64,000 nt of DNA from Tubiluchus corallicola. Lineage: Eukaryota > Priapulida > Priapulimorpha > Priapulimorphida > Tubiluchidae. The stretch spans positions 310,001 through 374,000 of the forward strand of contig JAQGDQ010000208.1 of NCBI GenBank assembly GCA_030141605.1. Direction: 5' to 3'. Positions 1-64,000 of this stretch are shown here, piece after piece (the stretch's first letter is position 1; each line of letters opens with the position of its first letter). The notes under the pieces are model-generated. The model did no database searches, was not told the origin of the DNA, and saw only the letters and a program-made list of their open reading frames with translations. Both the position numbers and the translations under genes were made by a program.

Positions 1-99
1 TGCGCCGTACAGGTAGATTCGAGACATGGATCTGTATTTTTAGTTGCTGCAGTTCCGGATATGGATCCGTACCTTTAGTCACTGCCTTCTTTTTAAGGA

Positions 100-275
100 A
101 ATCAGCATTTACAAGAGGACATCCTTATAAACTCTATAAAAACAGAGCCAGACTGGATGCAAGGAAGTATGCCTTCAGCAACCGAGTAGTAAACAGTTGG
201 AACAGTCTAAGCAACAAAACGATAGCATCTAAATCAATCAATGAATTTAAACGAAATTTCAAATACGAGTGGAAT
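100..275 (+). mobile_element. C-terminal fragment of a CR1/L2-like LINE reverse transcriptase
   Basis: From 111 the + strand reads TRGHPYKLYKNRARLD, then RKYAFSNRVVNSWNSL. This is the typical extreme C-terminus of CR1/L2/jockey-type LINE ORF2 proteins (an R-x-FFSNRVVN-x-WNSLP-like signature, known from those families). The frame runs past the window's left part without a recognisable RT core, so this is a 5'-truncated scrap. An A-rich run follows at about 277. Its C-terminus differs from that of the LINE at 2.87-6.10 kb, so it belongs to another family. Exact ends cannot be fixed without a consensus. Confidence 0.75.
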
Positions 276-282
276 AAAAAAA

Positions 283-1121
283 AATTCTTGTACCATACAC
301 ACACTAATGCAAGTAGAGAACAGGCATTACAGGTGATCCAAGGATCTACCTCTAGCTTTAACTTTAAGTTAACATTGGATATGGAAGTAGCAGCAAGCAT
401 TTTTGCATGCTAACTTTATCAATGTACAATAAGAGGTAAGATTAAACAGCACGCAAGCACTGAGTTCATGTATTGTTAACCTTCAGAATGGCAACCATCA
501 ACCTTCAGAATGGCAACCAATTTGCAACTAGTTACTGACGTATCACATGCTGTGGACTTAACAGTATACAAAATATGCCTAAATTTAGCCAAGGCCTTTA
601 GTTGGTGCATAATGATAATGTAAAAAGCAACGAAAATGATAGGCTATACTAGCCCTGTACTTATATTATAGCCTAGGTGCATTGTCATTGACATTAGACA
701 AAGCTTTATTGGGCAAGTTTATATCCGTACAAAAAACCGATAATTATAAGAAAAACAAAATAACCAGAAACGAATCCGTTTTTTGGAAAGTGTTGTGCAC
801 TTTGGAAAGCACTGTCGATATAAACAGTTATTGTCATTAACTGTAATTAGTACTATATGTAGTTTTCTTTAAGAAAAATGCAAAATCAAGAAAATCACAC
901 TCACCATGATGGCCACGTGATCATCGATCATTCCAATAAAATCTAAGAAATAAAATGCAGTGTTTTTGTTACTTTCACCCACGCCACGTATACCTGTAAG
1001 CGTCGAGTTTTCCTCCTGGTGGAGACTTGGGATGGCTGCCAACTGTCAAGTAGTGGCTGGTACTGAACGACAGATATGTTGTGATTAAACTGTGAAGAAC
1101 TTGTTATTATTATTATTATTA

Positions 1122-1198
<77 letters not shown>

Positions 1199-2865
1199 CA
1201 GCCTAATACTGTACATAATGTGTACATTAGGCATTGTGTCATGCAATTTTTATGCCCAAAGTGCCGGTATATAATTGGCTTACTTCAAGAATGGTGCCTT
1301 CATACACTTTTATATGCAATCCAGAAAACCGAGAGTCACTTATTTTCAGTGTTACCATATGCTTAACATTGAACTTATTGTTATGCACTTGATAAAATGT
1401 AGTGGATCATACATAGGTCAGAGCATTCTCTACCAGAAAGCGAATTCGAATTGAATTAGAACTCTGTTATAAAGATCTTCGAACAAATTTTCGAACCATT
1501 TCTGCATGTTATTCGATTTTGTTCTGCAGTAAAATCACTAAATTATTAAAAAATTGTGCACAGAAATCACAGCTAAATTGTGCTAATTTCATGAAAATTC
1601 AAATGTTTTAATGATAAGGAAAATGATAATGTGGCTGAATTGCTGTGTTATTCGAATTTATAATTTTTAGATGAGAATTGAAATCGAACTAAAAAAAAAC
1701 TCGTGCGAATTCGATTCGCACGGTCAAACTCAAACGTTTGATACATCCTACTTTTTTGGCTTCATTCAATGTGGCTTTGCCGGTTTGCTATTATTATTAT
1801 TTTTATCATTGTTATTATTATTATTGTTGTTTTTAGCATGACAATGATCATGTTATGGGCTTAATCATATTCTTATTAATTTGTACTATTTTAGTTTCCT
1901 TTATGCCGTTGTCAACACCTGCTGATCAGTAATCACGGGTTTCATGATTTCTGGCTTTATTTAGTTTGTTGGTCGTCTTTATTGTTGGCTAGCCCTTTTG
2001 CATTAATTTAATGGCTTAGCTTTCATATCGTGTCATAAAAAAATATCATGTTAGATCTTCTCTTAACAAACAGAGGACCTCTCATGATTTGATTCATGTT
2101 GTTATGCGATATGATGCCACATGCCAAGTATCCACGATTCTACGTTGTGTATGTTTGCATTAATTTTGTCTTATTACACACAAGTACTGCTCGTGCTTGC
2201 TGCTTTGCTATGTAATTGGGCAACAATACGTGCGCCGTTCTGACTGACCCGCTTATGGTGAGTTTCAGGCGATTAAACGTGGGAGTTTTGAATTCTAGTT
2301 CAGAATAATTCTCTGCGAATTTATTAATTAAAATATTGGAAAGTGAGCCGTCGATACAGTTCAGCAAGAGCCTGATCTCAATTATGTCACAAGTGCAAAT
2401 TTAAGCCACATTTCGATATTAATTTTTTTTGTGGTGGAGGGGGTGGGTATGATGACATTACGGTGTTCCGGCATATCACATTCCTTCACTTCACACACAG
2501 CGGATTCACAGTTGCACCGTAGTTAGATTAATTAATATCCAGTCAGTAATTTTGTATACTGTTTTCTTATCAAACTTCACCATATAAATTGTTGCCTGTT
2601 ACCAATTTTTTATACTATTTTCTATAAATCGCTTTTTCTATAAGTTAATTTCTTTAATTCTTAAATTTCTTTAATTCTGTAAGTTTCTTTTTCTTAGCTT
2701 CTACTGTTTACGTTCTAATTGTTTTTTATTTCTTTTTTCCGTTTCAGTAGGCTTTGTATTCTCTCAGCATTTATATCTAAATTTATATCTTTGTAAGCTT
2801 GCATATGTTTGTGGTGCCTTCAATATAAATCTGCTTCATCATGAAAATAAAATCTATGTATCTAA
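283..2865. other. Gene-free flank with microsatellites and possible retroelement tails
   Basis: No supported coding exon. About 945-1101 is a non-coding stretch running straight into a TTA repeat, an arrangement typical of a SINE or LINE 3' end. About 2560-2865 is T-rich and ends with AATAAAATCTATGTATCTA, which looks like the 3' tail of another LINE abutting the element that starts near 2866. A G-rich tract (about 2431-2449) is the only other compositional oddity. Confidence 0.5.
1102..1197. repeat. (TTA)n microsatellite, about 96 bp
   Basis: An almost pure TTA repeat with one GTT interruption near 1123. It gives rise to poly-leucine and poly-isoleucine reading frames on the two strands that are not genes. 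Its position directly after about 150 bp of unique-looking sequence fits a retroposon tail. Confidence 0.95.
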
Positions 2866-2883
2866 CTACTTCTCGATGATTTA

Positions 2884-5205
2884 TGCCAACTGCTTCATCC
2901 CGCTAATTACCAAACCTACAAGAATAACTAGTAAATCTCAAACATTAATTGATCATATAATATATATACAGTAATGACTTAGCTAACCCCATAACGTCGG
3001 GCATAATACTCTACGAAGTTGCTGACTATCTTCCTGTTTTTGCAATAATTAAAAAGCCTTTAGTCAATAGGAAATTTCACAAGGTTACAATCAGGGATAA
3101 AACTAACTTCGTTAAAGAGAACTATGTGCTTGAGCTGCACGAAGCCTTAAATACTACTGATTTCTCCAACTTACATACTTATTAAGCATTTAACTTATTT
3201 TATGAAACTTTTAAAAGGATTACAAACAAACACTTGCCATTAAAAACCCTATCTAGGAAACAAACAAGAACTTACAAAAAACAATTGTTAACACTAGGTT
3301 TGATAAAATCAATAAAAATCAGAAGTAAACTGTACAAATCACACAAATTTTCTAATAGTCTGTATAAACAAAATTGCTGTAAAACTTATTCGAATATATT
3401 ATACCATACAAAGGAAAAACTAAAAAGCAATACTACCAGAAATTGTTGCTAAATAATAAAAATAACACAAGAAAGTTACAGACCACTATTAACGATTTAG
3501 CTAATCGTAAAAATAAAGCTACCATTCTGCCCAATAAAATAAAAATTGGGTATTGAACAAACAATGAAGCTGTTATATGTGAGGCATTTAATAATAACTT
3601 TACTACAATTGGAGCCGACTTAGCAGCCAAAATAAAACTAACTAACGAACTAATCCATAATGACTTTACATAATCCTGCTCAGAAGTTGTTTTTCTTTAA
3701 CCCTATTCTGGTGCAAGAAACTCTGGATGAACTTAATAATCTCAATAGTAATAAATCACCGGGACCTGATGAGATACCGATGTACTACTACAAATTAGTC
3801 AAACTGACATTAGCTTCAATATTGACTGATCTCTGTAACAAATCTATCACTTAAGCCACTTTTCCTGACTCACTTAAAATTGCTAAAGTTATACCAATAA
3901 TTAAATCTGACTCACTTAATGACTTAAGCAATTACAGACCCATTTCACTACTTTCCCCATTTGCCAAAATTTTCGAGAAACTAATATATAATCGTTTAGA
4001 TATTTTTTTGACTAAATTTAAGATACTAACAGATTTTCAGTTTGGATTTCGCAAAACCTACTCGACTGCCATGGCCACATCTGAGTAAATCGACAGAATA
4101 TTGGATAACATGGATAAGAAATTGTATACCCGTGGAATTTTTCTAGATTTACAAAAAGCTTTTGATACAGTACAGCATACTAAGCGACAAACTAAAACAC
4201 TATGGCACAAAAGGACACACACTTAACTTCTTTAGATCATATCTCTTCAATCGTAAACAGTTTACTGGCTCTGGGAACTACTGAATCAAAAACGGCTAAT
4301 ATTACATGTGGGGTCCCTCAAGGCTCAACCCTGGGACCCTTATTATTTTATTATTTTTATTTTATGTAAATGACCTACCTACCTGCTCTAGCCTTGAAAC
4401 ACGCATGTTTGCAGATGATACAAACTTATTCATGGCCGCATCTAATATCAAAAATTTAGAAAACACTGTTAATGACCAACTTGTCAAAATTGACACCTGG
4501 CTAAAGGCAAGCAAATTAATACTCAATTATCAAAAAACTAAGTTTGTTCTCCTTACCAATCACAGAACAAATAATGGTGTAAATAATTACCAAATTAAAC
4601 TTAACAATATTAACATAGATCGATCCAATGGAATTAAATATTTAGGAATCCACATTGATGACAAGTTAAACTGGAACTCACACATTCACCACTTAACATA
4701 TAAAATAAGTAAAATTGCTGGCATATTCTTTAAACTTAGACACTACTTAGATGCTCCAACACTCAAATTAGTATACTATGGTCTAGTGTTCCCTTATTTA
4801 GAGTATGGAATATTTACATGAGGATCTGCCAAAAAAACTACAATGCAACATCTTACTGTTTATCGAAATAAAATTGTTAAGGCTGTTTGCTTTGCTGGTA
4901 CTTGTGTAAAGCAGAATAAGCTAGAATTGGCCAAATTTGATTTTAAATTTAAAAATAATATGCTGCCCCAACTGTTTAACGGATATATGAGCGAACATTC
5001 TGCTTTACACAATTACCAAACTCGTTTTGCCTCAAATAATAGTATGAGTGTAGTAAGATATAATACAAACAAAGCCCAGTGCTCTCTTAAATATCAAGGC
5101 CCCCATATCTGGAACTCTATTCCCCAAGAAATTAAAAACAAATCAATTTATTATCTTATCAGTAAATATAAAGAAAAATTAATATCTCAGCATTCATCTT
5201 TGTAG
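2884..5205 (+). pseudogene. Broken ORF2-like endonuclease/reverse transcriptase of the LINE
   Basis: Conceptual reading needs several frame changes. Fragments in order: endonuclease C-terminus (about 2884-3183, ended by TAA); linker (3234-3452); RT finger region with LNSNKSPGPDEIP (about 3735-3780, stop at 3852); a stretch around 3855-4300 with the FRKTYSTAMA-type motif and further breaks; the palm with GVPQGSTLGP-like sequence (around 4312-4340, crossed by a frameshift); the catalytic FADD motif at 4408-4419; then thumb and C-terminal region to the stop at 5205, with an in-frame TGA near 4819-4821. A working element would encode endonuclease plus RT in one ORF. This copy cannot. The acidic FADD pair is intact although the frame is not. 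Confidence 0.85.
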
Positions 5206-5452
5206 ATCTATGATATGCTAAAAGTAGTGTAAATTTTTGCTAAACTAAGTATAGTTTATAGCTACTATTTTCCTTACTTCCATTTAAGTTGAATGTTATT
5301 TCTAATAGGTTTTTCCATTATGTGTAAATTAAATTCACTAATAATCTCAACTGATGCTACTCAAGTTGATATTGCATTTCATTTATTTAAATACTAGATA
5401 AATTAAATACTAATGAGCAATTCACAGTGAATCCGGTTATTACAATGCCTCA

Positions 5453-5479
5453 TTTATATATATATATATATATATATAC
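5453..5479. repeat. (TA)n microsatellite inside the LINE 3' UTR
   Basis: Pure alternating TA tract. Confidence 0.9.
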
Positions 5480-5806
5480 AGATAATTTGCGTCACGCTGT
5501 ACAAATGCTTCAGTAAGCATTGCAGTTCAAATGTTATGGAGGTAAGGTACACCATTTGTATATCATGTAATCATCAATGCTAATCCTAAAGAATTTTAAG
5601 ATATTTTTGCTTTCAACTCTTTTCTTCATGACCAAACATACATGTTTATCCACTTTTGCTAGCTACAAGCGAAAAATTAAATTTTCTTTCTTCCTTTGGC
5701 TCTAGGTCCTCATAATATTAATTTTAAATATGCAAAGGTTAAATTATTATTTAAAGATAGTCATGTGTGTCTCTTCTTTCCCATTATTGAACATTATTTT
5801 ATTATA

Positions 5807-6098
5807 AACTAACACATTCATATAAAAATTCAGCTTTCATTCGTCTTAAATGCAAAATGTGATAATTTTTCATTACCTGTTGCATGCACATTAATTAATT
5901 AATTATATTAGTAACAATTCTGAGAGGGTGACTGACCTCGATAACTTATAGTTCCTTCGCCACCCTTTCACCACTAATCAATAATTACTTTTCACTTTGT
6001 AATGTTATTGTATGTTGTACAGATTTATAAATCACTTAGTTATGTATTTTGCTATTTTAAAGATGGTGGTAAACTAATGAACTTACTTACTTACTTGT
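5807..6098 (+). repeat. LINE 3'-terminal segment shared with 57,731-58,018
   Basis: Shares long blocks with the second copy, for example GAGAGGG followed by CTGACCTCGATAACTTATAG, and TTCGCCACCCTTTCACCA. Both copies end in tandem ACTT: four units here, seven in the other. This copy has about 18 extra bases near 5826-5845. Confidence 0.9.
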
Positions 6099-6600
6099 AG
6101 ATTCTCACTAATTTTTGGCATCTGTTTTATTTTCAGAAATCATCACACTTCGGTACCACATCTATTTTTTATAATGTACTATTTGTCTCTCCAGATCATC
6201 ATTGGGTCCCAATCGCTTTTAGTCATTTTCTGCTTGAAGTTAAATCTTAAGGGTTTTTTGCCAACCTTCTTCATAATTTGCTTCTGTCAGTTTCATATTG
6301 AAAACTAAGCTGGGAATCATTGTTGTGAACTACAAGAACTGCCTTATTTTTATAGCTTTAATTCCTACAGCATCTCAGCTAATCCATTTTATAATTGATT
6401 TTCATGTATTGTATGCTCTACTTTCTTATTTCTCTTCTCAACAGTCGTGTTATAAATTCATGCTTGATTGGTATAGTCACCTAAGCATTTATGATAGCTG
6501 ACTCTTAATCGTTCCTTTTTTAATGTACATGTTACATTCATCAACCCTTTGACAGTGTAACAGACCAGCCGTTAGTGGTTTTTGAGTTATTACCATCTGC
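6099..6600. other. Upstream flank of the CLCC1-like gene
   Basis: AT-rich, no recognisable exon or clear core promoter. The open frame at 6298-6501 has no family resemblance and I do not treat it as a gene. Confidence 0.4.
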
Positions 6601-6670
6601 TGTAGTTTTTCACAGCTAAATGTAAACTTTTCGATCAGTGGCATAGCTAAGCTTGCCCGTGGTGGACCAG
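6600..6670 (+). other. CLCC1: Probable 5' UTR exon of the CLCC1-like gene (3' edge only)
   Basis: The sequence GGTGGACCAG is followed at 6671 by GTGAGT, a near-perfect splice donor. The matching acceptor TTTATTTCAG ends at 6769, giving a 99-base intron just ahead of the coding exon. The 5' limit of this exon cannot be seen, so the start given is nominal. Confidence 0.5.
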
Positions 6671-6769
6671 GTGAGTCTATAAGGTTAATAAAATTTATGT
6701 AAAATAATTATGTCAGTAATTATAATGTTTTTGTGAAAGATTATTAAAAGTGTTTACTATTTATTTCAG

Positions 6770-6796
6770 ATGGTGATGCAGATTGGTTTCTCTTGA
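6770..6796 (+). promoter_or_regulatory. Short upstream ORF (MVMQIGFS) in the CLCC1-like 5' UTR
   Basis: If the 5' UTR intron is used, the second exon opens with ATG and encodes eight residues before TGA, about 100 bases ahead of the main start at 6898. Such a uORF could dampen translation. This is an inference from position only. Confidence 0.4.
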
Positions 6797-6897
6797 AAGA
6801 CTAGCATCATGATTGTAATCAGGATTGTTTCGTAAATGATTAATCAACAACTTGTGTTTGTGAATTGATAGACTTTGCCTAGAAGTACAACTTCATA

Positions 6898-7848
6898 ATG
6901 CATTTTTTAAACTTTCTTGCTGAACTGATGATGCAGTACATGGATCACACAACGGACACAGTGCTATGCTACTTTAAGGTGGCTTGCGAGAGTTTATCAG
7001 TCATTCAAGACCACTTTCTCATAATTGTGGCTGATTCTGTGCTTGCTGTCAATGAAAAATTTGTTGCTTTTCAAGAATACATGAATAGCAGGCATTTCTT
7101 GAGGTTTGGAGATACAGTGGAGTTAACTGAACAACAAAAACAAAGCGGCCTGATAGAAAACGTGTATTTCTGGTTCAGCGATGTTCTTTCCGAACCCGTA
7201 GTCATTTATAAAGCATCTCTGCATTGTATTCATAATGCTTTTTATGTTTTTACAAATTATGTGACTTTCCACAGTTATAACATTTGTACCTATATGATGG
7301 AGTTTTCTCACACCTTGAGGGCATGGTCATCAAATTTGATAAATCTGCTTTCTTACAATTACTTCACTTTTTGTAATTTAGTATATGACTGTTGTAAAGA
7401 CTTTCTCTTAAAGTGCTCTATGCTGATTTCAAAACTGAGCACAATTTTGTGGCACTACAGAATTTGTCTGGCTTTGTTTGTAGTGCTTACTATTTTGTTT
7501 TGGCTTTTCAAAATTTTGCTTACAATGAATTACAAAATGCAAAGACTTGCTACAGACACTGTGGAATCTTCTGAAGCAGGTATGTGGAAGCCAAATTTTA
7601 ATGAATCTGACTGCCTAAATGAATCCCTGGATAAAGGCACTATACTCAGAAAGGGTTCTAGAGAAATCTCTAGAAAATCACTGGGACTAAAAAAAGCAAA
7701 GCATTCTGCATCAGAGGAATTATTGGTGACCAAGATTTGGAAACTATTTTTAATGTTGACAACTTTGGTTTTGTCCTTCAGTATTCCATGGGAGTTTGCT
7801 TGTCAGTATCAGAAAGAAGTTGCAAAACGTGTAGCAGTTATGCACAAG
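6898..7848 (+). CDS. CLCC1: CLCC1-like coding exon 1 (317 codons)
   Basis: Starts at the ATG with A at -3 and ends at AAG before GTATAT. It holds TM1, a Ser/Lys-rich loop (about 220-275) and TM2, then QYQKEVAKRVAVMHK, equivalent to the AxxQxEVAK segment of the family. The frame stays open for nine codons into the intron, so the raw ORF overruns the exon. Confidence 0.8.
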
Positions 7849-9781
7849 GTATATATTAATTTAGCAAACTCTAAGTGAAGTCTTTTAGCATTAATTATTA
7901 ACTTGACCATGACAAAACATTAAACGATTTTGAACTTGAGGAATGTTTAGGTTATTTCCTATTTACAACAAGCCAGATAATTTAAAGTGGCAATAGTTGG
8001 CATCTATAACACTGTTTAGTATATACCCCAGACTCATTTCCTGAACTAAATTTCTAAATATTCTTGGTTTTATATAAACATTTGTACACCCTTTAATTAT
8101 ATATGTGTGTGAGGGGTTACTGTAACATCTATTTTGAAATATCTGATAAAATTTTTATGCCTGACAGAGCCACGGCTATAAAAATGACATCACTACCGAG
8201 TTACAGTACAAAACCTACTACTGATAAACTTTTGGTTTAGTTGTTCTTGATAAACTGGCTTTTAATGAAATGCAGTGTAATTCACTGTTTAGGGTTATTT
8301 GTATCTTAATTACATAATTTGCGAGGACAATTAGAAAGCCTTTTTATTTCGTAAGTCTGTTTCAGTTTCATCCAGATATTTCTCTAGACATAGAATGGAT
8401 CAGTGTGAACTGAGAGTCTAGCTGACTAAGGAAAATCATTGCTATTCTGAACCTAGTCATTTTTACGCATATAAATGGACTGCTGCATCATTGTATTTTT
8501 ATTTTTAATTTTTTTATATGCTTTTTTCATACAAAATATTGATTTGGTCGTCCTCTACGTTAGGCATCTATCCTGGTAAATTAGATCCCTTTTCCTAAGA
8601 TACGGTTTTCTAAAGACATTGCAATTTAAAGGAATCGTTTAATTATTAAAAGAAGTTTCAGTAAGTAGTCTGTTAGATCAATTTGCAACATTTTAAAATG
8701 CCAAGTCTATACCTAATAAAGCATTTTTCTTATATATTTTTTAATAGTTTGATCCTTGTTCCATGGTTAACGTTCCATGTTTTTTCCATGGTGACTACAC
8801 AGTGCAATTGAACTTAATGATTTTCTGTTTTTTACTACCTATTTATAGGGCATTCCAGTGATCTGCATTACTAAAGAGTTGAGTTTGTGGCAATCAGCTA
8901 AACTGTGGTTCTACTGGCAGTTTTCTTGGTCAGAAAATGAATGTGACAAATATTACCATGCAGTTTTGCTTGACCCAGTTTGGGAGGTGTCTCCCGCAAA
9001 GGTAAGTATGTGAGTTTTGTTACTGTGTATACTACTATTGCTACGTAACAAATCAACTATATATATATATATATATTATATATATATAAGTTGTAACCTT
9101 ACACTTGTAATAGACATATAAGTGTTGAATAAAACATCTTTTTGTATTAACAAAGTAAGTAATTTTAACTACTTGCGATTATTTCAGGCTCTTGCTGCTG
9201 CGATTACTCAGTTTGTTATCTCTCCCATGGAGATGGTCTTCCACGCAACTGGTCGTTCTTTTCGCATGCTTCTGTCTGAGGTGCCGCTTCAATGGCAACC
9301 AATCATTTTGGTTGTAACACTTTGTATAATGTTCGTCCTTTTAATTATGATGTGCAACTACAGATTAAGATTACCATTTTTCTTTTGTCTTGAACCACGA
9401 ACACCATTACACGAAAGGGTGTCAGTGGCAGGCTCACAATGTCGTGAATGTTGTTCTAAGCTACACTCTTCGCCAATTTTAAACAATCGAGTTAGTTATG
9501 TTAGGTTACAGCAGCATGTTGAGCAAAAGCATGATACAAGAAAGTCGAATCATATTTACTCTGAGCAGGTTAAATTATACGATCAGAATACACCAAAGAC
9601 TTGCTGCATTTCATCTGCAAAAAGAGATGCTACAAAGGGGAATTGTAGAGTTGAAGAAAGGGAGAACCATATTTCTAGTTCCTCAATGAATTATGGTCGA
9701 GAAAATAAATGGTTTTGTAATCAAGAAAAAATTCTCAAGACAAAGAGAACTCATTCTAAGCCTCTCAGGAGATTACTGTAA
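6898..9781 (+). CDS. CLCC1: CLCC1-like ER membrane protein (chloride channel CLIC-like 1 family), 3 coding exons, 565 aa
   Basis: Spliced CDS 6898-7848, 8849-9001 and 9188-9781; both introns are phase 0. CLCC1 proteins are multi-pass ER membrane proteins linked to ER chloride and calcium homeostasis (family knowledge). The match is in the C-terminal half: the block C-D-K-Y-Y around residue 349, then LLDPVWEVSPAKALA (about 357-371), then ITQFVISP and LLSEVPLQWQP leading into a membrane segment. This is the order seen in vertebrate CLCC1 (CxKYY, NP/DP-x-W-x-V-P/S-P-x-KALA, FVTEPL, KEIP, TM). Predicted membrane segments: about 188-210, 279-298 and 406-425, the three TMs expected. The N-terminal 180 residues diverge strongly and no clear signal peptide is present at the chosen ATG, although vertebrate members carry one. 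A missed upstream exon or a lineage change could explain this. The C-terminal tail is basic and cysteine-bearing (QCRECCSK). The gene converges with ETS1. Confidence 0.88.
7849..8848 (+). other. Intron 1 of the CLCC1-like gene
   Basis: GT at 7849, acceptor ATTTATAG ending at 8848. AT-rich; I see no other structured content. Confidence 0.75.
8849..9001 (+). CDS. CLCC1: CLCC1-like coding exon 2 (51 codons)
   Basis: Exactly 153 bases, phase 0 at both ends, donor AAG before GTAAGT. It encodes the most diagnostic part of the family: the SLW/W-F region, the CDKYY motif and LLDPVWEVSPAK. Confidence 0.92.
9058..9088. repeat. (AT)n microsatellite in CLCC1-like intron 2
   Basis: Alternating TA tract within the 186-base intron between 9001 and 9188. 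Confidence 0.9.
9188..9781 (+). CDS. CLCC1: CLCC1-like coding exon 3 (197 codons plus stop)
   Basis: The acceptor TTATTTCAG ends at 9187. The exon starts ALAAAITQFV, carries TM3 (PIILVVTLCIMFVLLIMM) and a basic C-terminal tail, and ends in TAA. Two other open frames inside it (9498-9689, 9693-9878) are shadows. Confidence 0.9.
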   Translation, partial: ALAAAITQFVISPMEMVFHATGRSFRMLLSEVPLQWQPIILVVTLCIMFVLLIMMCNYRLRLPFFFCLEPRTPLHERVSVAGSQCRECCSKLHSSPILNNRVSYVRLQQHVEQKHDTRKSNHIYSEQVKLYDQNTPKTCCISSAKRDATKGNCRVEERENHISSSSMNYGRENKWFCNQEKILKTKRTHSKPLRRLL

Positions 9782-10661
9782 AAATATTTGTGTGCTTGTC
9801 GCAAAACTTGCACGACTTTTAAAGACTGTTGTTTGGGTGCTTAGTCTTGTCTGGAATTATAAGAAATTATGGTTTTAAAAGCCCTAAAGCCCAAAAAACC
9901 GCTTCTTGATAAATTGTTTGTGATGTAAATTTGCTAATATTTATAAAATTTCTTCATTGTCTGCTGCTTGTTTTTCTTTACAGTTTAAGACTGGGTTGTT
10001 TTTAGGATTCGAAATTAAGTGTACTTTGTAATTTAATGGTATGTTTTTGAATGCTTTTATGTTTGTAGATCATGTACCTGTTTTCCTACCATGGCATATT
10101 GGTGACTACATGTTGCTTTGTGCCAGTTACGCTCACTTTTATTGAAATTTTGATTTTGTTACGTGTTTTTGCCATGAGCGATAACAAATTTGCTCACTGC
10201 AAACAGAGCACTATGAACTCTTAGCAATATTAGCGTGCGGCCTGTTATTACGACTATACCTGATGCACAATGTGTATTATTTTTGAGATTAGCAAGACTC
10301 TCATGTCTTAATAAATCTCATATTTGCAATTGAGGTGCACTTTCTTAGCAAAGTTATGAATTGAACAGAAGCAGGATTCAAAGTTATTTTAGCTAGTGTG
10401 TTTTTCAATAAAATCATCTGTTCTGCAGATTTTTCAGTAGTTTAAAAAGACTGTTGAAAGTCTTATTTAATAACATGGATCAGTGTGTTTCATTATCCAT
10501 GCAATATAAATTTGAATAAGTATGCTTTAATGAACGTAGAGCTATGGTACACATTTTTCATTTGTTTATAATATAAATTTAGCTGGAGATTTATCATTTT
10601 TTGCGAATTGAATGTAGAGAACATCACATTAATTGAAAACGACACACATACAGATAAATAC
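9782..10661. other. CLCC1-like 3' UTR and the convergent gap to ETS1
   Basis: No coding signal. Two AATAAA hexamers on the + strand (10,310-10,315 and 10,407-10,412) are candidate polyadenylation signals for CLCC1. Confidence 0.6.
10310..10315 (+). terminator. Candidate poly(A) signal AATAAA for the CLCC1-like gene
   Basis: Canonical hexamer about 530 bases after the stop codon. A second copy lies at 10,407-10,412. Which one is used is unknown. Confidence 0.4.
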
Positions 10662-10667
10662 TTTATT
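10662..10667 (-). terminator. Candidate distal poly(A) signal for ETS1
   Basis: TTTATT on the + strand reads AATAAA on the - strand, about 1.44 kb after the ETS1 stop. Another hexamer lies at 11,060-11,065, among several in this AT-rich stretch. Use of any of them is inferred. Confidence 0.3.
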
Positions 10668-12107
10668 CTATAACAATTTCCAATAAACTTTGTACAAAAT
10701 ATTACATTGTTCTGAAATGTGCAACACATGATTTCATAACAGTAAAAGACATGTATTGGTATCTTCTATCTAGCAGGTAAATCGGAATTCATTTGATTAA
10801 CAGAAAAACGCAAAATCTATACAAATTAATGCCAGAAATTTTTTGAGAATGGATAAACAGAAAATGTACTCATTTTATTACTCTATTAAAAATAATTGTT
10901 TCTCTACAGAATTAGGAAAGTATTAAAGTGATACATGATCATAAATAATTATTATCCTAATAACTGAAAAATATGCAAGTTTCTGGTAATACAATGAATA
11001 TAGTAACGTTCAATTATTTACAACATAATACATTATATAAAACATAACGCAAAACATGATTTATTTAATAAAATATGCAACATTACCTTTACGCAAAAAT
11101 ACTAGTTCTTTATATGGTGAGATTCCGTGCACTATGATATGCTAGCAAAAATAAGTTTCTGTCACTGAGAACTCGATGATGGGTAAGTGGCAAAACCGTG
11201 ACGCTCTGCTGATAAAAAAACCGCCACAAAAAGCAGAAATTACAAAAGAAAATTTCATCAGTTTTATAATGAACACATGCAGAGTTTGAGCAAATCACTA
11301 CACTACTTATCCAATCTGCAAGAAATTAGATTGCAGAAAAATGACAAAATAAAAACATACAATTGCAGCTCCTTGGCAAGTAGATTATAGTTGGCATGGT
11401 TAACTGATGTCATACTGACTTTCTATCCGCAGCAATGAATATACCTCTTTCCAAAATACAGTTTACTATTTAATATCATATTCTGCTGTAAGGTCCAACT
11501 ATATTTTAATTTTTAAAAGTAGTTATGTCTTACAATTACTGACCGTGATTTACACATTATTATCAACAGAATTACGTTGATATGTTATGTAGCACCATCC
11601 GAAGCAAGGCACGAACATTAACGGACGGTACAAAAAATTGATATAGCAATATTAACATGGCCTAACAGAGGTCAAATGCATTTACAAAATATATAAGCAT
11701 TATTTTATTACTGTACAATGATACAGTTTTACTACTTCGTAGATTTTCTTTGTAACAGATTTGGAGTAAAACTTTAGTCCAGTCCTCCGGATTAAGTACT
11801 GTAGTTTTATTGGCTATCGTTGCAGCCTCCAATGGAGCAAACTGTTCGCGACTTCGAGCTTTATGAAACTTATCACGATATGCCTGCATATCACAGAAGG
11901 CCTTCAAACAATTGTGGCCATCCTTCCTATGGTCAAAATCGTCACTTCACTATCATTCGGTGACGGTTTTCCAGGTCATTACTGTCACTGCCATCACTCA
12001 GTCTATTTTTAGGTCGTATTTTGATGGCTGTAGTACTGTGAAACTATGGCCGCAAAGTGAAATTGACATCACAATGAATGGCAACAGTCACAGCCTGTTC
12101 ACAGGTA
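10668..12107 (-). other. ETS1: Probable long 3' UTR of ETS1
   Basis: Follows the ETS1 stop directly with no splice signal needed. No protein-like frame on either strand that I can support. The frames at 11,110-11,298, 11,662-11,907 and 11,912-12,238 lack any family likeness, and the last is antisense to the ETS exon. Confidence 0.45.
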
Positions 12108-12258
12108 TCAGTCACTGTCTTTTGGCTCAGGTTTTAGATCGACCATTCGATGCAGCTCTTCTGGAGAGTATCCTAGAAGGCTTTGCAAATCACAGACGAA
12201 CCTGTAGACGTACCGCTTCCCAGCCGTCTTGTGAATGATATTCTTATCATAATAATAT
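12108..12258 (-). CDS. ETS1: ETS1 last coding exon (ETS domain second half, stop)
   Basis: Acceptor TTTTTGTAG, then [20 protein letters not shown], then [16 protein letters not shown] and a short acidic tail ending in TGA (12,108-12,110). It starts by completing the Arg codon of GLR (phase 2). It contains the last part of recognition helix 3 and the final beta strands. The tail holds LKPE, a third SUMO-type motif (K511). Confidence 0.96.
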
Positions 12259-15200
12259 CTACAAAAAGCAAAGAAAAAGTGTAAGAAGAAGCAAATTTAA
12301 AGAACATGGAGAAGCATGTGTGAATCTGCCTTGGGCACAAATGCAGGGCTTTGTAAATTAAAAAACCAAGTTCTATTTTACTGCTATTCTAAACTTCAAA
12401 TATCATCTTGCAAAGCATAACAAATACCAGCAATATGAGCTTAAGGCAGACAACGAAAATAGCCTATTAGTCTATATTGCTCAAACTTCGATTGTCATTA
12501 GGACATAGATGCATACAAAAATCTGCAACTAAAAAGACACGTATATACACAACAAAGAAGTAGGTTATTAATAAGTCAGGTACAAATTCTGAGCAAACGA
12601 ATGTCTCGAAATTTTTTTAAGGTTTTCTAATGTTGAAAGACAGTGAAATATGAGTAACAATTTTTATATTTACATGAAATTTATTTATAAAAAGCACATA
12701 CAGTAAAAATAACACGATATAACTTTTACCAACTTACCTAAGGCCACGTGACAATTTTTCATAGTTCATTTTTGGCTTATTTTTGCGTATGCCCCATCGT
12801 CGGGCAACTTCATCAGGATCTGATAACTTGAATTCCCAGCCATCGCCCGTCCAAGAAATGAAGTTTTGGCAGCTCTGATCAGTTAGAAGTTCTAGTAGGA
12901 ATTGCCACAGTTGAATTGGACCGCTACCTGTTTGTGGGAGAGTAAAGCAAACATCTTTAGAAAATGGCCTTTGAAAGGCCTGTTCCTAATCAATCTTTAG
13001 AAAATCTAATACTGCAACTTTGAACATCATGGACAATTAATTACCGTATTTTCCCGTGTATAAGAGACCCCTTCAATTTTTAGGCAAAAATTCTGGAAAA
13101 AAGTTTTTTCAGACGGACATTTTTAGAGGGTAGAGTACAACTTTTTTCAACTCAGTGCGGTACTGAAAACAAAATAAAACCAGTTAATGTGTTGTAGAAA
13201 AAGAGTACTGGTATATATTAAAGTGCGTACCTGCAAACCTGTAACAGGAAAAGAGAAAACGAGGAGATAATGCCTGTGTCACGATGCTTGTATTGCTTAC
13301 AACCGCTTCATAGTCGAACGCGACACGCAAAACAGTTGTAGAGCACTTATTTCTTTAAAATCATTAGTGTCACAATTTATGCATCTTATTGAAAAGACTT
13401 ACTCCCATGTATAAGAGACCCCCTATTTTTAAAGTGAAAATTCTGAGCAAAAAAGGGTCTCTTATACACGGGAAAATACGGTAGTTTACCAAAAATATGC
13501 AGTATTAGATCATAATTATGGCAAGGATCAGCTAAGTAGCTACTAAGTTACTAGCTTATTTTTTATCCAAGTTGCTACTTAGCTGTTAGTAAAAAACAAA
13601 ATTATTTCATAAGCAGTTTACACAGTTCAAGATTTATATTAGCAAGTAGGAAAAAGATTCCCTACAAGCTAAAACATTCAGAAGGTGATACAAAACTAAT
13701 AATGACAAAATTATACAGTAATGTCAATTCGTCATGTACACTAATTCACTGAGCTTATGAAAATAACAACTTACAAAAAATTACTGCAAACTCACCGGAA
13801 TATCCCGCTAGTGTCGCTGCCTGAATGACCGGTTTTGGATCACCAATGATGCCGGTGTTGTTGTTCAGCATGTCCCGTAATGGAGGATAGCCTCCGGGCC
13901 GATGCATACCTAAGCCATCCTGACACGGCCAGCCGTCGTTCAATGATGACGGCACTGTTTGGAATGGAGGTTCGTATGGATGCTGGAATCGACTCTGGTG
14001 GTGGTCCACCATGTGCTGTGGATCACAAGTGCCTGAAATACCGGAAGCGGTTAAGTTTCTGGTCCACAGAGACAGAACGTGTGAAAACGGGGAAAGCTTA
14101 CCGACAGTTGATTCTGCAAATTTGGAACATCTGTTATCAATGTAGGAACTTGTCCAACAACAATTTTTATTTACAAATAAAACAAAGAAGTTACAGAAAG
14201 ACGGAATTGAATTTGCTAGTCCAAAACACGAATGGTGGCCAAGAAGTGAATAACCTTTTACAAACTAGATAGGTATTGCCAAAACAGTAGTTCACTAAAA
14301 AGTGCATAAAACACTCTAAAGACATTCTGCAAAAGCATATTGTAAGATCTTCATAATACACAGCAATAGCTTAGCTTATTGTGTTAATTCGACAATATTC
14401 AGATGTTCATTTGACAATACTCGTTGAAATTACATATTGAATGTGATTGAAGATCCTGCATAACAGCTAAAAACGAAATCACTGTCAAATACATAAAGTC
14501 TTACCACCGTAAGCTGGCGGTCGATGGTAACTAGGAGGTCTGTACTTTTGTTCCTGTTGCATCGTGTGATTCATTTGGCAGTAAAAGTCTGATGTTGGAC
14601 TTCCGTCCATGTACCCATGAGGTGGCTGTGATCCTTCTAGGCCATGATATTCATTGTTGTCGTCATACCCTGGCATTGCCATCCCCAGCATTTCCTCCGA
14701 GTTGATTGCATTCAATGTGGGGACCTCCGATATGTGATAAGAGTCTGGAATAGCAATTAATTATTAGCATTACCCGGAAGTAAGGCATTTATAATTATAA
14801 ATCTGGCTCGTTTGCATTTTAAAAAATTGCAACATAATACATTCTCACGAGTCTAGTTGCGATCATACGCCCACAATGAAATTTTTAACTAGTTTTGCAA
14901 AAATGCAAATTATTTCTTAAAGAGAGCATTAGAAACAAAGAATAAACCTATAAATAAAAGCTTAACACAAAATTTTGACTTAATGTCTTACTTTCAAATA
15001 TTCCAAATGCAGATCAAACAAAATGAAGAATTAGTCAGATGATGATGGAACAAACCCACAATTAATTAAATGTTGATATAAAACTTAAAACAGAAAATGT
15101 GAAAAAGTTGGTATTTCAACCAGGGATTTTCTGTTTACAAGGCAGATGCCTTTGACCATACCAAAATTGAATTAAAAGTGGGCTTGTCCATCATTAATAA

Positions 15201-17198
15201 TAATCGTAACATTAAAATATAACAATGAATTAGTGAATTATTTGCAAGTTGGAAACTAACACTCAGAAGCAGTGGCCTACTGGTTGTGGCTGGACCACTC
15301 TAAAATAAAATACTTGACTGGCACAGCTATTAATATTAAGAACTGTTATGAGAACTGCAAATATTTGAATGACACTTGATCTCTTTTGTTGAATTAATGC
15401 ATATCTTTATAATACATTAATGACGCGTTTTTGTATTATAACAGTAAAACAGTACTACACTAGACACATGAAGAAATTGAATATCTCGATAATCAATAAT
15501 TAGAATAGAACAGCTTAAATGTAATAATTAACAATCTCACAATAAAGAAAAAAAATTGATATGCACTTTTAGTACTTATCTTCAGATAGAAAAGGAAGCG
15601 TGCAAAAAACATTGATTTTTCTTTAAATCATAACGAAAAGCAGTTACTATTAAATTGAAGCTTTTGTTTAGTTTGCTAAAATGCTACCCTTCTGTTAATT
15701 AAACAGGCAGACTTTCTATTAATTTATAAGCACCAGAGAACACCACTTACTTTCAGGTAAATACGGAAGATGATGATTAGGTATGGATGACGATGTTGGG
15801 GGTAACCTATGATGATTCTCCGGATGTTGTGAATTGTCTTGTTGGCTTGGAGGCTGTTGGAAGAACTCGTTAAACTCGGGACCGTAGACCGACGACTCGT
15901 AAAAATTTGATGGCACATTTTCTAATGATGCCCTCTCCTTTTCTGTCTCAGAATAGGTGGAGTAATAATCTGCAAAAAAGTAACCCAGTATTTTAGAAGT
16001 CGGCAGCTAAATCTGAGGAAAATGTATTAAAATTTCCCATAATGACAAATTCATAATCAGCTATTTTCATAACGACAAATTAGAAAAAACAGAGATTACA
16101 TATTCGCAAATTGTACAATGAAGTAGACAATACATAAAAAAAATACACATGCAGAGTGACGACTTTGCTTGAGTACTAGTTAGTTATAGTGATTTTCTTC
16201 ACCGACTATACAAAATTAGGAAAAAAAATTAACAGAAATCGATAATAATTTGCATACTATGAAAGAGTTTGTTTACACCAAACAAATCAAACTGGTGGTT
16301 AAATTTAAATCTGAACAGCATGCTCGCCATCACAACACAGACACTACTCAAAAAGTGATACGTTTGCTCCTCAAGTGAATCTCTTCTGGCTGAAGAGGCA
16401 GCATTGGGCAAAATTAGCTGACAAAAATGCAGCCGAAACTGTGAAGATTTGTTTATCCACCTGTTGTCATGGATATTTCAAATTTACAAGGATGCTGCAT
16501 AATATTTGGAAAGCTATCTATCATTAATAAGAGCAGCATGGTGCTTAGCACTTGTAATTGACTGTGCATGGTAATTGGTTCCTTGGATCGTGTATATATC
16601 AATGACGGCCCAGAAAAGAAGGTTATAGATTTCAATGCATGCAGTGCTGATGAGAGAACTATGCAAAAAGCTGGCACTACACAAAACTGCAAGCAGATAG
16701 GATAGTTACAGATATAACAAACCACCAGCCCAGATCTGATCACAGTCACCAAATATCTTAAAAATGTATATAAGATGGTGTTTTGCTGGCGATTCGTGAA
16801 TACAAGTAAGGCCATATTCACAATTCAAACTGAATGTCAAGGTTCAAGTAACAACTAACTGGCAGGGTCTTCCTGTCAGGTTAGGTGACCCTTCCTGTCA
16901 GGTTAGGTGAAATTAAACAAGATCCCACCAATCTTCAAGGCCACAGTTGAAGTCACCCTGAAAAAATCAATGTCAAAGCTGATTTTGTCATTGTAGTCCT
17001 TCCCTCACTAGTGCCATGTTTGATCAATTTGACCCCAGTGATCATTCAGATGTAATGCAAAATGTTTGTTATCCAAACCTACCGTCACTCAAGGTTAACA
17101 CCAAGGTCAAATGCATCTCAGTGACTTCAACCCTGCCAGTCATGTGGTATGCACAATGTGTCAGTGACCTTACACCCTGCTAGTAATTCTTTGCTATA

Positions 17199-17230
<32 letters not shown>

Positions 17231-20200
17231 CAATCTCAAAAAAGTTCATTCTCACCTCTCTGAAGCATTTCCAGATGTTCAAGAAGGATGTCGCCTACAA
17301 ATGGTGGCATGCGACTTAGGAATGCCTCCTTGTGTATGCTACAGAGGATGCTGCCCCGCATGGCAAAAGCGGACGGATTGATGCCCTCCAATGAAAACTC
17401 TCGTATAGCCCATTGTAGCCACTGCTGAACTTGTAATTCGCTCCATTGACGGGGATCTGAAATATAATGTTATTTTAGCAGGGAAGGGAAACAAATAATT
17501 TATTAATAAAATGTTCTATTTAACAACATTAATAATCCAGTAAATAATTACACTAAAGTAGTAATAAATTAGTCAGTCTGAAAAATTTTACTTTTACACT
17601 ATGACTTGACCCGAAGACTTTCTGTGTTCTTGGCAGCAATGCAAACGAATTATTTTATTTGTTCAAATGGACAAGGTGCAGTTTAAAATGCTGAAATTTT
17701 TCATAATGAAATTAGTTTAACTCTCACGCTAAACATTGAAAATCTAATTTTTTAATGCCTTGAAGTACTGAATTTTTTTGTATTTCTATCAACGGGTAAA
17801 CGTATGCCATGAATTCTGATTGTTAGTAGTAAAAAAGTGATGAAACTGTGATTTGCTAAGGATCCCTGCCTCGGTAAAGTCGTCAAAATAAAAAAATAAC
17901 GTAATAACGGGGGGGGGTGTATATTGCACAACTTTCGCCAAATGCACATAATAGTAAGGAGCAGTCATTACTAACTTTGGTTTCTGTTCTGTGTAATACG
18001 AGTACTTGCCAGAACTCGGCATTTAAACAGGACACACATTTAGTATTGTCCTTTTATCAAGCCTGTCATATCTGCGCTTCTGCCCTGAAACAGTTAAGGT
18101 CCGTTCACATTTATCAGACATCAGCAATAATTGAGCCAATATGAGTGAAATTACTTGTATATATTTTCACAAACACGACAGAATGCACGCAAGCTGTTTT
18201 TACCGCTTACTGTCCGCTCGTATACGATTTGTCTGACGAAGACTAATCACCAATGAGCTGCGTAAATGTGAACGAGGGAAAGGAGACCGTTCAAGTTTTT
18301 TTTTATTCGAGACCCTTTCTTAGGCTTCATAAACTAATATATTTCAGTAAGAAGCCGCTAAAGAATGCGTTTCTGCTGAAGCGCAAGCTTATACCCAATT
18401 TTAGTATTGAAGCCTTCTTGGGGTCTCAAAAAGTGTAGTTTCACATAAAATAGCAAATAAATATAAAATGAAAAGATAAAATACAAACAAAAGAGCCCGA
18501 AGTTTGTATTCAATTATTTATTTACGTGCATTTTTAACTTACCATTCACTACAGAAAACCCTTAAAGCAGCAGAAATAAAAAATAAATTTTCATTAACTT
18601 ACGCAGTTACACTTACAGGTTGGAAGCACCTATGTTTTTCACCTCTTAGCAATACATTATCACGTAATTTTAATTTTAGAGCCAAAATGTTTGTTTTATA
18701 ATTTTTGCGCATGTAGATGCATATAAGAGCTAAAAAGCTAAAAGCTAATTTGTATGCGCTACTAATTAACAACAGGAATTAATGTTGCTTAATTACTTTT
18801 GACGTATAAGCCGATTGTCGGTGGCATTTCTAGAAGATTTTGGTTCTTGGACATAATAAGCTTAACTTGAGCAGAATTTAATTAACTCAATATCTCATTT
18901 TTCTATTCGCTAAACAAAGCATTTACAACACGACAAACTTGGGAATTTCACAGCCTTGACATTTCTGTTGGTTTAGAAATTAAAAAAAAAATTATTCCTA
19001 GTTTAAATAAAGCTATAGCAATGAATTAGATATAAGGAACAACATAAAGATTATACAACTATAGGTTACAAACGTGCTTAGCTGGAATTAGAAAAAAATA
19101 TTCTATTACACAAGCATTAAAAGCGAACAAGTTCGAATCTGTCTTTTGTTTTTTTGTGTGCATTTTTACCATTACTAATTGTTTCTCAGGCTATTTACAT
19201 TATTTGGTTTTAATCAGTAACCACGTAAGAGTACCACTATTACTGTAACAATTTAATACTAAAATACCACTGTTTCTGAAACAGTTACTGATCAGACATT
19301 CATTATACTTTTGGAATTCGTGCGTTGGAGCTTTAGTACAATAAGAAAATTTGGAAATTTCTTTTTGCAACTATTATCAATAACATTAGCTGCTAATTTA
19401 ATGAAATAGGTATCAGTGCTATTGCAGTATAGCACAACAAGGTCCTGTAAAACTGTATGATTGCAGGAAAAATCAATACAATTACGTTAACACTTAAAAC
19501 TAACCATTGACCACCAGAATATAAAAATCACATTGCTAAGGATAATTTATACGTTTTTGTATTTATGCTAATCATGCTGCAGGATTAATGGAACAAAAAT
19601 ATTATAATTAACGCTTTTCTGATTTTCCCATAATATCGTCAGACGAGCAAAAATGAAAAGAAACAAAACAACACGATAAAATTTTATAAACGTGACACAT
19701 GGCAGTGCACGTTAACAGAACAAATTCCTGGCTATAAGTTACGATACTAAATGCAATTAAGTTTCACCTTTTGGAATGTTGAGACGATCTCTTTCCTTGT
19801 CAAAACTAGCAAAGCTAGCAGTAAGAGCCTGAGACATCTTCTGATTGGTCCCAGGCGTGAGAGGTGGAACCTGGCTAGGCAGATCTGCAAGAAATAGAGA
19901 CAGTTTAGGACTCGAACTAACAACCGTCTCGACTCTTAAGACAAGTCAACATTCATTATTCAATAATTAAAAGTCTCATAAAAGACCTAAAAATTCTAAA
20001 ATTTTGAGGAAATCTCGTAAAATGTATCCATGGGTTTACAGTTTGCACAAACATCGGGCACACCAAGTTTTCATACTACACTAAAAAGTGATTTCTGAAA
20101 ACTCGCCAAATTCAAATTCAAAAATTCAATTTAAAAAATTATCAAATCTATTTTGTTTTAGAAAAAAAGAAAAACACGTAGCTTAAAGTATGCCAAAGGA

Positions 20201-22961
20201 CCTATACAGCCTTTTTATAGGCCATGAATTATTTAAATTTCCATGTCGTATTGTCAGGCGCAACTTTATTCAATATTACATACAAAACTTTCATAAACTT
20301 GTATTACTAAAAAACAAAACAAAATACATTATTTGCTGAAAAAAATAAGTTAGGTGTACAATACAAAGAGCAATAAGAGCAGCAAAATATATTAATATAT
20401 GCGTATACATACAGCAACATCTTATTTACAACAATGACGGCGAGTGGCGAACATCAGATAAAAAAATTATTTGAGCAACAAAAACTTACTGGATTTTGTA
20501 GTTGCACTGCTGTTATTTGAGTTCTGTACGATGACCATGCTACCCGAGTTTTTATCACTCATTAACAGCACTACTGGACTTATTTGCAGACGTGTATATG
20601 ATTCAAAATTCGTGTCAATAGAGCAGTATAATAACTTTTATTATTTACGTGTTAAATTCAATGTTTATTGCGCACTGCGGCTGAAAATGTGTGTATATTC
20701 ACCAGAAAAGTAATCCAAAATGTCAAAAATAGGTTCATTAATGTATCTAGTAGCTCCAGCAAAAGTTTTTGTTACAAACGTGTCACATGATCACATGCAC
20801 AAGATTGGAATGAGACACACACCAACCTAGAAGTAAGATTGCTCCTGATTCAAAGATTAATTTTCATCAACACTTATTTCGTGACACGTGCTTGAAACTC
20901 GGGGAAGTTTTCCCAATCTTTCGGGAATAACTGTTCTTTGGGAACGTCAATGATACTATAAGATCGTCAGTTTTTCGCTTCGTAAAAGACGCGTTTATAC
21001 AATCCATGGCGGGACGCGTGTATGGCAGGTTATACGCGCGTGTCGAAACATTAACTTGTTTCTCACATCGCACAAGTTTCAATCGAGTTTACAAAATGGG
21101 ATCCCGCATTCAACTTACAATTTTTAAAAATAGGGCTCAATAAAAGTGAAGCACACACACGATTTCAGTCGTCACTAAAACTGTATTTTACTGTTAAATG
21201 AAATTTCCAGAAGTCAGAGCAGTATTAACTACGAGTAAGTTGCTCCATCACAAGAACACAAGTAAAAGAACTGCAGAAATTCGTATTATGTTAATTAATG
21301 TTGCACAAAATTATCCAGCTGCGATGTTAATAGCGTTCATATCATGCGCAACACAAACTACACACATCTCTCTCACACAACCACAAGCTCCTGCGCAAAT
21401 AACTCATGAATATAGATCACACTGATGACAATTTCAGAATCCCCGAATGCGTGCATGGGTGCGTGCTACTCTACACACATTAATTCGTATAGCGGTTCAC
21501 AATTTCACATCCTGTGTACATACATCAGTGGTCAACCAGCATCATATTGTTTCTGTGCATCCAGAGAAGGCTAGCATACGTGCCGATGACTTAAAAAATC
21601 GAGCGTAGTTCCTCTCCCTCACAGATGAGCAACATGGTATGACAATTGTCGCTTATCCATAAGTCCATTATACACATACTGATAGTGTGAAATTTCCTAA
21701 TCTGATTGAAAGGAATGAGTATTGAGATTTAGCAAATATGCGAAAGCCAAAAACCATAGGTAGTTAGAGTTTATCCTAAAATGTTATCTATTCTGTTCTA
21801 GTTTTATAAAAGCAAATAAACTCATATTTTACTTAACGTGTACAATTTTAAATGTTATCTTGCACAGAGAATAGACTTATGCATGCAATTGTTATTAAAT
21901 CTATATCAACGGTTACACTTCAGTTGGCATTTATCAATCAAACGCTTTACATTATATTAGTTGCAATTTTTAGGCTTAAGTGTAATGTATTTTCACTTTT
22001 CAGTAAGAAATTAAACCTACATTTAACTAAAATAATGCAGAAACCGAGCGTGCGCCTTGAAAATTTACAGCAGCGTTCTAAGTTCCATAAAATAATCGAA
22101 CAATTTTTTAACTGCCTAGCAACTACCACTTAAAGTAAAAATTTACATAACCCTTTGATTATCCTACTAGTTTAACCACATATAACAGGCGAAATTACGT
22201 TAAGAAATTATGTCACGTATTACCCCTATTGAATTACCATGCAGATCTTGCATTTTATGTATTAATAATAAACAAAAGAAAGGAATTCAACTTCAGTTGT
22301 AATGAAACAAAATACAGGTTTAACCTTAATTTATTTATTAGTTTTATTTTTCACAATTCTACTACAGGAACCCAGATAAGCACAGCCAAAAGAAGCTGAC
22401 AAAACTAATTAGTCAAAAACGTTTGGGAAAAGTCGGCGGAATCGATGCGTTTGTAAACTTTGCAAAATAAGTTTATACAAAATTATCAGATTTTAAGTGA
22501 TATTAGGAAACTGGTATCACATGCATGGGAGGATTAACAAAGGCAGAGAGAAATTAAGCATAGTTCCTGTGCGCAATTATTGGAAAAAACAGCGCAGAAC
22601 TGCACTAATATATTAAAACCTCATCAACCGCCGTTGTAATAATAATATGGAGCTACTGAAATGAGAAGTATGATTAGAAATAGTTTGTACTGATGGCTGC
22701 TAATTTAGTAATTCAATAGGAAATAATGTAACATATAATATAATAATATAACAACCTTATTTATATTACGTGCAGTACGTTTTCATTGAGCAAACAAAAA
22801 CGACATCAGCATATTGCTTAACGATTACAATAATTAAAATTTATAGACATGCACGAGCAATAAATGAAGGCCGCAGTATTATTAGATGTTGAAGCAGTTT
22901 TGAAGGCGAAAGGTTCCTGGTTCAAATCCAGGCTCTGTCCCAACGTTTTCACCTTTAACAC

Positions 22962-23014
<53 letters not shown>

Positions 23015-26000
23015 CTCAAAATTAAGATCACGAATAAGTAATAAACGGGTAAACACAAACAGTAACACAAAGAAAAACTCAAATTTCAAAGTTAGTAATG
23101 GATGTTACCGTTCGCATGGTTCGCTAATAAAAGTTCGCATGGGACAAAAACAATGAATTATTTCGAAGTGACATCTTCGCAAACATCTTTATAACAATAT
23201 AAAACTGAATTTTTGAAAAAAATGTTAAACCTAAATTTTTACAACACAGCAAATCCACAAATGCGAAAACGAAAGTAGTGTTGTATTGGTAACTTAACCA
23301 ATTTAAAAATTTGATGTCAGTCAGACATTTACTATAGTTTAAAGCACTGCAAGTTATTTGAACATAGTTAACAGTTGGCTTAACGCACAGCAGCAAAGCA
23401 AAAGCATAAAAAATCTATATTAAATTTTACTGGTTTATAAACTGCCAAACGGTGATTTTTTTCAGCCCAAAATCAGTAGTTTGAAAAAAAAACTAAAAAA
23501 TTCTTTAAACACTCCTTAGGCTTTCCAAATTTTTTTACCAAATTAAAAGAAACAGAGATTAGTCAGAATAGTGTTTTGCCCAAGTGCCCAAGTTGAAAAC
23601 ATCATTATTTTTTGCTAGTCTGATGAACCTGGTTTCCCAGGGACATATGTAATCATGAGTGTCCCTGTTTTTGCTGCACTCCCACAAAGCACCTTATAGA
23701 TACTATTAAGTGAAAGCTGCCTGTTATTAATGGAACCTTGGTTAACATATATTTACCTTTGTCTTATGGCTATCGAATGCATTAATGATGAATCATTAAA
23801 GGCACAGATAACCCCCAAGTGAATGAACTTGAAAGTTTTTCTACAATTTTCAATGAATGCCCATAAGTTGATGAGTCATGTACAATTTATGGATTTAACT
23901 TTAATCATAAATAACGCATGCAGAAAGACGCAATCAATGATTGATAATATTTCCAACTTTGTGTTAATTATACATTTTCTTAATGCGTATACGGGCCGTA
24001 TACAACATGAACAAGTGGCCATACATTAAACTGCATTTAAAACATTCCTACACGATACAACGCATTTTTTGAATTTGTAGATTCATATACATTGCTAGTG
24101 CATATAACTTAATGAATATGCCGGCACACGTATAAATTACGTAGATGTGTTAAAACAGATCGCTGAAACACGAACTGTGAACCGAACTGAATTATCTTAA
24201 ATATTTATTTACGTACTTCAGGGAATCAGAAATAAAGAACTACAATAAAGCTTATTTTTATTTTAACAGAAGATTTTACTAAAGAATCATTGAAGATCAA
24301 GCGCCAATATTTTGTAAATTTGATAGATCGTAGCTATACATACGCATATGTACAAGTATAAAACAAAGACACAATTCTTTCAGACAACAGAAACACCAAC
24401 TATAAAGTCTGGTTCACATTTTTGATACATAATTTACCAAACAATTTACAATAATTTACCAAGTGGCGTGTTTATATATCAAACAATACAAAAATATTCC
24501 GGTAAAACATGGATTGCTGCAGAAAAGCTATGTTTAGGGACAGACTGTAGCACGTTTATCTATGGAGAATAAAAGTTATGTTCATGTTAATTTTCATTTT
24601 AATTATTTACGATTTTGGTATTATTGTTATACTGACCCTAGACGATAGTCTCATGAGAAACTCTTTAGCGAGCTGTGGAAAAACCCGAAACAAGCGTAAT
24701 TCTCCCGCTGAAAAACTTGCTCTTTAAACTCAGCAAAAACAAACAGCAGCCCGTAAAACATGTGTAATGGAGTTGTAACAAATAGTAATTCGCGTGGGAG
24801 ACTTGTTTACCCATAGTAAACACTGTGCCGATAGAGTTTCCAACTAGCTTATTGGTGGTTATATTAAAATAAAGGAGTGCATTTGTGTGTACTTATAGGT
24901 TATCAAGTCTATACTGATAGACACTACAGATATGTCATATCATACGGTTATTATATAAGCTTAGTGAAAAATCATCAGAATAAATGAAGAAATGTTAAAC
25001 GTTTCCCAAGTTTCTGCCATCTTCGTTTTTTAAACCCGCTTTACGGATATTATTACAAACTTTGCAAGTAAAAATTGTAGAATTTAATCATAATGTAAAA
25101 CAGGATAATCAACAAATTTTCGAAGTAAAATAAACTTCATGTGCTAATGGTAAGCGCATGAAGAGACTGAAAAAGTACATTATTAATGTTAGTATTACTA
25201 ACACTTCTAACTGTTTTTTACGTCGTAATTTTATTTTTAAGACGTCATGATTTGAAATAAAATCCAGTCTTAATTTTGCATGTATTGAGTGAGAATAAAG
25301 AATATATTTTGCGTTCGCTGGGCTGATTTATTTACGGATTTTTTCCTTATAAAATGTGCGTTTATATATTTGAAAAAAAACGAATTACTGTAATATGCTA
25401 TTTTTTCTTAACTGCGTCCCTAGAAAAATATATACAAGTATACAACATGTAGGCCTACCCCGGGCACAGACGGTGAAAAACCATGCATCATTCCTTTGTC
25501 AACATGAGCAAATGCATTTTTGAGAACTGACTATACTCAAAAGAAACACTGCTTGAATGTAAAGTTGCAAATCTTCTGTAATTACATCTCTTATGTTTTG
25601 GCAAATTTATTTCCAGTAACGTAAGTCACTATTAACAGTATTTACTTGTTAATATAAAATGTTTAGAGTTTTAAAGGAGGTGATTGCTTTTTAAGGAGCA
25701 ATAGAATTTAAATCCTTTATGACTAAAGTTGTTTTGCAAGGTAATCTTTTTGCACTTCTTTGACAATATTGTCAAATTTCTATTATTGCTGTGAGATATA
25801 AAGATGACACGAACTTGTAAAGCATCAAAAGATGACTTCTCAAATAATTTTGGGTGATACTGTTTCCCACCCGGTTAAGACTAAATCTTGTTTAATTATA
25901 CATCTAAATCGTTGCATTACGCTTAATATGATAACATTGTAACAAAAATGGCAGCCTCATAAACAACAGTGCAATTCGTAAGAAAGGCAAACAAAAATAA

Positions 26001-29000
26001 ACCCATCTAAAGCGTTGTACTTATATAAGAAAAGCCATAATATTAGTTAATCAGAGCACGATTTGCATGCGTTAAAATTAAGATATGAATTGATTTTTAA
26101 GTGCGTACAATAAACACGAGAAAAATAAGATTTAATGAATAAAAAGTTAAGCCTACTTTTAAACTGACAACGAACTGACAGAAAAATAAACCATTAATAA
26201 AATAATAATAACGGGCATATATGTTATATAAAGAATATGGATGAAAGGCTTGTGGACAGTTTATCAAAATGTCATAGATGAAGAAAATTGTACCAGTGAA
26301 AATACTGTAGACCGGAAACATTGCTGTACCGGAATTGTGTTTATACCTGGCTAATATGAAACAAATATCAACACAATTGCAAAAGGAAACAGGCATTTTT
26401 CATCACTTCTATGCATGAGTGTGTATCAAATAAAAGCAAGCGACACACTGATGTATATAAAATAAAATCCACAAAATACGAGCGGAAGTACAGCAGTACT
26501 GTACAGGAAATGCAGAAGAGGAAAAGATTACAACACTTACTTATGAAAGCGGGTTGGCTCATGAAATCACACCCAAGTCTGTATCCATACGAGCGCGCAC
26601 TGCACAGTGTTTCTTCTTGAATTGCCACCATGATAATCAGAAGCAACTGAGATCATACCTGCGTCTTATTCAATATGCTTGCTTCTGACACCTGTTCTAG
26701 GGACGGGGGTGTTTTACTCATCGCTCGGGTTCAATTAATTTGAGAAAGCTAGCCTGCGCTTTTTCTCTCTTGTCATGTGATCAAATCCCATTGTTTGTTG
26801 GATAGCTGGGAAAAGATTAGCGTGGGACAGTGTGCTACAGCTAGCTGAAGTCCCCTCAACATTCCCACACAGAACCACAGCTATAACAGGTGCATCTTAT
26901 TGTTTGGTTATAATGGGCCCAGGTTATAATCAATGCCCACGGCAAAACAACACGGACTGTTATGAATCCCGTTACTGCATTAACCTATGCGCCAATCAGC
27001 GCTCGAGGAGCGCGTCCCGTCATCCAATAAACGGGACACTAACAAAATGCAAGTAATTGTAACAATATTGGAGCATCTTATTGTTATGCTGGGGACGCTT
27101 GTCATTACCATAGGAGCGGATTTATCAGAGAGTCCAGGCAGTTCATGGGAAAGTAAAAAGCACGCCGATTTAGGGCGTCTAACGGTGATTATTTGCAGAA
27201 TATTGTAACTGTCCAAAGCCAGTTAATAACGGCATAAATCTAAATGCAGCTACAGCTTTGGAATGATTAAAATATTATTAAACTTAAGGCAACAAGAATA
27301 AAATTAATGACAAGAATGCAGAAGAGGGCGCTTTTATTGTTCACCATGGTACGAATGGTATGATTTTATTCATAAAATTTATTTATACGCAAGTAACTTA
27401 GATATAGTACACTTATTGGACATATTTTCGTATGGATTTAATAAACAATAATATAATCACGCGGTATACAGTTTTTTGATGCGATAGGAGATATATATAC
27501 CGTGAGAAAGTGCTTTGCGAATGAATGAAAATATAATGAACTGGGTACTGCTAAGCTTGAAGTAATTAAATTGAAGGCCCACGTTGTGAGACCCTTCATA
27601 AAACACACAAGACTGAAATGAATGAATTAATACAATAATGAATTAATGATTAAATGAAATATTCTAATCGCAAGATACCACTATTTATTTTCTAAATAAA
27701 TTTCTGATTTAAACTGAAATTGTATAGAACGTAAAAATATATTTAGATCAAATTTAAATTAAAAATAGTTTTACTGTTTCTCTGTTTTATCCAGTAAATA
27801 AAGTTCAAGAAATTAATTTGTAAGGTCCACTGCAGGACAAAAATGCCCCTATAGAGAAATTTACTGTAATAAGGTGTGTCTACTATTCTTCATCTTAAGA
27901 TAGTGTATATATGTCGTTTACATTTTCAACTTGTAAAATGTCACTGCAAGTAGTTCCCAGGTGCTCGCACATTAGCATACACTAATAAAAATTAAACAGT
28001 AATCATCTAATAAATACTTGACCACTCAACTATGCTACAATCACCATTTCTGAAAATTGCCAATTTTCAGTGACTTCATGTTTGAAAAGGAAGAGGACGA
28101 TTTGTTTAAATGTGCGCGAATAAAATCGCTAATCAATCAATATAAAATCAGAATAAACTTCTATTGTTCCCTGGCTATTATACAATATTATCTAACAGCA
28201 CTTTTACAGCCTGGTCGTGAGTTAATTCCCTGGCTTGAAACTTTCTCACACTCGGTTATAGCGTCACTATTGCTACTGGGTAGATAGCTACCCTATTTGC
28301 GCTGATAACGGTATAATGATGAGGCGGAGAGACAACCCCTTGTTTCCGGCCCCGAGGACTTGATCATTAAAACGACACTGAAAACAGGCTGTCGATAAAG
28401 TTTCGACTGACTTTAGCTCTTATAAAAGCGCTAGACTCAGCATCACGTTTGGCTCAGCATTACTCTCTGACTCTTTGTGTACTGCATGGTTCAGATTCAT
28501 AATTATAACTTACTTACAGGGGTTTATATATTCAAAATTATAATATAACTAGTCACACTAAATTAAGCAGAGTAAGTTAAAAACAGATACATAAGATGGA
28601 GATGTACGCGACATTTTTAATAAAAAATAAGTTACTACAATGCCAAAAATCGAATTTACATCTGAAAATTATTTGCACATGCACAATAAAAATTCTTTGT
28701 ACATTTTTGCTTATGCAGTACATGAAGGCATTAACTTTGCAGACACTTTTCTTTATTTATAGGCCAAATGCAAATAAATTTCCAAAAAACAACAACAACG
28801 ACAACAAAAACAAAAACTGCAATTGCAAACGTATTTCTATGAATAATAAAATAAAACGTTAAATTTTTTAAAATACGTCAAGAAGGAACAAAGTGTTGAA
28901 AGCCTTTTAGTGTGCTAACGCAATTATGCGGCGATATTAGCAATATGTTAATTAATGATATCTTTAATTTACTATATTTAATATTGCTGCTATTCTTTCC

Positions 29001-30008
29001 AAAGATTACTTCTGATAAATTTACTCTACATTTTATACTTCCTACAAATGCAACATAGTAAGTGGCTCATTGTTTAATCTCATATAAGTTAACCCACCAC
29101 AAAAATTCAAATTATGAAAAAAAACCACCACTTCCATCTTCCATAAACTGTGATTTTTCTATATTCACCATTACAAAGAAACTTTTTTTGTGTTTCTTAT
29201 TTTAGTGACTCTATATGTTTTATAATGTTTTTGTGTCATGTTTTCTGAAGGCTAAAAATAATTTTGTTAACCAGCATAACAATTGAAACTGTTCAGAACA
29301 CTAGAAGGCAGTTAGTAATTTTTTATCTTCGTAAAATAATAACCGAAAAGTACTGCAGATGTAATTTAGCTATGAACTAATGTTTTCACTGAAGTATATG
29401 CATGCAGGTAATTTAACTGGAATATTTACGCTGGGCTACACGAGACGCTATTTGGACAAACTAACAACTGTAATTATGTAACCACTTCACTACCATTAAA
29501 ATTAAAAACAGCTCGCATCGATTGCACGCACCGTGCTTAGCAATTTCAGCGTTTTATTCGAAAGCTTGTTTTTCCCATTTTCATATCAAACTTATAAAAA
29601 TATAAAAATCAAATAAAGAAACAAAACGTGACACAAAAGGATAACTGCAAAATGTTATTGTGCAAATATGATACGGAATTATTGAAGTCATCTTTACGTA
29701 ATACAATAATGTCGGCGGAGTGTTGTTTTTTATTATACATTGGTTATATTGTAAATAAACAGCAATAAGACTGGGCCACGGCCGAAAAAACTGTTCTTTT
29801 CACCTGAAAGACCGCCATAACAAATCAAATAAACTTTTTAGGATCCCTGTAGCAGTTATTTGCACACTGCACAACGGTAGCAGTAGATAATTATTTCCTT
29901 CAGATTAAAATATAATCTATAGGCTGTACATATATACACACACGCACGCACACACATATATGCACATACATATATACATACATGCACTATATATATATAC
30001 ATATATGG

Positions 30009-30071
<63 letters not shown>

Positions 30072-33000
30072 CGTGCGTGTGTGTGTGTGTGCAGCCTATA
30101 GATTATATTATACCTGAAGGTTACCAATGTGCATTGTGCAAAGAACTGCTATAGACATTCTAAAGTTTATTCAATTTGCGATAGCAATATTGATATATCG
30201 CAATATTTACCAATTTACAATATATAATAAAAACAACACTCCACAGCCATTATCGTATTATATGCATATTATACGTGCAAAAGCTACAATAGTAATAAAG
30301 AGAATGATGGGCCTGCTCTTATATTATGTTTGCAAGACATCTATTATTTTTCTAGAATATAAAGAAATCTTTAATACATCATTACAAACACAAACAAATC
30401 CAAGGCGCCACTGCAAGTTTGAAAATTTTCGGCTACAGTAATTTACTTAATTCCATGCACTGCGAAGATAAAAATCTCTACGCGACTAAGTGGAGGGGCT
30501 AAGATTTGTAAAATCAACAATTTCCGGCTGATGGACGAGGTCCACTCGAAGCACCGTCCACTGTCCAGCAAGTTTATTTGTAAAATCTTCACGCGTGCTC
30601 GCGGCCACGTTAGTACGATGAACTGAGCACAGGAAGAGCTACTCTATAAACCTGTGTTTAACTCCTACGCTTCTGCTAATCATGGTATACATCTGGGAAT
30701 CTCTTAACCATCATTAATGGTGTATTAACCAAATCGTAATTCTTTCGCCGCGGTGCCGTGAGGCTAAATTTGGACGCGCTGTGCGTGTATGCGTGCAATT
30801 TAAGCACACGTGCTGGAAACGTGCTGGTCAGGTTGTACTGATTACTTAAAATTTAGTAAAACAGGCGATAAGCCATTTGACGCTCTGGCTAATGCTACTA
30901 TAAACATCAACTTTTTTGCAACATACAGAAACTTAGAAAAATATTTTCTCTTAATTTGAAGACAACTATCAGTGATTTGTCTTAGCTTTCTGATACATTG
31001 ATGTCGGGTATACTTGAACTGTTGAATCCATTCGCAATCTTTGCTAATCAATGTTCAGAGTCTCATCAGTAATTGACTTATAACTTATAACTGTTAATTC
31101 AATTAGCAAATTTAACGAGTGAATTGACTAAATTAAGTGCACGTGTATAAGTTTAAGTAATGTTTTTCAGTTTAGGTTTTAATTTAAAAATTTAATTATC
31201 TTAACACAAATGTAACCATGATATATATGTGAAACCTCACAATTACGCTTGTATCATGATCAACACATAAGTCTAACGCAGGTTTGAACCCGGATTTCTG
31301 ATCCCAATTATACATCCCACATTGTGTGGTTGATATACACGGGTTAACACTTTACAGGTTGCTCGAGTGCGGTGCAGTCACAGTGCCCTATTAGTTGATG
31401 AATATGGTTAAGCTGTTTACACACAATCTTCCTGTTATTACAGATTGCGCGGCAGGGTTGGACACTTATAATTATACATATCAAAATCGCTTTAATTTCG
31501 CCAACTATTTACATTCTTCGCGTGTGAGGTTCACGTGGAAAGATTTTTAATATTTTGGTTTATTGGGTTGCGTCGCAAAGCTGCAACACAGTAACATTAA
31601 TAGAACTAAATCAATTAATAAGCGAAACGTCTTATATTTGGCTATCTACTAATTAGTAATTATGATAATTAATCAACTCAGACAAACAAAAAGAATTATA
31701 ATTTGTGTAGGACTGTAGTGTACGGCTTACACGCCACAAACGGTTTGTGCACAAATTATGGTTGTGTGCTTAACGTTCATGTACAGGGTGTCAGGAGATG
31801 AAGGCCCCTACATTTTAAAGTTAACACAAGTAGATATAAAAGCATTTTTAACATTTTAGTCATTATAATATTTCTTATTTAATTTGCTTTTTAATATTAT
31901 TTTCACTTTTTAATGTAAGAAATAAAAAATCAATCATTTTTAGAAAAATGATTAATGACGCCATTTCCATTGAGAAAGCAACACGAATCGTACCCCTATC
32001 TATTTGTGGCCCTTATATAGTTTTGCGAAAATCGACAGTTGTAGATGTGAAGATAAGTATTCTTTACTCAAAATTAAATGCTATTTCTCACGATTTTGTC
32101 GGTTTTTTATGTATTCTTTTCCGATTCTTCTGTATAGGGGAGGCAATCATTTATTAATACTCCTTATGTATAAAGTTCATGAACTTTGTTAGCACTTTTT
32201 ACTTAACGAAATAAGTGTACGATGTCCGTATCAGCTTACAATTGGCAATGATTATTTTTATGACAATCTTTTGGAAACAAATCAAAATGCATTAGTTGCC
32301 ATATTGCTAACTCTGTCGAAAAGAATTTAAAATTAAGGAAATTGATTTACTCATAAACCAATGCATGCAAAAAATTCATGAACAATAACATTATAAAACA
32401 CGTAATACGTGTACATACATGCAAAATTACGGCGTAAAATGGCCGAAAAATAAACCTGAAATGTATGTGCAATGAATACCAGCAGAGACTCTATATTACG
32501 AGGTCAAAAGCATGCATGTGACGATCAAAACAGTTAATGAATCAAGAAACGGAACTTCACTATAGTGATCATGCATGCAAAAAGAGTACTTGCATATTAT
32601 GAATGAATGATGGAACAACGCCACAAAAAACTACTCTTACTTTATTTTACAAAAAAATAACTGATGCTTATGCAGCAATACATATTATATGTAAGCCCGT
32701 CTTTATACTTACATAAAGAAATGAAAGGTCTATTATCGGTTATGACCCTTTAAACAATACCTTTTCTACAAACTTAACATTCTAAAAACAAAATTGACTG
32801 AATGTCTAAACAATCTAGGCGTTTAATTTTCCATTTTCCAGAAAAGAAACAAAAAAGTTACGCAAAAATGGATTTGATTTCAATTTAATAGAATGCAGTG
32901 GATAAAGCAACATCTAAAGTTGGGAAAATAAAATTTAGGACAACATAAATAACAATGGCTATAACTCACAAGACAAGGGCGTGATAGATATAGCCACAAT

Positions 33001-36000
33001 GAGAAAAAGTCGTACATCATACATGGTCACACGAATAGAATAAAACACTATAGAAAGAGAAACAAAAGAAACATGTAGACGCTAGACTCAAACATGTGAC
33101 AGGTTAAATATTTCAAGAAAAAGTAATAACAATTGTTACTGAAATGCACTTTATACGATTGTACAGAAAGCCCGAAACAAAATGCAGATCCTAACTACAT
33201 GAAATTATCTCCTCTGTGCATTCCAAAGCAGATTTAGAAAAGAAAGCTGCCGTCGAAAGCGTGCCAGCCACTTGCGCCCGATGCAAGACGGTCGTTAAAA
33301 ATCCAAATCTCTGAAACGCCATTATGCTCTGGACACGCGTCATGAATCAAGAGAGTTGTGATTATCTTCAATTTTATTCGGCTACCAGCATAAAGAAACT
33401 ACTGTCTTGGGGTAGAAAACAGCGTAATTTGGCTAAGCGTTCTGAACACTGACAGCAGTGAAATCACGGGTGCTGGAAGGGTAATCGCTACACTGAGTAT
33501 TAACAATACTTATTTCTGCTTTCAATGTAGAATTGCCCGCCTAATGGAGTGATTTGCTGCGAGTTTAAAATTATACAAATTAATAACTTTTGCTAAAATA
33601 TAATGGATAATGCTAGACAGATGGATGCCGATTACATTTTAAAGAAAAATTCCGGCAGGTGGCCGTACTTGTGTAATTATGATACTCTTGAAAGTGTATA
33701 TTTATCAATGAGGAATGACAGACCTATGAATTTTTTGCATAAAACACGGTTAACAATAATTTTTTAACTTTTCTGTCGTGAAATCTGCACATGTGCCTCT
33801 GATGTCACTTGCAGGATTTTTTTTTAAAAATCACTCGTTAGGCATGTCAGAAAATAGAAATCTGCTACGTATTGCATAAAACGAAAGTTAAAAAGCCTAT
33901 TTTTTATCAACGTAATAAGATTTTGCGCATTCTTGCTGATTTTCCTAAAAATAAATTCCAAGTCAAGCGTATTGCTGCTTTAATTATGACTATTATTCAT
34001 TAAAAAGAGCATACACAACAGGCCCCATATTGAAAGCTTCATCAACCTGTCTGCCATTGCCTCTTAAAAAGATGAATGACGTTTATAAAGCAGCAACCCC
34101 AGTAGCCCGGTTCTATGCGCCGCTGAATATGCATAGAAGTTTTTACATTGTAATAAAGATATGACCATAGACAAGATTTCGGCAAACAGATAATATTGTC
34201 TCCTATTATAAATGCGTGCCGACATTGCCATAGAAGGCATATACGACACACTATCATAATGTCTTTATTTAGTTTATGTGAAAGAAACATGAAAGAAGTA
34301 TTTTTTTAATTTACGCAGCTTGTTTAACACACATACGAATTACTACTCATCTTTACTCAGTAAAAAAGTTATAAGCATTAATGCATCCAAGTAACGTAAC
34401 AGATACGAAAATATATATTGATGTCATATGACCAATCACAAGGTTCTTAGGACGTTAATATATATAAAATAAATCACGATAGTTAGCCATTTAATTTTAA
34501 ATTTCAGAAAAATGTTATATTTGCATTTCATTGCCACTGATCTATAACTATTAACACATAACGAATAGTTTTTGATATTAACCCTATATAAAACTTGCCA
34601 TTTTTAATGACAAACGTTAATTAATTACGAAAAATTATTTATGTGTTAACATACAACAAACAGTTCAAATTTCACAACACTATAATTATCAGTGACGTGA
34701 ACTCGCGATTTCACAAACTTGATGACATTATTTGCGAGGTATATGTAATTTTCAACTACGAATGACCAAATTGGTATAATACTATTTAACGAGGGTTAAA
34801 CGTTTAAAATTATAATCAATGAAAAACGTTTATCGGTTATTAAATTTCATCAATGGTCGTCACGTGTCGCTGCTGTCGCGCTCTATCTGGGACATGTAAG
34901 CTTTAGTTGAACAACCTCTCATTAAAAGATATGCATGCAGAGATTTTGCTTGGGCAAAAACCTATAATATAATACCGGGCAAAAGGAGAGTGCCATCATA
35001 CAATGTAGCTAATTTCAGATATCAATGGTTTTGTATAAAACACAGGAAATAGTCCAAGCCAGTGCACAGAAAAATCACCCTCATCAGTGGTCAACCGAGT
35101 ATAGAGAGAAGAACAATAATAACCAGGCAGACATAATTTTGTCAAACACACGTGATAGTAGCGCATGGTTAGTGAAGTTGTTCATTGGGGTTTTTCTTCA
35201 TTTCTTTCCTGGTTCGTTGAGTTGCTGTAGAACATACAAAATGGAAATATCCGCATGAAATCACTGTAGTTTAAATGCCGTCATTGAGATGTTTAAACTG
35301 CTCACACGAATGCTAAATTGAAAAGATAATTTAGAGAATTGTGATTATCCAGAAATTTTAAATTCGCAACAATGTGTCTCGTTTTACTGAAGGGATCAGT
35401 GGTTTTAATGTATTTAAAAAATCGCGAAATAAAGTGGCACATGTATCTGCCAGTAGCACTAACAGTTGATAAAAAAACTCAGATTAGTAGGAAAACAACG
35501 TTTTGGTGATTTTTAATAATTCGTGTCAGTTGCCAAAAAACTGCCTTAACGTCAGAGACCCGTGGTCCTTCAATGCATCACACAAGTTTAAAACAATTAA
35601 CATCAAGCTATTTATGAAGAAAACTAATAATGTATCTCTTTATTTTCACTAAGCCCGCACGTATTTTCCTTGCCATTTTTTTGTTTATTTTTTTATAAAA
35701 TCAAAATTTTTTAATAACCTCGTTTTACTTTTTCAATAAACGACCAATCACTAAAGTGGCTTCATAATATGTTTAGCCTGAGAGTTAAATTTTCCAGATT
35801 CAAGTAATACTGCAAATATGAAACGTGAAATTACATTAATAAAATTTTAGGCAGCTTTTGAGCTGCAGGATGGGTTTACTGATTTTATTACTTAATGTGC
35901 CATGGCTCCCTATATGCAATACATCCAACAGGCAAAAGCGAAAAGTATCCTATCAAACTTCGCAGCTAGAATGTAAATAAATTATTTTCCTAATTTTTGT

Positions 36001-39000
36001 TCTATAGATAAAAAAATGACATTCTTTCAATCCAGAACTTAAAATTGAAAAAGACAAAGTGCCGCCTGGATCAGAGTCTTAGGTTGGAAATCTTGAAATT
36101 GTCATTGCTAGTTTAATAATAAGCGACACGTTAACGATATTAAAAGCGCTAAAATTAGTTGACAGAAGGTGGAAGTTCCAGTTAAGCATTTTCTTAGATA
36201 TAATAAATTACATAAAGTAATAATGGTCTGACAAAAGGCCAAGGTAAATAGGCTATGCCTTATTCCTGGCTTTTATTAAAGCAAACTACTTTAAAAATAT
36301 TTAAAAAAAGTACTTAAGGCGAATATTTTATTCTTTAATTTAAAACTGATAGGACTATAAGGAACACTTTTTTGTAATCGATTTCATTACAGGAAAATGT
36401 TGGAAAGCGTTTGGTTTTCCAGTAGCATACAAAATAATTTTTTAATGATTTCAGGAAAGCAACCCGCCGCCATAACGGACGTGGCACCATTTTTGGACGA
36501 CCATAAAAACTTTCATAAGTAACACACTTGACACAGCGTTGACAGATTAAATATGGCCGATTTCGTAATTAACCAAGGGTAATACATTTAAGATTTCCTG
36601 TGTTATTATTCACGGACAGGAGAGGATGAATACGGTACGCACGAGGACAGCGAGGTGACAATGCGCCAGAACGCCAGAGAACCACCCGAGCCGAACCACG
36701 ACAAGACCGGGGGTGTCGCACGTACGACCGAACTTCCTCCCAAGAACCGACAAGTGAAAGGAGGAGAACAATGAGGGGGAAATCATCATTTACATAGGCG
36801 ATGAGCAGCGAATGTTGATGATACCATGTATACAACTCGTTAATAGCCACTTTTATGGCCCACTGTGCATACTTGCTTTTATTCTTTGCAACGACTTTTT
36901 CAGTCACTCGGAGTAGAGGATTGAAATCTGGAGAAATGTTAGTTTGGCGTGGTATGGTCGTCTACACCTGCAGGCAAGAACCATAAATGATAATTGTGGT
37001 TATAATAAGGCATCGTACGTATTTGATAATGAGTTTACAAACACAAAATATAAGCCAGATTTCCACACAGTTACATGATTTTACAAACTTGGACACAGAC
37101 CGTTACTGTCATTAACAATGCTGAGTTGTCATTAGAGCCGAGGTCTTCCATAGCAGAGTCCTCTAGTGGTTAGCTTTACTTCACACGTGACTGTTTTTTC
37201 ATCGCCAATTTTGACTAATACTACTGAGCAGTTATCCTACTTCAAACTAATTAATATATTACTATTTCTAATCGACTCTTCTATTTGGAGAGATTAATGA
37301 CATAACTTCCTGCGTAAGTTTTTTTTACTGTGTCTATGCGCTGCATAAGTCCTACGCATCATAACCATTTTAGAAGAAAAATTTGTTTTGAGACTGATAA
37401 ACAGGAAATTAAGTGGTGACAAATATTGACAAGCTATCAAGTGTTGAAGCATGCAGGCAAACACGACAGTGAATGACTCAGACGTCATCCCAGTTTTATT
37501 TAATTATAAGCTACTGGAGCATAAGGTCATTCTAAGGTAATATGGCAGACTGCAAGGATGTTCTTTAGTAAAAAAAATAAAACTTAAGATTTTAAACTTT
37601 CATTTTTCTCCAGTAGATAAAACTACACCAGAGTGTTTTTCACTCAAGAAAAGGATCCTTTCTTTCCTTCTTACACAGTAAACATGAAATATATTTAGAC
37701 TCAGTTATCACAGGTTGTGTTGCGCATTTTAAAATTACAGTAAACTGAGAAAGACAGTAAAGTGAAAATTACTTTTCACAGAATTAATAAAAAAGATTCA
37801 CATGGCAGTGAAAGCTGGCACTTGCTATTTTTTGTGTAGGTCAACACAATCTGCCAATATGGACGAGTGGCCTCGTGCACTGAGTACGTCTCGTGACAGC
37901 ACGTGTTAGTTGTTAGTGGAGGTGACGGTTTAGTCCATCAGGAAAAAAAGTGAAGTGAAATTCGGTTTTAACAAGTTGTATTACTTATTAAATCAACTTG
38001 ACAAATAGCGAAATATTCAATGTTATCTGGGTTTCACCATAAAGATGGAAATCCCGCCGGAAATATTGAACTTAATTAAATATTTACCTGCTGTCTCATT
38101 GTAAATAACTTTCTTTTACTGTTCTCCTGCGGTCAAGTAGTGCGCCAAGTATTGACAAAACTGTTACAAACCGAACTTTGCTTGAGCTATGGTTTGCAAT
38201 GTTTACTTAACTGCTCGTTGAAAATGCGTGCAGCCATGTATCTATGGTTATAAAATTGCTTTATTGCTGCTTAACCAGCAGTATGACGTTGAATCAAACA
38301 GAGAAAGCCGAACGACATAACTTAAAAATTGAGCTGCAATATGTGTCATCAATACCACCACCGCCACTGCTACCACCACCATCGTGACCGTCGTCATCAT
38401 CACCATCATCTAAATTGCAATGTATATCTTTTTTATAAATTCTGTGAAAACTAATTTTCAGTTTACTATCTCTCTCGGTTTACTGTACTTTTAAAATGAG
38501 GATTTGTGAGGTTTAAATTGTCTAACTTTTAGTTAATGCGTAAAAGTAGTAAATTTTTGTACCTAACCTATTTACGCAAGTTTTATAGTTTACATTTTAA
38601 AGTGCAGGTTTCATTTGGCAATAAGTATGCTCTGCGTCACAAAAGACAAATCACTCTTTTCGTTTTTAAGTAATTATTTAGTAACAGCATAATTATATAA
38701 TGATACAATTATGCTGTTGTTTTACATTAAAACATACATTAAAACATGTTTTACATACATGTGAAACTGTGTTTTTAGCTACCAGTAGCTTGCTTAACAT
38801 GTAATAACAATGGTGATTAAAAAGTATAGGACAGGCCATACCATAATATCACGAATCAAAATATAGCTTTCAAACGAGCTGCTGAATAACATTGCCATGA
38901 AATACTCCTTATTGATGCAAATTGCGACACAGGTAATAATTTAGAGTCAAATCTATATTGATCATATTTTATATTAGATAAACCCAATAGACATCTTCTG

Positions 39001-42000
39001 CATTGCTAAAAAATGGCACGAAAACGTAGAGCAAAACTGTCATCAAATCAATTTTTAGACCCCGATGAGATATTAAATTCGATTATAGCTGCAAAGCACG
39101 CAATGGGCGAAGATTTATGAAAACGTCCAATCCAAACACATTATAATCCAAGGACGATGGCTCTAATAACATAGTCCAAACACAAAACATTCATTGATGC
39201 AAAGCAGAAAGTTGCAGTCGAACAGGTTCAGATTCTGACAAAATTACAGCCATTTACTCATGCACTTACCAGGCGGCAGGCGCCACAACAGATTAATTTC
39301 TGCGAGATTTTTTTCCAAAACTGTCCAACAGGTGGAGACAGTATGCAGGAGGACAGATGTCAACAATTGTAAAAATGCGTTAGCAATAAAATTATGGACA
39401 AAAAGGTGAATCTGCTAGTCTGTGTAGTGGATACTGATCGATCTATATTGTAGAATTTGTCTATATCAAAAAACTTACACGTGACTATAGATTTCAGTTT
39501 AACTGTTTCACAATATTCTCAGTATCTTTTTACTGGTAAGCAAATGAGTGAGTGACCAGTTTAAACACACAATCATATCGCCTCTAGCTATTTCTCTCGT
39601 TGATGGAGGTTAATATTCATGGCGACTCAAGCGATTCAGTCAGCTCAGCGTCCCTTCTTGATAATCCTTCATTGTGAAATAGATTAAGGTCTGACCACAA
39701 CTGTTGCTGCATGCCAACTGTGTAAAATAAGCTAAAAAGACCTATCCAAACTATAATAATATCTATTTGATATCTGTCTAGTATTTGTGCTGATTGTAGT
39801 TTCTAGAGAGTACGACTTCGGGAGAAAAATTGTAAGAGCTTGTCCCAAAAGTAAAACAGTAAATGAAGCAAAATGGAACTGTACACGTCACATAAAGCAA
39901 TTTTTCCGACACATCATTTTTGGCAAGCTAATGAAAGCCGAGAAACCGCTCTTTTTACTGACGAAAACGTGTAGCGGGGCAACAGTTAAGATATCAGCTA
40001 CAATTCTGTGCAACATTAGCATCTTTCAAGATTAGTGAATGCGCCGTTTTTCAGCAGATTTCACACGCGCGAAGACAAACTGTTGCCTGGGTTTTGCATC
40101 AGCCTCCCCCTGACATTCCTTCCCATGGGCAAAACAGCTTCGTTCCTATTGAGAATGAATAAATTTTGAACAAATGAATCGGGCACACGTCTTAAAAAAG
40201 CGTGAAAGGATGAGATTTATTACCACAGTTGCCTTGGCAACGGCAATGACTTAATGGCGACGGCCAGCGATGCAAAATGGAGTTGCACAACATGAATCTG
40301 AGGCGGACGAATTTATCAATGAAGTGTGCCCCGGAAGCAAAATTTCGATAGTTAAAAAATGGTTCCCTTCGATGTCATTAAACCCATGTGCATTTGTGTT
40401 ACAATGTTGTGAACACAGTCTAAGTTGGCCGTATGCTATGTGCAGTACACGTTTAATGGCTAACAGAAAATGTGCAGAAAGATTTGCGAGAAATCAGTCA
40501 AATACCAGACATACCCAGATAATAAAGTTCAGAAAAACTTGAATTTTCCCACAAAATTACAATAAGACTGAAAACACTTGCACGTTACGTCAAGTTGTCA
40601 GGTTTATGAACCATGTAGCTTAATTCAACTCAATGTCACGTTATAACGTTGTGAATAAACGTTATGAATAAAAAAATTTGAAAACTAATTAAATGTATCA
40701 TTGCTATGTTCTCCTGACAGCTGGTGACCAAAAATGTAGTAAACTGTTTTTCTATAACCTATAGCAGAAGCAATGCATTTCCACAAAATCACAATTATTA
40801 TAATATTACGTTAATTTTAACAGGCAAAAGTTGCAAACAGTTGGACAGCAGCAAGTGAACTTGAAAAAATCTTTATAGCAGAACAGTTCTTTGCAGCAAA
40901 ATCAACTACCTTCCTAGTAGAACTGGTAACGCATTGCAAAACTTATTACACTAAATTTATTAGAAGACAAATTACATTTTATTTGCAAAAATTGCAAAGA
41001 AACTGACCGCAAGACTTTTTACAACCCACCCAAGTTTTCAGCGCAAAAGAGCAGCAATTATCAAAATACTGTGTTCGTCTTGTTTTCGTAATAAACATTT
41101 GCTAATGTGTAATTGCCGTCAGGCAAAAACCAACGCACTACAATGCAAACAGACCTGAACAAAAGGTATAACAGCACAGTTGTAAAAACTTGTAAAACCC
41201 AAAGACAAGGTTGAAACAACCAGAACAACAACAATAGCCCAAAAGCCGCAGAGAGTATCTTCTCCCACTGGTGATGAGTAATAAGAGAAACAAGGAACAG
41301 AGACTTCTTTGACGAGAGGGAGAACATCTAAAGTCAATCAAAGTTTAGGAGATTAAGTGGGCTGGCGTTTTGTCAACTACAGAAAATAAGTATAACGTAC
41401 GCATGTTTGAGCAGCGTTAGTAAGGGACGCCAAGGATTTTATCCCACCCCGCAGCTAATCAGCTATATATGGCAAGGGTAATTTCTTAACAGGTCACGCG
41501 AACAACTTTTCCTATATGAAAAAGGCAATACGGCCTGGGTCTAATGCAACTTCAACGAAATGACCTTGGACGATCTTATAATTCAGCACAGCTTCGGATG
41601 GGGGAGGGGAGGAGATGGCTGTTACACGCGACGACATACAAAAATTCATAGAATAAAACACTACAAAATGGAACGAAACAACAGGTTAGGGAGGTTTTGT
41701 TGTAGAAAAAATGTCATTGTTAAGACTTCGCAAAGAAGTTTGAATGTCTGAACAAGGTAACAATATAGTTGAAACAGTTTAATTTTGGGATAACACACCC
41801 ACTGATGTTAGCTTTGGCCAGAAAACACAGGCAAAATGTACACTAAAAAAACAAGAGTACACAGACAAAATGGACATTAATAATATAATTCGAGATAAAC
41901 AACTCGAGCGAAAAATATTTTGTTTAAGCCAGATGCCACCACTTTTCGGACCAACGAAGCAAGAGATCCAAGGTTCACAAAAAGCGCAGTTAAGCGCATT

Positions 42001-45000
42001 TTAAATGCCGTATACAAATAGCTGCATTGTGTTAAAATAGTTTTGAAGTGATGTCACATCATACAGACACCCCATGGGCAGTTGGGCACACGGCTTAAAT
42101 CTCTCAGAAGACAGCAAAATCGAGGAATCTTCCCTTAATGAAAAGAACAGCACGCGTCGGGCGGCAGACTTGGAGATAAAACGATTAGTAAAAAGTTGCC
42201 AGCCGTGACATTGGGATTACCTGGCACATGTTAATGACAGGTATGCGTTAAACCCTGAAAAGAATCATTGTTAAATATAGCATTATTGGCGCAGGTGTGC
42301 TGATTTGGTGATTAAGAAAAAACTGTCATATTAGCGCATCACTGATTATCAGTGTAAGAAATTTCCAGATTCTTAAGCCTGCCTCTTTAAACTTCAGCTG
42401 GACCATATGGAGCTGTCAAATCATTCTACTAGAAGCTGATATATTATTAGAAATAAGTTTAAATGCAGCTGAGTAAAAATGTACTTGTGTTTCAAACCAA
42501 AGAACAGAAACAGTCATGCTGTTAATGCAATTTTTATTCTAGTACAGGATGTTAAAAATATAAAGCGGATTAAAAATATAATGACATGCTTAAAACATAC
42601 TGATCAAAGCACAAAGTAATGATGTTGAATGCTAAGATGTAGATGTATTAAAATAACGTCGTTCTACACATGCCAGCATAAGTCTCACCACACATACTGG
42701 ACTTTGTGTGGTAAGCAAAATTCATTTGTTAGTGCAATGTCTCTTTTGCGTCACCCTGTATAACAGCTACCCAAATATGAATAATTATATTATAGGCGGG
42801 CTATGTGGTTCTGACCGGGATAATTATACGATAAGACTTGACAAAACGTAGTCACCAAATTTGTCCATTCAAAAAGGACTTAATTACCAAATATTATATT
42901 AATTTAAAACTTACAGCAATATATTCTACAAAAGTAGTTACACAAGCCTTATACATCAATAAATTTAAAAATAATCAACAGAAGAAAGAAGACAAATATA
43001 CGCAGATTTCTAACCAAAACTGAAGCGGGAAATATGATTGCACTTACCAAGAACAAAACCCTCACACTGTTGCAAAGGTACAAACTTCTTTTCGTGTTTC
43101 ACTTCAACTGCTGGTTTCTCAAAATGTTCTGTCAGCACGGCTTCAATGGTAAGATGTTCAGACTCATCACCGAGGATAGTGTCCTCCAAGACGGAAGCAA
43201 GAGTAAGATCGTGTGAAAGCAACATCATTACAGTTCAAAAGTCAAGCAGAGGAGGGAATCGAAAAGAGCAGTCAGCAGAAGTGCAGCTAGATGAAATTCA
43301 GCACTCACCTACAATCTTTCCCTCCAGTATTTCAACCCAAGACACTTGCGGAAGATGGGGATCCAGTAAGGGCGTATCAGAACTTGGTGACGGGTTGAGG
43401 TCATCTGGGCTGCTCGTTTCGCATGCTAACTCCACGCACAACATACGTGAATCAGAGACAAAAGAATTGCAAACAGTAGCGTGTGGAGACTGATGGTGGT
43501 GGTATGCAACTCTCTACTGATAAAAGCAGACTTGAGAACTACCAATGGCAGCCAAAACAGATTCTATTTGTTGAATGTCTCGCACGAGAAGCACGCATAT
43601 AATATACATATGATGTCATGTGAAAATACAATCATGAATACAATTACTTGGGAGCAAGAACGCGACTTTTATTTATGCATTAGATGAGCAATAAACTTAT
43701 CAACAACCAATCGGGTTACGCCGTTCTCAAGACATGCGCCACCTTATATAAATTGCACAACAGTCACAAGCGAGCTAAATTCAAGGCAAGTACCTCTGTC
43801 TCAACCAATCAGAGCAAAACAGGGATGGATCTTATCCCGGTTAGATTCTTTATAAGGATAATTCCAGGAGTTCAAGCACCTGTTAACTCCAAGAATTTTC
43901 ATACGACACGAGTCAAACATTTAGATCACATTACACCCACGTGCTGCTTGAAAGGCCCAGCCTAATTTCCGGCAAAACGTGCGCAGTGTGATTAGGGTCA
44001 TCGCATTAGGGCCAAATTTCCAATAATTTGGCCACAATTTCCAGGTGAAAAAACATTATTTTAGAAAAATATACTAAAATACGAATGATTCTTTAAGTAC
44101 AACAACAGACCAACAACAAATTACTCATTCTTCCTAGTCTATAGGCCAGCAAGAACCGATACAGATGGTAAGAAGTTCTGTCGAACAGAAAGTAAGAAAT
44201 AGTTTGCTCTCCAGTGCCCAGACAGTGACGGTCTGCATTCCTCCGTGTCTGCAACTGATGTCCTATCATAAGGAAGGACAATGTGATTAGACGCTGGTCA
44301 CTTGACAACCAATGACTGACTGTGGGGTTCATGCAGCAAAACTTGAACAACGTTGATCCAACAAGTTTTCAGTGTGCTTTCTGGTCTCTATCGGTTATTA
44401 TGGTAGAAGAAACTGAGAAATACATAAAGTATACGCAAAAAATAGAAATACTTTCGAATTATTACGTTATTTTATGTAGAATAACGAATATTTTACAGTA
44501 AAAGTCGTTCCCACACACAAATGATACGTTACAGCACAACACTACTTAAAGTTAACATAATTTCAAAAAAAGGGTAAGCAATTTAAAAATTACTTAGCGA
44601 TGCTTAATGCACGGTAATATCTCAACTTCGTCATTTTCTATCCGCTGTCATTCACGAACATCAAGTGTTATAAATGAAATGACTGAATAAGTTCAAAGTC
44701 TTAAGTTCTTCCCAAGGATATCCTACTACGATGGTATCCTTTTCCTTTCGGACAAGCTGAAACCTATGCATCGTCATGCTTACTACACATACAAAATACT
44801 AAAATGTACCAAATTTTACAAGCACTGTTGTCAGAAAGTACTAACTCTGTAAAATGTTACCATTAAAAATGCACATGATTTTTCCATGCAAGTGATGAAA
44901 AATATTCAATAAGCCCAGATTCATGGGCTTTCTATTCAAATAAACTAAAGTACTTATAGTAACTTTCCAAGTAATAAGTAAAGCTATAGGTCAACGCGAG

Positions 45001-48000
45001 TGGTGGCACCTAGAACAGGAAATCACTAAAACGAACACCTGATACCTGTCTAGTCTTAAAAATCAGTTCCAAGAATCAGAAAGAGAAAAAATGATGGAGC
45101 CATGTGGTCAGAATAGCCTCATGTCATTAAGAGAAAGGACAAAGTTTATTTCCTGCAAAGCACAAATCAATAACAACACAGTGCATAACCGAACATAGAA
45201 AAATTAGATTTTAATGAAAAAGTGTGTCACAAGACGTGATGACGAGGTGCAAACATTCTACAATCATAGTTTTGTTATCATCACTAATAATTAAATAATG
45301 CAATAGGCACGTGGTTATCAATTACCTTTAGGAAATGGAAAGCTAAAACATACAGCTAGTAAACCTGGACTTAAAGCCTTGTACAATGAATACATACATA
45401 TAATTGAGAATTTTCGAACCAGGTTTATGAATTAATTTAATATATATGTACCTGCACATCAGTTAACTCAACTTTGCTAACGTGCTTTGCATTTAGAACA
45501 TTAAAGTAACACAAGCTTAAATCATGAAATGTGCAAGCAAATGAAACTATAATACTATTTAAAAACGCTGCCTGTGTGTAACCATGTGTATTAAAGTAAA
45601 AAATATTATTATGAATATAAACACGTATAAAAAGTGAAGTGCCCAATATGTGCCAAAGCGCTATGCATTATGATAGCCAAAGCAGGACCTGCAGACTGGG
45701 TGCGGGATAGGGAGGAAGTCGGGATGAACAGGAATTCCGTTATAGATAAGGAGTTAAGGAAGTGGAGGTAACAGTATACCAGACTGGTTTATACAATAAC
45801 AACATACCTGCCAGTGTCACGAGCCAAATTAGCAATCATGTTAATATGTAATTAAACCAAATGCAACTAGCGAAGTTAGAACTTAGAAGATTTCCACAAC
45901 AAGTGAGAAATGACGCATGCTTGGAGTAGACTTAAAAGATACCAATAACTTTAAAAAAGTAGGAGAAGTTGCAAATGAAAGTTTGCAGGTGCAAAGTTAT
46001 TCCAAATCAAAAGGAAGTTGGTTCCAGGCTCTTTCCTGTTTGCGATTTCCGGTTGGGTCGCTAAGATATTACAACGTTTACAGATTTTTTGCGCGGTTCT
46101 ATGCAGACAGTCGAATGCCAGTAATGATTTTTTAACATCTCAGAACCAACAAGTTGTTTTGCAGGCTGTCGCTCGTATTGTGCAATATCAAGTATAAACT
46201 TAAAAGAGTAGCTCAGCTTTTTTAACCATTAAAATAATATTACACACCTATACGAAATTGCAACTAAGACTGTAAATGACGTAGTCACTAGTCATTATAT
46301 AATAAAACAGGCTTACATTCAGCTTTCTTAAAGTGTTAAGGACTATGGTTCACATTGTTGCCTAACTCCAGCTATATTTATTTGGTATAACAGTTGTTTA
46401 CAAATCTATAAGCCTAACATACAGCTGCGGTTTACTCGCACATCCCTGATACGCATACCTAAATGCATATAATCTGTGCCTATATCTTTAGTTTAACATG
46501 GTACAAAGGTCATCTTCAATTCATTCATAATTATTTAGCTCAGAAATGCTCGTGTACATAAATTAGTAAGTAGTATTAATTTCACATTCTTGTACAGCAG
46601 CTATTAATTACCAGGCTACTATTTGAAATATTATCACGTAATATGAAGACTAATTACTTATGAAATAGATATAATTTAAAATTATGTATGCCGAATTATG
46701 CAGTATTCGCCCAGAAAGGTGAAATACTGTTAGTATATCAATATTTGATTAATGGCCAATATTTTGTGAATAGACTTCAATGGAGTAAACTCAGATCTAG
46801 TTCGATCCGCCTACACATTGCAAAGTCCAATAATAAGGTAAATGTTGCGAATACAGAGATATTTACCATAAGAAAGTAACATAAAATTTCATTATGCGTG
46901 TGTGCGAAAAGCTGCAAACCAGAATCCAGCATTCAACCGTACGGCCTGGAAAGTTGTAGCAGGACTGGAATCTAGCTAATTACAAAAGATAATCTCGGAG
47001 TGCTTGGCCACGTTCAGATGTATATGTACACCCTTCCTCAACAAGAAAAATAGTCAAGAAGAAGCGTACACAAGCAGCTTTCCCAGCAGTCAGCCATCTA
47101 TTTACAAACCAAGTTCGGCGCTGCTTAAGTTCGCCAAGCACATACCGTGACCATGCGTATATTCCTGTTGCCTTGAATACGGACTAGTTTTCAAACGATA
47201 AAACCATGGAGTCAAAACCAGTAGAATGCACAATGCACATCAAGCTTCGTTGCATCTAATCTTACTTGTGAACGATGCTATGTGCACATATTATCTTCCG
47301 TCACAACAAGTATGTTGTTCATCAATACATCGAGTGTATGTGATGCAAACATGAAGTTGTTTCTCTTCGAAACTTACCATTCCACTCGGTGCTATAATCA
47401 AACAGCTTAAGAGGCTGCTACTGAAGAGACAGAGATTCACTGGCAAATATTGTTACAAACGTGCGGGGGCGTAGGATTAGTGTAGTCAGGTAGACAAAAC
47501 TTCATAGTTGAGATGTAAGCAAAAGACGTGTATTTGTTTTGATCACACAGAGAAGGGAGGGAAATGGAACTTTCAGCGCGGGGGAGTGCAGACTCCATAC
47601 AATTACAAGGACAGGAACAGTCAACTGTCTCAATGTAGTTGCAGACAAAAGTTACTTTGCATGATTGTTTGGAATGTTAACCAAGACCAGGCATATCCAC
47701 GCAAACGAAAAGCAAAAACGCTGGATTTAAACCGCGATACTCCTTCCTACCTCTACCTGCGACAGAGAGCTTCACCAAGATCAGGCATATCCACGCAAAC
47801 GAAAAGCAAAAATCCTGGATTTAAACCGCAATACTCCTTCCTACCTCTACCTGCGACAGAGAGCTTCATCTTTCTAAGATAAACAGCTTATTCGTACTAC
47901 AATAGGTGTGGGAGTCAGGTACACTGAATCTTATTGTTCGTCACTTCCTCCCATACTTGTATTAGCCATATAAGCGGTCAGGTATTCACGTATTCAACTC

Positions 48001-51000
48001 TTGCAGGGTAAATTGTTACAGTACAAGGTTAACCTGTTTATAGGTATAGTGTGAGAACAGTAGTTGTTTGGGAGGACCTGCCAAGTTGTTCCAACTAAGC
48101 TCCTGAGCTCTGTTAATGAAGTATAATTTCAAATTCTCAAAACATAACTATGGATTAAGTTTATTAAACAGTCGTTGTGTTTGTGATGGGATTGCATTTT
48201 GTGTGACAGATACATGCACTCGCAGCTGCATGCTTGTGTTAGTGGACAGTAGTCAGTGGCTGAACAAATACAGCTGAATTACTTCCACACAATTTCACGA
48301 AATCACTGTACAACTTCGTCATATTTATAAAGACATGTGCCAAAAAAGCAGTGCACAACAAAAGAACTATCTCCACGAAACGGGATGATTGTTAGAATCG
48401 GGTAGAACATAGCCCTGCCGCGGTGAACACAATGTCGTGTCTGTTTCACCCGCAGACCTTGCGACACGTGCTTTGAGGGTACATAGTCGTTACAGAGTGG
48501 ACTCAAGCTTAACTAAACTCGATTCAAAACCAACAATACCAAACCGGCGTGCAACAAGCCGAAAAATAGAAGCGAAGCTCAGTTTAAGCCGCTTGCCATC
48601 TTTGTAGCACGTGTTGGCGATGGGCTTTTTTGCTACTAGGTATTATTTTGTTTAAGGTTAAGCGCCACTTATTCCTTATTAGTACACATCTCGACCGACC
48701 GCCACAAAGCGAGGCAAATCAATGCCACGATGCGATCTTTGTATTTAACAGAAATTTGCAAATCGGTGCCAGATATCACAACAGCCAAGCTGACGTCGCA
48801 ATACAATGAAAATATTGTAGTCTCTGTCGTAGTTTGGACGCAGCAATCCCTGACAGGGTAATTACCCCATAACGACTGAGACACGCACCATCAATGCGCA
48901 TCTTCGCAAATAGATACTTTAACAAAAAACGGGCAATTTTCCGAATTTCATAACAATGTATTTAAGCACTTGGGACAACAGGTGGGGCATGGTGGCAGAC
49001 GCGCGGTCTTAAAACCCGGTTTCAATCTCGTCATCATCAAAAAGTGGATCAAAAAACGAATAATCAGGTATTTCGAGCCTTATCGATTGTTACAGTAAAC
49101 GGAGCACCCCTGCAGAGTCTCACGGACCGATAGTCATTGCTAAAATATGCGCAAATAACAATAATATACTACTGCAGAAACAGTAACGTATAAATTATCT
49201 GTATGTGTATGCGCACCTGTGCTGGTAATTATGTATATTGTCATTCCGTTGATTTTGCATGGCTAAAAATAACTGACGTAAGGACACGTAATTTACAAAG
49301 CAAAAATAATCAAACACTTATTCGATGTAGTGCTGGCATGCAACACTGAATGGCGTGGCTCACATAATGTATATCGTTGGGACCAGAGTTTAGCTGGTTG
49401 CTGGGTCTTCAAAGAGGTAAAATGATGAGTACAAATTGCTGATGAAACAAATGAAACAGCTTGGAATCTCGGTTATCCACCCATTTGCTGGCTAATTATT
49501 GGCACTGCTAATTTCGGTCGCTATGCGTACGCTGTCATCACTCACATTTCATCAAAATTAATTAGTAATTGGTTTAGCATTAATCTGTTAAGACCATAAA
49601 AAGCCGGAGCGTTTATAACGGTTAAGATATTTTGCTGGTATCTAAAATGGCCTTCAAATCCAGGCAATTCTGGACTTATTCAGGCAAATCTTGTCACTAT
49701 TTTCATTCTGTTTACTTTCGTCTGAATCTAAATAATAAGGGATTTTTTCTTTCGCTTGGTGCACTAATTGATAATCTTGAATCTAAACACAAAATTATGT
49801 CGGCTACACACTTATGACTATTCTGTACTTCATGACATTTTACATACTTTTTATAGTGCTTAAATTGCATGGCCACCCAACTTCTTTAAGCTATGGTGTA
49901 TATATAAGTATATCCCTCTGGCTCTTGCACACTTTATTACTGCTTTATGTTGCAAATAGTGGTCCAACCACTTTTTCTTGATTTATTATGACAACAGACA
50001 AATTAGTGATTATTCGGCTTGCTTATAATATGCAAATTATCTTTATCCCCAAAGACGGTGTGGACTCTAAAACACTTACGCTGCTTACGCTAACCTCCAA
50101 TAAAACACTTACAAGAAAGCAAGCATTCAAGAAATGCGACCAATGCCTTAGAAGTAGAAGGATAAAAACAAACCGAACTTTTTATTAGGCTTAATGTACA
50201 GGTTTTATAGCCTATTGATTGCACTACAATGAATTTTAGTACAGTGAAATTAGCTGACAGAAAAAAACGAAAGGTAGATGGAACACCCGATATCTGTCTA
50301 GTCTTAAAAATCAGGAAGTTCCAACAATCAGAAAGAGAAAAAATAAGGAGCTATGTAGTCAGATTAGCCTAACGTCTTTAAGAGAAAGGACAGTTTATTT
50401 GCTGCAAAGCACAAATTAAGGAGGAAAAAACAATATACTTCTACACCCAAGTACTATGCGGCGTTAGTAACACGAACTTGATGTGCTGTTTTTCCTCTGG
50501 TTACAGAACGCAAGCAAAATAAAGTTTGCGGTCACTCTGCGCCAAGTAAAAACTGTCTGTCCCTGCCTAGGCGGAAAATCAATGTGTATTCGAACTACCG
50601 TCATTTAGTTTGGACAGAACGCCGACAACGCGATGACTGTGAGAAAGAACATTAGGGAAAGCCCCACTTAACAAATATACCACGAGAGTCTGACAAGAAA
50701 AAAAAATAGTCCATGTGGCTGCTTGAACGTTAGATGGTTAGTGGCTAGGTGTACCTAGACGTTACGGATTAATAATATCGTAATTCTAAATTGACAAACG
50801 TTTACACTTTAAGAACAAATGGCGTAGAAACTAAAATCCATCTTTACGTAATGATTTGTATACTCATGAAAGCAAGCTCATGTACATTGTATCTGCACAC
50901 TAACCTATCTGATCTTCTGGTATTTCTGATCTTTCTAGACCGCTGAAAAATATATGTAAACACACACAGACCTGAAAGGCCCACGGGGACAGCTAATGAT

Positions 51001-54000
51001 TATTTCTATAGCTAGATTGATAGCTAAAACATGAAATTAAAGAGCTACCACACGTGGATGGGCTTCTAAATACAGAAAACACTGTGGTTATGAACCGCAG
51101 TAGACAGCATGGCTTCCAGATGAGCAACCAAACGTTGTAAGGCTTCAACGAGCCAAGCGGTACCTCCCCCACAAACATCAACAACCCATCCAGGCCCAGC
51201 AGTGAAGCTTGGGTAGCACGTGTGTTAGAAACGCTACCATATGTTTAGCGTGCAAGCAATGGGATTTGAATTTATGGATGAAAACATACTTATTTATGTC
51301 TTCTGAGCGATGGTATAATTGCTTATCAGCCAACGCTAGCCGGGTGCATGCATTTTTAAATGTGACCATGCTGACCATATGTTAAACATTAATGGTTTTA
51401 AACGCGGGGGAATAATGATAAGAGATTTATTTTTGTTGCTCTGGCCCGTGGCAAGATGATTGCTTATCGTGGAGCATATCTAGTCAACACCTGCAAGAAT
51501 TCTGCACTCAGAATACAAACACACGTGCATGAAAACGAGGGGGGTCAGAAGAGCAGTGTTTTAAAGGTAAAACAAAAAACCAACGCTGTGGACAACTGTG
51601 CAATTTGAAAGCTTCGCAGAATGATTCACACTAAGATTTAGTAAAAATGATTTTTCATTCAGTGTATGTAGCAGCAAAAATAGGCTTAACACTATAACGA
51701 GGTTAGAAACTTTATACCACAGACCTCCAAATCCACACTAATTACTGATTATTCATTATACTAGCTCACTGAATCTATGATAACAATCTATGTATGAAAG
51801 AGTTGAGCATGGTGTAAACCTGGTGCATGTAGCAAGGGTGCGCCCGCAGCGCAAAAGTGACCAAAATAATAGTTGCTTACAAATTGTATTGTTCTATGCT
51901 ATTGTTTTATTTAAATGTAGTCTTTTACAGCCAAAGACTTACTGTTTTTCAGTGGAAAGCTAGTGCAAAAAACAGACTTAATAAATAAATTTGTTATCAA
52001 ATTAGTTCTACTGACAGCAGTTTAGTATGATTCCCGAATACTCTTGTGCTTGAGTATCCAAAACTATATGAGTTAAGAATTTTAAATTGAACGGAAGCTA
52101 TTAATACAGTTAAAACTCTGCTTCCACATTTCCAGGGCTGTATGTCATGCATGGTACTATTAGTAATCAATCAGAGAAGGAGAACCATCGTCGACACCAT
52201 TCCCACGCAAGTTTGACGTTCCGCGCTTTCATTTGTGAAGAACAGGCATGTTTTTGCTGAGCAAGGATTCTATTTTCGCTGCCTCCTTTACCTTGGTCTC
52301 AGACATGTTCGTGCGGACAGATTCAGAGCAATTTAGAAGCCTGAGACATCTACAAACCTCGCTAAATATTGGTGTTAGGAAGCCGAAGATTAGGGGTGAT
52401 GAAAAAAGTAGCGTTGAATTGAAGAAAGCACGCACGAGTGATTTCAGGGTCGCCAAAATCTAAATTCAAAGTTCGCAATGCTTACACTTTGCAAAATTTT
52501 TGTAGCGTAGCTCTCATCACAGAAAACGGCGAAATTTTTTCATGTAGTAACAATTTACAACTACATTATTGTCCGTCCCAACTATATGATGCATATGATT
52601 TAAGTATCACCACTGCTACTACCAATACCACTACCAATGCGAATACCAGCATCAGTACCAATTACCAGATTGAACTATGACATCAGGTGAAGATAAATTA
52701 GACATCAAAGAGTCAGGTCTAAGAGGATAAATGCTTAGTTTTACAAATAGCCTTCCATATGTACATATTCCTGTTACTTATCTTCTATTCACTTTAAAGT
52801 CTAAAACGTAAATGCTACGACAGCTACAAAGACAGACTCGAAAAATATGCTTTCTTGAGTTTATAAATAAAGAATAAAATTGTTTATTCCACTCGGGTGT
52901 TACTTACTAAACTCGGTATCAAGAACCAGAAGGTCCTCAAAAGTGTGTGATACTACAAGTGGTATCAGGTGGTAAGATGTTAAATCGTTATAACAGTACT
53001 TCCTTAATGGAAGTCGCTTTTACCTGAAGCTACAAAAACGACCAAGCACTGCCACGAACGTAATAAATTGTTCCATAAAGCCTTTCCTTAACATGATATT
53101 ATTTGACGTAATTTGATAAAAAAAGAGACGATGAAAGGAGCATTTCATTCATGTCAAGTGAATTATAGTCATGTCGTGGGCCAAATCTACAATTGTTCAG
53201 ACACGAGCGGAATACAAATTTAAACATGGGAATAATTTAATCAAAAAATGCCCTTCAGCCTAGGTGTGTAAGCCTTAGGTAAACTGGCCATAACTGTCAG
53301 AGTCGTGGAGAAACGGGCAACACGCTGAAACAACTTCGCTTTCTTCTCCCGCAGTCATGTGAAAATTCTTAACAATCTGGAGCGTCTTAACAACAATAAC
53401 TGCAGGCGTTGAAGGGGGACGAGCCTGGCGTGGGAATAGCAACTGACCACTGATATCAATTTGTCAACATGCTATCAATTTCATATTAGTGACGTCGTAA
53501 TAATTCCTAAGCTTTTTGACTGATCACCCCAACACCTGAAAATCAGGTGCGAGACGTCCCAAAGTCGTCTCTACCTTAAGAAAATTGCCTCTTCTTCCGA
53601 TGCCTCGAGTATAGTTTCATTCATGAATACATGGCGCCCCCGATGCCACAGCGTGGAGCCTTCTCGAATTCATGAATGGAAAGGTTGAAATGCTTAACAG
53701 CCCACTTTGCGATGCATACAGTACAGCAGGGTGAGCAAGAACTCACACCGTAAAGGCTTAACTACTCACTGTAGAAACAAACTGCGCTGAGATAATTATG
53801 CACTGATGCTATTACGTTCGCGAAAGCATGCGATAATGAGACACATACTTAAATTTAATAACTACAGCCTGTTAGCGGCATAGCGGCAGTGCCTGAGCTT
53901 ACAAAGCCGTTATGGCAATGAAAACGATTTCACTGGTTGACCCAAAACTTATGATTTAATCTCGCTTCCATGGTTTTTGTAACTTTCGCAGGATGATATG

Positions 54001-55422
54001 AATTTCGCGTTTTGATATGAATCAAAAGGACGACAAAAACTATCCAAGACGCACCACGCAAAATAACAATTTATTACCCGTCCATTCCACTATATAGCTT
54101 CAGTGCATTCAAATAGCTTTACCATTTCTTCTTGGTCACTGTACAGAACCACAAGGTGATAAGATCAGATAATAAAAGAAGCCAAGTAAAACTTAAAAGC
54201 TGTACTTACCATTTATGTCGGTGAGATCGCCGATAGATGGCACTTTTTGTATGGTCACATGAGGATTTGGCACACATTGTTCTCCTTCGCCCATTGGCTC
54301 AGGCTTAATACGCAGAGGCTTTGGTATGACCATAGAGTGCGGTCGCATAGGTTCTTTAAAAACCGGAGATGTCTGTGCTTCCGTCTAAAAAACCACAAAT
54401 CGTACGTTAACACTACATTATATAAATTTCGCATAATCCGCAGCTTAATTTATGCACGTATTGATTTAAAGAAAAATATCTACGGCAGCTATTATAGATT
54501 TTTATTATATTTATAGATATTATGTTTATGATTTTTAACCAAATAATTTTTGTATTTAAAAGTAACACAAACAGTGATTCGTAAAACAATCGTCAGTTTC
54601 AAGAAAAGAAATGAAAACAACCAAAGAAATATCTTATATTAGGAGAGTTACCAATTTATATTTGGGCCGTCATTCTGTTAAAACATATAAGACTTGTTTC
54701 TCAACTATAAACACCAACAATAATTTAAGTTCTCAAATTTGTAGTCTTTATGCAGCTCTTGCTTTTCATTTGTGCCAAAATATCAAATCTGATTGCTCTC
54801 GTAGAGTACGCAACTACACATCCGAATACTAAACAACGTGACGACTATGTATACATGTTAGTGATTTTTTTTCTACTGTAATAAACCGAACAGTGCTGTT
54901 TTCTTAAGAGCTCAGAAACTGGTCTGTTTGCTGGGAGATAAACTTCGACCAAAACGTAAAAAGCCGCCTGAATTACGGTAATTGACGAAAGTAAATAAAA
55001 TAGAGAAAAACAGCATGCACTCTGCCGAACAAACCAAAAATTCAGAATCAGAAGTGATCCGACCCGATAAAAGCAGTCAGATGTACGGATAAATTAAAAT
55101 AAGTCAATGAGAAAAACAATTTTCAGTACACAAATTTATAAATAAATAAAAACTTATTTTTTGTTAACTTACTATGTTAACATACGTTAACTCGCTTTTA
55201 ACTTGCAAAATAATGAGTTACTACACACAGCCAAAAGTTGAAAAGTTTAAAACTCTTGTGACTTGAAGAAGTCAGTGGCATTACACTAACAGCACGCAGC
55301 ACGATGAATAAGTCATTAAAGTGCAATACAGAATTATACAATAACAAAGTACGCTTTTTCTCAGAAATCTAAAATCGTCGTTATTCACTTAATACCTTTA
55401 TTATCCCATCTTCTAGCGTCAT
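12108..55422 (-). CDS. ETS1: ETS1/ETS2/Pointed-class transcription factor, 9 coding exons, 518 aa
   Basis: Spliced from 55,396-55,422; 54,210-54,384; 19,768-19,884; 17,256-17,456; 15,751-15,969; 14,505-14,744; 13,796-14,032; 12,738-12,927; 12,108-12,258 (total 1557 bases, one frame). ETS1-class factors are nuclear, bind GGAA/T sites and respond to ERK signalling (family knowledge). Seen here: a SUMO-type IIKTE motif split over the first two exons; PPLTPGT with T77-P78, matching the ERK site of ETS1; MSQAL...F...K.RLNIPKDPRQW leading into a PNT domain (about 83-172); a Pro/Gln/His/Tyr-rich middle (175-400); [23 protein letters not shown], the inhibitory-module and ETS junction typical of ETS1/2; an ETS domain (about 408-491) with W-x-G-D-G-W, ARRWG and [15 protein letters not shown]; then [17 protein letters not shown]. 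The ETS domain lies at the C-terminus, as in ETS1/2, not ERG/FLI. Human ETS1 has 441 and ETS2 469 residues. Confidence 0.95.
12259..12737 (-). other. ETS1 intron within the ETS domain (between last two exons)
   Basis: A 479-base AT-rich intron with GTAAGT donor and TTTTTGTAG acceptor. Nothing else seen. Confidence 0.85.
12738..12927 (-). CDS. ETS1: ETS1 exon encoding the ETS domain first half
   Basis: Encodes [16 protein letters not shown] through NYEKLSRGL. It enters in phase 1 and leaves in phase 2 (AG before GTAAGT). The conserved tryptophans and the DNA-contacting [10 protein letters not shown] helix are intact. A substitution gives RRWGIRKNK where vertebrates have RRWGKRKNK, losing one basic residue in the loop before helix 3. 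Confidence 0.97.
12928..13795 (-). other. ETS1 intron before the ETS domain, holding a MITE-like element
   Basis: 868 bases, half of it the TIR element at 13,042-13,483. The remainder is AT-rich without features. Confidence 0.85.
13042..13483. mobile_element. MITE-like element, about 29-bp TIRs, TA flanks
   Basis: 13,042-13,070 and 13,455-13,483 are perfect inverted copies (outer part TACCGTATTTTCCCGTGTAT). If the outer TA is the target duplication, the element is about 438 bp starting CCGTATTTTCCC. A further copy of the inner TIR with one mismatch (CCCATGTATAAGAGACCC, 13,404-13,421) makes a roughly 50-bp direct repeat with the left end and folds back on the right TIR. No transposase frame inside, so non-autonomous. 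The TA duplication hints at a Tc1/mariner-like source, but I cannot assign the family. Confidence 0.85.
13796..14032 (-). CDS. ETS1: ETS1 exon, linker and inhibitory region ahead of the ETS domain
   Basis: 237 bases, phase 1 at both ends. Encodes [11 protein letters not shown], a Pro/Gly-rich linker, PLRDMLNNN, then [14 protein letters not shown], matching the PVIPAAALAGYTGSGPIQ junction of vertebrate ETS1, where the autoinhibitory helices lie. Donor CCG before GTGAGT, acceptor GGTATTTCAG. Confidence 0.95.
14033..14504 (-). other. ETS1 intron
   Basis: 472 bases, AT-rich, no further features seen. Confidence 0.85.
14505..14744 (-). CDS. ETS1: ETS1 exon, Tyr/Pro/His-rich middle region
   Basis: 240 bases, phase 1 at both ends. 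Encodes [20 protein letters not shown], similar to the SYQTLHPISSEELLSL segment of vertebrate ETS1, then a low-complexity stretch with [17 protein letters not shown] and [12 protein letters not shown]. Likely part of the transactivation region (inference). Donor GGTG before GTAAGA. Confidence 0.93.
14745..15750 (-). other. ETS1 intron with one consensus ETS site
   Basis: 1,006 bases, AT-rich. CCCGGAAGTA at 14,773-14,782, about 30 bases upstream of the exon at 14,744, matches the high-affinity ETS core CCGGAAGT. Nothing else seen. Confidence 0.8.
15751..15969 (-). CDS. ETS1: ETS1 exon after the PNT domain (Gln/Pro/His-rich)
   Basis: 219 bases, phase 1 at both ends. Encodes [19 protein letters not shown], then [19 protein letters not shown] and a His/Pro-rich end. 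Acidic/aromatic clusters such as EFNEFF look like activation-domain sequence (inference). Acceptor CTTTTTTGCAG, donor GAAA before GTAAGT. Confidence 0.93.
16869..16912. repeat. 22-bp tandem duplication
   Basis: CTTCCTGTCAGGTTAGGTGA occurs at 16,869 and again at 16,891 with CC between. Confidence 0.9.
17194..17231. repeat. (TA)n microsatellite near the PNT exon donor
   Basis: Mostly alternating TA, ending about 25 bases into the intron after the PNT exon. Confidence 0.9.
17256..17456 (-). CDS. ETS1: ETS1 exon encoding the core of the PNT/SAM domain
   Basis: 201 bases, phase 1 at both ends. Encodes [20 protein letters not shown], then [30 protein letters not shown] and [16 protein letters not shown]. 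This is a five-helix Pointed domain, with the W-x-x-x-x-V-x-x-W-L and FVGDIL-x-EHLE signatures shared with ETS1, ETS2 and Pointed, where it docks ERK (family knowledge). LSRMPPF replaces the vertebrate LELAPDF. Confidence 0.97.
17457..19767 (-). other. ETS1 intron, 2.3 kb, with a short TIR element
   Basis: AT-rich. The only structure I can support is the TIR-bounded segment at 18,102-18,274. A poly-G run lies near 17,909-17,917. Confidence 0.7.
18102..18274. mobile_element. Possible short MITE (TIR core CGTTCACATTTA)
   Basis: CGTTCACATTTA at 18,102-18,113 and its exact inverse TAAATGTGAACG at 18,263-18,274 bound 173 bp. TCAGAC (left) and GTCTGA (right) add loose inner symmetry. No coding capacity. 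Target-site duplication not evident. Confidence 0.45.
19768..19884 (-). CDS. ETS1: ETS1 shared exon with the TP phospho-motif and start of PNT
   Basis: 117 bases, phase 1 at both ends. Encodes [20 protein letters not shown], then [18 protein letters not shown]. Vertebrate ETS1 has PLLTPSSKEMMSQALKATF here; T77-P78 corresponds to its ERK-phosphorylated Thr38. Acceptor TATTTCTTGCAG. All candidate N-terminal exons join this exon. Confidence 0.96.
20490..20562 (-). CDS. ETS1: Candidate alternative first coding exon A of ETS1 (24 codons)
   Basis: Reads [20 protein letters not shown] then TTKS and ends with CCA before GTAAGT, leaving one base (phase 1), which fits the exon at 19,884 across a 605-base intron. 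A second ATG (20,536-20,538) has A at -3 and G at +4, a strong start context. The donor has A rather than G at its last exon base. The peptide is Ser/Asn/Thr-rich and resembles no family. It is supported by position, phase and the promoter-like patch upstream only. Confidence 0.4.
20900..21060 (-). promoter_or_regulatory. Candidate proximal promoter of ETS1 (CpG-rich, TATA-like)
   Basis: CpG-dense for this genome (GCGCGTGTCG, GACGCG, GGCGGGACGCG). On the - strand it contains TGTATAAACG around 20,990-21,000, TTGACGTTCC (CRE-like half site) and AGATTGGG (inverted CCAAT) at about 20,915. It sits about 400 bases ahead of candidate exon A. Confidence 0.35.
22880..23014 (+). mobile_element. SINE fragment with tRNA-like T-arm and (TAA)n tail
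   Basis: CCTGGTTCAAATCCAGG (22,916-22,932) forms a perfect 5-bp stem with a 7-base loop and contains the pol III B-box GGTTCAAATCC. About 30 bases later a TAA repeat starts and runs to 23,014. This is the head-to-tail layout of tRNA-derived SINEs. The A-box side is not recognisable, so the head is degraded or truncated. Confidence 0.65.
26541..26631 (-). CDS. ETS1: Candidate alternative first coding exon B of ETS1 (30 codons)
   Basis: ATG at 26,629-26,631 with A at -3 and G at +4. Reads [20 protein letters not shown], then [10 protein letters not shown], and ends ATAA before GTAAGTG, a strong donor in phase 1 that fits the exon at 19,884. Splicing would create an Asn codon at the junction. 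CCAAT motifs and a CpG patch lie about 360 bases upstream at 26,990-27,035. No homologue is recognised. The overlapping + strand frame is a shadow. Confidence 0.45.
26990..27035 (-). promoter_or_regulatory. Candidate internal ETS1 promoter with CCAAT boxes and hairpins
   Basis: Contains CCAATCAG and CCAATAA (read as ATTGG on the - strand), a hairpin GCGCTC-GAG-GAGCGC (26,999-27,013), and GTCCCGT ... ACGGGAC with a 7-bp stem just after. CCAATCAG is the NF-Y consensus and is repeated at the 43.8-kb patch. The element lies upstream of candidate exon B. Confidence 0.35.
29897..30120. repeat. 224-bp palindrome enclosing CA/TG and TA microsatellites
   Basis: The outer arms are near-perfect inverse copies: AATATAATCTATAGGCTG (left) and CAGCCTATAGATTATATT (right), extended outward by CCTTCAG / CTGAAGG. 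Inside, the left side is CA- and CGCA-rich (ACACACACGCACGCACACAC) and the right side is the complementary TG tract with TGCGTGCGTGCG. The middle is TA-rich. A long cruciform or hairpin is possible. Confidence 0.9.
36610..36770. promoter_or_regulatory. CpG-rich patch inside the ETS1 intron
   Basis: Unusually GC- and CpG-rich (GCACGAGG, GCGCCAG, ACGCCAG, TCGCACGTACG) within strongly AT-rich intron. The - strand holds GGAGGAAGTTCGG, an ETS-type core. No splice donor in a useful phase was found next to it, so it is either an enhancer, another promoter, or the remains of an unrelated insertion. Confidence 0.3.
43048..43228 (-). CDS. ETS1: Candidate alternative first coding exon C of ETS1 (60 codons)
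   Basis: From tandem ATGs (43,226-43,228 and the next codon) it reads [20 protein letters not shown], then [20 protein letters not shown] and [20 protein letters not shown], ending CTTG before GTAAGTG in phase 1. A TGA lies just upstream in frame, so it is either a first exon or one whose acceptor is the pyrimidine-rich CTTGCTTCCGTCTTGGAG. That acceptor would start in phase 0 and could not accept exon D. The acidic, helical composition is compatible with an activation segment (inference). Confidence 0.5.
43309..43444 (-). CDS. ETS1: Candidate alternative first coding exon D of ETS1 (45 codons)
   Basis: ATG at 43,442-43,444. Reads [20 protein letters not shown], then [20 protein letters not shown] and EGKIV, ending GTAG before GTGAGT, an excellent donor in phase 1. 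Joined to the shared exon it gives [16 protein letters not shown]. Rich in SP/TP sites. It lies only 80 bases upstream of exon C, yet the two cannot be joined in frame by any acceptor I can find, so they look like mutually exclusive starts. A TATA-like box lies about 300 bases upstream. Confidence 0.5.
43740..43812 (-). promoter_or_regulatory. Candidate internal ETS1 promoter (TATA + CCAAT)
   Basis: On the - strand: CTGATTGGTT (inverted CCAAT, about 43,803-43,812), then about 55 bases later AATTTATATAAGG (43,743-43,753), a good TATA match, followed by CpG-containing sequence. Spacing and order fit an RNA polymerase II promoter firing towards exons D and C, with a start expected near 43,715. 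Confidence 0.45.
45033..45167 (+). repeat. Dispersed repeat, copy 1
   Basis: Shares GTCTAGTCTTAAAAATCAG, AATCAGAAAGAGAAAAAAT, AAGAGAAAGGAC and CTGCAAAGCACAAAT with 50,281-50,420, in the same order and orientation. No coding or terminal repeat structure seen. Confidence 0.85.
47681..47868. repeat. 94-bp tandem duplication
   Basis: Two adjacent units (47,681-47,774 and 47,775-47,868) differ at only a few positions. Shared blocks include GGCATATCCACGCAAACGAA and CTCCTTCCTACCTCTACCTG. Because 94 is not a multiple of three, the open frame running through it shifts between units, which argues that the frame is not a protein. Confidence 0.9.
50281..50420 (+). repeat. Dispersed repeat, copy 2
   Basis: See 45,033-45,167. 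This copy has small indels, for example GGA inserted after AAAAATCA and several missing bases near GAAAGGAC. Confidence 0.85.
54210..54384 (-). CDS. ETS1: ETS1 second coding exon of the canonical N-terminus
   Basis: Acceptor TTTGTGGTTTTTTAG, then [20 protein letters not shown], then [14 protein letters not shown] and [11 protein letters not shown], donor ATG before GTAAGTAC in phase 1, matching the shared exon at 19,884. It enters in phase 0. RIKPEP (K36) is a second SUMO-type motif. Internal methionines could serve as starts if the exon at 55,396 is not used, but their contexts are weak. Confidence 0.85.
54385..55395 (-). other. First coding intron of ETS1, 1,011 bases
   Basis: GTATTA donor (slightly weak) at 55,395 and a strong TTTTTTAG acceptor. 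AT-rich; the + strand frames at 54,247-54,516 and 54,611-54,832 are not recognisable. Confidence 0.65.
55396..55422 (-). CDS. ETS1: ETS1 first coding exon (MTLEDGIIK)
   Basis: ATG at 55,420-55,422 with A at -3, nine codons, then AAAG before GTATTA in phase 0. Joined to the next exon it gives [13 protein letters not shown]. Vertebrate ETS1 begins MKAAVDLKPTLTIIKTE, so IIKTE is recovered exactly across the splice. The frame is open further upstream to an acceptor-like CCTCAG ending at 55,453, reading IKHVKPVTKT before the methionine, so an additional upstream exon is possible. Confidence 0.7.
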
Positions 55423-55689
55423 TGTTTTAGTAACTGGTTTCACATGTTTTATCTGAGGATATCACAATTCAGTTCAAAGACAGTGACTTTCGAGTATTTC
55501 AAATTTCTAAGAGTATTTTAAGACACCCAGTGTGCTACATATCCACAGCAAGATAAACGTTCGTCCCGAAGCTAGAGAAATGATCATGTGTGGGATGAGT
55601 ACAACATCTTTCCGGCTTTAATTACACCTGTTCGCATCATGTCTGCCATCTACCACCTCATTCTTCATTCATGCTTTCCAGCGCAAGTC

Positions 55690-55715
55690 AAGCGTATTGG
55701 GGCGGAGTGCCAAGT
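55690..55715 (-). promoter_or_regulatory. Candidate main ETS1 promoter motif (GC box with inverted CCAAT)
   Basis: ATTGGGGCGGAG on the + strand reads as a GC box next to CCAAT on the - strand, about 280 bases ahead of the first ATG. No TATA box seen. Weak on its own. Confidence 0.3.
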
Positions 55716-56579
55716 CAAAGAACGCGGGCAGTACTGGGTTAGTAAAGGAAAGGGTACCTCATTTAGTACATTGGATTTATTTTACTGCTTTCACTTAAAC
55801 TTAGAAAAATAAATATTAGAAAAAAAACTAAGAAATTATCAAAATACTGTCTATAAACCACAAAGTCATTGCACACTAAAGAAATCTAATAAAGAAATTT
55901 TCAGGCGCGGCAATAGCCACTATTCACATGATCTTCACAATTTAATTTAATTTAATACGCATAATCGAACAAAATCTACAAGTGCAGCCAACAATATGAA
56001 ATATTTTAGTTCTGATGAACAAAGTTCAAAGAAGTTTTATAAAACTTTCTGTTCTCGAGGGTTTTCGCAATTTATTGCAGCTACCCTCACTGGATCCGCC
56101 ATAACGCTATAATAGACTACACCAAGAACGTTACAGAACTCTTGTATACAAGCAACAATATTTACCTTGGTCTGCTACATGAGATATTGTTTTTGTAAAC
56201 AAGAGGGTTAAACATCGCGGCAAGGGTTATGCACCTGATTTACTCGCAGCGTTCACAGGTGCAAAACGTTCCTTTCTGCTGGGCTAATAAACGCTAAACA
56301 GGCACAATCGGGGAGTCATGCATGTTGGAGTTTGTCAAGTTTGTATTTGTGTTTGCAGGGGGAAAATGAAAATGCGGGCAACCCTAAACCCAAACAAACG
56401 GCAAGTCAACAAAAGGGTCACAACCTGGGCACCTTGAATACATGAATTTTTCATTTTCCGTCAATTTTAGGGAAACGAACTGAATGAAAGACAAACAGAA
56501 AGAAGTTTCAGAAAAAATTCAATAATAATGGCTTTTGGCGATAATGACGATAGCGAAGAATGATAACAACCTGGTAATG

Positions 56580-56665
56580 ATGTGATGTGTGTAGGTCAAA
56601 GGAGTGAACGGACCACCAGTCAAAGAACCATAAGAAAAAAGGACCACTCGTCAAAAATTCACCTG
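56580..56665. repeat. Short cluster of GGACCACCAGTCAAAGA-like motifs
   Basis: GGTCAAAGGAGTGAAC, GGACCACCAGTCAAAGA and AGGACCACTCGTCAAAA occur within about 75 bases. The same motif appears inverted and repeated at 58,200-58,355. Confidence 0.7.
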
Positions 56666-57730
56666 AAAAGCTAGAAGGACAAACAAAATAAAAATTAGCA
56701 AATCGCGCAATTACATTATTTCCAGAGCTTAAACTGTAAAGCTCTGCATTATTTATTTGTCAATACCTTCTACTCACTAGCCAAAATGAGTCAATTTTAT
56801 GCATTGAATAACTCCGTGGCACTTAATGGAATTTAATAAATACATTCAAATTTAAATAATGTGAATTATTAAAAACGTTTAAAATGTACGAAATATTTAA
56901 AATCTTAACTTTAGCAGATTAAAAAAAATAGTTTAAAAATAGTACCTTATATTTACATACGAACTAATGGTCACCGACAAACTAAAATTTCCAGTTTCGA
57001 ATTTTTAGTAAAGATACTTCTTGCTAGAATGCCTAATTTCATTAGACATTTAACTGGAAAACAGTTAAAAATACACGTAGTACGTCTTTTTGTGACTTGT
57101 GGCTTAGATGTGTCTAAGCTAACTACGGTTACATTTCAAATCATAACAATTGATTTGAGCTTTTTTATACTTTGAACATGAACAACTGATTTGGCCTTTC
57201 TTCGCTAATTAACATTAGACAAAATACAGCAGTTCGCTGGAGCCAAAGTGACACAAGAAAAAAGAAATCAGTAGTGCAAGTTTGTATTTACAAGAACGGC
57301 ACACTTACACAAAGTTTTGATTGCAATGTCGCACCTGCATTGTTTCGGAACCTGTCTCATTGATACAGACAAATTAAGATCAGATAGGAGTAAAATGTTT
57401 CATTCTGTCCAACCAACGATCAGCAAACACTAGAGGATTTTCTAATGACGACAAATTGCTTATTCTTATTTTCCTTTTAGAATTCCAAAACCCTCACAGT
57501 AGTAATTAGTCATTTGTAGTAGTTTGAAAAACCAGTGAAAATAAGGCGAGCACAAACTGTTGCAAAACGAAGTTTTCCTATTAAAAACTTTCTCACAAAA
57601 ACTCTATCCTCGAGCTTACTTAATAAAAACAACTTTTCAGTAATGTTTCTAGTTTCTTTTTAACTGTTAGTATAAATCTATTATAGTTATCTTTACCTTT
57701 ATCTTTTTTTAAATAAAAATATCTTTCATA

Positions 57731-58018
57731 AAACTAACACATTCGTATAACGTCTTAAATGCAAAATCTTATAATTTTTAATTACCTGATACATGCGCAT
57801 TAACTAATTAATTATATTAGTAACAATCCTGAGAGGGCGGCTGACCTCGATAACTTATAGTTCTTTCGCCACCCTTTCACCACCAATCAATATTTACTTT
57901 TGCACTTTGTAATATTATTGTATGTTGTATAGATTTATAAATCTGTTAGTTATGTATTTTGCTATTTTAAAAATGGTGATAAACTAATAAACTTACTTAC
58001 TTACTTACTTACTTACTT
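57731..58018 (+). mobile_element. Solo 3' tail of the LINE seen at 2.87-6.10 kb
   Basis: About 288 bp matching 5807-6096, including CTGACCTCGATAACTTATAG and TTCGCCACCCTTTCACCA, ending in seven ACTT units (57,991-58,018). Extreme 5' truncation is the usual fate of LINE insertions. Confidence 0.9.
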
Positions 58019-58199
58019 CTTACACTGGCTATGCACTTTTTAAGGCACGATATAAATTTTAAATAAAAAGGAAATACGAAAGTATGACATTTATCAATCA
58101 TTATTGTTATCACCAAAAATAATGACCAATCACACTTTATGAAATAAAATATTAATGGTTAAGTAAAAGTTGCAATTTGCTCAAACCGCTGTCAGCGCA

Positions 58200-58355
58200 T
58201 CCACTGGTGGTCCTCTAACCAGTGGTCTTTTACCATCCCCCTGACATTTGGTTCTATGACCACTTTTAAAATGTTAAGGTGGATCTTTGACTGGTGGCCC
58301 TCTTTCCAAGATGGGTCTTTCAACTGGTGATCCTTCGTCCGGTGGTATTTTGACC
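58200..58355. repeat. Imperfect tandem array of an ACTGGTGGTCCTTT-like motif
   Basis: About eight degenerate units in 155 bases: CCACTGGTGGTCCTCT, AACCAGTGGTCTTTTA, ATGACCACTTTTA, AAGGTGGATCTTTGA, GACTGGTGGCCCTCTTT, GATGGGTCTTTCA, AACTGGTGATCCTTCG, CCGGTGGTATTTTGAC. GAC/GAT-rich simple sequence follows. Confidence 0.75.
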
Positions 58356-60039
58356 GCCCATTGTGATGATAGTGGAAGTAAAAAGGAAAATGAAGTGGTA
58401 GACGAAGAGGACCAGAAGAAGAAGAAAAGTAGAGAACGATGACGTTATAATGAAATGATGATGACTACGACTTCGACGACGACGATGACCATGACAAGTA
58501 GGTGTGCAGCAGCCGCTAGGGCTTAGGCCAATGTAGTAATGAATGATGTTGACGACAGTAAAATAATAATGATGACTGTGTAATTCGGCTCGAAAACACG
58601 TATAGTTGAAAAGTTCGCTTAAAAATTTAACACTGAGAAAATTTTAAATTAAAGAATTTCCCCATACAAAACTGTAGATGATCTTACACAGGCATAGCGG
58701 TTTAACCATGCTTTTCACTCACACTACACATTATGGCGCATCACGATCTGTGTTAGATGGGTAAATGTTTAACCAGGAAACCAGTTCTACAAGAAGGCAA
58801 ATAAAAAAAAGCACTACACCACCCTGACAAACATTTGTATCAAGTATAAGAGTGCTGAGAAGCACGCAGATTCCAACCACGAGATATTATTTTAACCACT
58901 GAGCTTAATAAATTAGCTGTGTTAAATCCATGGAGGAATCGCCACTGCCAGGAAAAAGGTGATGTTCCCATCATAAGCATTTTTTACATTACACTGAGAT
59001 AAGATACTAAGTAATGTTCGTCAGCCAGTAAATTGACTTGTTCAAGGGAGAGAACCTGAATGTTGTCGACTCAACTTTAAAATTCTTGAAGTCGTAAGTC
59101 CAGAATGTAATAGAATTTAACTTATTTATATTGGAAGCAATAACCACTTTCCCATAATGTCACTGACCAGCGACCGTTACAGACTTATAGTCACCAGAAT
59201 GAAATTTTCTTATACCAAACATAAACTTCAAAAACAGCTTTCTTCCAGTGGGTACATATATTAATCAAAATATTTAAAATAATACCAGCGAGAAATTTAG
59301 GCCCTAAATGATACTGGCGTTAATCAAAATAACACTCTATCATTGATGTTTATTTCATAGTTTAATTCACGCTGTATTAGTCTTAAAACAACTATACCAC
59401 AAACGCTCTGCACTCACATTTCATACTACAAATGTCTTTTGATGATCTGATATTCTATTCTTTAAAAAAAATTCGGCATATTACTCGTCAAACAGCAAAA
59501 TCTCTGTCAGTCACTGACTGTATGAAAACATACACCACGTGCACAAGCCAACAACAAGTTTAGTAAGCTCGAACACCCATTTTACAAAACCAAGAGTTAA
59601 GCAAACATTGGGCAATTTTACGATTATACCGGGGTCATCATATTATTCTGTTTACCTTGACCTAAATTTGCCTAGTGCATGCAGTTGGGAGAATGTCGTT
59701 AGAGAAAATGACGCAAAATGTGAATTAAAGCTCTCGTCGAACGATTACATAATTTTGAATAAACTTCAATCTTAACAAAATGAATGGGGAAATCTGTATA
59801 TGGGACAATGTCGAGAGATAATTACTGTCTTACTGCTATGAAAATAAATTAGATCATACGCGATTATACAATGCAGTAATGCATGAATTAAATTTTGCTT
59901 TGACTGAATAAATTTTCCGTATGTGAAAGCGAAAGCACGGTTGCACACTAAATAAATCTAAGTATGCGTAGCGCACTGAAGCGCTGACAGACAGACACAT
60001 TTCGCGTTCTACGCATATAAGCTACATGTATGTGCTTAC

Positions 60040-60111
60040 GATCTACGTCGTAAAACCAAAAATAAGTTTCCTTGCGATCTACGTCGTAAAACAAAAAATG
60101 AGTTTCCTTCA
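60040..60111. repeat. 36-bp tandem duplication
   Basis: GATCTACGTCGTAAAAC ... GTTTCCTT is repeated once with a 36-base period and two or three differences. Confidence 0.85.
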
Positions 60112-62742
60112 GGATAAAATTAAATAAATAAATAAGTAAATGCAACTTAATGATTAAGTAATAATAAGTAAATAAACAAAAATGCAAATATACGGAAAAT
60201 CTGTGTAACGTAGAATTTTAAACAATGTAGTACTGTACACTACATCTGTATTGGGCTATTGCTAAACTTAAACTAGAAGTTCCATAAAAAAAATCCCTCT
60301 GGGGTGAAAAACGCACAGTTAAGGTAGTTCTCTGATGCCAAAAGCGATAACAGTAAAAAGCAGCGTCATTTTGTAATTCAAATTTACCAAGGATTATCAA
60401 AATGTGTTAATCTGATGTAAGGAAATTTTCCAAGTGAGACAACAAGCCTTCACAAAAGCTTATTGTTCAGTCCCAAAGCTGGAAATCATCAGGTGCCAAT
60501 TGCAATTTCAGACAATTTATCAACCTGAGCGTTGATGTTAACTATACGAATTACACGCCTACCTGTCAAACACTAAGTAATACGGTGTTCAATTTGTGCA
60601 AGGTGCACAGGTATTACTTAATTACGCCTGTTCCGCAGCCCGGGGAACATACCTGTTAAAATTGATGGAATATCTAATCAGCTCATGAAAATACACGCTG
60701 TGTCGTTATCTTCAGGTATGCAAAAATATTATAGTATGTATCATATTATGTAGGTAAACTTATCTGGTGATAAATATGTTATGCAGTGTAAGTGCCTATT
60801 ATTACAACACCGGTAGTTGATTTAAACCGATAAACTTGCGAGAGGTGTTCTGCGCGATGTAAAATTTATGCCACACACCTTTTTGCAGTCAAATTGTTCA
60901 GCTAGAAGCCGAGCTAGAAAGCGGGGCAATATAACACAAACAGTGAAAACCTTTAAAAAAGAGACGCCAAGCTGTCACATGTGTATACGCGCAATGTCTT
61001 CTATACTAATTCCTTTGATATGCTCTAAGATAATTGTTTGTAGCTGAAAAAAATGTACAGGTGAAAGGATGCGATGTCGCTTGTTAAATCTACGCAAGTT
61101 TTAAGAGAGTTTGTGTGAGCGAAGATACAGAACAAGAATGGCCAAACCCCATTTTTGTCACGAATGTCACGAATGTACACAGTGATAAATGACAAGCAAA
61201 ACGTAGCACATGTTTATTCTACTGGAATCCCATTTAACACTATAGAGAAAAATTATGCTTATAATGAAAGTCATTTATATATGTAAACTTTCTGCGTCTG
61301 TATGTAATATGCATGTGTTTCTCAATAAATGTATGCAATAATTTCTTACAGTATTTTAGTTTTTAGATACGAAGTTCATAGATGAAAGAAACAGAAACGT
61401 GAATAATGAATGCTGCTAAAACAGTGCCTTACCTGCAAAAGGAAGTTTATATAATTACGTACAGATAGGAATACTCCAAAAAGATTTATTTTAAATTTTA
61501 CACTGTCTTCAGCTGTTTACAAACAGGCTTCGTTATCTTGATGAGTTATATCTATCAGTATCTACTAAGTTAAAAAAGCGGAGAATGGTAAACACTATGT
61601 AGGAAGTTCGAGCATTATAGAATACAATCCTATTTTATAAGCAAATGTTTTGCACTGGTTTTCGCTAGTCGTATGTTATAAAGCAACAGCTGCCGTCAAA
61701 GTGTATGGGAAAACTAGGAGATACCTCCCAGCAAATGATCTTACAACACGCCAAAAAACACTTTATGGCCGTTCTAGAATCTTGAAGCATGTTTACGCAG
61801 AGGCCGATCAAAACGCTCCATCGTTATCAAACGGCTCATTAAAGGTTAAGATGATGGCATCTATTTATAATGAACCATAAAATTTTGTTCAAAATGTTTT
61901 TAATGTGTGTTGAGTGAAGCGCACATGGGAGAATACGTGAAGCAAAGAGTTAACTTGCCTAAGCGCATAACATTTAGTTCTTTGTTTTTATTTAAGCTAC
62001 ATGCTGAATATGTTGCATTTAAATAATATAATAAAACATGGCGAATAATAAAGCATTAATTCAATCGTTTACTCGTTCACTGATTCATTTATTCAGTCAG
62101 TCAGTCATTGATTAATTTATATTTTAAATATTCAGCAATATTCACAGTTATTTAATTCCTGACCACTAAGCATTCTAAGTGCTTAATGTGGTGCAAAACT
62201 AATAGTAAAGCTACTATACTTTTCCTTATTGTTGAATGACTAATAAATAGTGTTATTTACGTTGACTTTCTAATTTGTATTCAGAATAAATAATGAACTG
62301 TGAACCCATTGTATATTTTCTGTAGGCTAATTTCCTTAAACAATAGGATCACAAACAGAGCGCCCTTAAGCCATGCAGAAGCCTTCTAATAGAAGGTAAT
62401 CCTCGCTAAAGTTACAGCGTAATTATACCCGCTGCATACAAAGTATTCACTAGACAGAGATACTGGGACATGAGAAAGTCTGTCACGAAAATGAGCAGCA
62501 GAAAGACAATATCCATATGGCTTGTTAGAGCATTAGAGGATTTAGAAAGATACAGTGACCACTGTCCGTCGTGTCCAAAAGCTTTCGGTCTGACGATGTC
62601 TGCTGTGTCAAGGTCACTGTTTTGTTCACATAACGCACGTATGACGCACAGAAAACACTAGCTTGAGGTCGAGGAACACTACTAATAAATAACTAAATTT
62701 GAGTCTATTATACTCAAACTAAGTGCTTTACGGACACTAGAC

Positions 62743-63010
62743 AGATAGATAAAATCTTTATTAACGAATATAAAAACAATACATGTACAGTGTACGTAAC
62801 TGTATTTGTATGTCCACGGATGGAAGCAGCTTACCCGTCAGTCAAAATTATGTTTGGGCTGATATACATGTAATTGGCAAGAGCATCAATTTATAGTGTA
62901 CAGACTCTTCAAAAACTTTATGACTATAGTAATCAGAAGAATCAAATCCAATCAAAAATATAATACAGATAAGAATTATCTAAAATGTAAGAATTGTAAG
63001 AAACATTTAT
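62743..63010 (-). mobile_element. Possible LINE 3' tail on the - strand
   Basis: AGATAGATAAAATCTTTATT reads on the - strand as AATAAAGATTTTATCTATCT, the poly(A)-signal-plus-ATCT tail common at CR1-like LINE 3' ends. The extent upstream is a guess because no coding remnant is visible. Confidence 0.35.
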
Positions 63011-64000
63011 GGATCTGTCTGTCAAAATTGATTTGATTGGCAGGTATACTGAACTTTCGTATAATCGAGTACACTTAGCTTAGCACCAGTTTGCATTCAA
63101 TGGGATGGGATATTCGTGATGCACAAAAGAACTTCATTGCCCTTTCAAAAGAAAAAATTTCTTAGCTGCTGCTGTGACTTAGTCCTACCTCTTTTCGGGC
63201 CATGTTTTACATAACTTTTTGAGTTTTAAACATGGTCGTCATGAGCTGTCATGACCACTTCTAAGCCGCAGATAATTTTTAGAGTCCAGTTAAAACCATA
63301 GAAAAAAAACCACACACAAATCTTTGCACAAAAGATGATGACCAATTTATTACAACTTTTGAAGAACATTTTTGGAATCTGTTTACCTGTATTTATTTCG
63401 TTAAAAATTCAACGGCTGGTGGGGAATTTATAAACTAACGCCCTTCTATAAAATCACAAAAATACCCTTATTTCAAGTGACAGAAGGATTTGATAAAAAG
63501 TATATAATACACTGACAAACCAATCACTGTGCAGAGAAACAGTTCATGAGAGGTCGGTTCGGACTGCGGGTAGAGCTCGTCTCCTGTCCCGGATTTGTTT
63601 TCTAGCGGAGTAAATGCGCCCTAATTGATTAATGGACGCGTAAGAAAATATCAGAACAACGGTAAAAAATTGAAAAATAAGAGACGGGCCGAATTTACAA
63701 TGGAATTTTGCATCAAGCTGCGAAGTAGATCATTAAATTCAAAGACCTAGTTCACCAAAATTTTTGGGTCACCCATGAAGAAATCAAGTGCGCTTTTTTG
63801 GGAAAGAATTCACGATTTTTACTGTCAACAAACAACAACAGCTGCGCCTAATTTTGCTGACTATAGAGAACACCGCCATCACCTGTAAACGCTATCACTT
63901 TTGACGAATACAACCCAATAACCCTTTCCCCCGGCAGCTGTTTCTTACACTAGAAAGTTTACACACGTTGCTGAAACCTTGTAAACCGGGACGTTGGACC

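Follow-up and report, generated by a model that had tools for sequence, protein, structure and literature searches.

An ETS1 gene of Tubiluchus corallicola with at least two predicted N-termini ahead of a single ERK-site exon

The chicken p54 and p68 forms of ETS1 differ at the N-terminus, the interchangeable part lying just ahead of the ERK site. Both forms are named for chicken ETS1 in PMC10992995. The human p54 form is described as beginning with a first exon termed exon A, followed by exons III-IX, and sumoylation at K15 and K227 reportedly holds human ETS-1 back (both statements from PMC6071050). In Drosophila, according to PMC7728396, the difference between the PntP2 and PntP3 products is confined to the part ahead of the MAPK site and the SAM domain, the N-terminal parts measuring 141 and 59 aa, respectively. 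The same source assigns them start sites of their own as well as differing activity and expression. A literature search covering titles and the beginnings of abstracts returned no paper on Ets1 N-termini outside flies and vertebrates; absence of such work is not claimed.

The locus considered here lies in a stretch of 64,000 nucleotides (C1428:310001-374000, referred to below as the window), and genome searches covered the whole assembly of 343.5 Mb in 2344 contigs. By its PNT and ETS domains, the gene on the minus strand is of the ETS1 type and reads as an ordinary animal ETS1. Eight coding exons in the window (54,384 to 12,106, minus strand) and one exon beyond it, A0, join into a frame of 537 aa without a stop. 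In the joined protein, Pfam detects PF02198 (SAM_PNT) with E 2e-25 and PF00178 (ETS) with E 2.4e-35. A PDB sequence search aligns C-ets-1 3wts_C with residues 384-533 (E 3e-76). Among the best 60 of 111 PDB matches, the top 18 are ETS1 or ETS2, and the ETS domain is nearest to C-ets-1/2. Set beside the ETS1 entries of the PDB (3wts, 1md0 and others), the ETS domain and its flanks appear as an ordinary relative with no notable difference. ETS1 2jv3_A aligns with the shared and PNT exons (E 3.1e-36); the alignment begins at the VP.LTP motif and places VPPLTP over VPLLTP. The ERK-site motif (PLTP) is located N-terminal to the PNT domain on an exon of its own, the position that characterizes class I ETS1/2.

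This exon, called shared below (19,768-19,884, minus strand, 38 codons), contains the VPPLTP motif and is in phase 1 at both ends. When used as a query against the whole assembly, it gave one match, itself. It is followed on the same strand by the PNT (SAM_PNT) exon at 17,256-17,456, by three linker exons at 15,751-15,969, 14,505-14,744 and 13,796-14,032, by the ETS domain exon at 12,738-12,927 (phase 1 in, phase 2 out), which carries the matches to PF00178 and C-ets-1 3wts_C, and by the last coding exon at 12,106-12,258, which holds the end of the ETS domain and the stop codon and whose ends are taken from the joined frame. The shared, PNT and three linker exons (13,796-19,884, minus strand) are symmetric with phase 1 at both ends, so that skipping any of them, including the PNT exon, leaves the frame unshifted. 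A search of the window against Rfam gave 0 matches, and a viral_contigs search with the common 450 aa of the ETS1 protein gave no match. The assembly has 118 homeodomain matches; 12 of them were inspected, and some of these read as Hox2-, Hox3-, Hox4- and Hox5-like, as expected of a bilaterian animal. A COX1 search of the assembly gave 0 matches.

The surroundings of the gene contain several other features. Pieces of a reverse-transcriptase-like frame are present at 2,675-5,205 on the plus strand, where SPGPDEIP and FADDTNLF can be read by eye, and another frame of this type was seen elsewhere in the assembly; such pieces are probably non-LTR retroelements. Two long plus-strand open frames at 6,883-7,878 and 9,122-9,781 include membrane-like stretches and probably represent exons of a second gene in convergent orientation to ETS1. 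Upstream of ETS1, at about 2,490-2,810 of the 8.5 kb past the window, there is an open plus-strand frame of 102 codons (KFAAQHERGPGEQLSQ...) with an exon-like stretch inside it at extended coordinates 66,626-66,754 (plus strand). It is possibly another gene or element. In the assembly at large, some ETS-domain exons fall into sets of identical score, one set spread over three contigs and another over two; a kinase match likewise recurs with one and the same score on six contigs. These identical matches may be unmerged haplotypes or recent duplicates in the assembly.

The sequence-only reading of this DNA had taken the exon ending at 54,210 as the canonical first exon, which was not borne out. 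This exon, exon A (54,210-54,384, minus strand; 58 codons, phase 0 in and phase 1 out), comes second among the coding exons of the main isoform. It is flanked by an acceptor of its own, TTGTGGTTTTTTAG, and by the donor GTAAGTAC; its phase-0 frame is open back exactly to the TAG of the acceptor and fits an upstream start exon with a phase-0 end. A first-exon role was rejected on account of the acceptor and the upstream exon, and exon A is very probably not a first exon. The ATG at 54,348 chosen previously could be usable from an internal promoter.

The putative start exon A0 is located at C1428:379813-379896 (69,813-69,896 in extended window numbering, minus strand), about 15 kb upstream of exon A and 5.8 kb past the window edge on the same contig, of which the next 8.5 kb were scanned. 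It comprises 28 codons, MELEFYGDLESTDFYLEQTSPMSAMHIK, with the peptide MELEFYGDLES...MHIK. It is preceded by the acceptor tatccttag, its start context is GAGAAATGG, and it ends with a phase-0 GTAAGT donor. This is the phase needed by the acceptor at 54,384, and A0 therefore fits exon A. The acceptor-to-donor scan took in every open stretch 60-400 nt long, which made 15 for the minus and 10 for the plus strand. Only two of the known internal ETS1 exons passed its filter (14,032-13,796 and, in extended form, 15,969-15,751); the exon at 13,796-14,032 was second in the scan (18.6), narrowly exceeded by its own extension to a further donor (18.7). Outside the known exons, A0 was the best minus-strand stretch with 3.8 bits, the next one having 0.1. 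One stretch of the plus-strand control reached 3.9, about equal to A0, so that the scan score alone is unconvincing and it is the start context, phase and position that convince.

A0 is thus likely to be the start exon of the main N-terminus, which would probably comprise 86 residues from two exons (A0 and A). One would then have to look for the start of ETS1 about 15 kb further upstream than the exon previously taken as first. The join of A0 to A writes IKTE, a psi-K-x-E motif, and IKPE comes next. Both might correspond to the sumoylation motifs of human ETS-1. Compared by eye, the vertebrate N-terminal peptides and those predicted here presumably share only the psi-K-x-E motif.

Besides exon A, four ATG-open exons on the same strand had been proposed to meet the shared exon at one common phase-1 splice junction. 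These are candidate B (43,309-43,444; 45 aa, donor TAG/GTGAGT), candidate C (43,048-43,228; 60 aa, phase-1 end at TTG/GTAAGT), candidate D (26,541-26,631; 30 aa) and candidate E (20,490-20,562; 24 aa), all on the minus strand. The coordinates, strand, donors and phase 1 of all five exon ends proved right, and the shared exon does take a phase-1 upstream exon. The junction codon is GAT (Asp) for the ends at 54,210, 43,309 and 43,048 and AAT (Asn) for those at 26,541 and 20,490. What did not hold is the single junction as a specific constraint. Six successive ETS1 acceptors, from the shared exon through the ETS exon, are in phase 1, so a phase-1 first exon would be in frame with any of them and not with one junction only.

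The phase pattern was also examined by counting. With strict donors (GT[AG]AGT), the intron upstream of the shared exon has 20 minus-strand donors; these give four ATG-open frames of at least 24 aa, all of them in phase 1. Four such frames are reached in 11 of 400 local dinucleotide shuffles (mean 1.07). The three frames of at least 30 aa are reached in 21 of 400 shuffles and the two of at least 45 aa in 11 of 400. In other sequence of the assembly, 28 of 501 donor-phases are ATG-open, including 14 of 167 in phase 1, this background set having taken in the plus strand of the window as well as a number of coding flanks. The resulting expectation for 20 donors is 1.1 to 1.7, and the Poisson chance of at least four is about 0.03 to 0.09. 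Three of the eight ETS1 donors are not GT[AG]AGT; two of these fit GT[AG]AG and one fits neither. With such relaxed donors (GT[AG]AG, 19,890-72,400, frames of at least 25 aa), phases 0, 1 and 2 have 3, 8 and 3 frames on the minus strand and 4, 9 and 3 on the plus strand. The phase-1 excess is alike on the plus strand and hence not special to the sense strand. The six phase-1 acceptors together with the similar antisense excess led us to reject the phase match as strong evidence, and the pattern is a weak hint at best. The longest two frames, both at 43 kb, account for most of what stands out.

Coding character was assessed with codon log-odds, for which kinase and ETS exons of this genome served as training material. 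The training set comprised 19 pieces (3862 codons) for the intronic-frame test and 38 pieces (5640 codons) for the shuffle and z tests; each piece of the latter was the longest run without a stop, whichever of three frames it lay in, so that some few pieces may be out of frame. In the intronic-frame test, each exon is compared with length-matched open frames from introns (up to 3000), and the fraction scoring as high is taken. This fraction was 0.002 for exon A, 0.000 (to three places) for C, 0.012 for B, 0.055 for A0, 0.112 for D and 0.258 for E. The shuffle test employs 1000 stop-free dinucleotide shuffles of each exon itself; as many as 529 scored as high as D and 545 as high as E, compared with 58 for B, 64 for A0 and 0 for both A and C. 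In the z test, 30 ATG-open frames of at least 25 aa on both strands were ranked, E being below the length cut. C had the best z (4.52), followed by its shorter form (4.35), by exon A (3.05 for the 46 codons from the ATG) and by a pair of overlapping frames on the plus strand, antisense to C (2.78 and 2.33). A0, whose own coding signal is modest (1.65), and B (1.43) were among other frames at 1.0-1.7, and D had -0.2.

These tests have limits of their own. The training set is small, and the score separates the two strands poorly: some reverse frame outscores the sense frame in eight of the ten exons of the shuffle test, the exceptions being B and C. Real exons are missed by the shuffle test, as 95 of 1000 shuffles score as high as the shared exon and 0.231 of 966 shuffles as high as the ETS row. 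Owing to these low scores, D and E are to be considered unsupported and not disproved. In the intronic-frame and shuffle tests, the ETS rows begin about 19 codons inside the intron and the PNT rows overrun by about 1 and 4 codons. The x15719 row of the intronic-frame test includes about 12 intron codons before the exon and 5 after it, and the x13755 row of the shuffle test holds about 29 intron codons, so that all these rows are rough yardsticks only. The last-exon row of the intronic-frame test, read in a wrong frame containing stops, was left out.

The signal of candidate C comes mostly from amino-acid composition, its synonymous part alone being at 0.155 of the null. The peptide is acidic (12 D/E, 4 K/R) and contains one psi-K-x-E motif, VKHE, which type of motif is absent from B, D and E. 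It might serve as an acidic activation segment. Pfam, searched up to E 1, gave no match for the B or C N-termini. The possibility of C being an internal exon that begins at or before its ATG was rejected: an in-frame stop is located two codons upstream with no AG between, as seen by eye. Judged by sequence and composition, A0+A and C, both with phase-1 ends upstream of the shared exon, represent at least two N-terminal sets. The joined ETS1 frame is open, the splice sites and phases fit, and the composition is coding-like.

We consider it reasonably probable that at least two alternative N-termini splice onto one ERK-site/PNT exon, A0+A coming from upstream and C from inside the intron. The main transcript would begin upstream of the window with A0 (28 codons) and continue through the exon ending at 54,210 (58 codons) to the shared exon. 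A second transcript would begin at around 43.2-43.8 kb, within the intron of 34 kb, and use C (60 codons); B could arise from the use of another donor within the leader of C, and the candidates at 26.5 kb and 20.5 kb would be chance open frames. The DNA-binding, PNT and ERK-phosphorylated parts would remain constant, and promoter choice would exchange the stretch immediately preceding the ERK site (86 vs 60 residues). We infer transcription from 43 kb, all of the splicing and the effect on activity. The swap would be expected to alter the site of ETS1 expression and the strength of activation, as with fly PntP2 and PntP3, leaving ERK control and DNA binding unchanged.

A rather doubtful extension of this scheme holds that there are three N-termini, A0+A, B and C, where B and C result from alternative donors (43,309 or 43,048) in one first exon under the control of a TATA-like element. 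Use of the distal donor would turn the B frame into an upstream open frame dampening C. Read on past the skipped donor, this frame is 48 aa long and its stop ends at 43,298, 69 nt before the ATG of C, which agrees with such a role, as do the strong donor of B and its GAT junction codon. Few intronic open frames score as high as B (0.012), which in the shuffle test also exceeds each of the five other frames of its stretch; the z of 1.43 for B, however, is within the noise of the control frames, 58 of 1000 shuffles match it, and its ATG context is poor (GATTCACGTATGTTG). The TATA-like TATATAAGG (43,742-43,750, minus strand) is suitably placed, about 300 bp upstream of the B ATG and about 520 bp upstream of the C ATG, with CCAAT/ATTGG motifs nearby, but such sites are not rare in the region: TATAWAAG has five sites on the minus strand in 19,885-72,500, TATATAAGG among them. 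It could at a stretch be the promoter of B/C. The CpG o/e ratio did not single out a promoter at B/C, and no local repeats of 20 or more bases were found in the B/C, D and E stretches. B may be an alternative start exon, an upstream open frame in the C leader, or leader sequence and nothing more. That the 43 kb patch is a single first exon with two donors, the proximal one leading to B and the distal one to C with B as its upstream open frame, is in itself unlikely. If true, the choice of donor would determine which ETS1 activator is made and how much of it, alongside a distant main promoter.

It is quite unlikely that A0+A is the single N-terminus and the C frame a chance or fossil one in a GC-richer patch. 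The GC content of B and C (0.50 and 0.43) does exceed the 2 kb averages of the window (0.31-0.40), and the patch also has a stop-free plus-strand frame of 151 codons (43,038-43,493) antisense to B and C. This antisense frame has a coding score of -19.7 vs +13.4 for C, on which ground it was rejected as a real gene, and shuffles that keep the composition never reach C (0 of 1000). The full set of the sequence-only reading, in which the four extra exons and the canonical one are all used to give five or more N-termini, is highly improbable: all four GTAAGT/GTGAGT donors are in phase 1 and four frames of at least 24 aa appear in only 11 of 400 shuffles, but D and E score like their own shuffles, relaxed donors give a similar phase-1 enrichment antisense, and the match is unspecific given six successive downstream acceptors in phase 1.

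D is probably a chance open frame, and E probably is as well. D was also considered as a repeat and rejected, no second copy of the surrounding 901 bases being found in the genome by a search that skips very common words. The earlier reading had itself allowed that some of the four extra exons may be chance; D and E show no coding signal. Up to five interchangeable N-termini are not supported in view of the shuffle results for D and E, nor is a set larger than in the known examples, which would depend on these two together with B. The idea of an ETS1 with multiple N-termini is supported for the main one (A0+A) and for C and finds no support in D and E. On the best reading, two and possibly three N-termini would meet the ERK-site/PNT exon.

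If C is used, an animal beyond flies and vertebrates swaps the segment ahead of the ETS1 ERK site by promoter choice. This would point to an ancient origin of the arrangement, or to repeated origins, in a gene reading out Ras/ERK signalling, and it would provide a precise exon to look for in relatives.

Two parallels had been drawn previously, of which c-ets-1 p54/p68 is apt and Drosophila P1/P2 is not the nearest one, since PntP2 vs PntP3 is closer, as far as the available text of PMC7728396 goes. Judged by that text, Drosophila pointed resembles the present gene, as predicted here, in having two N-termini ahead of a common PLTP/SAM and ETS part and in the great length of the locus (about 55 kb in Drosophila). 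The shorter N-termini are also of similar size, 59 aa in PntP3 and 60 aa in C, the two being likened by layout and length alone. Separate start sites are described for PntP2 and PntP3 and are predicted here. The c-ets-1 p54/p68 pair likewise has interchangeable N-termini ahead of the ERK site, and the shared exon of the present gene aligns to ETS1. Unlike in vertebrate c-ets-1, the main N-terminus here would be coded by two exons. The best reading of A0+A (86 aa) and C (60 aa) meeting at the ERK-site exon would therefore be an arrangement of the PntP2/PntP3 and p54/p68 kind and not an enlarged set.
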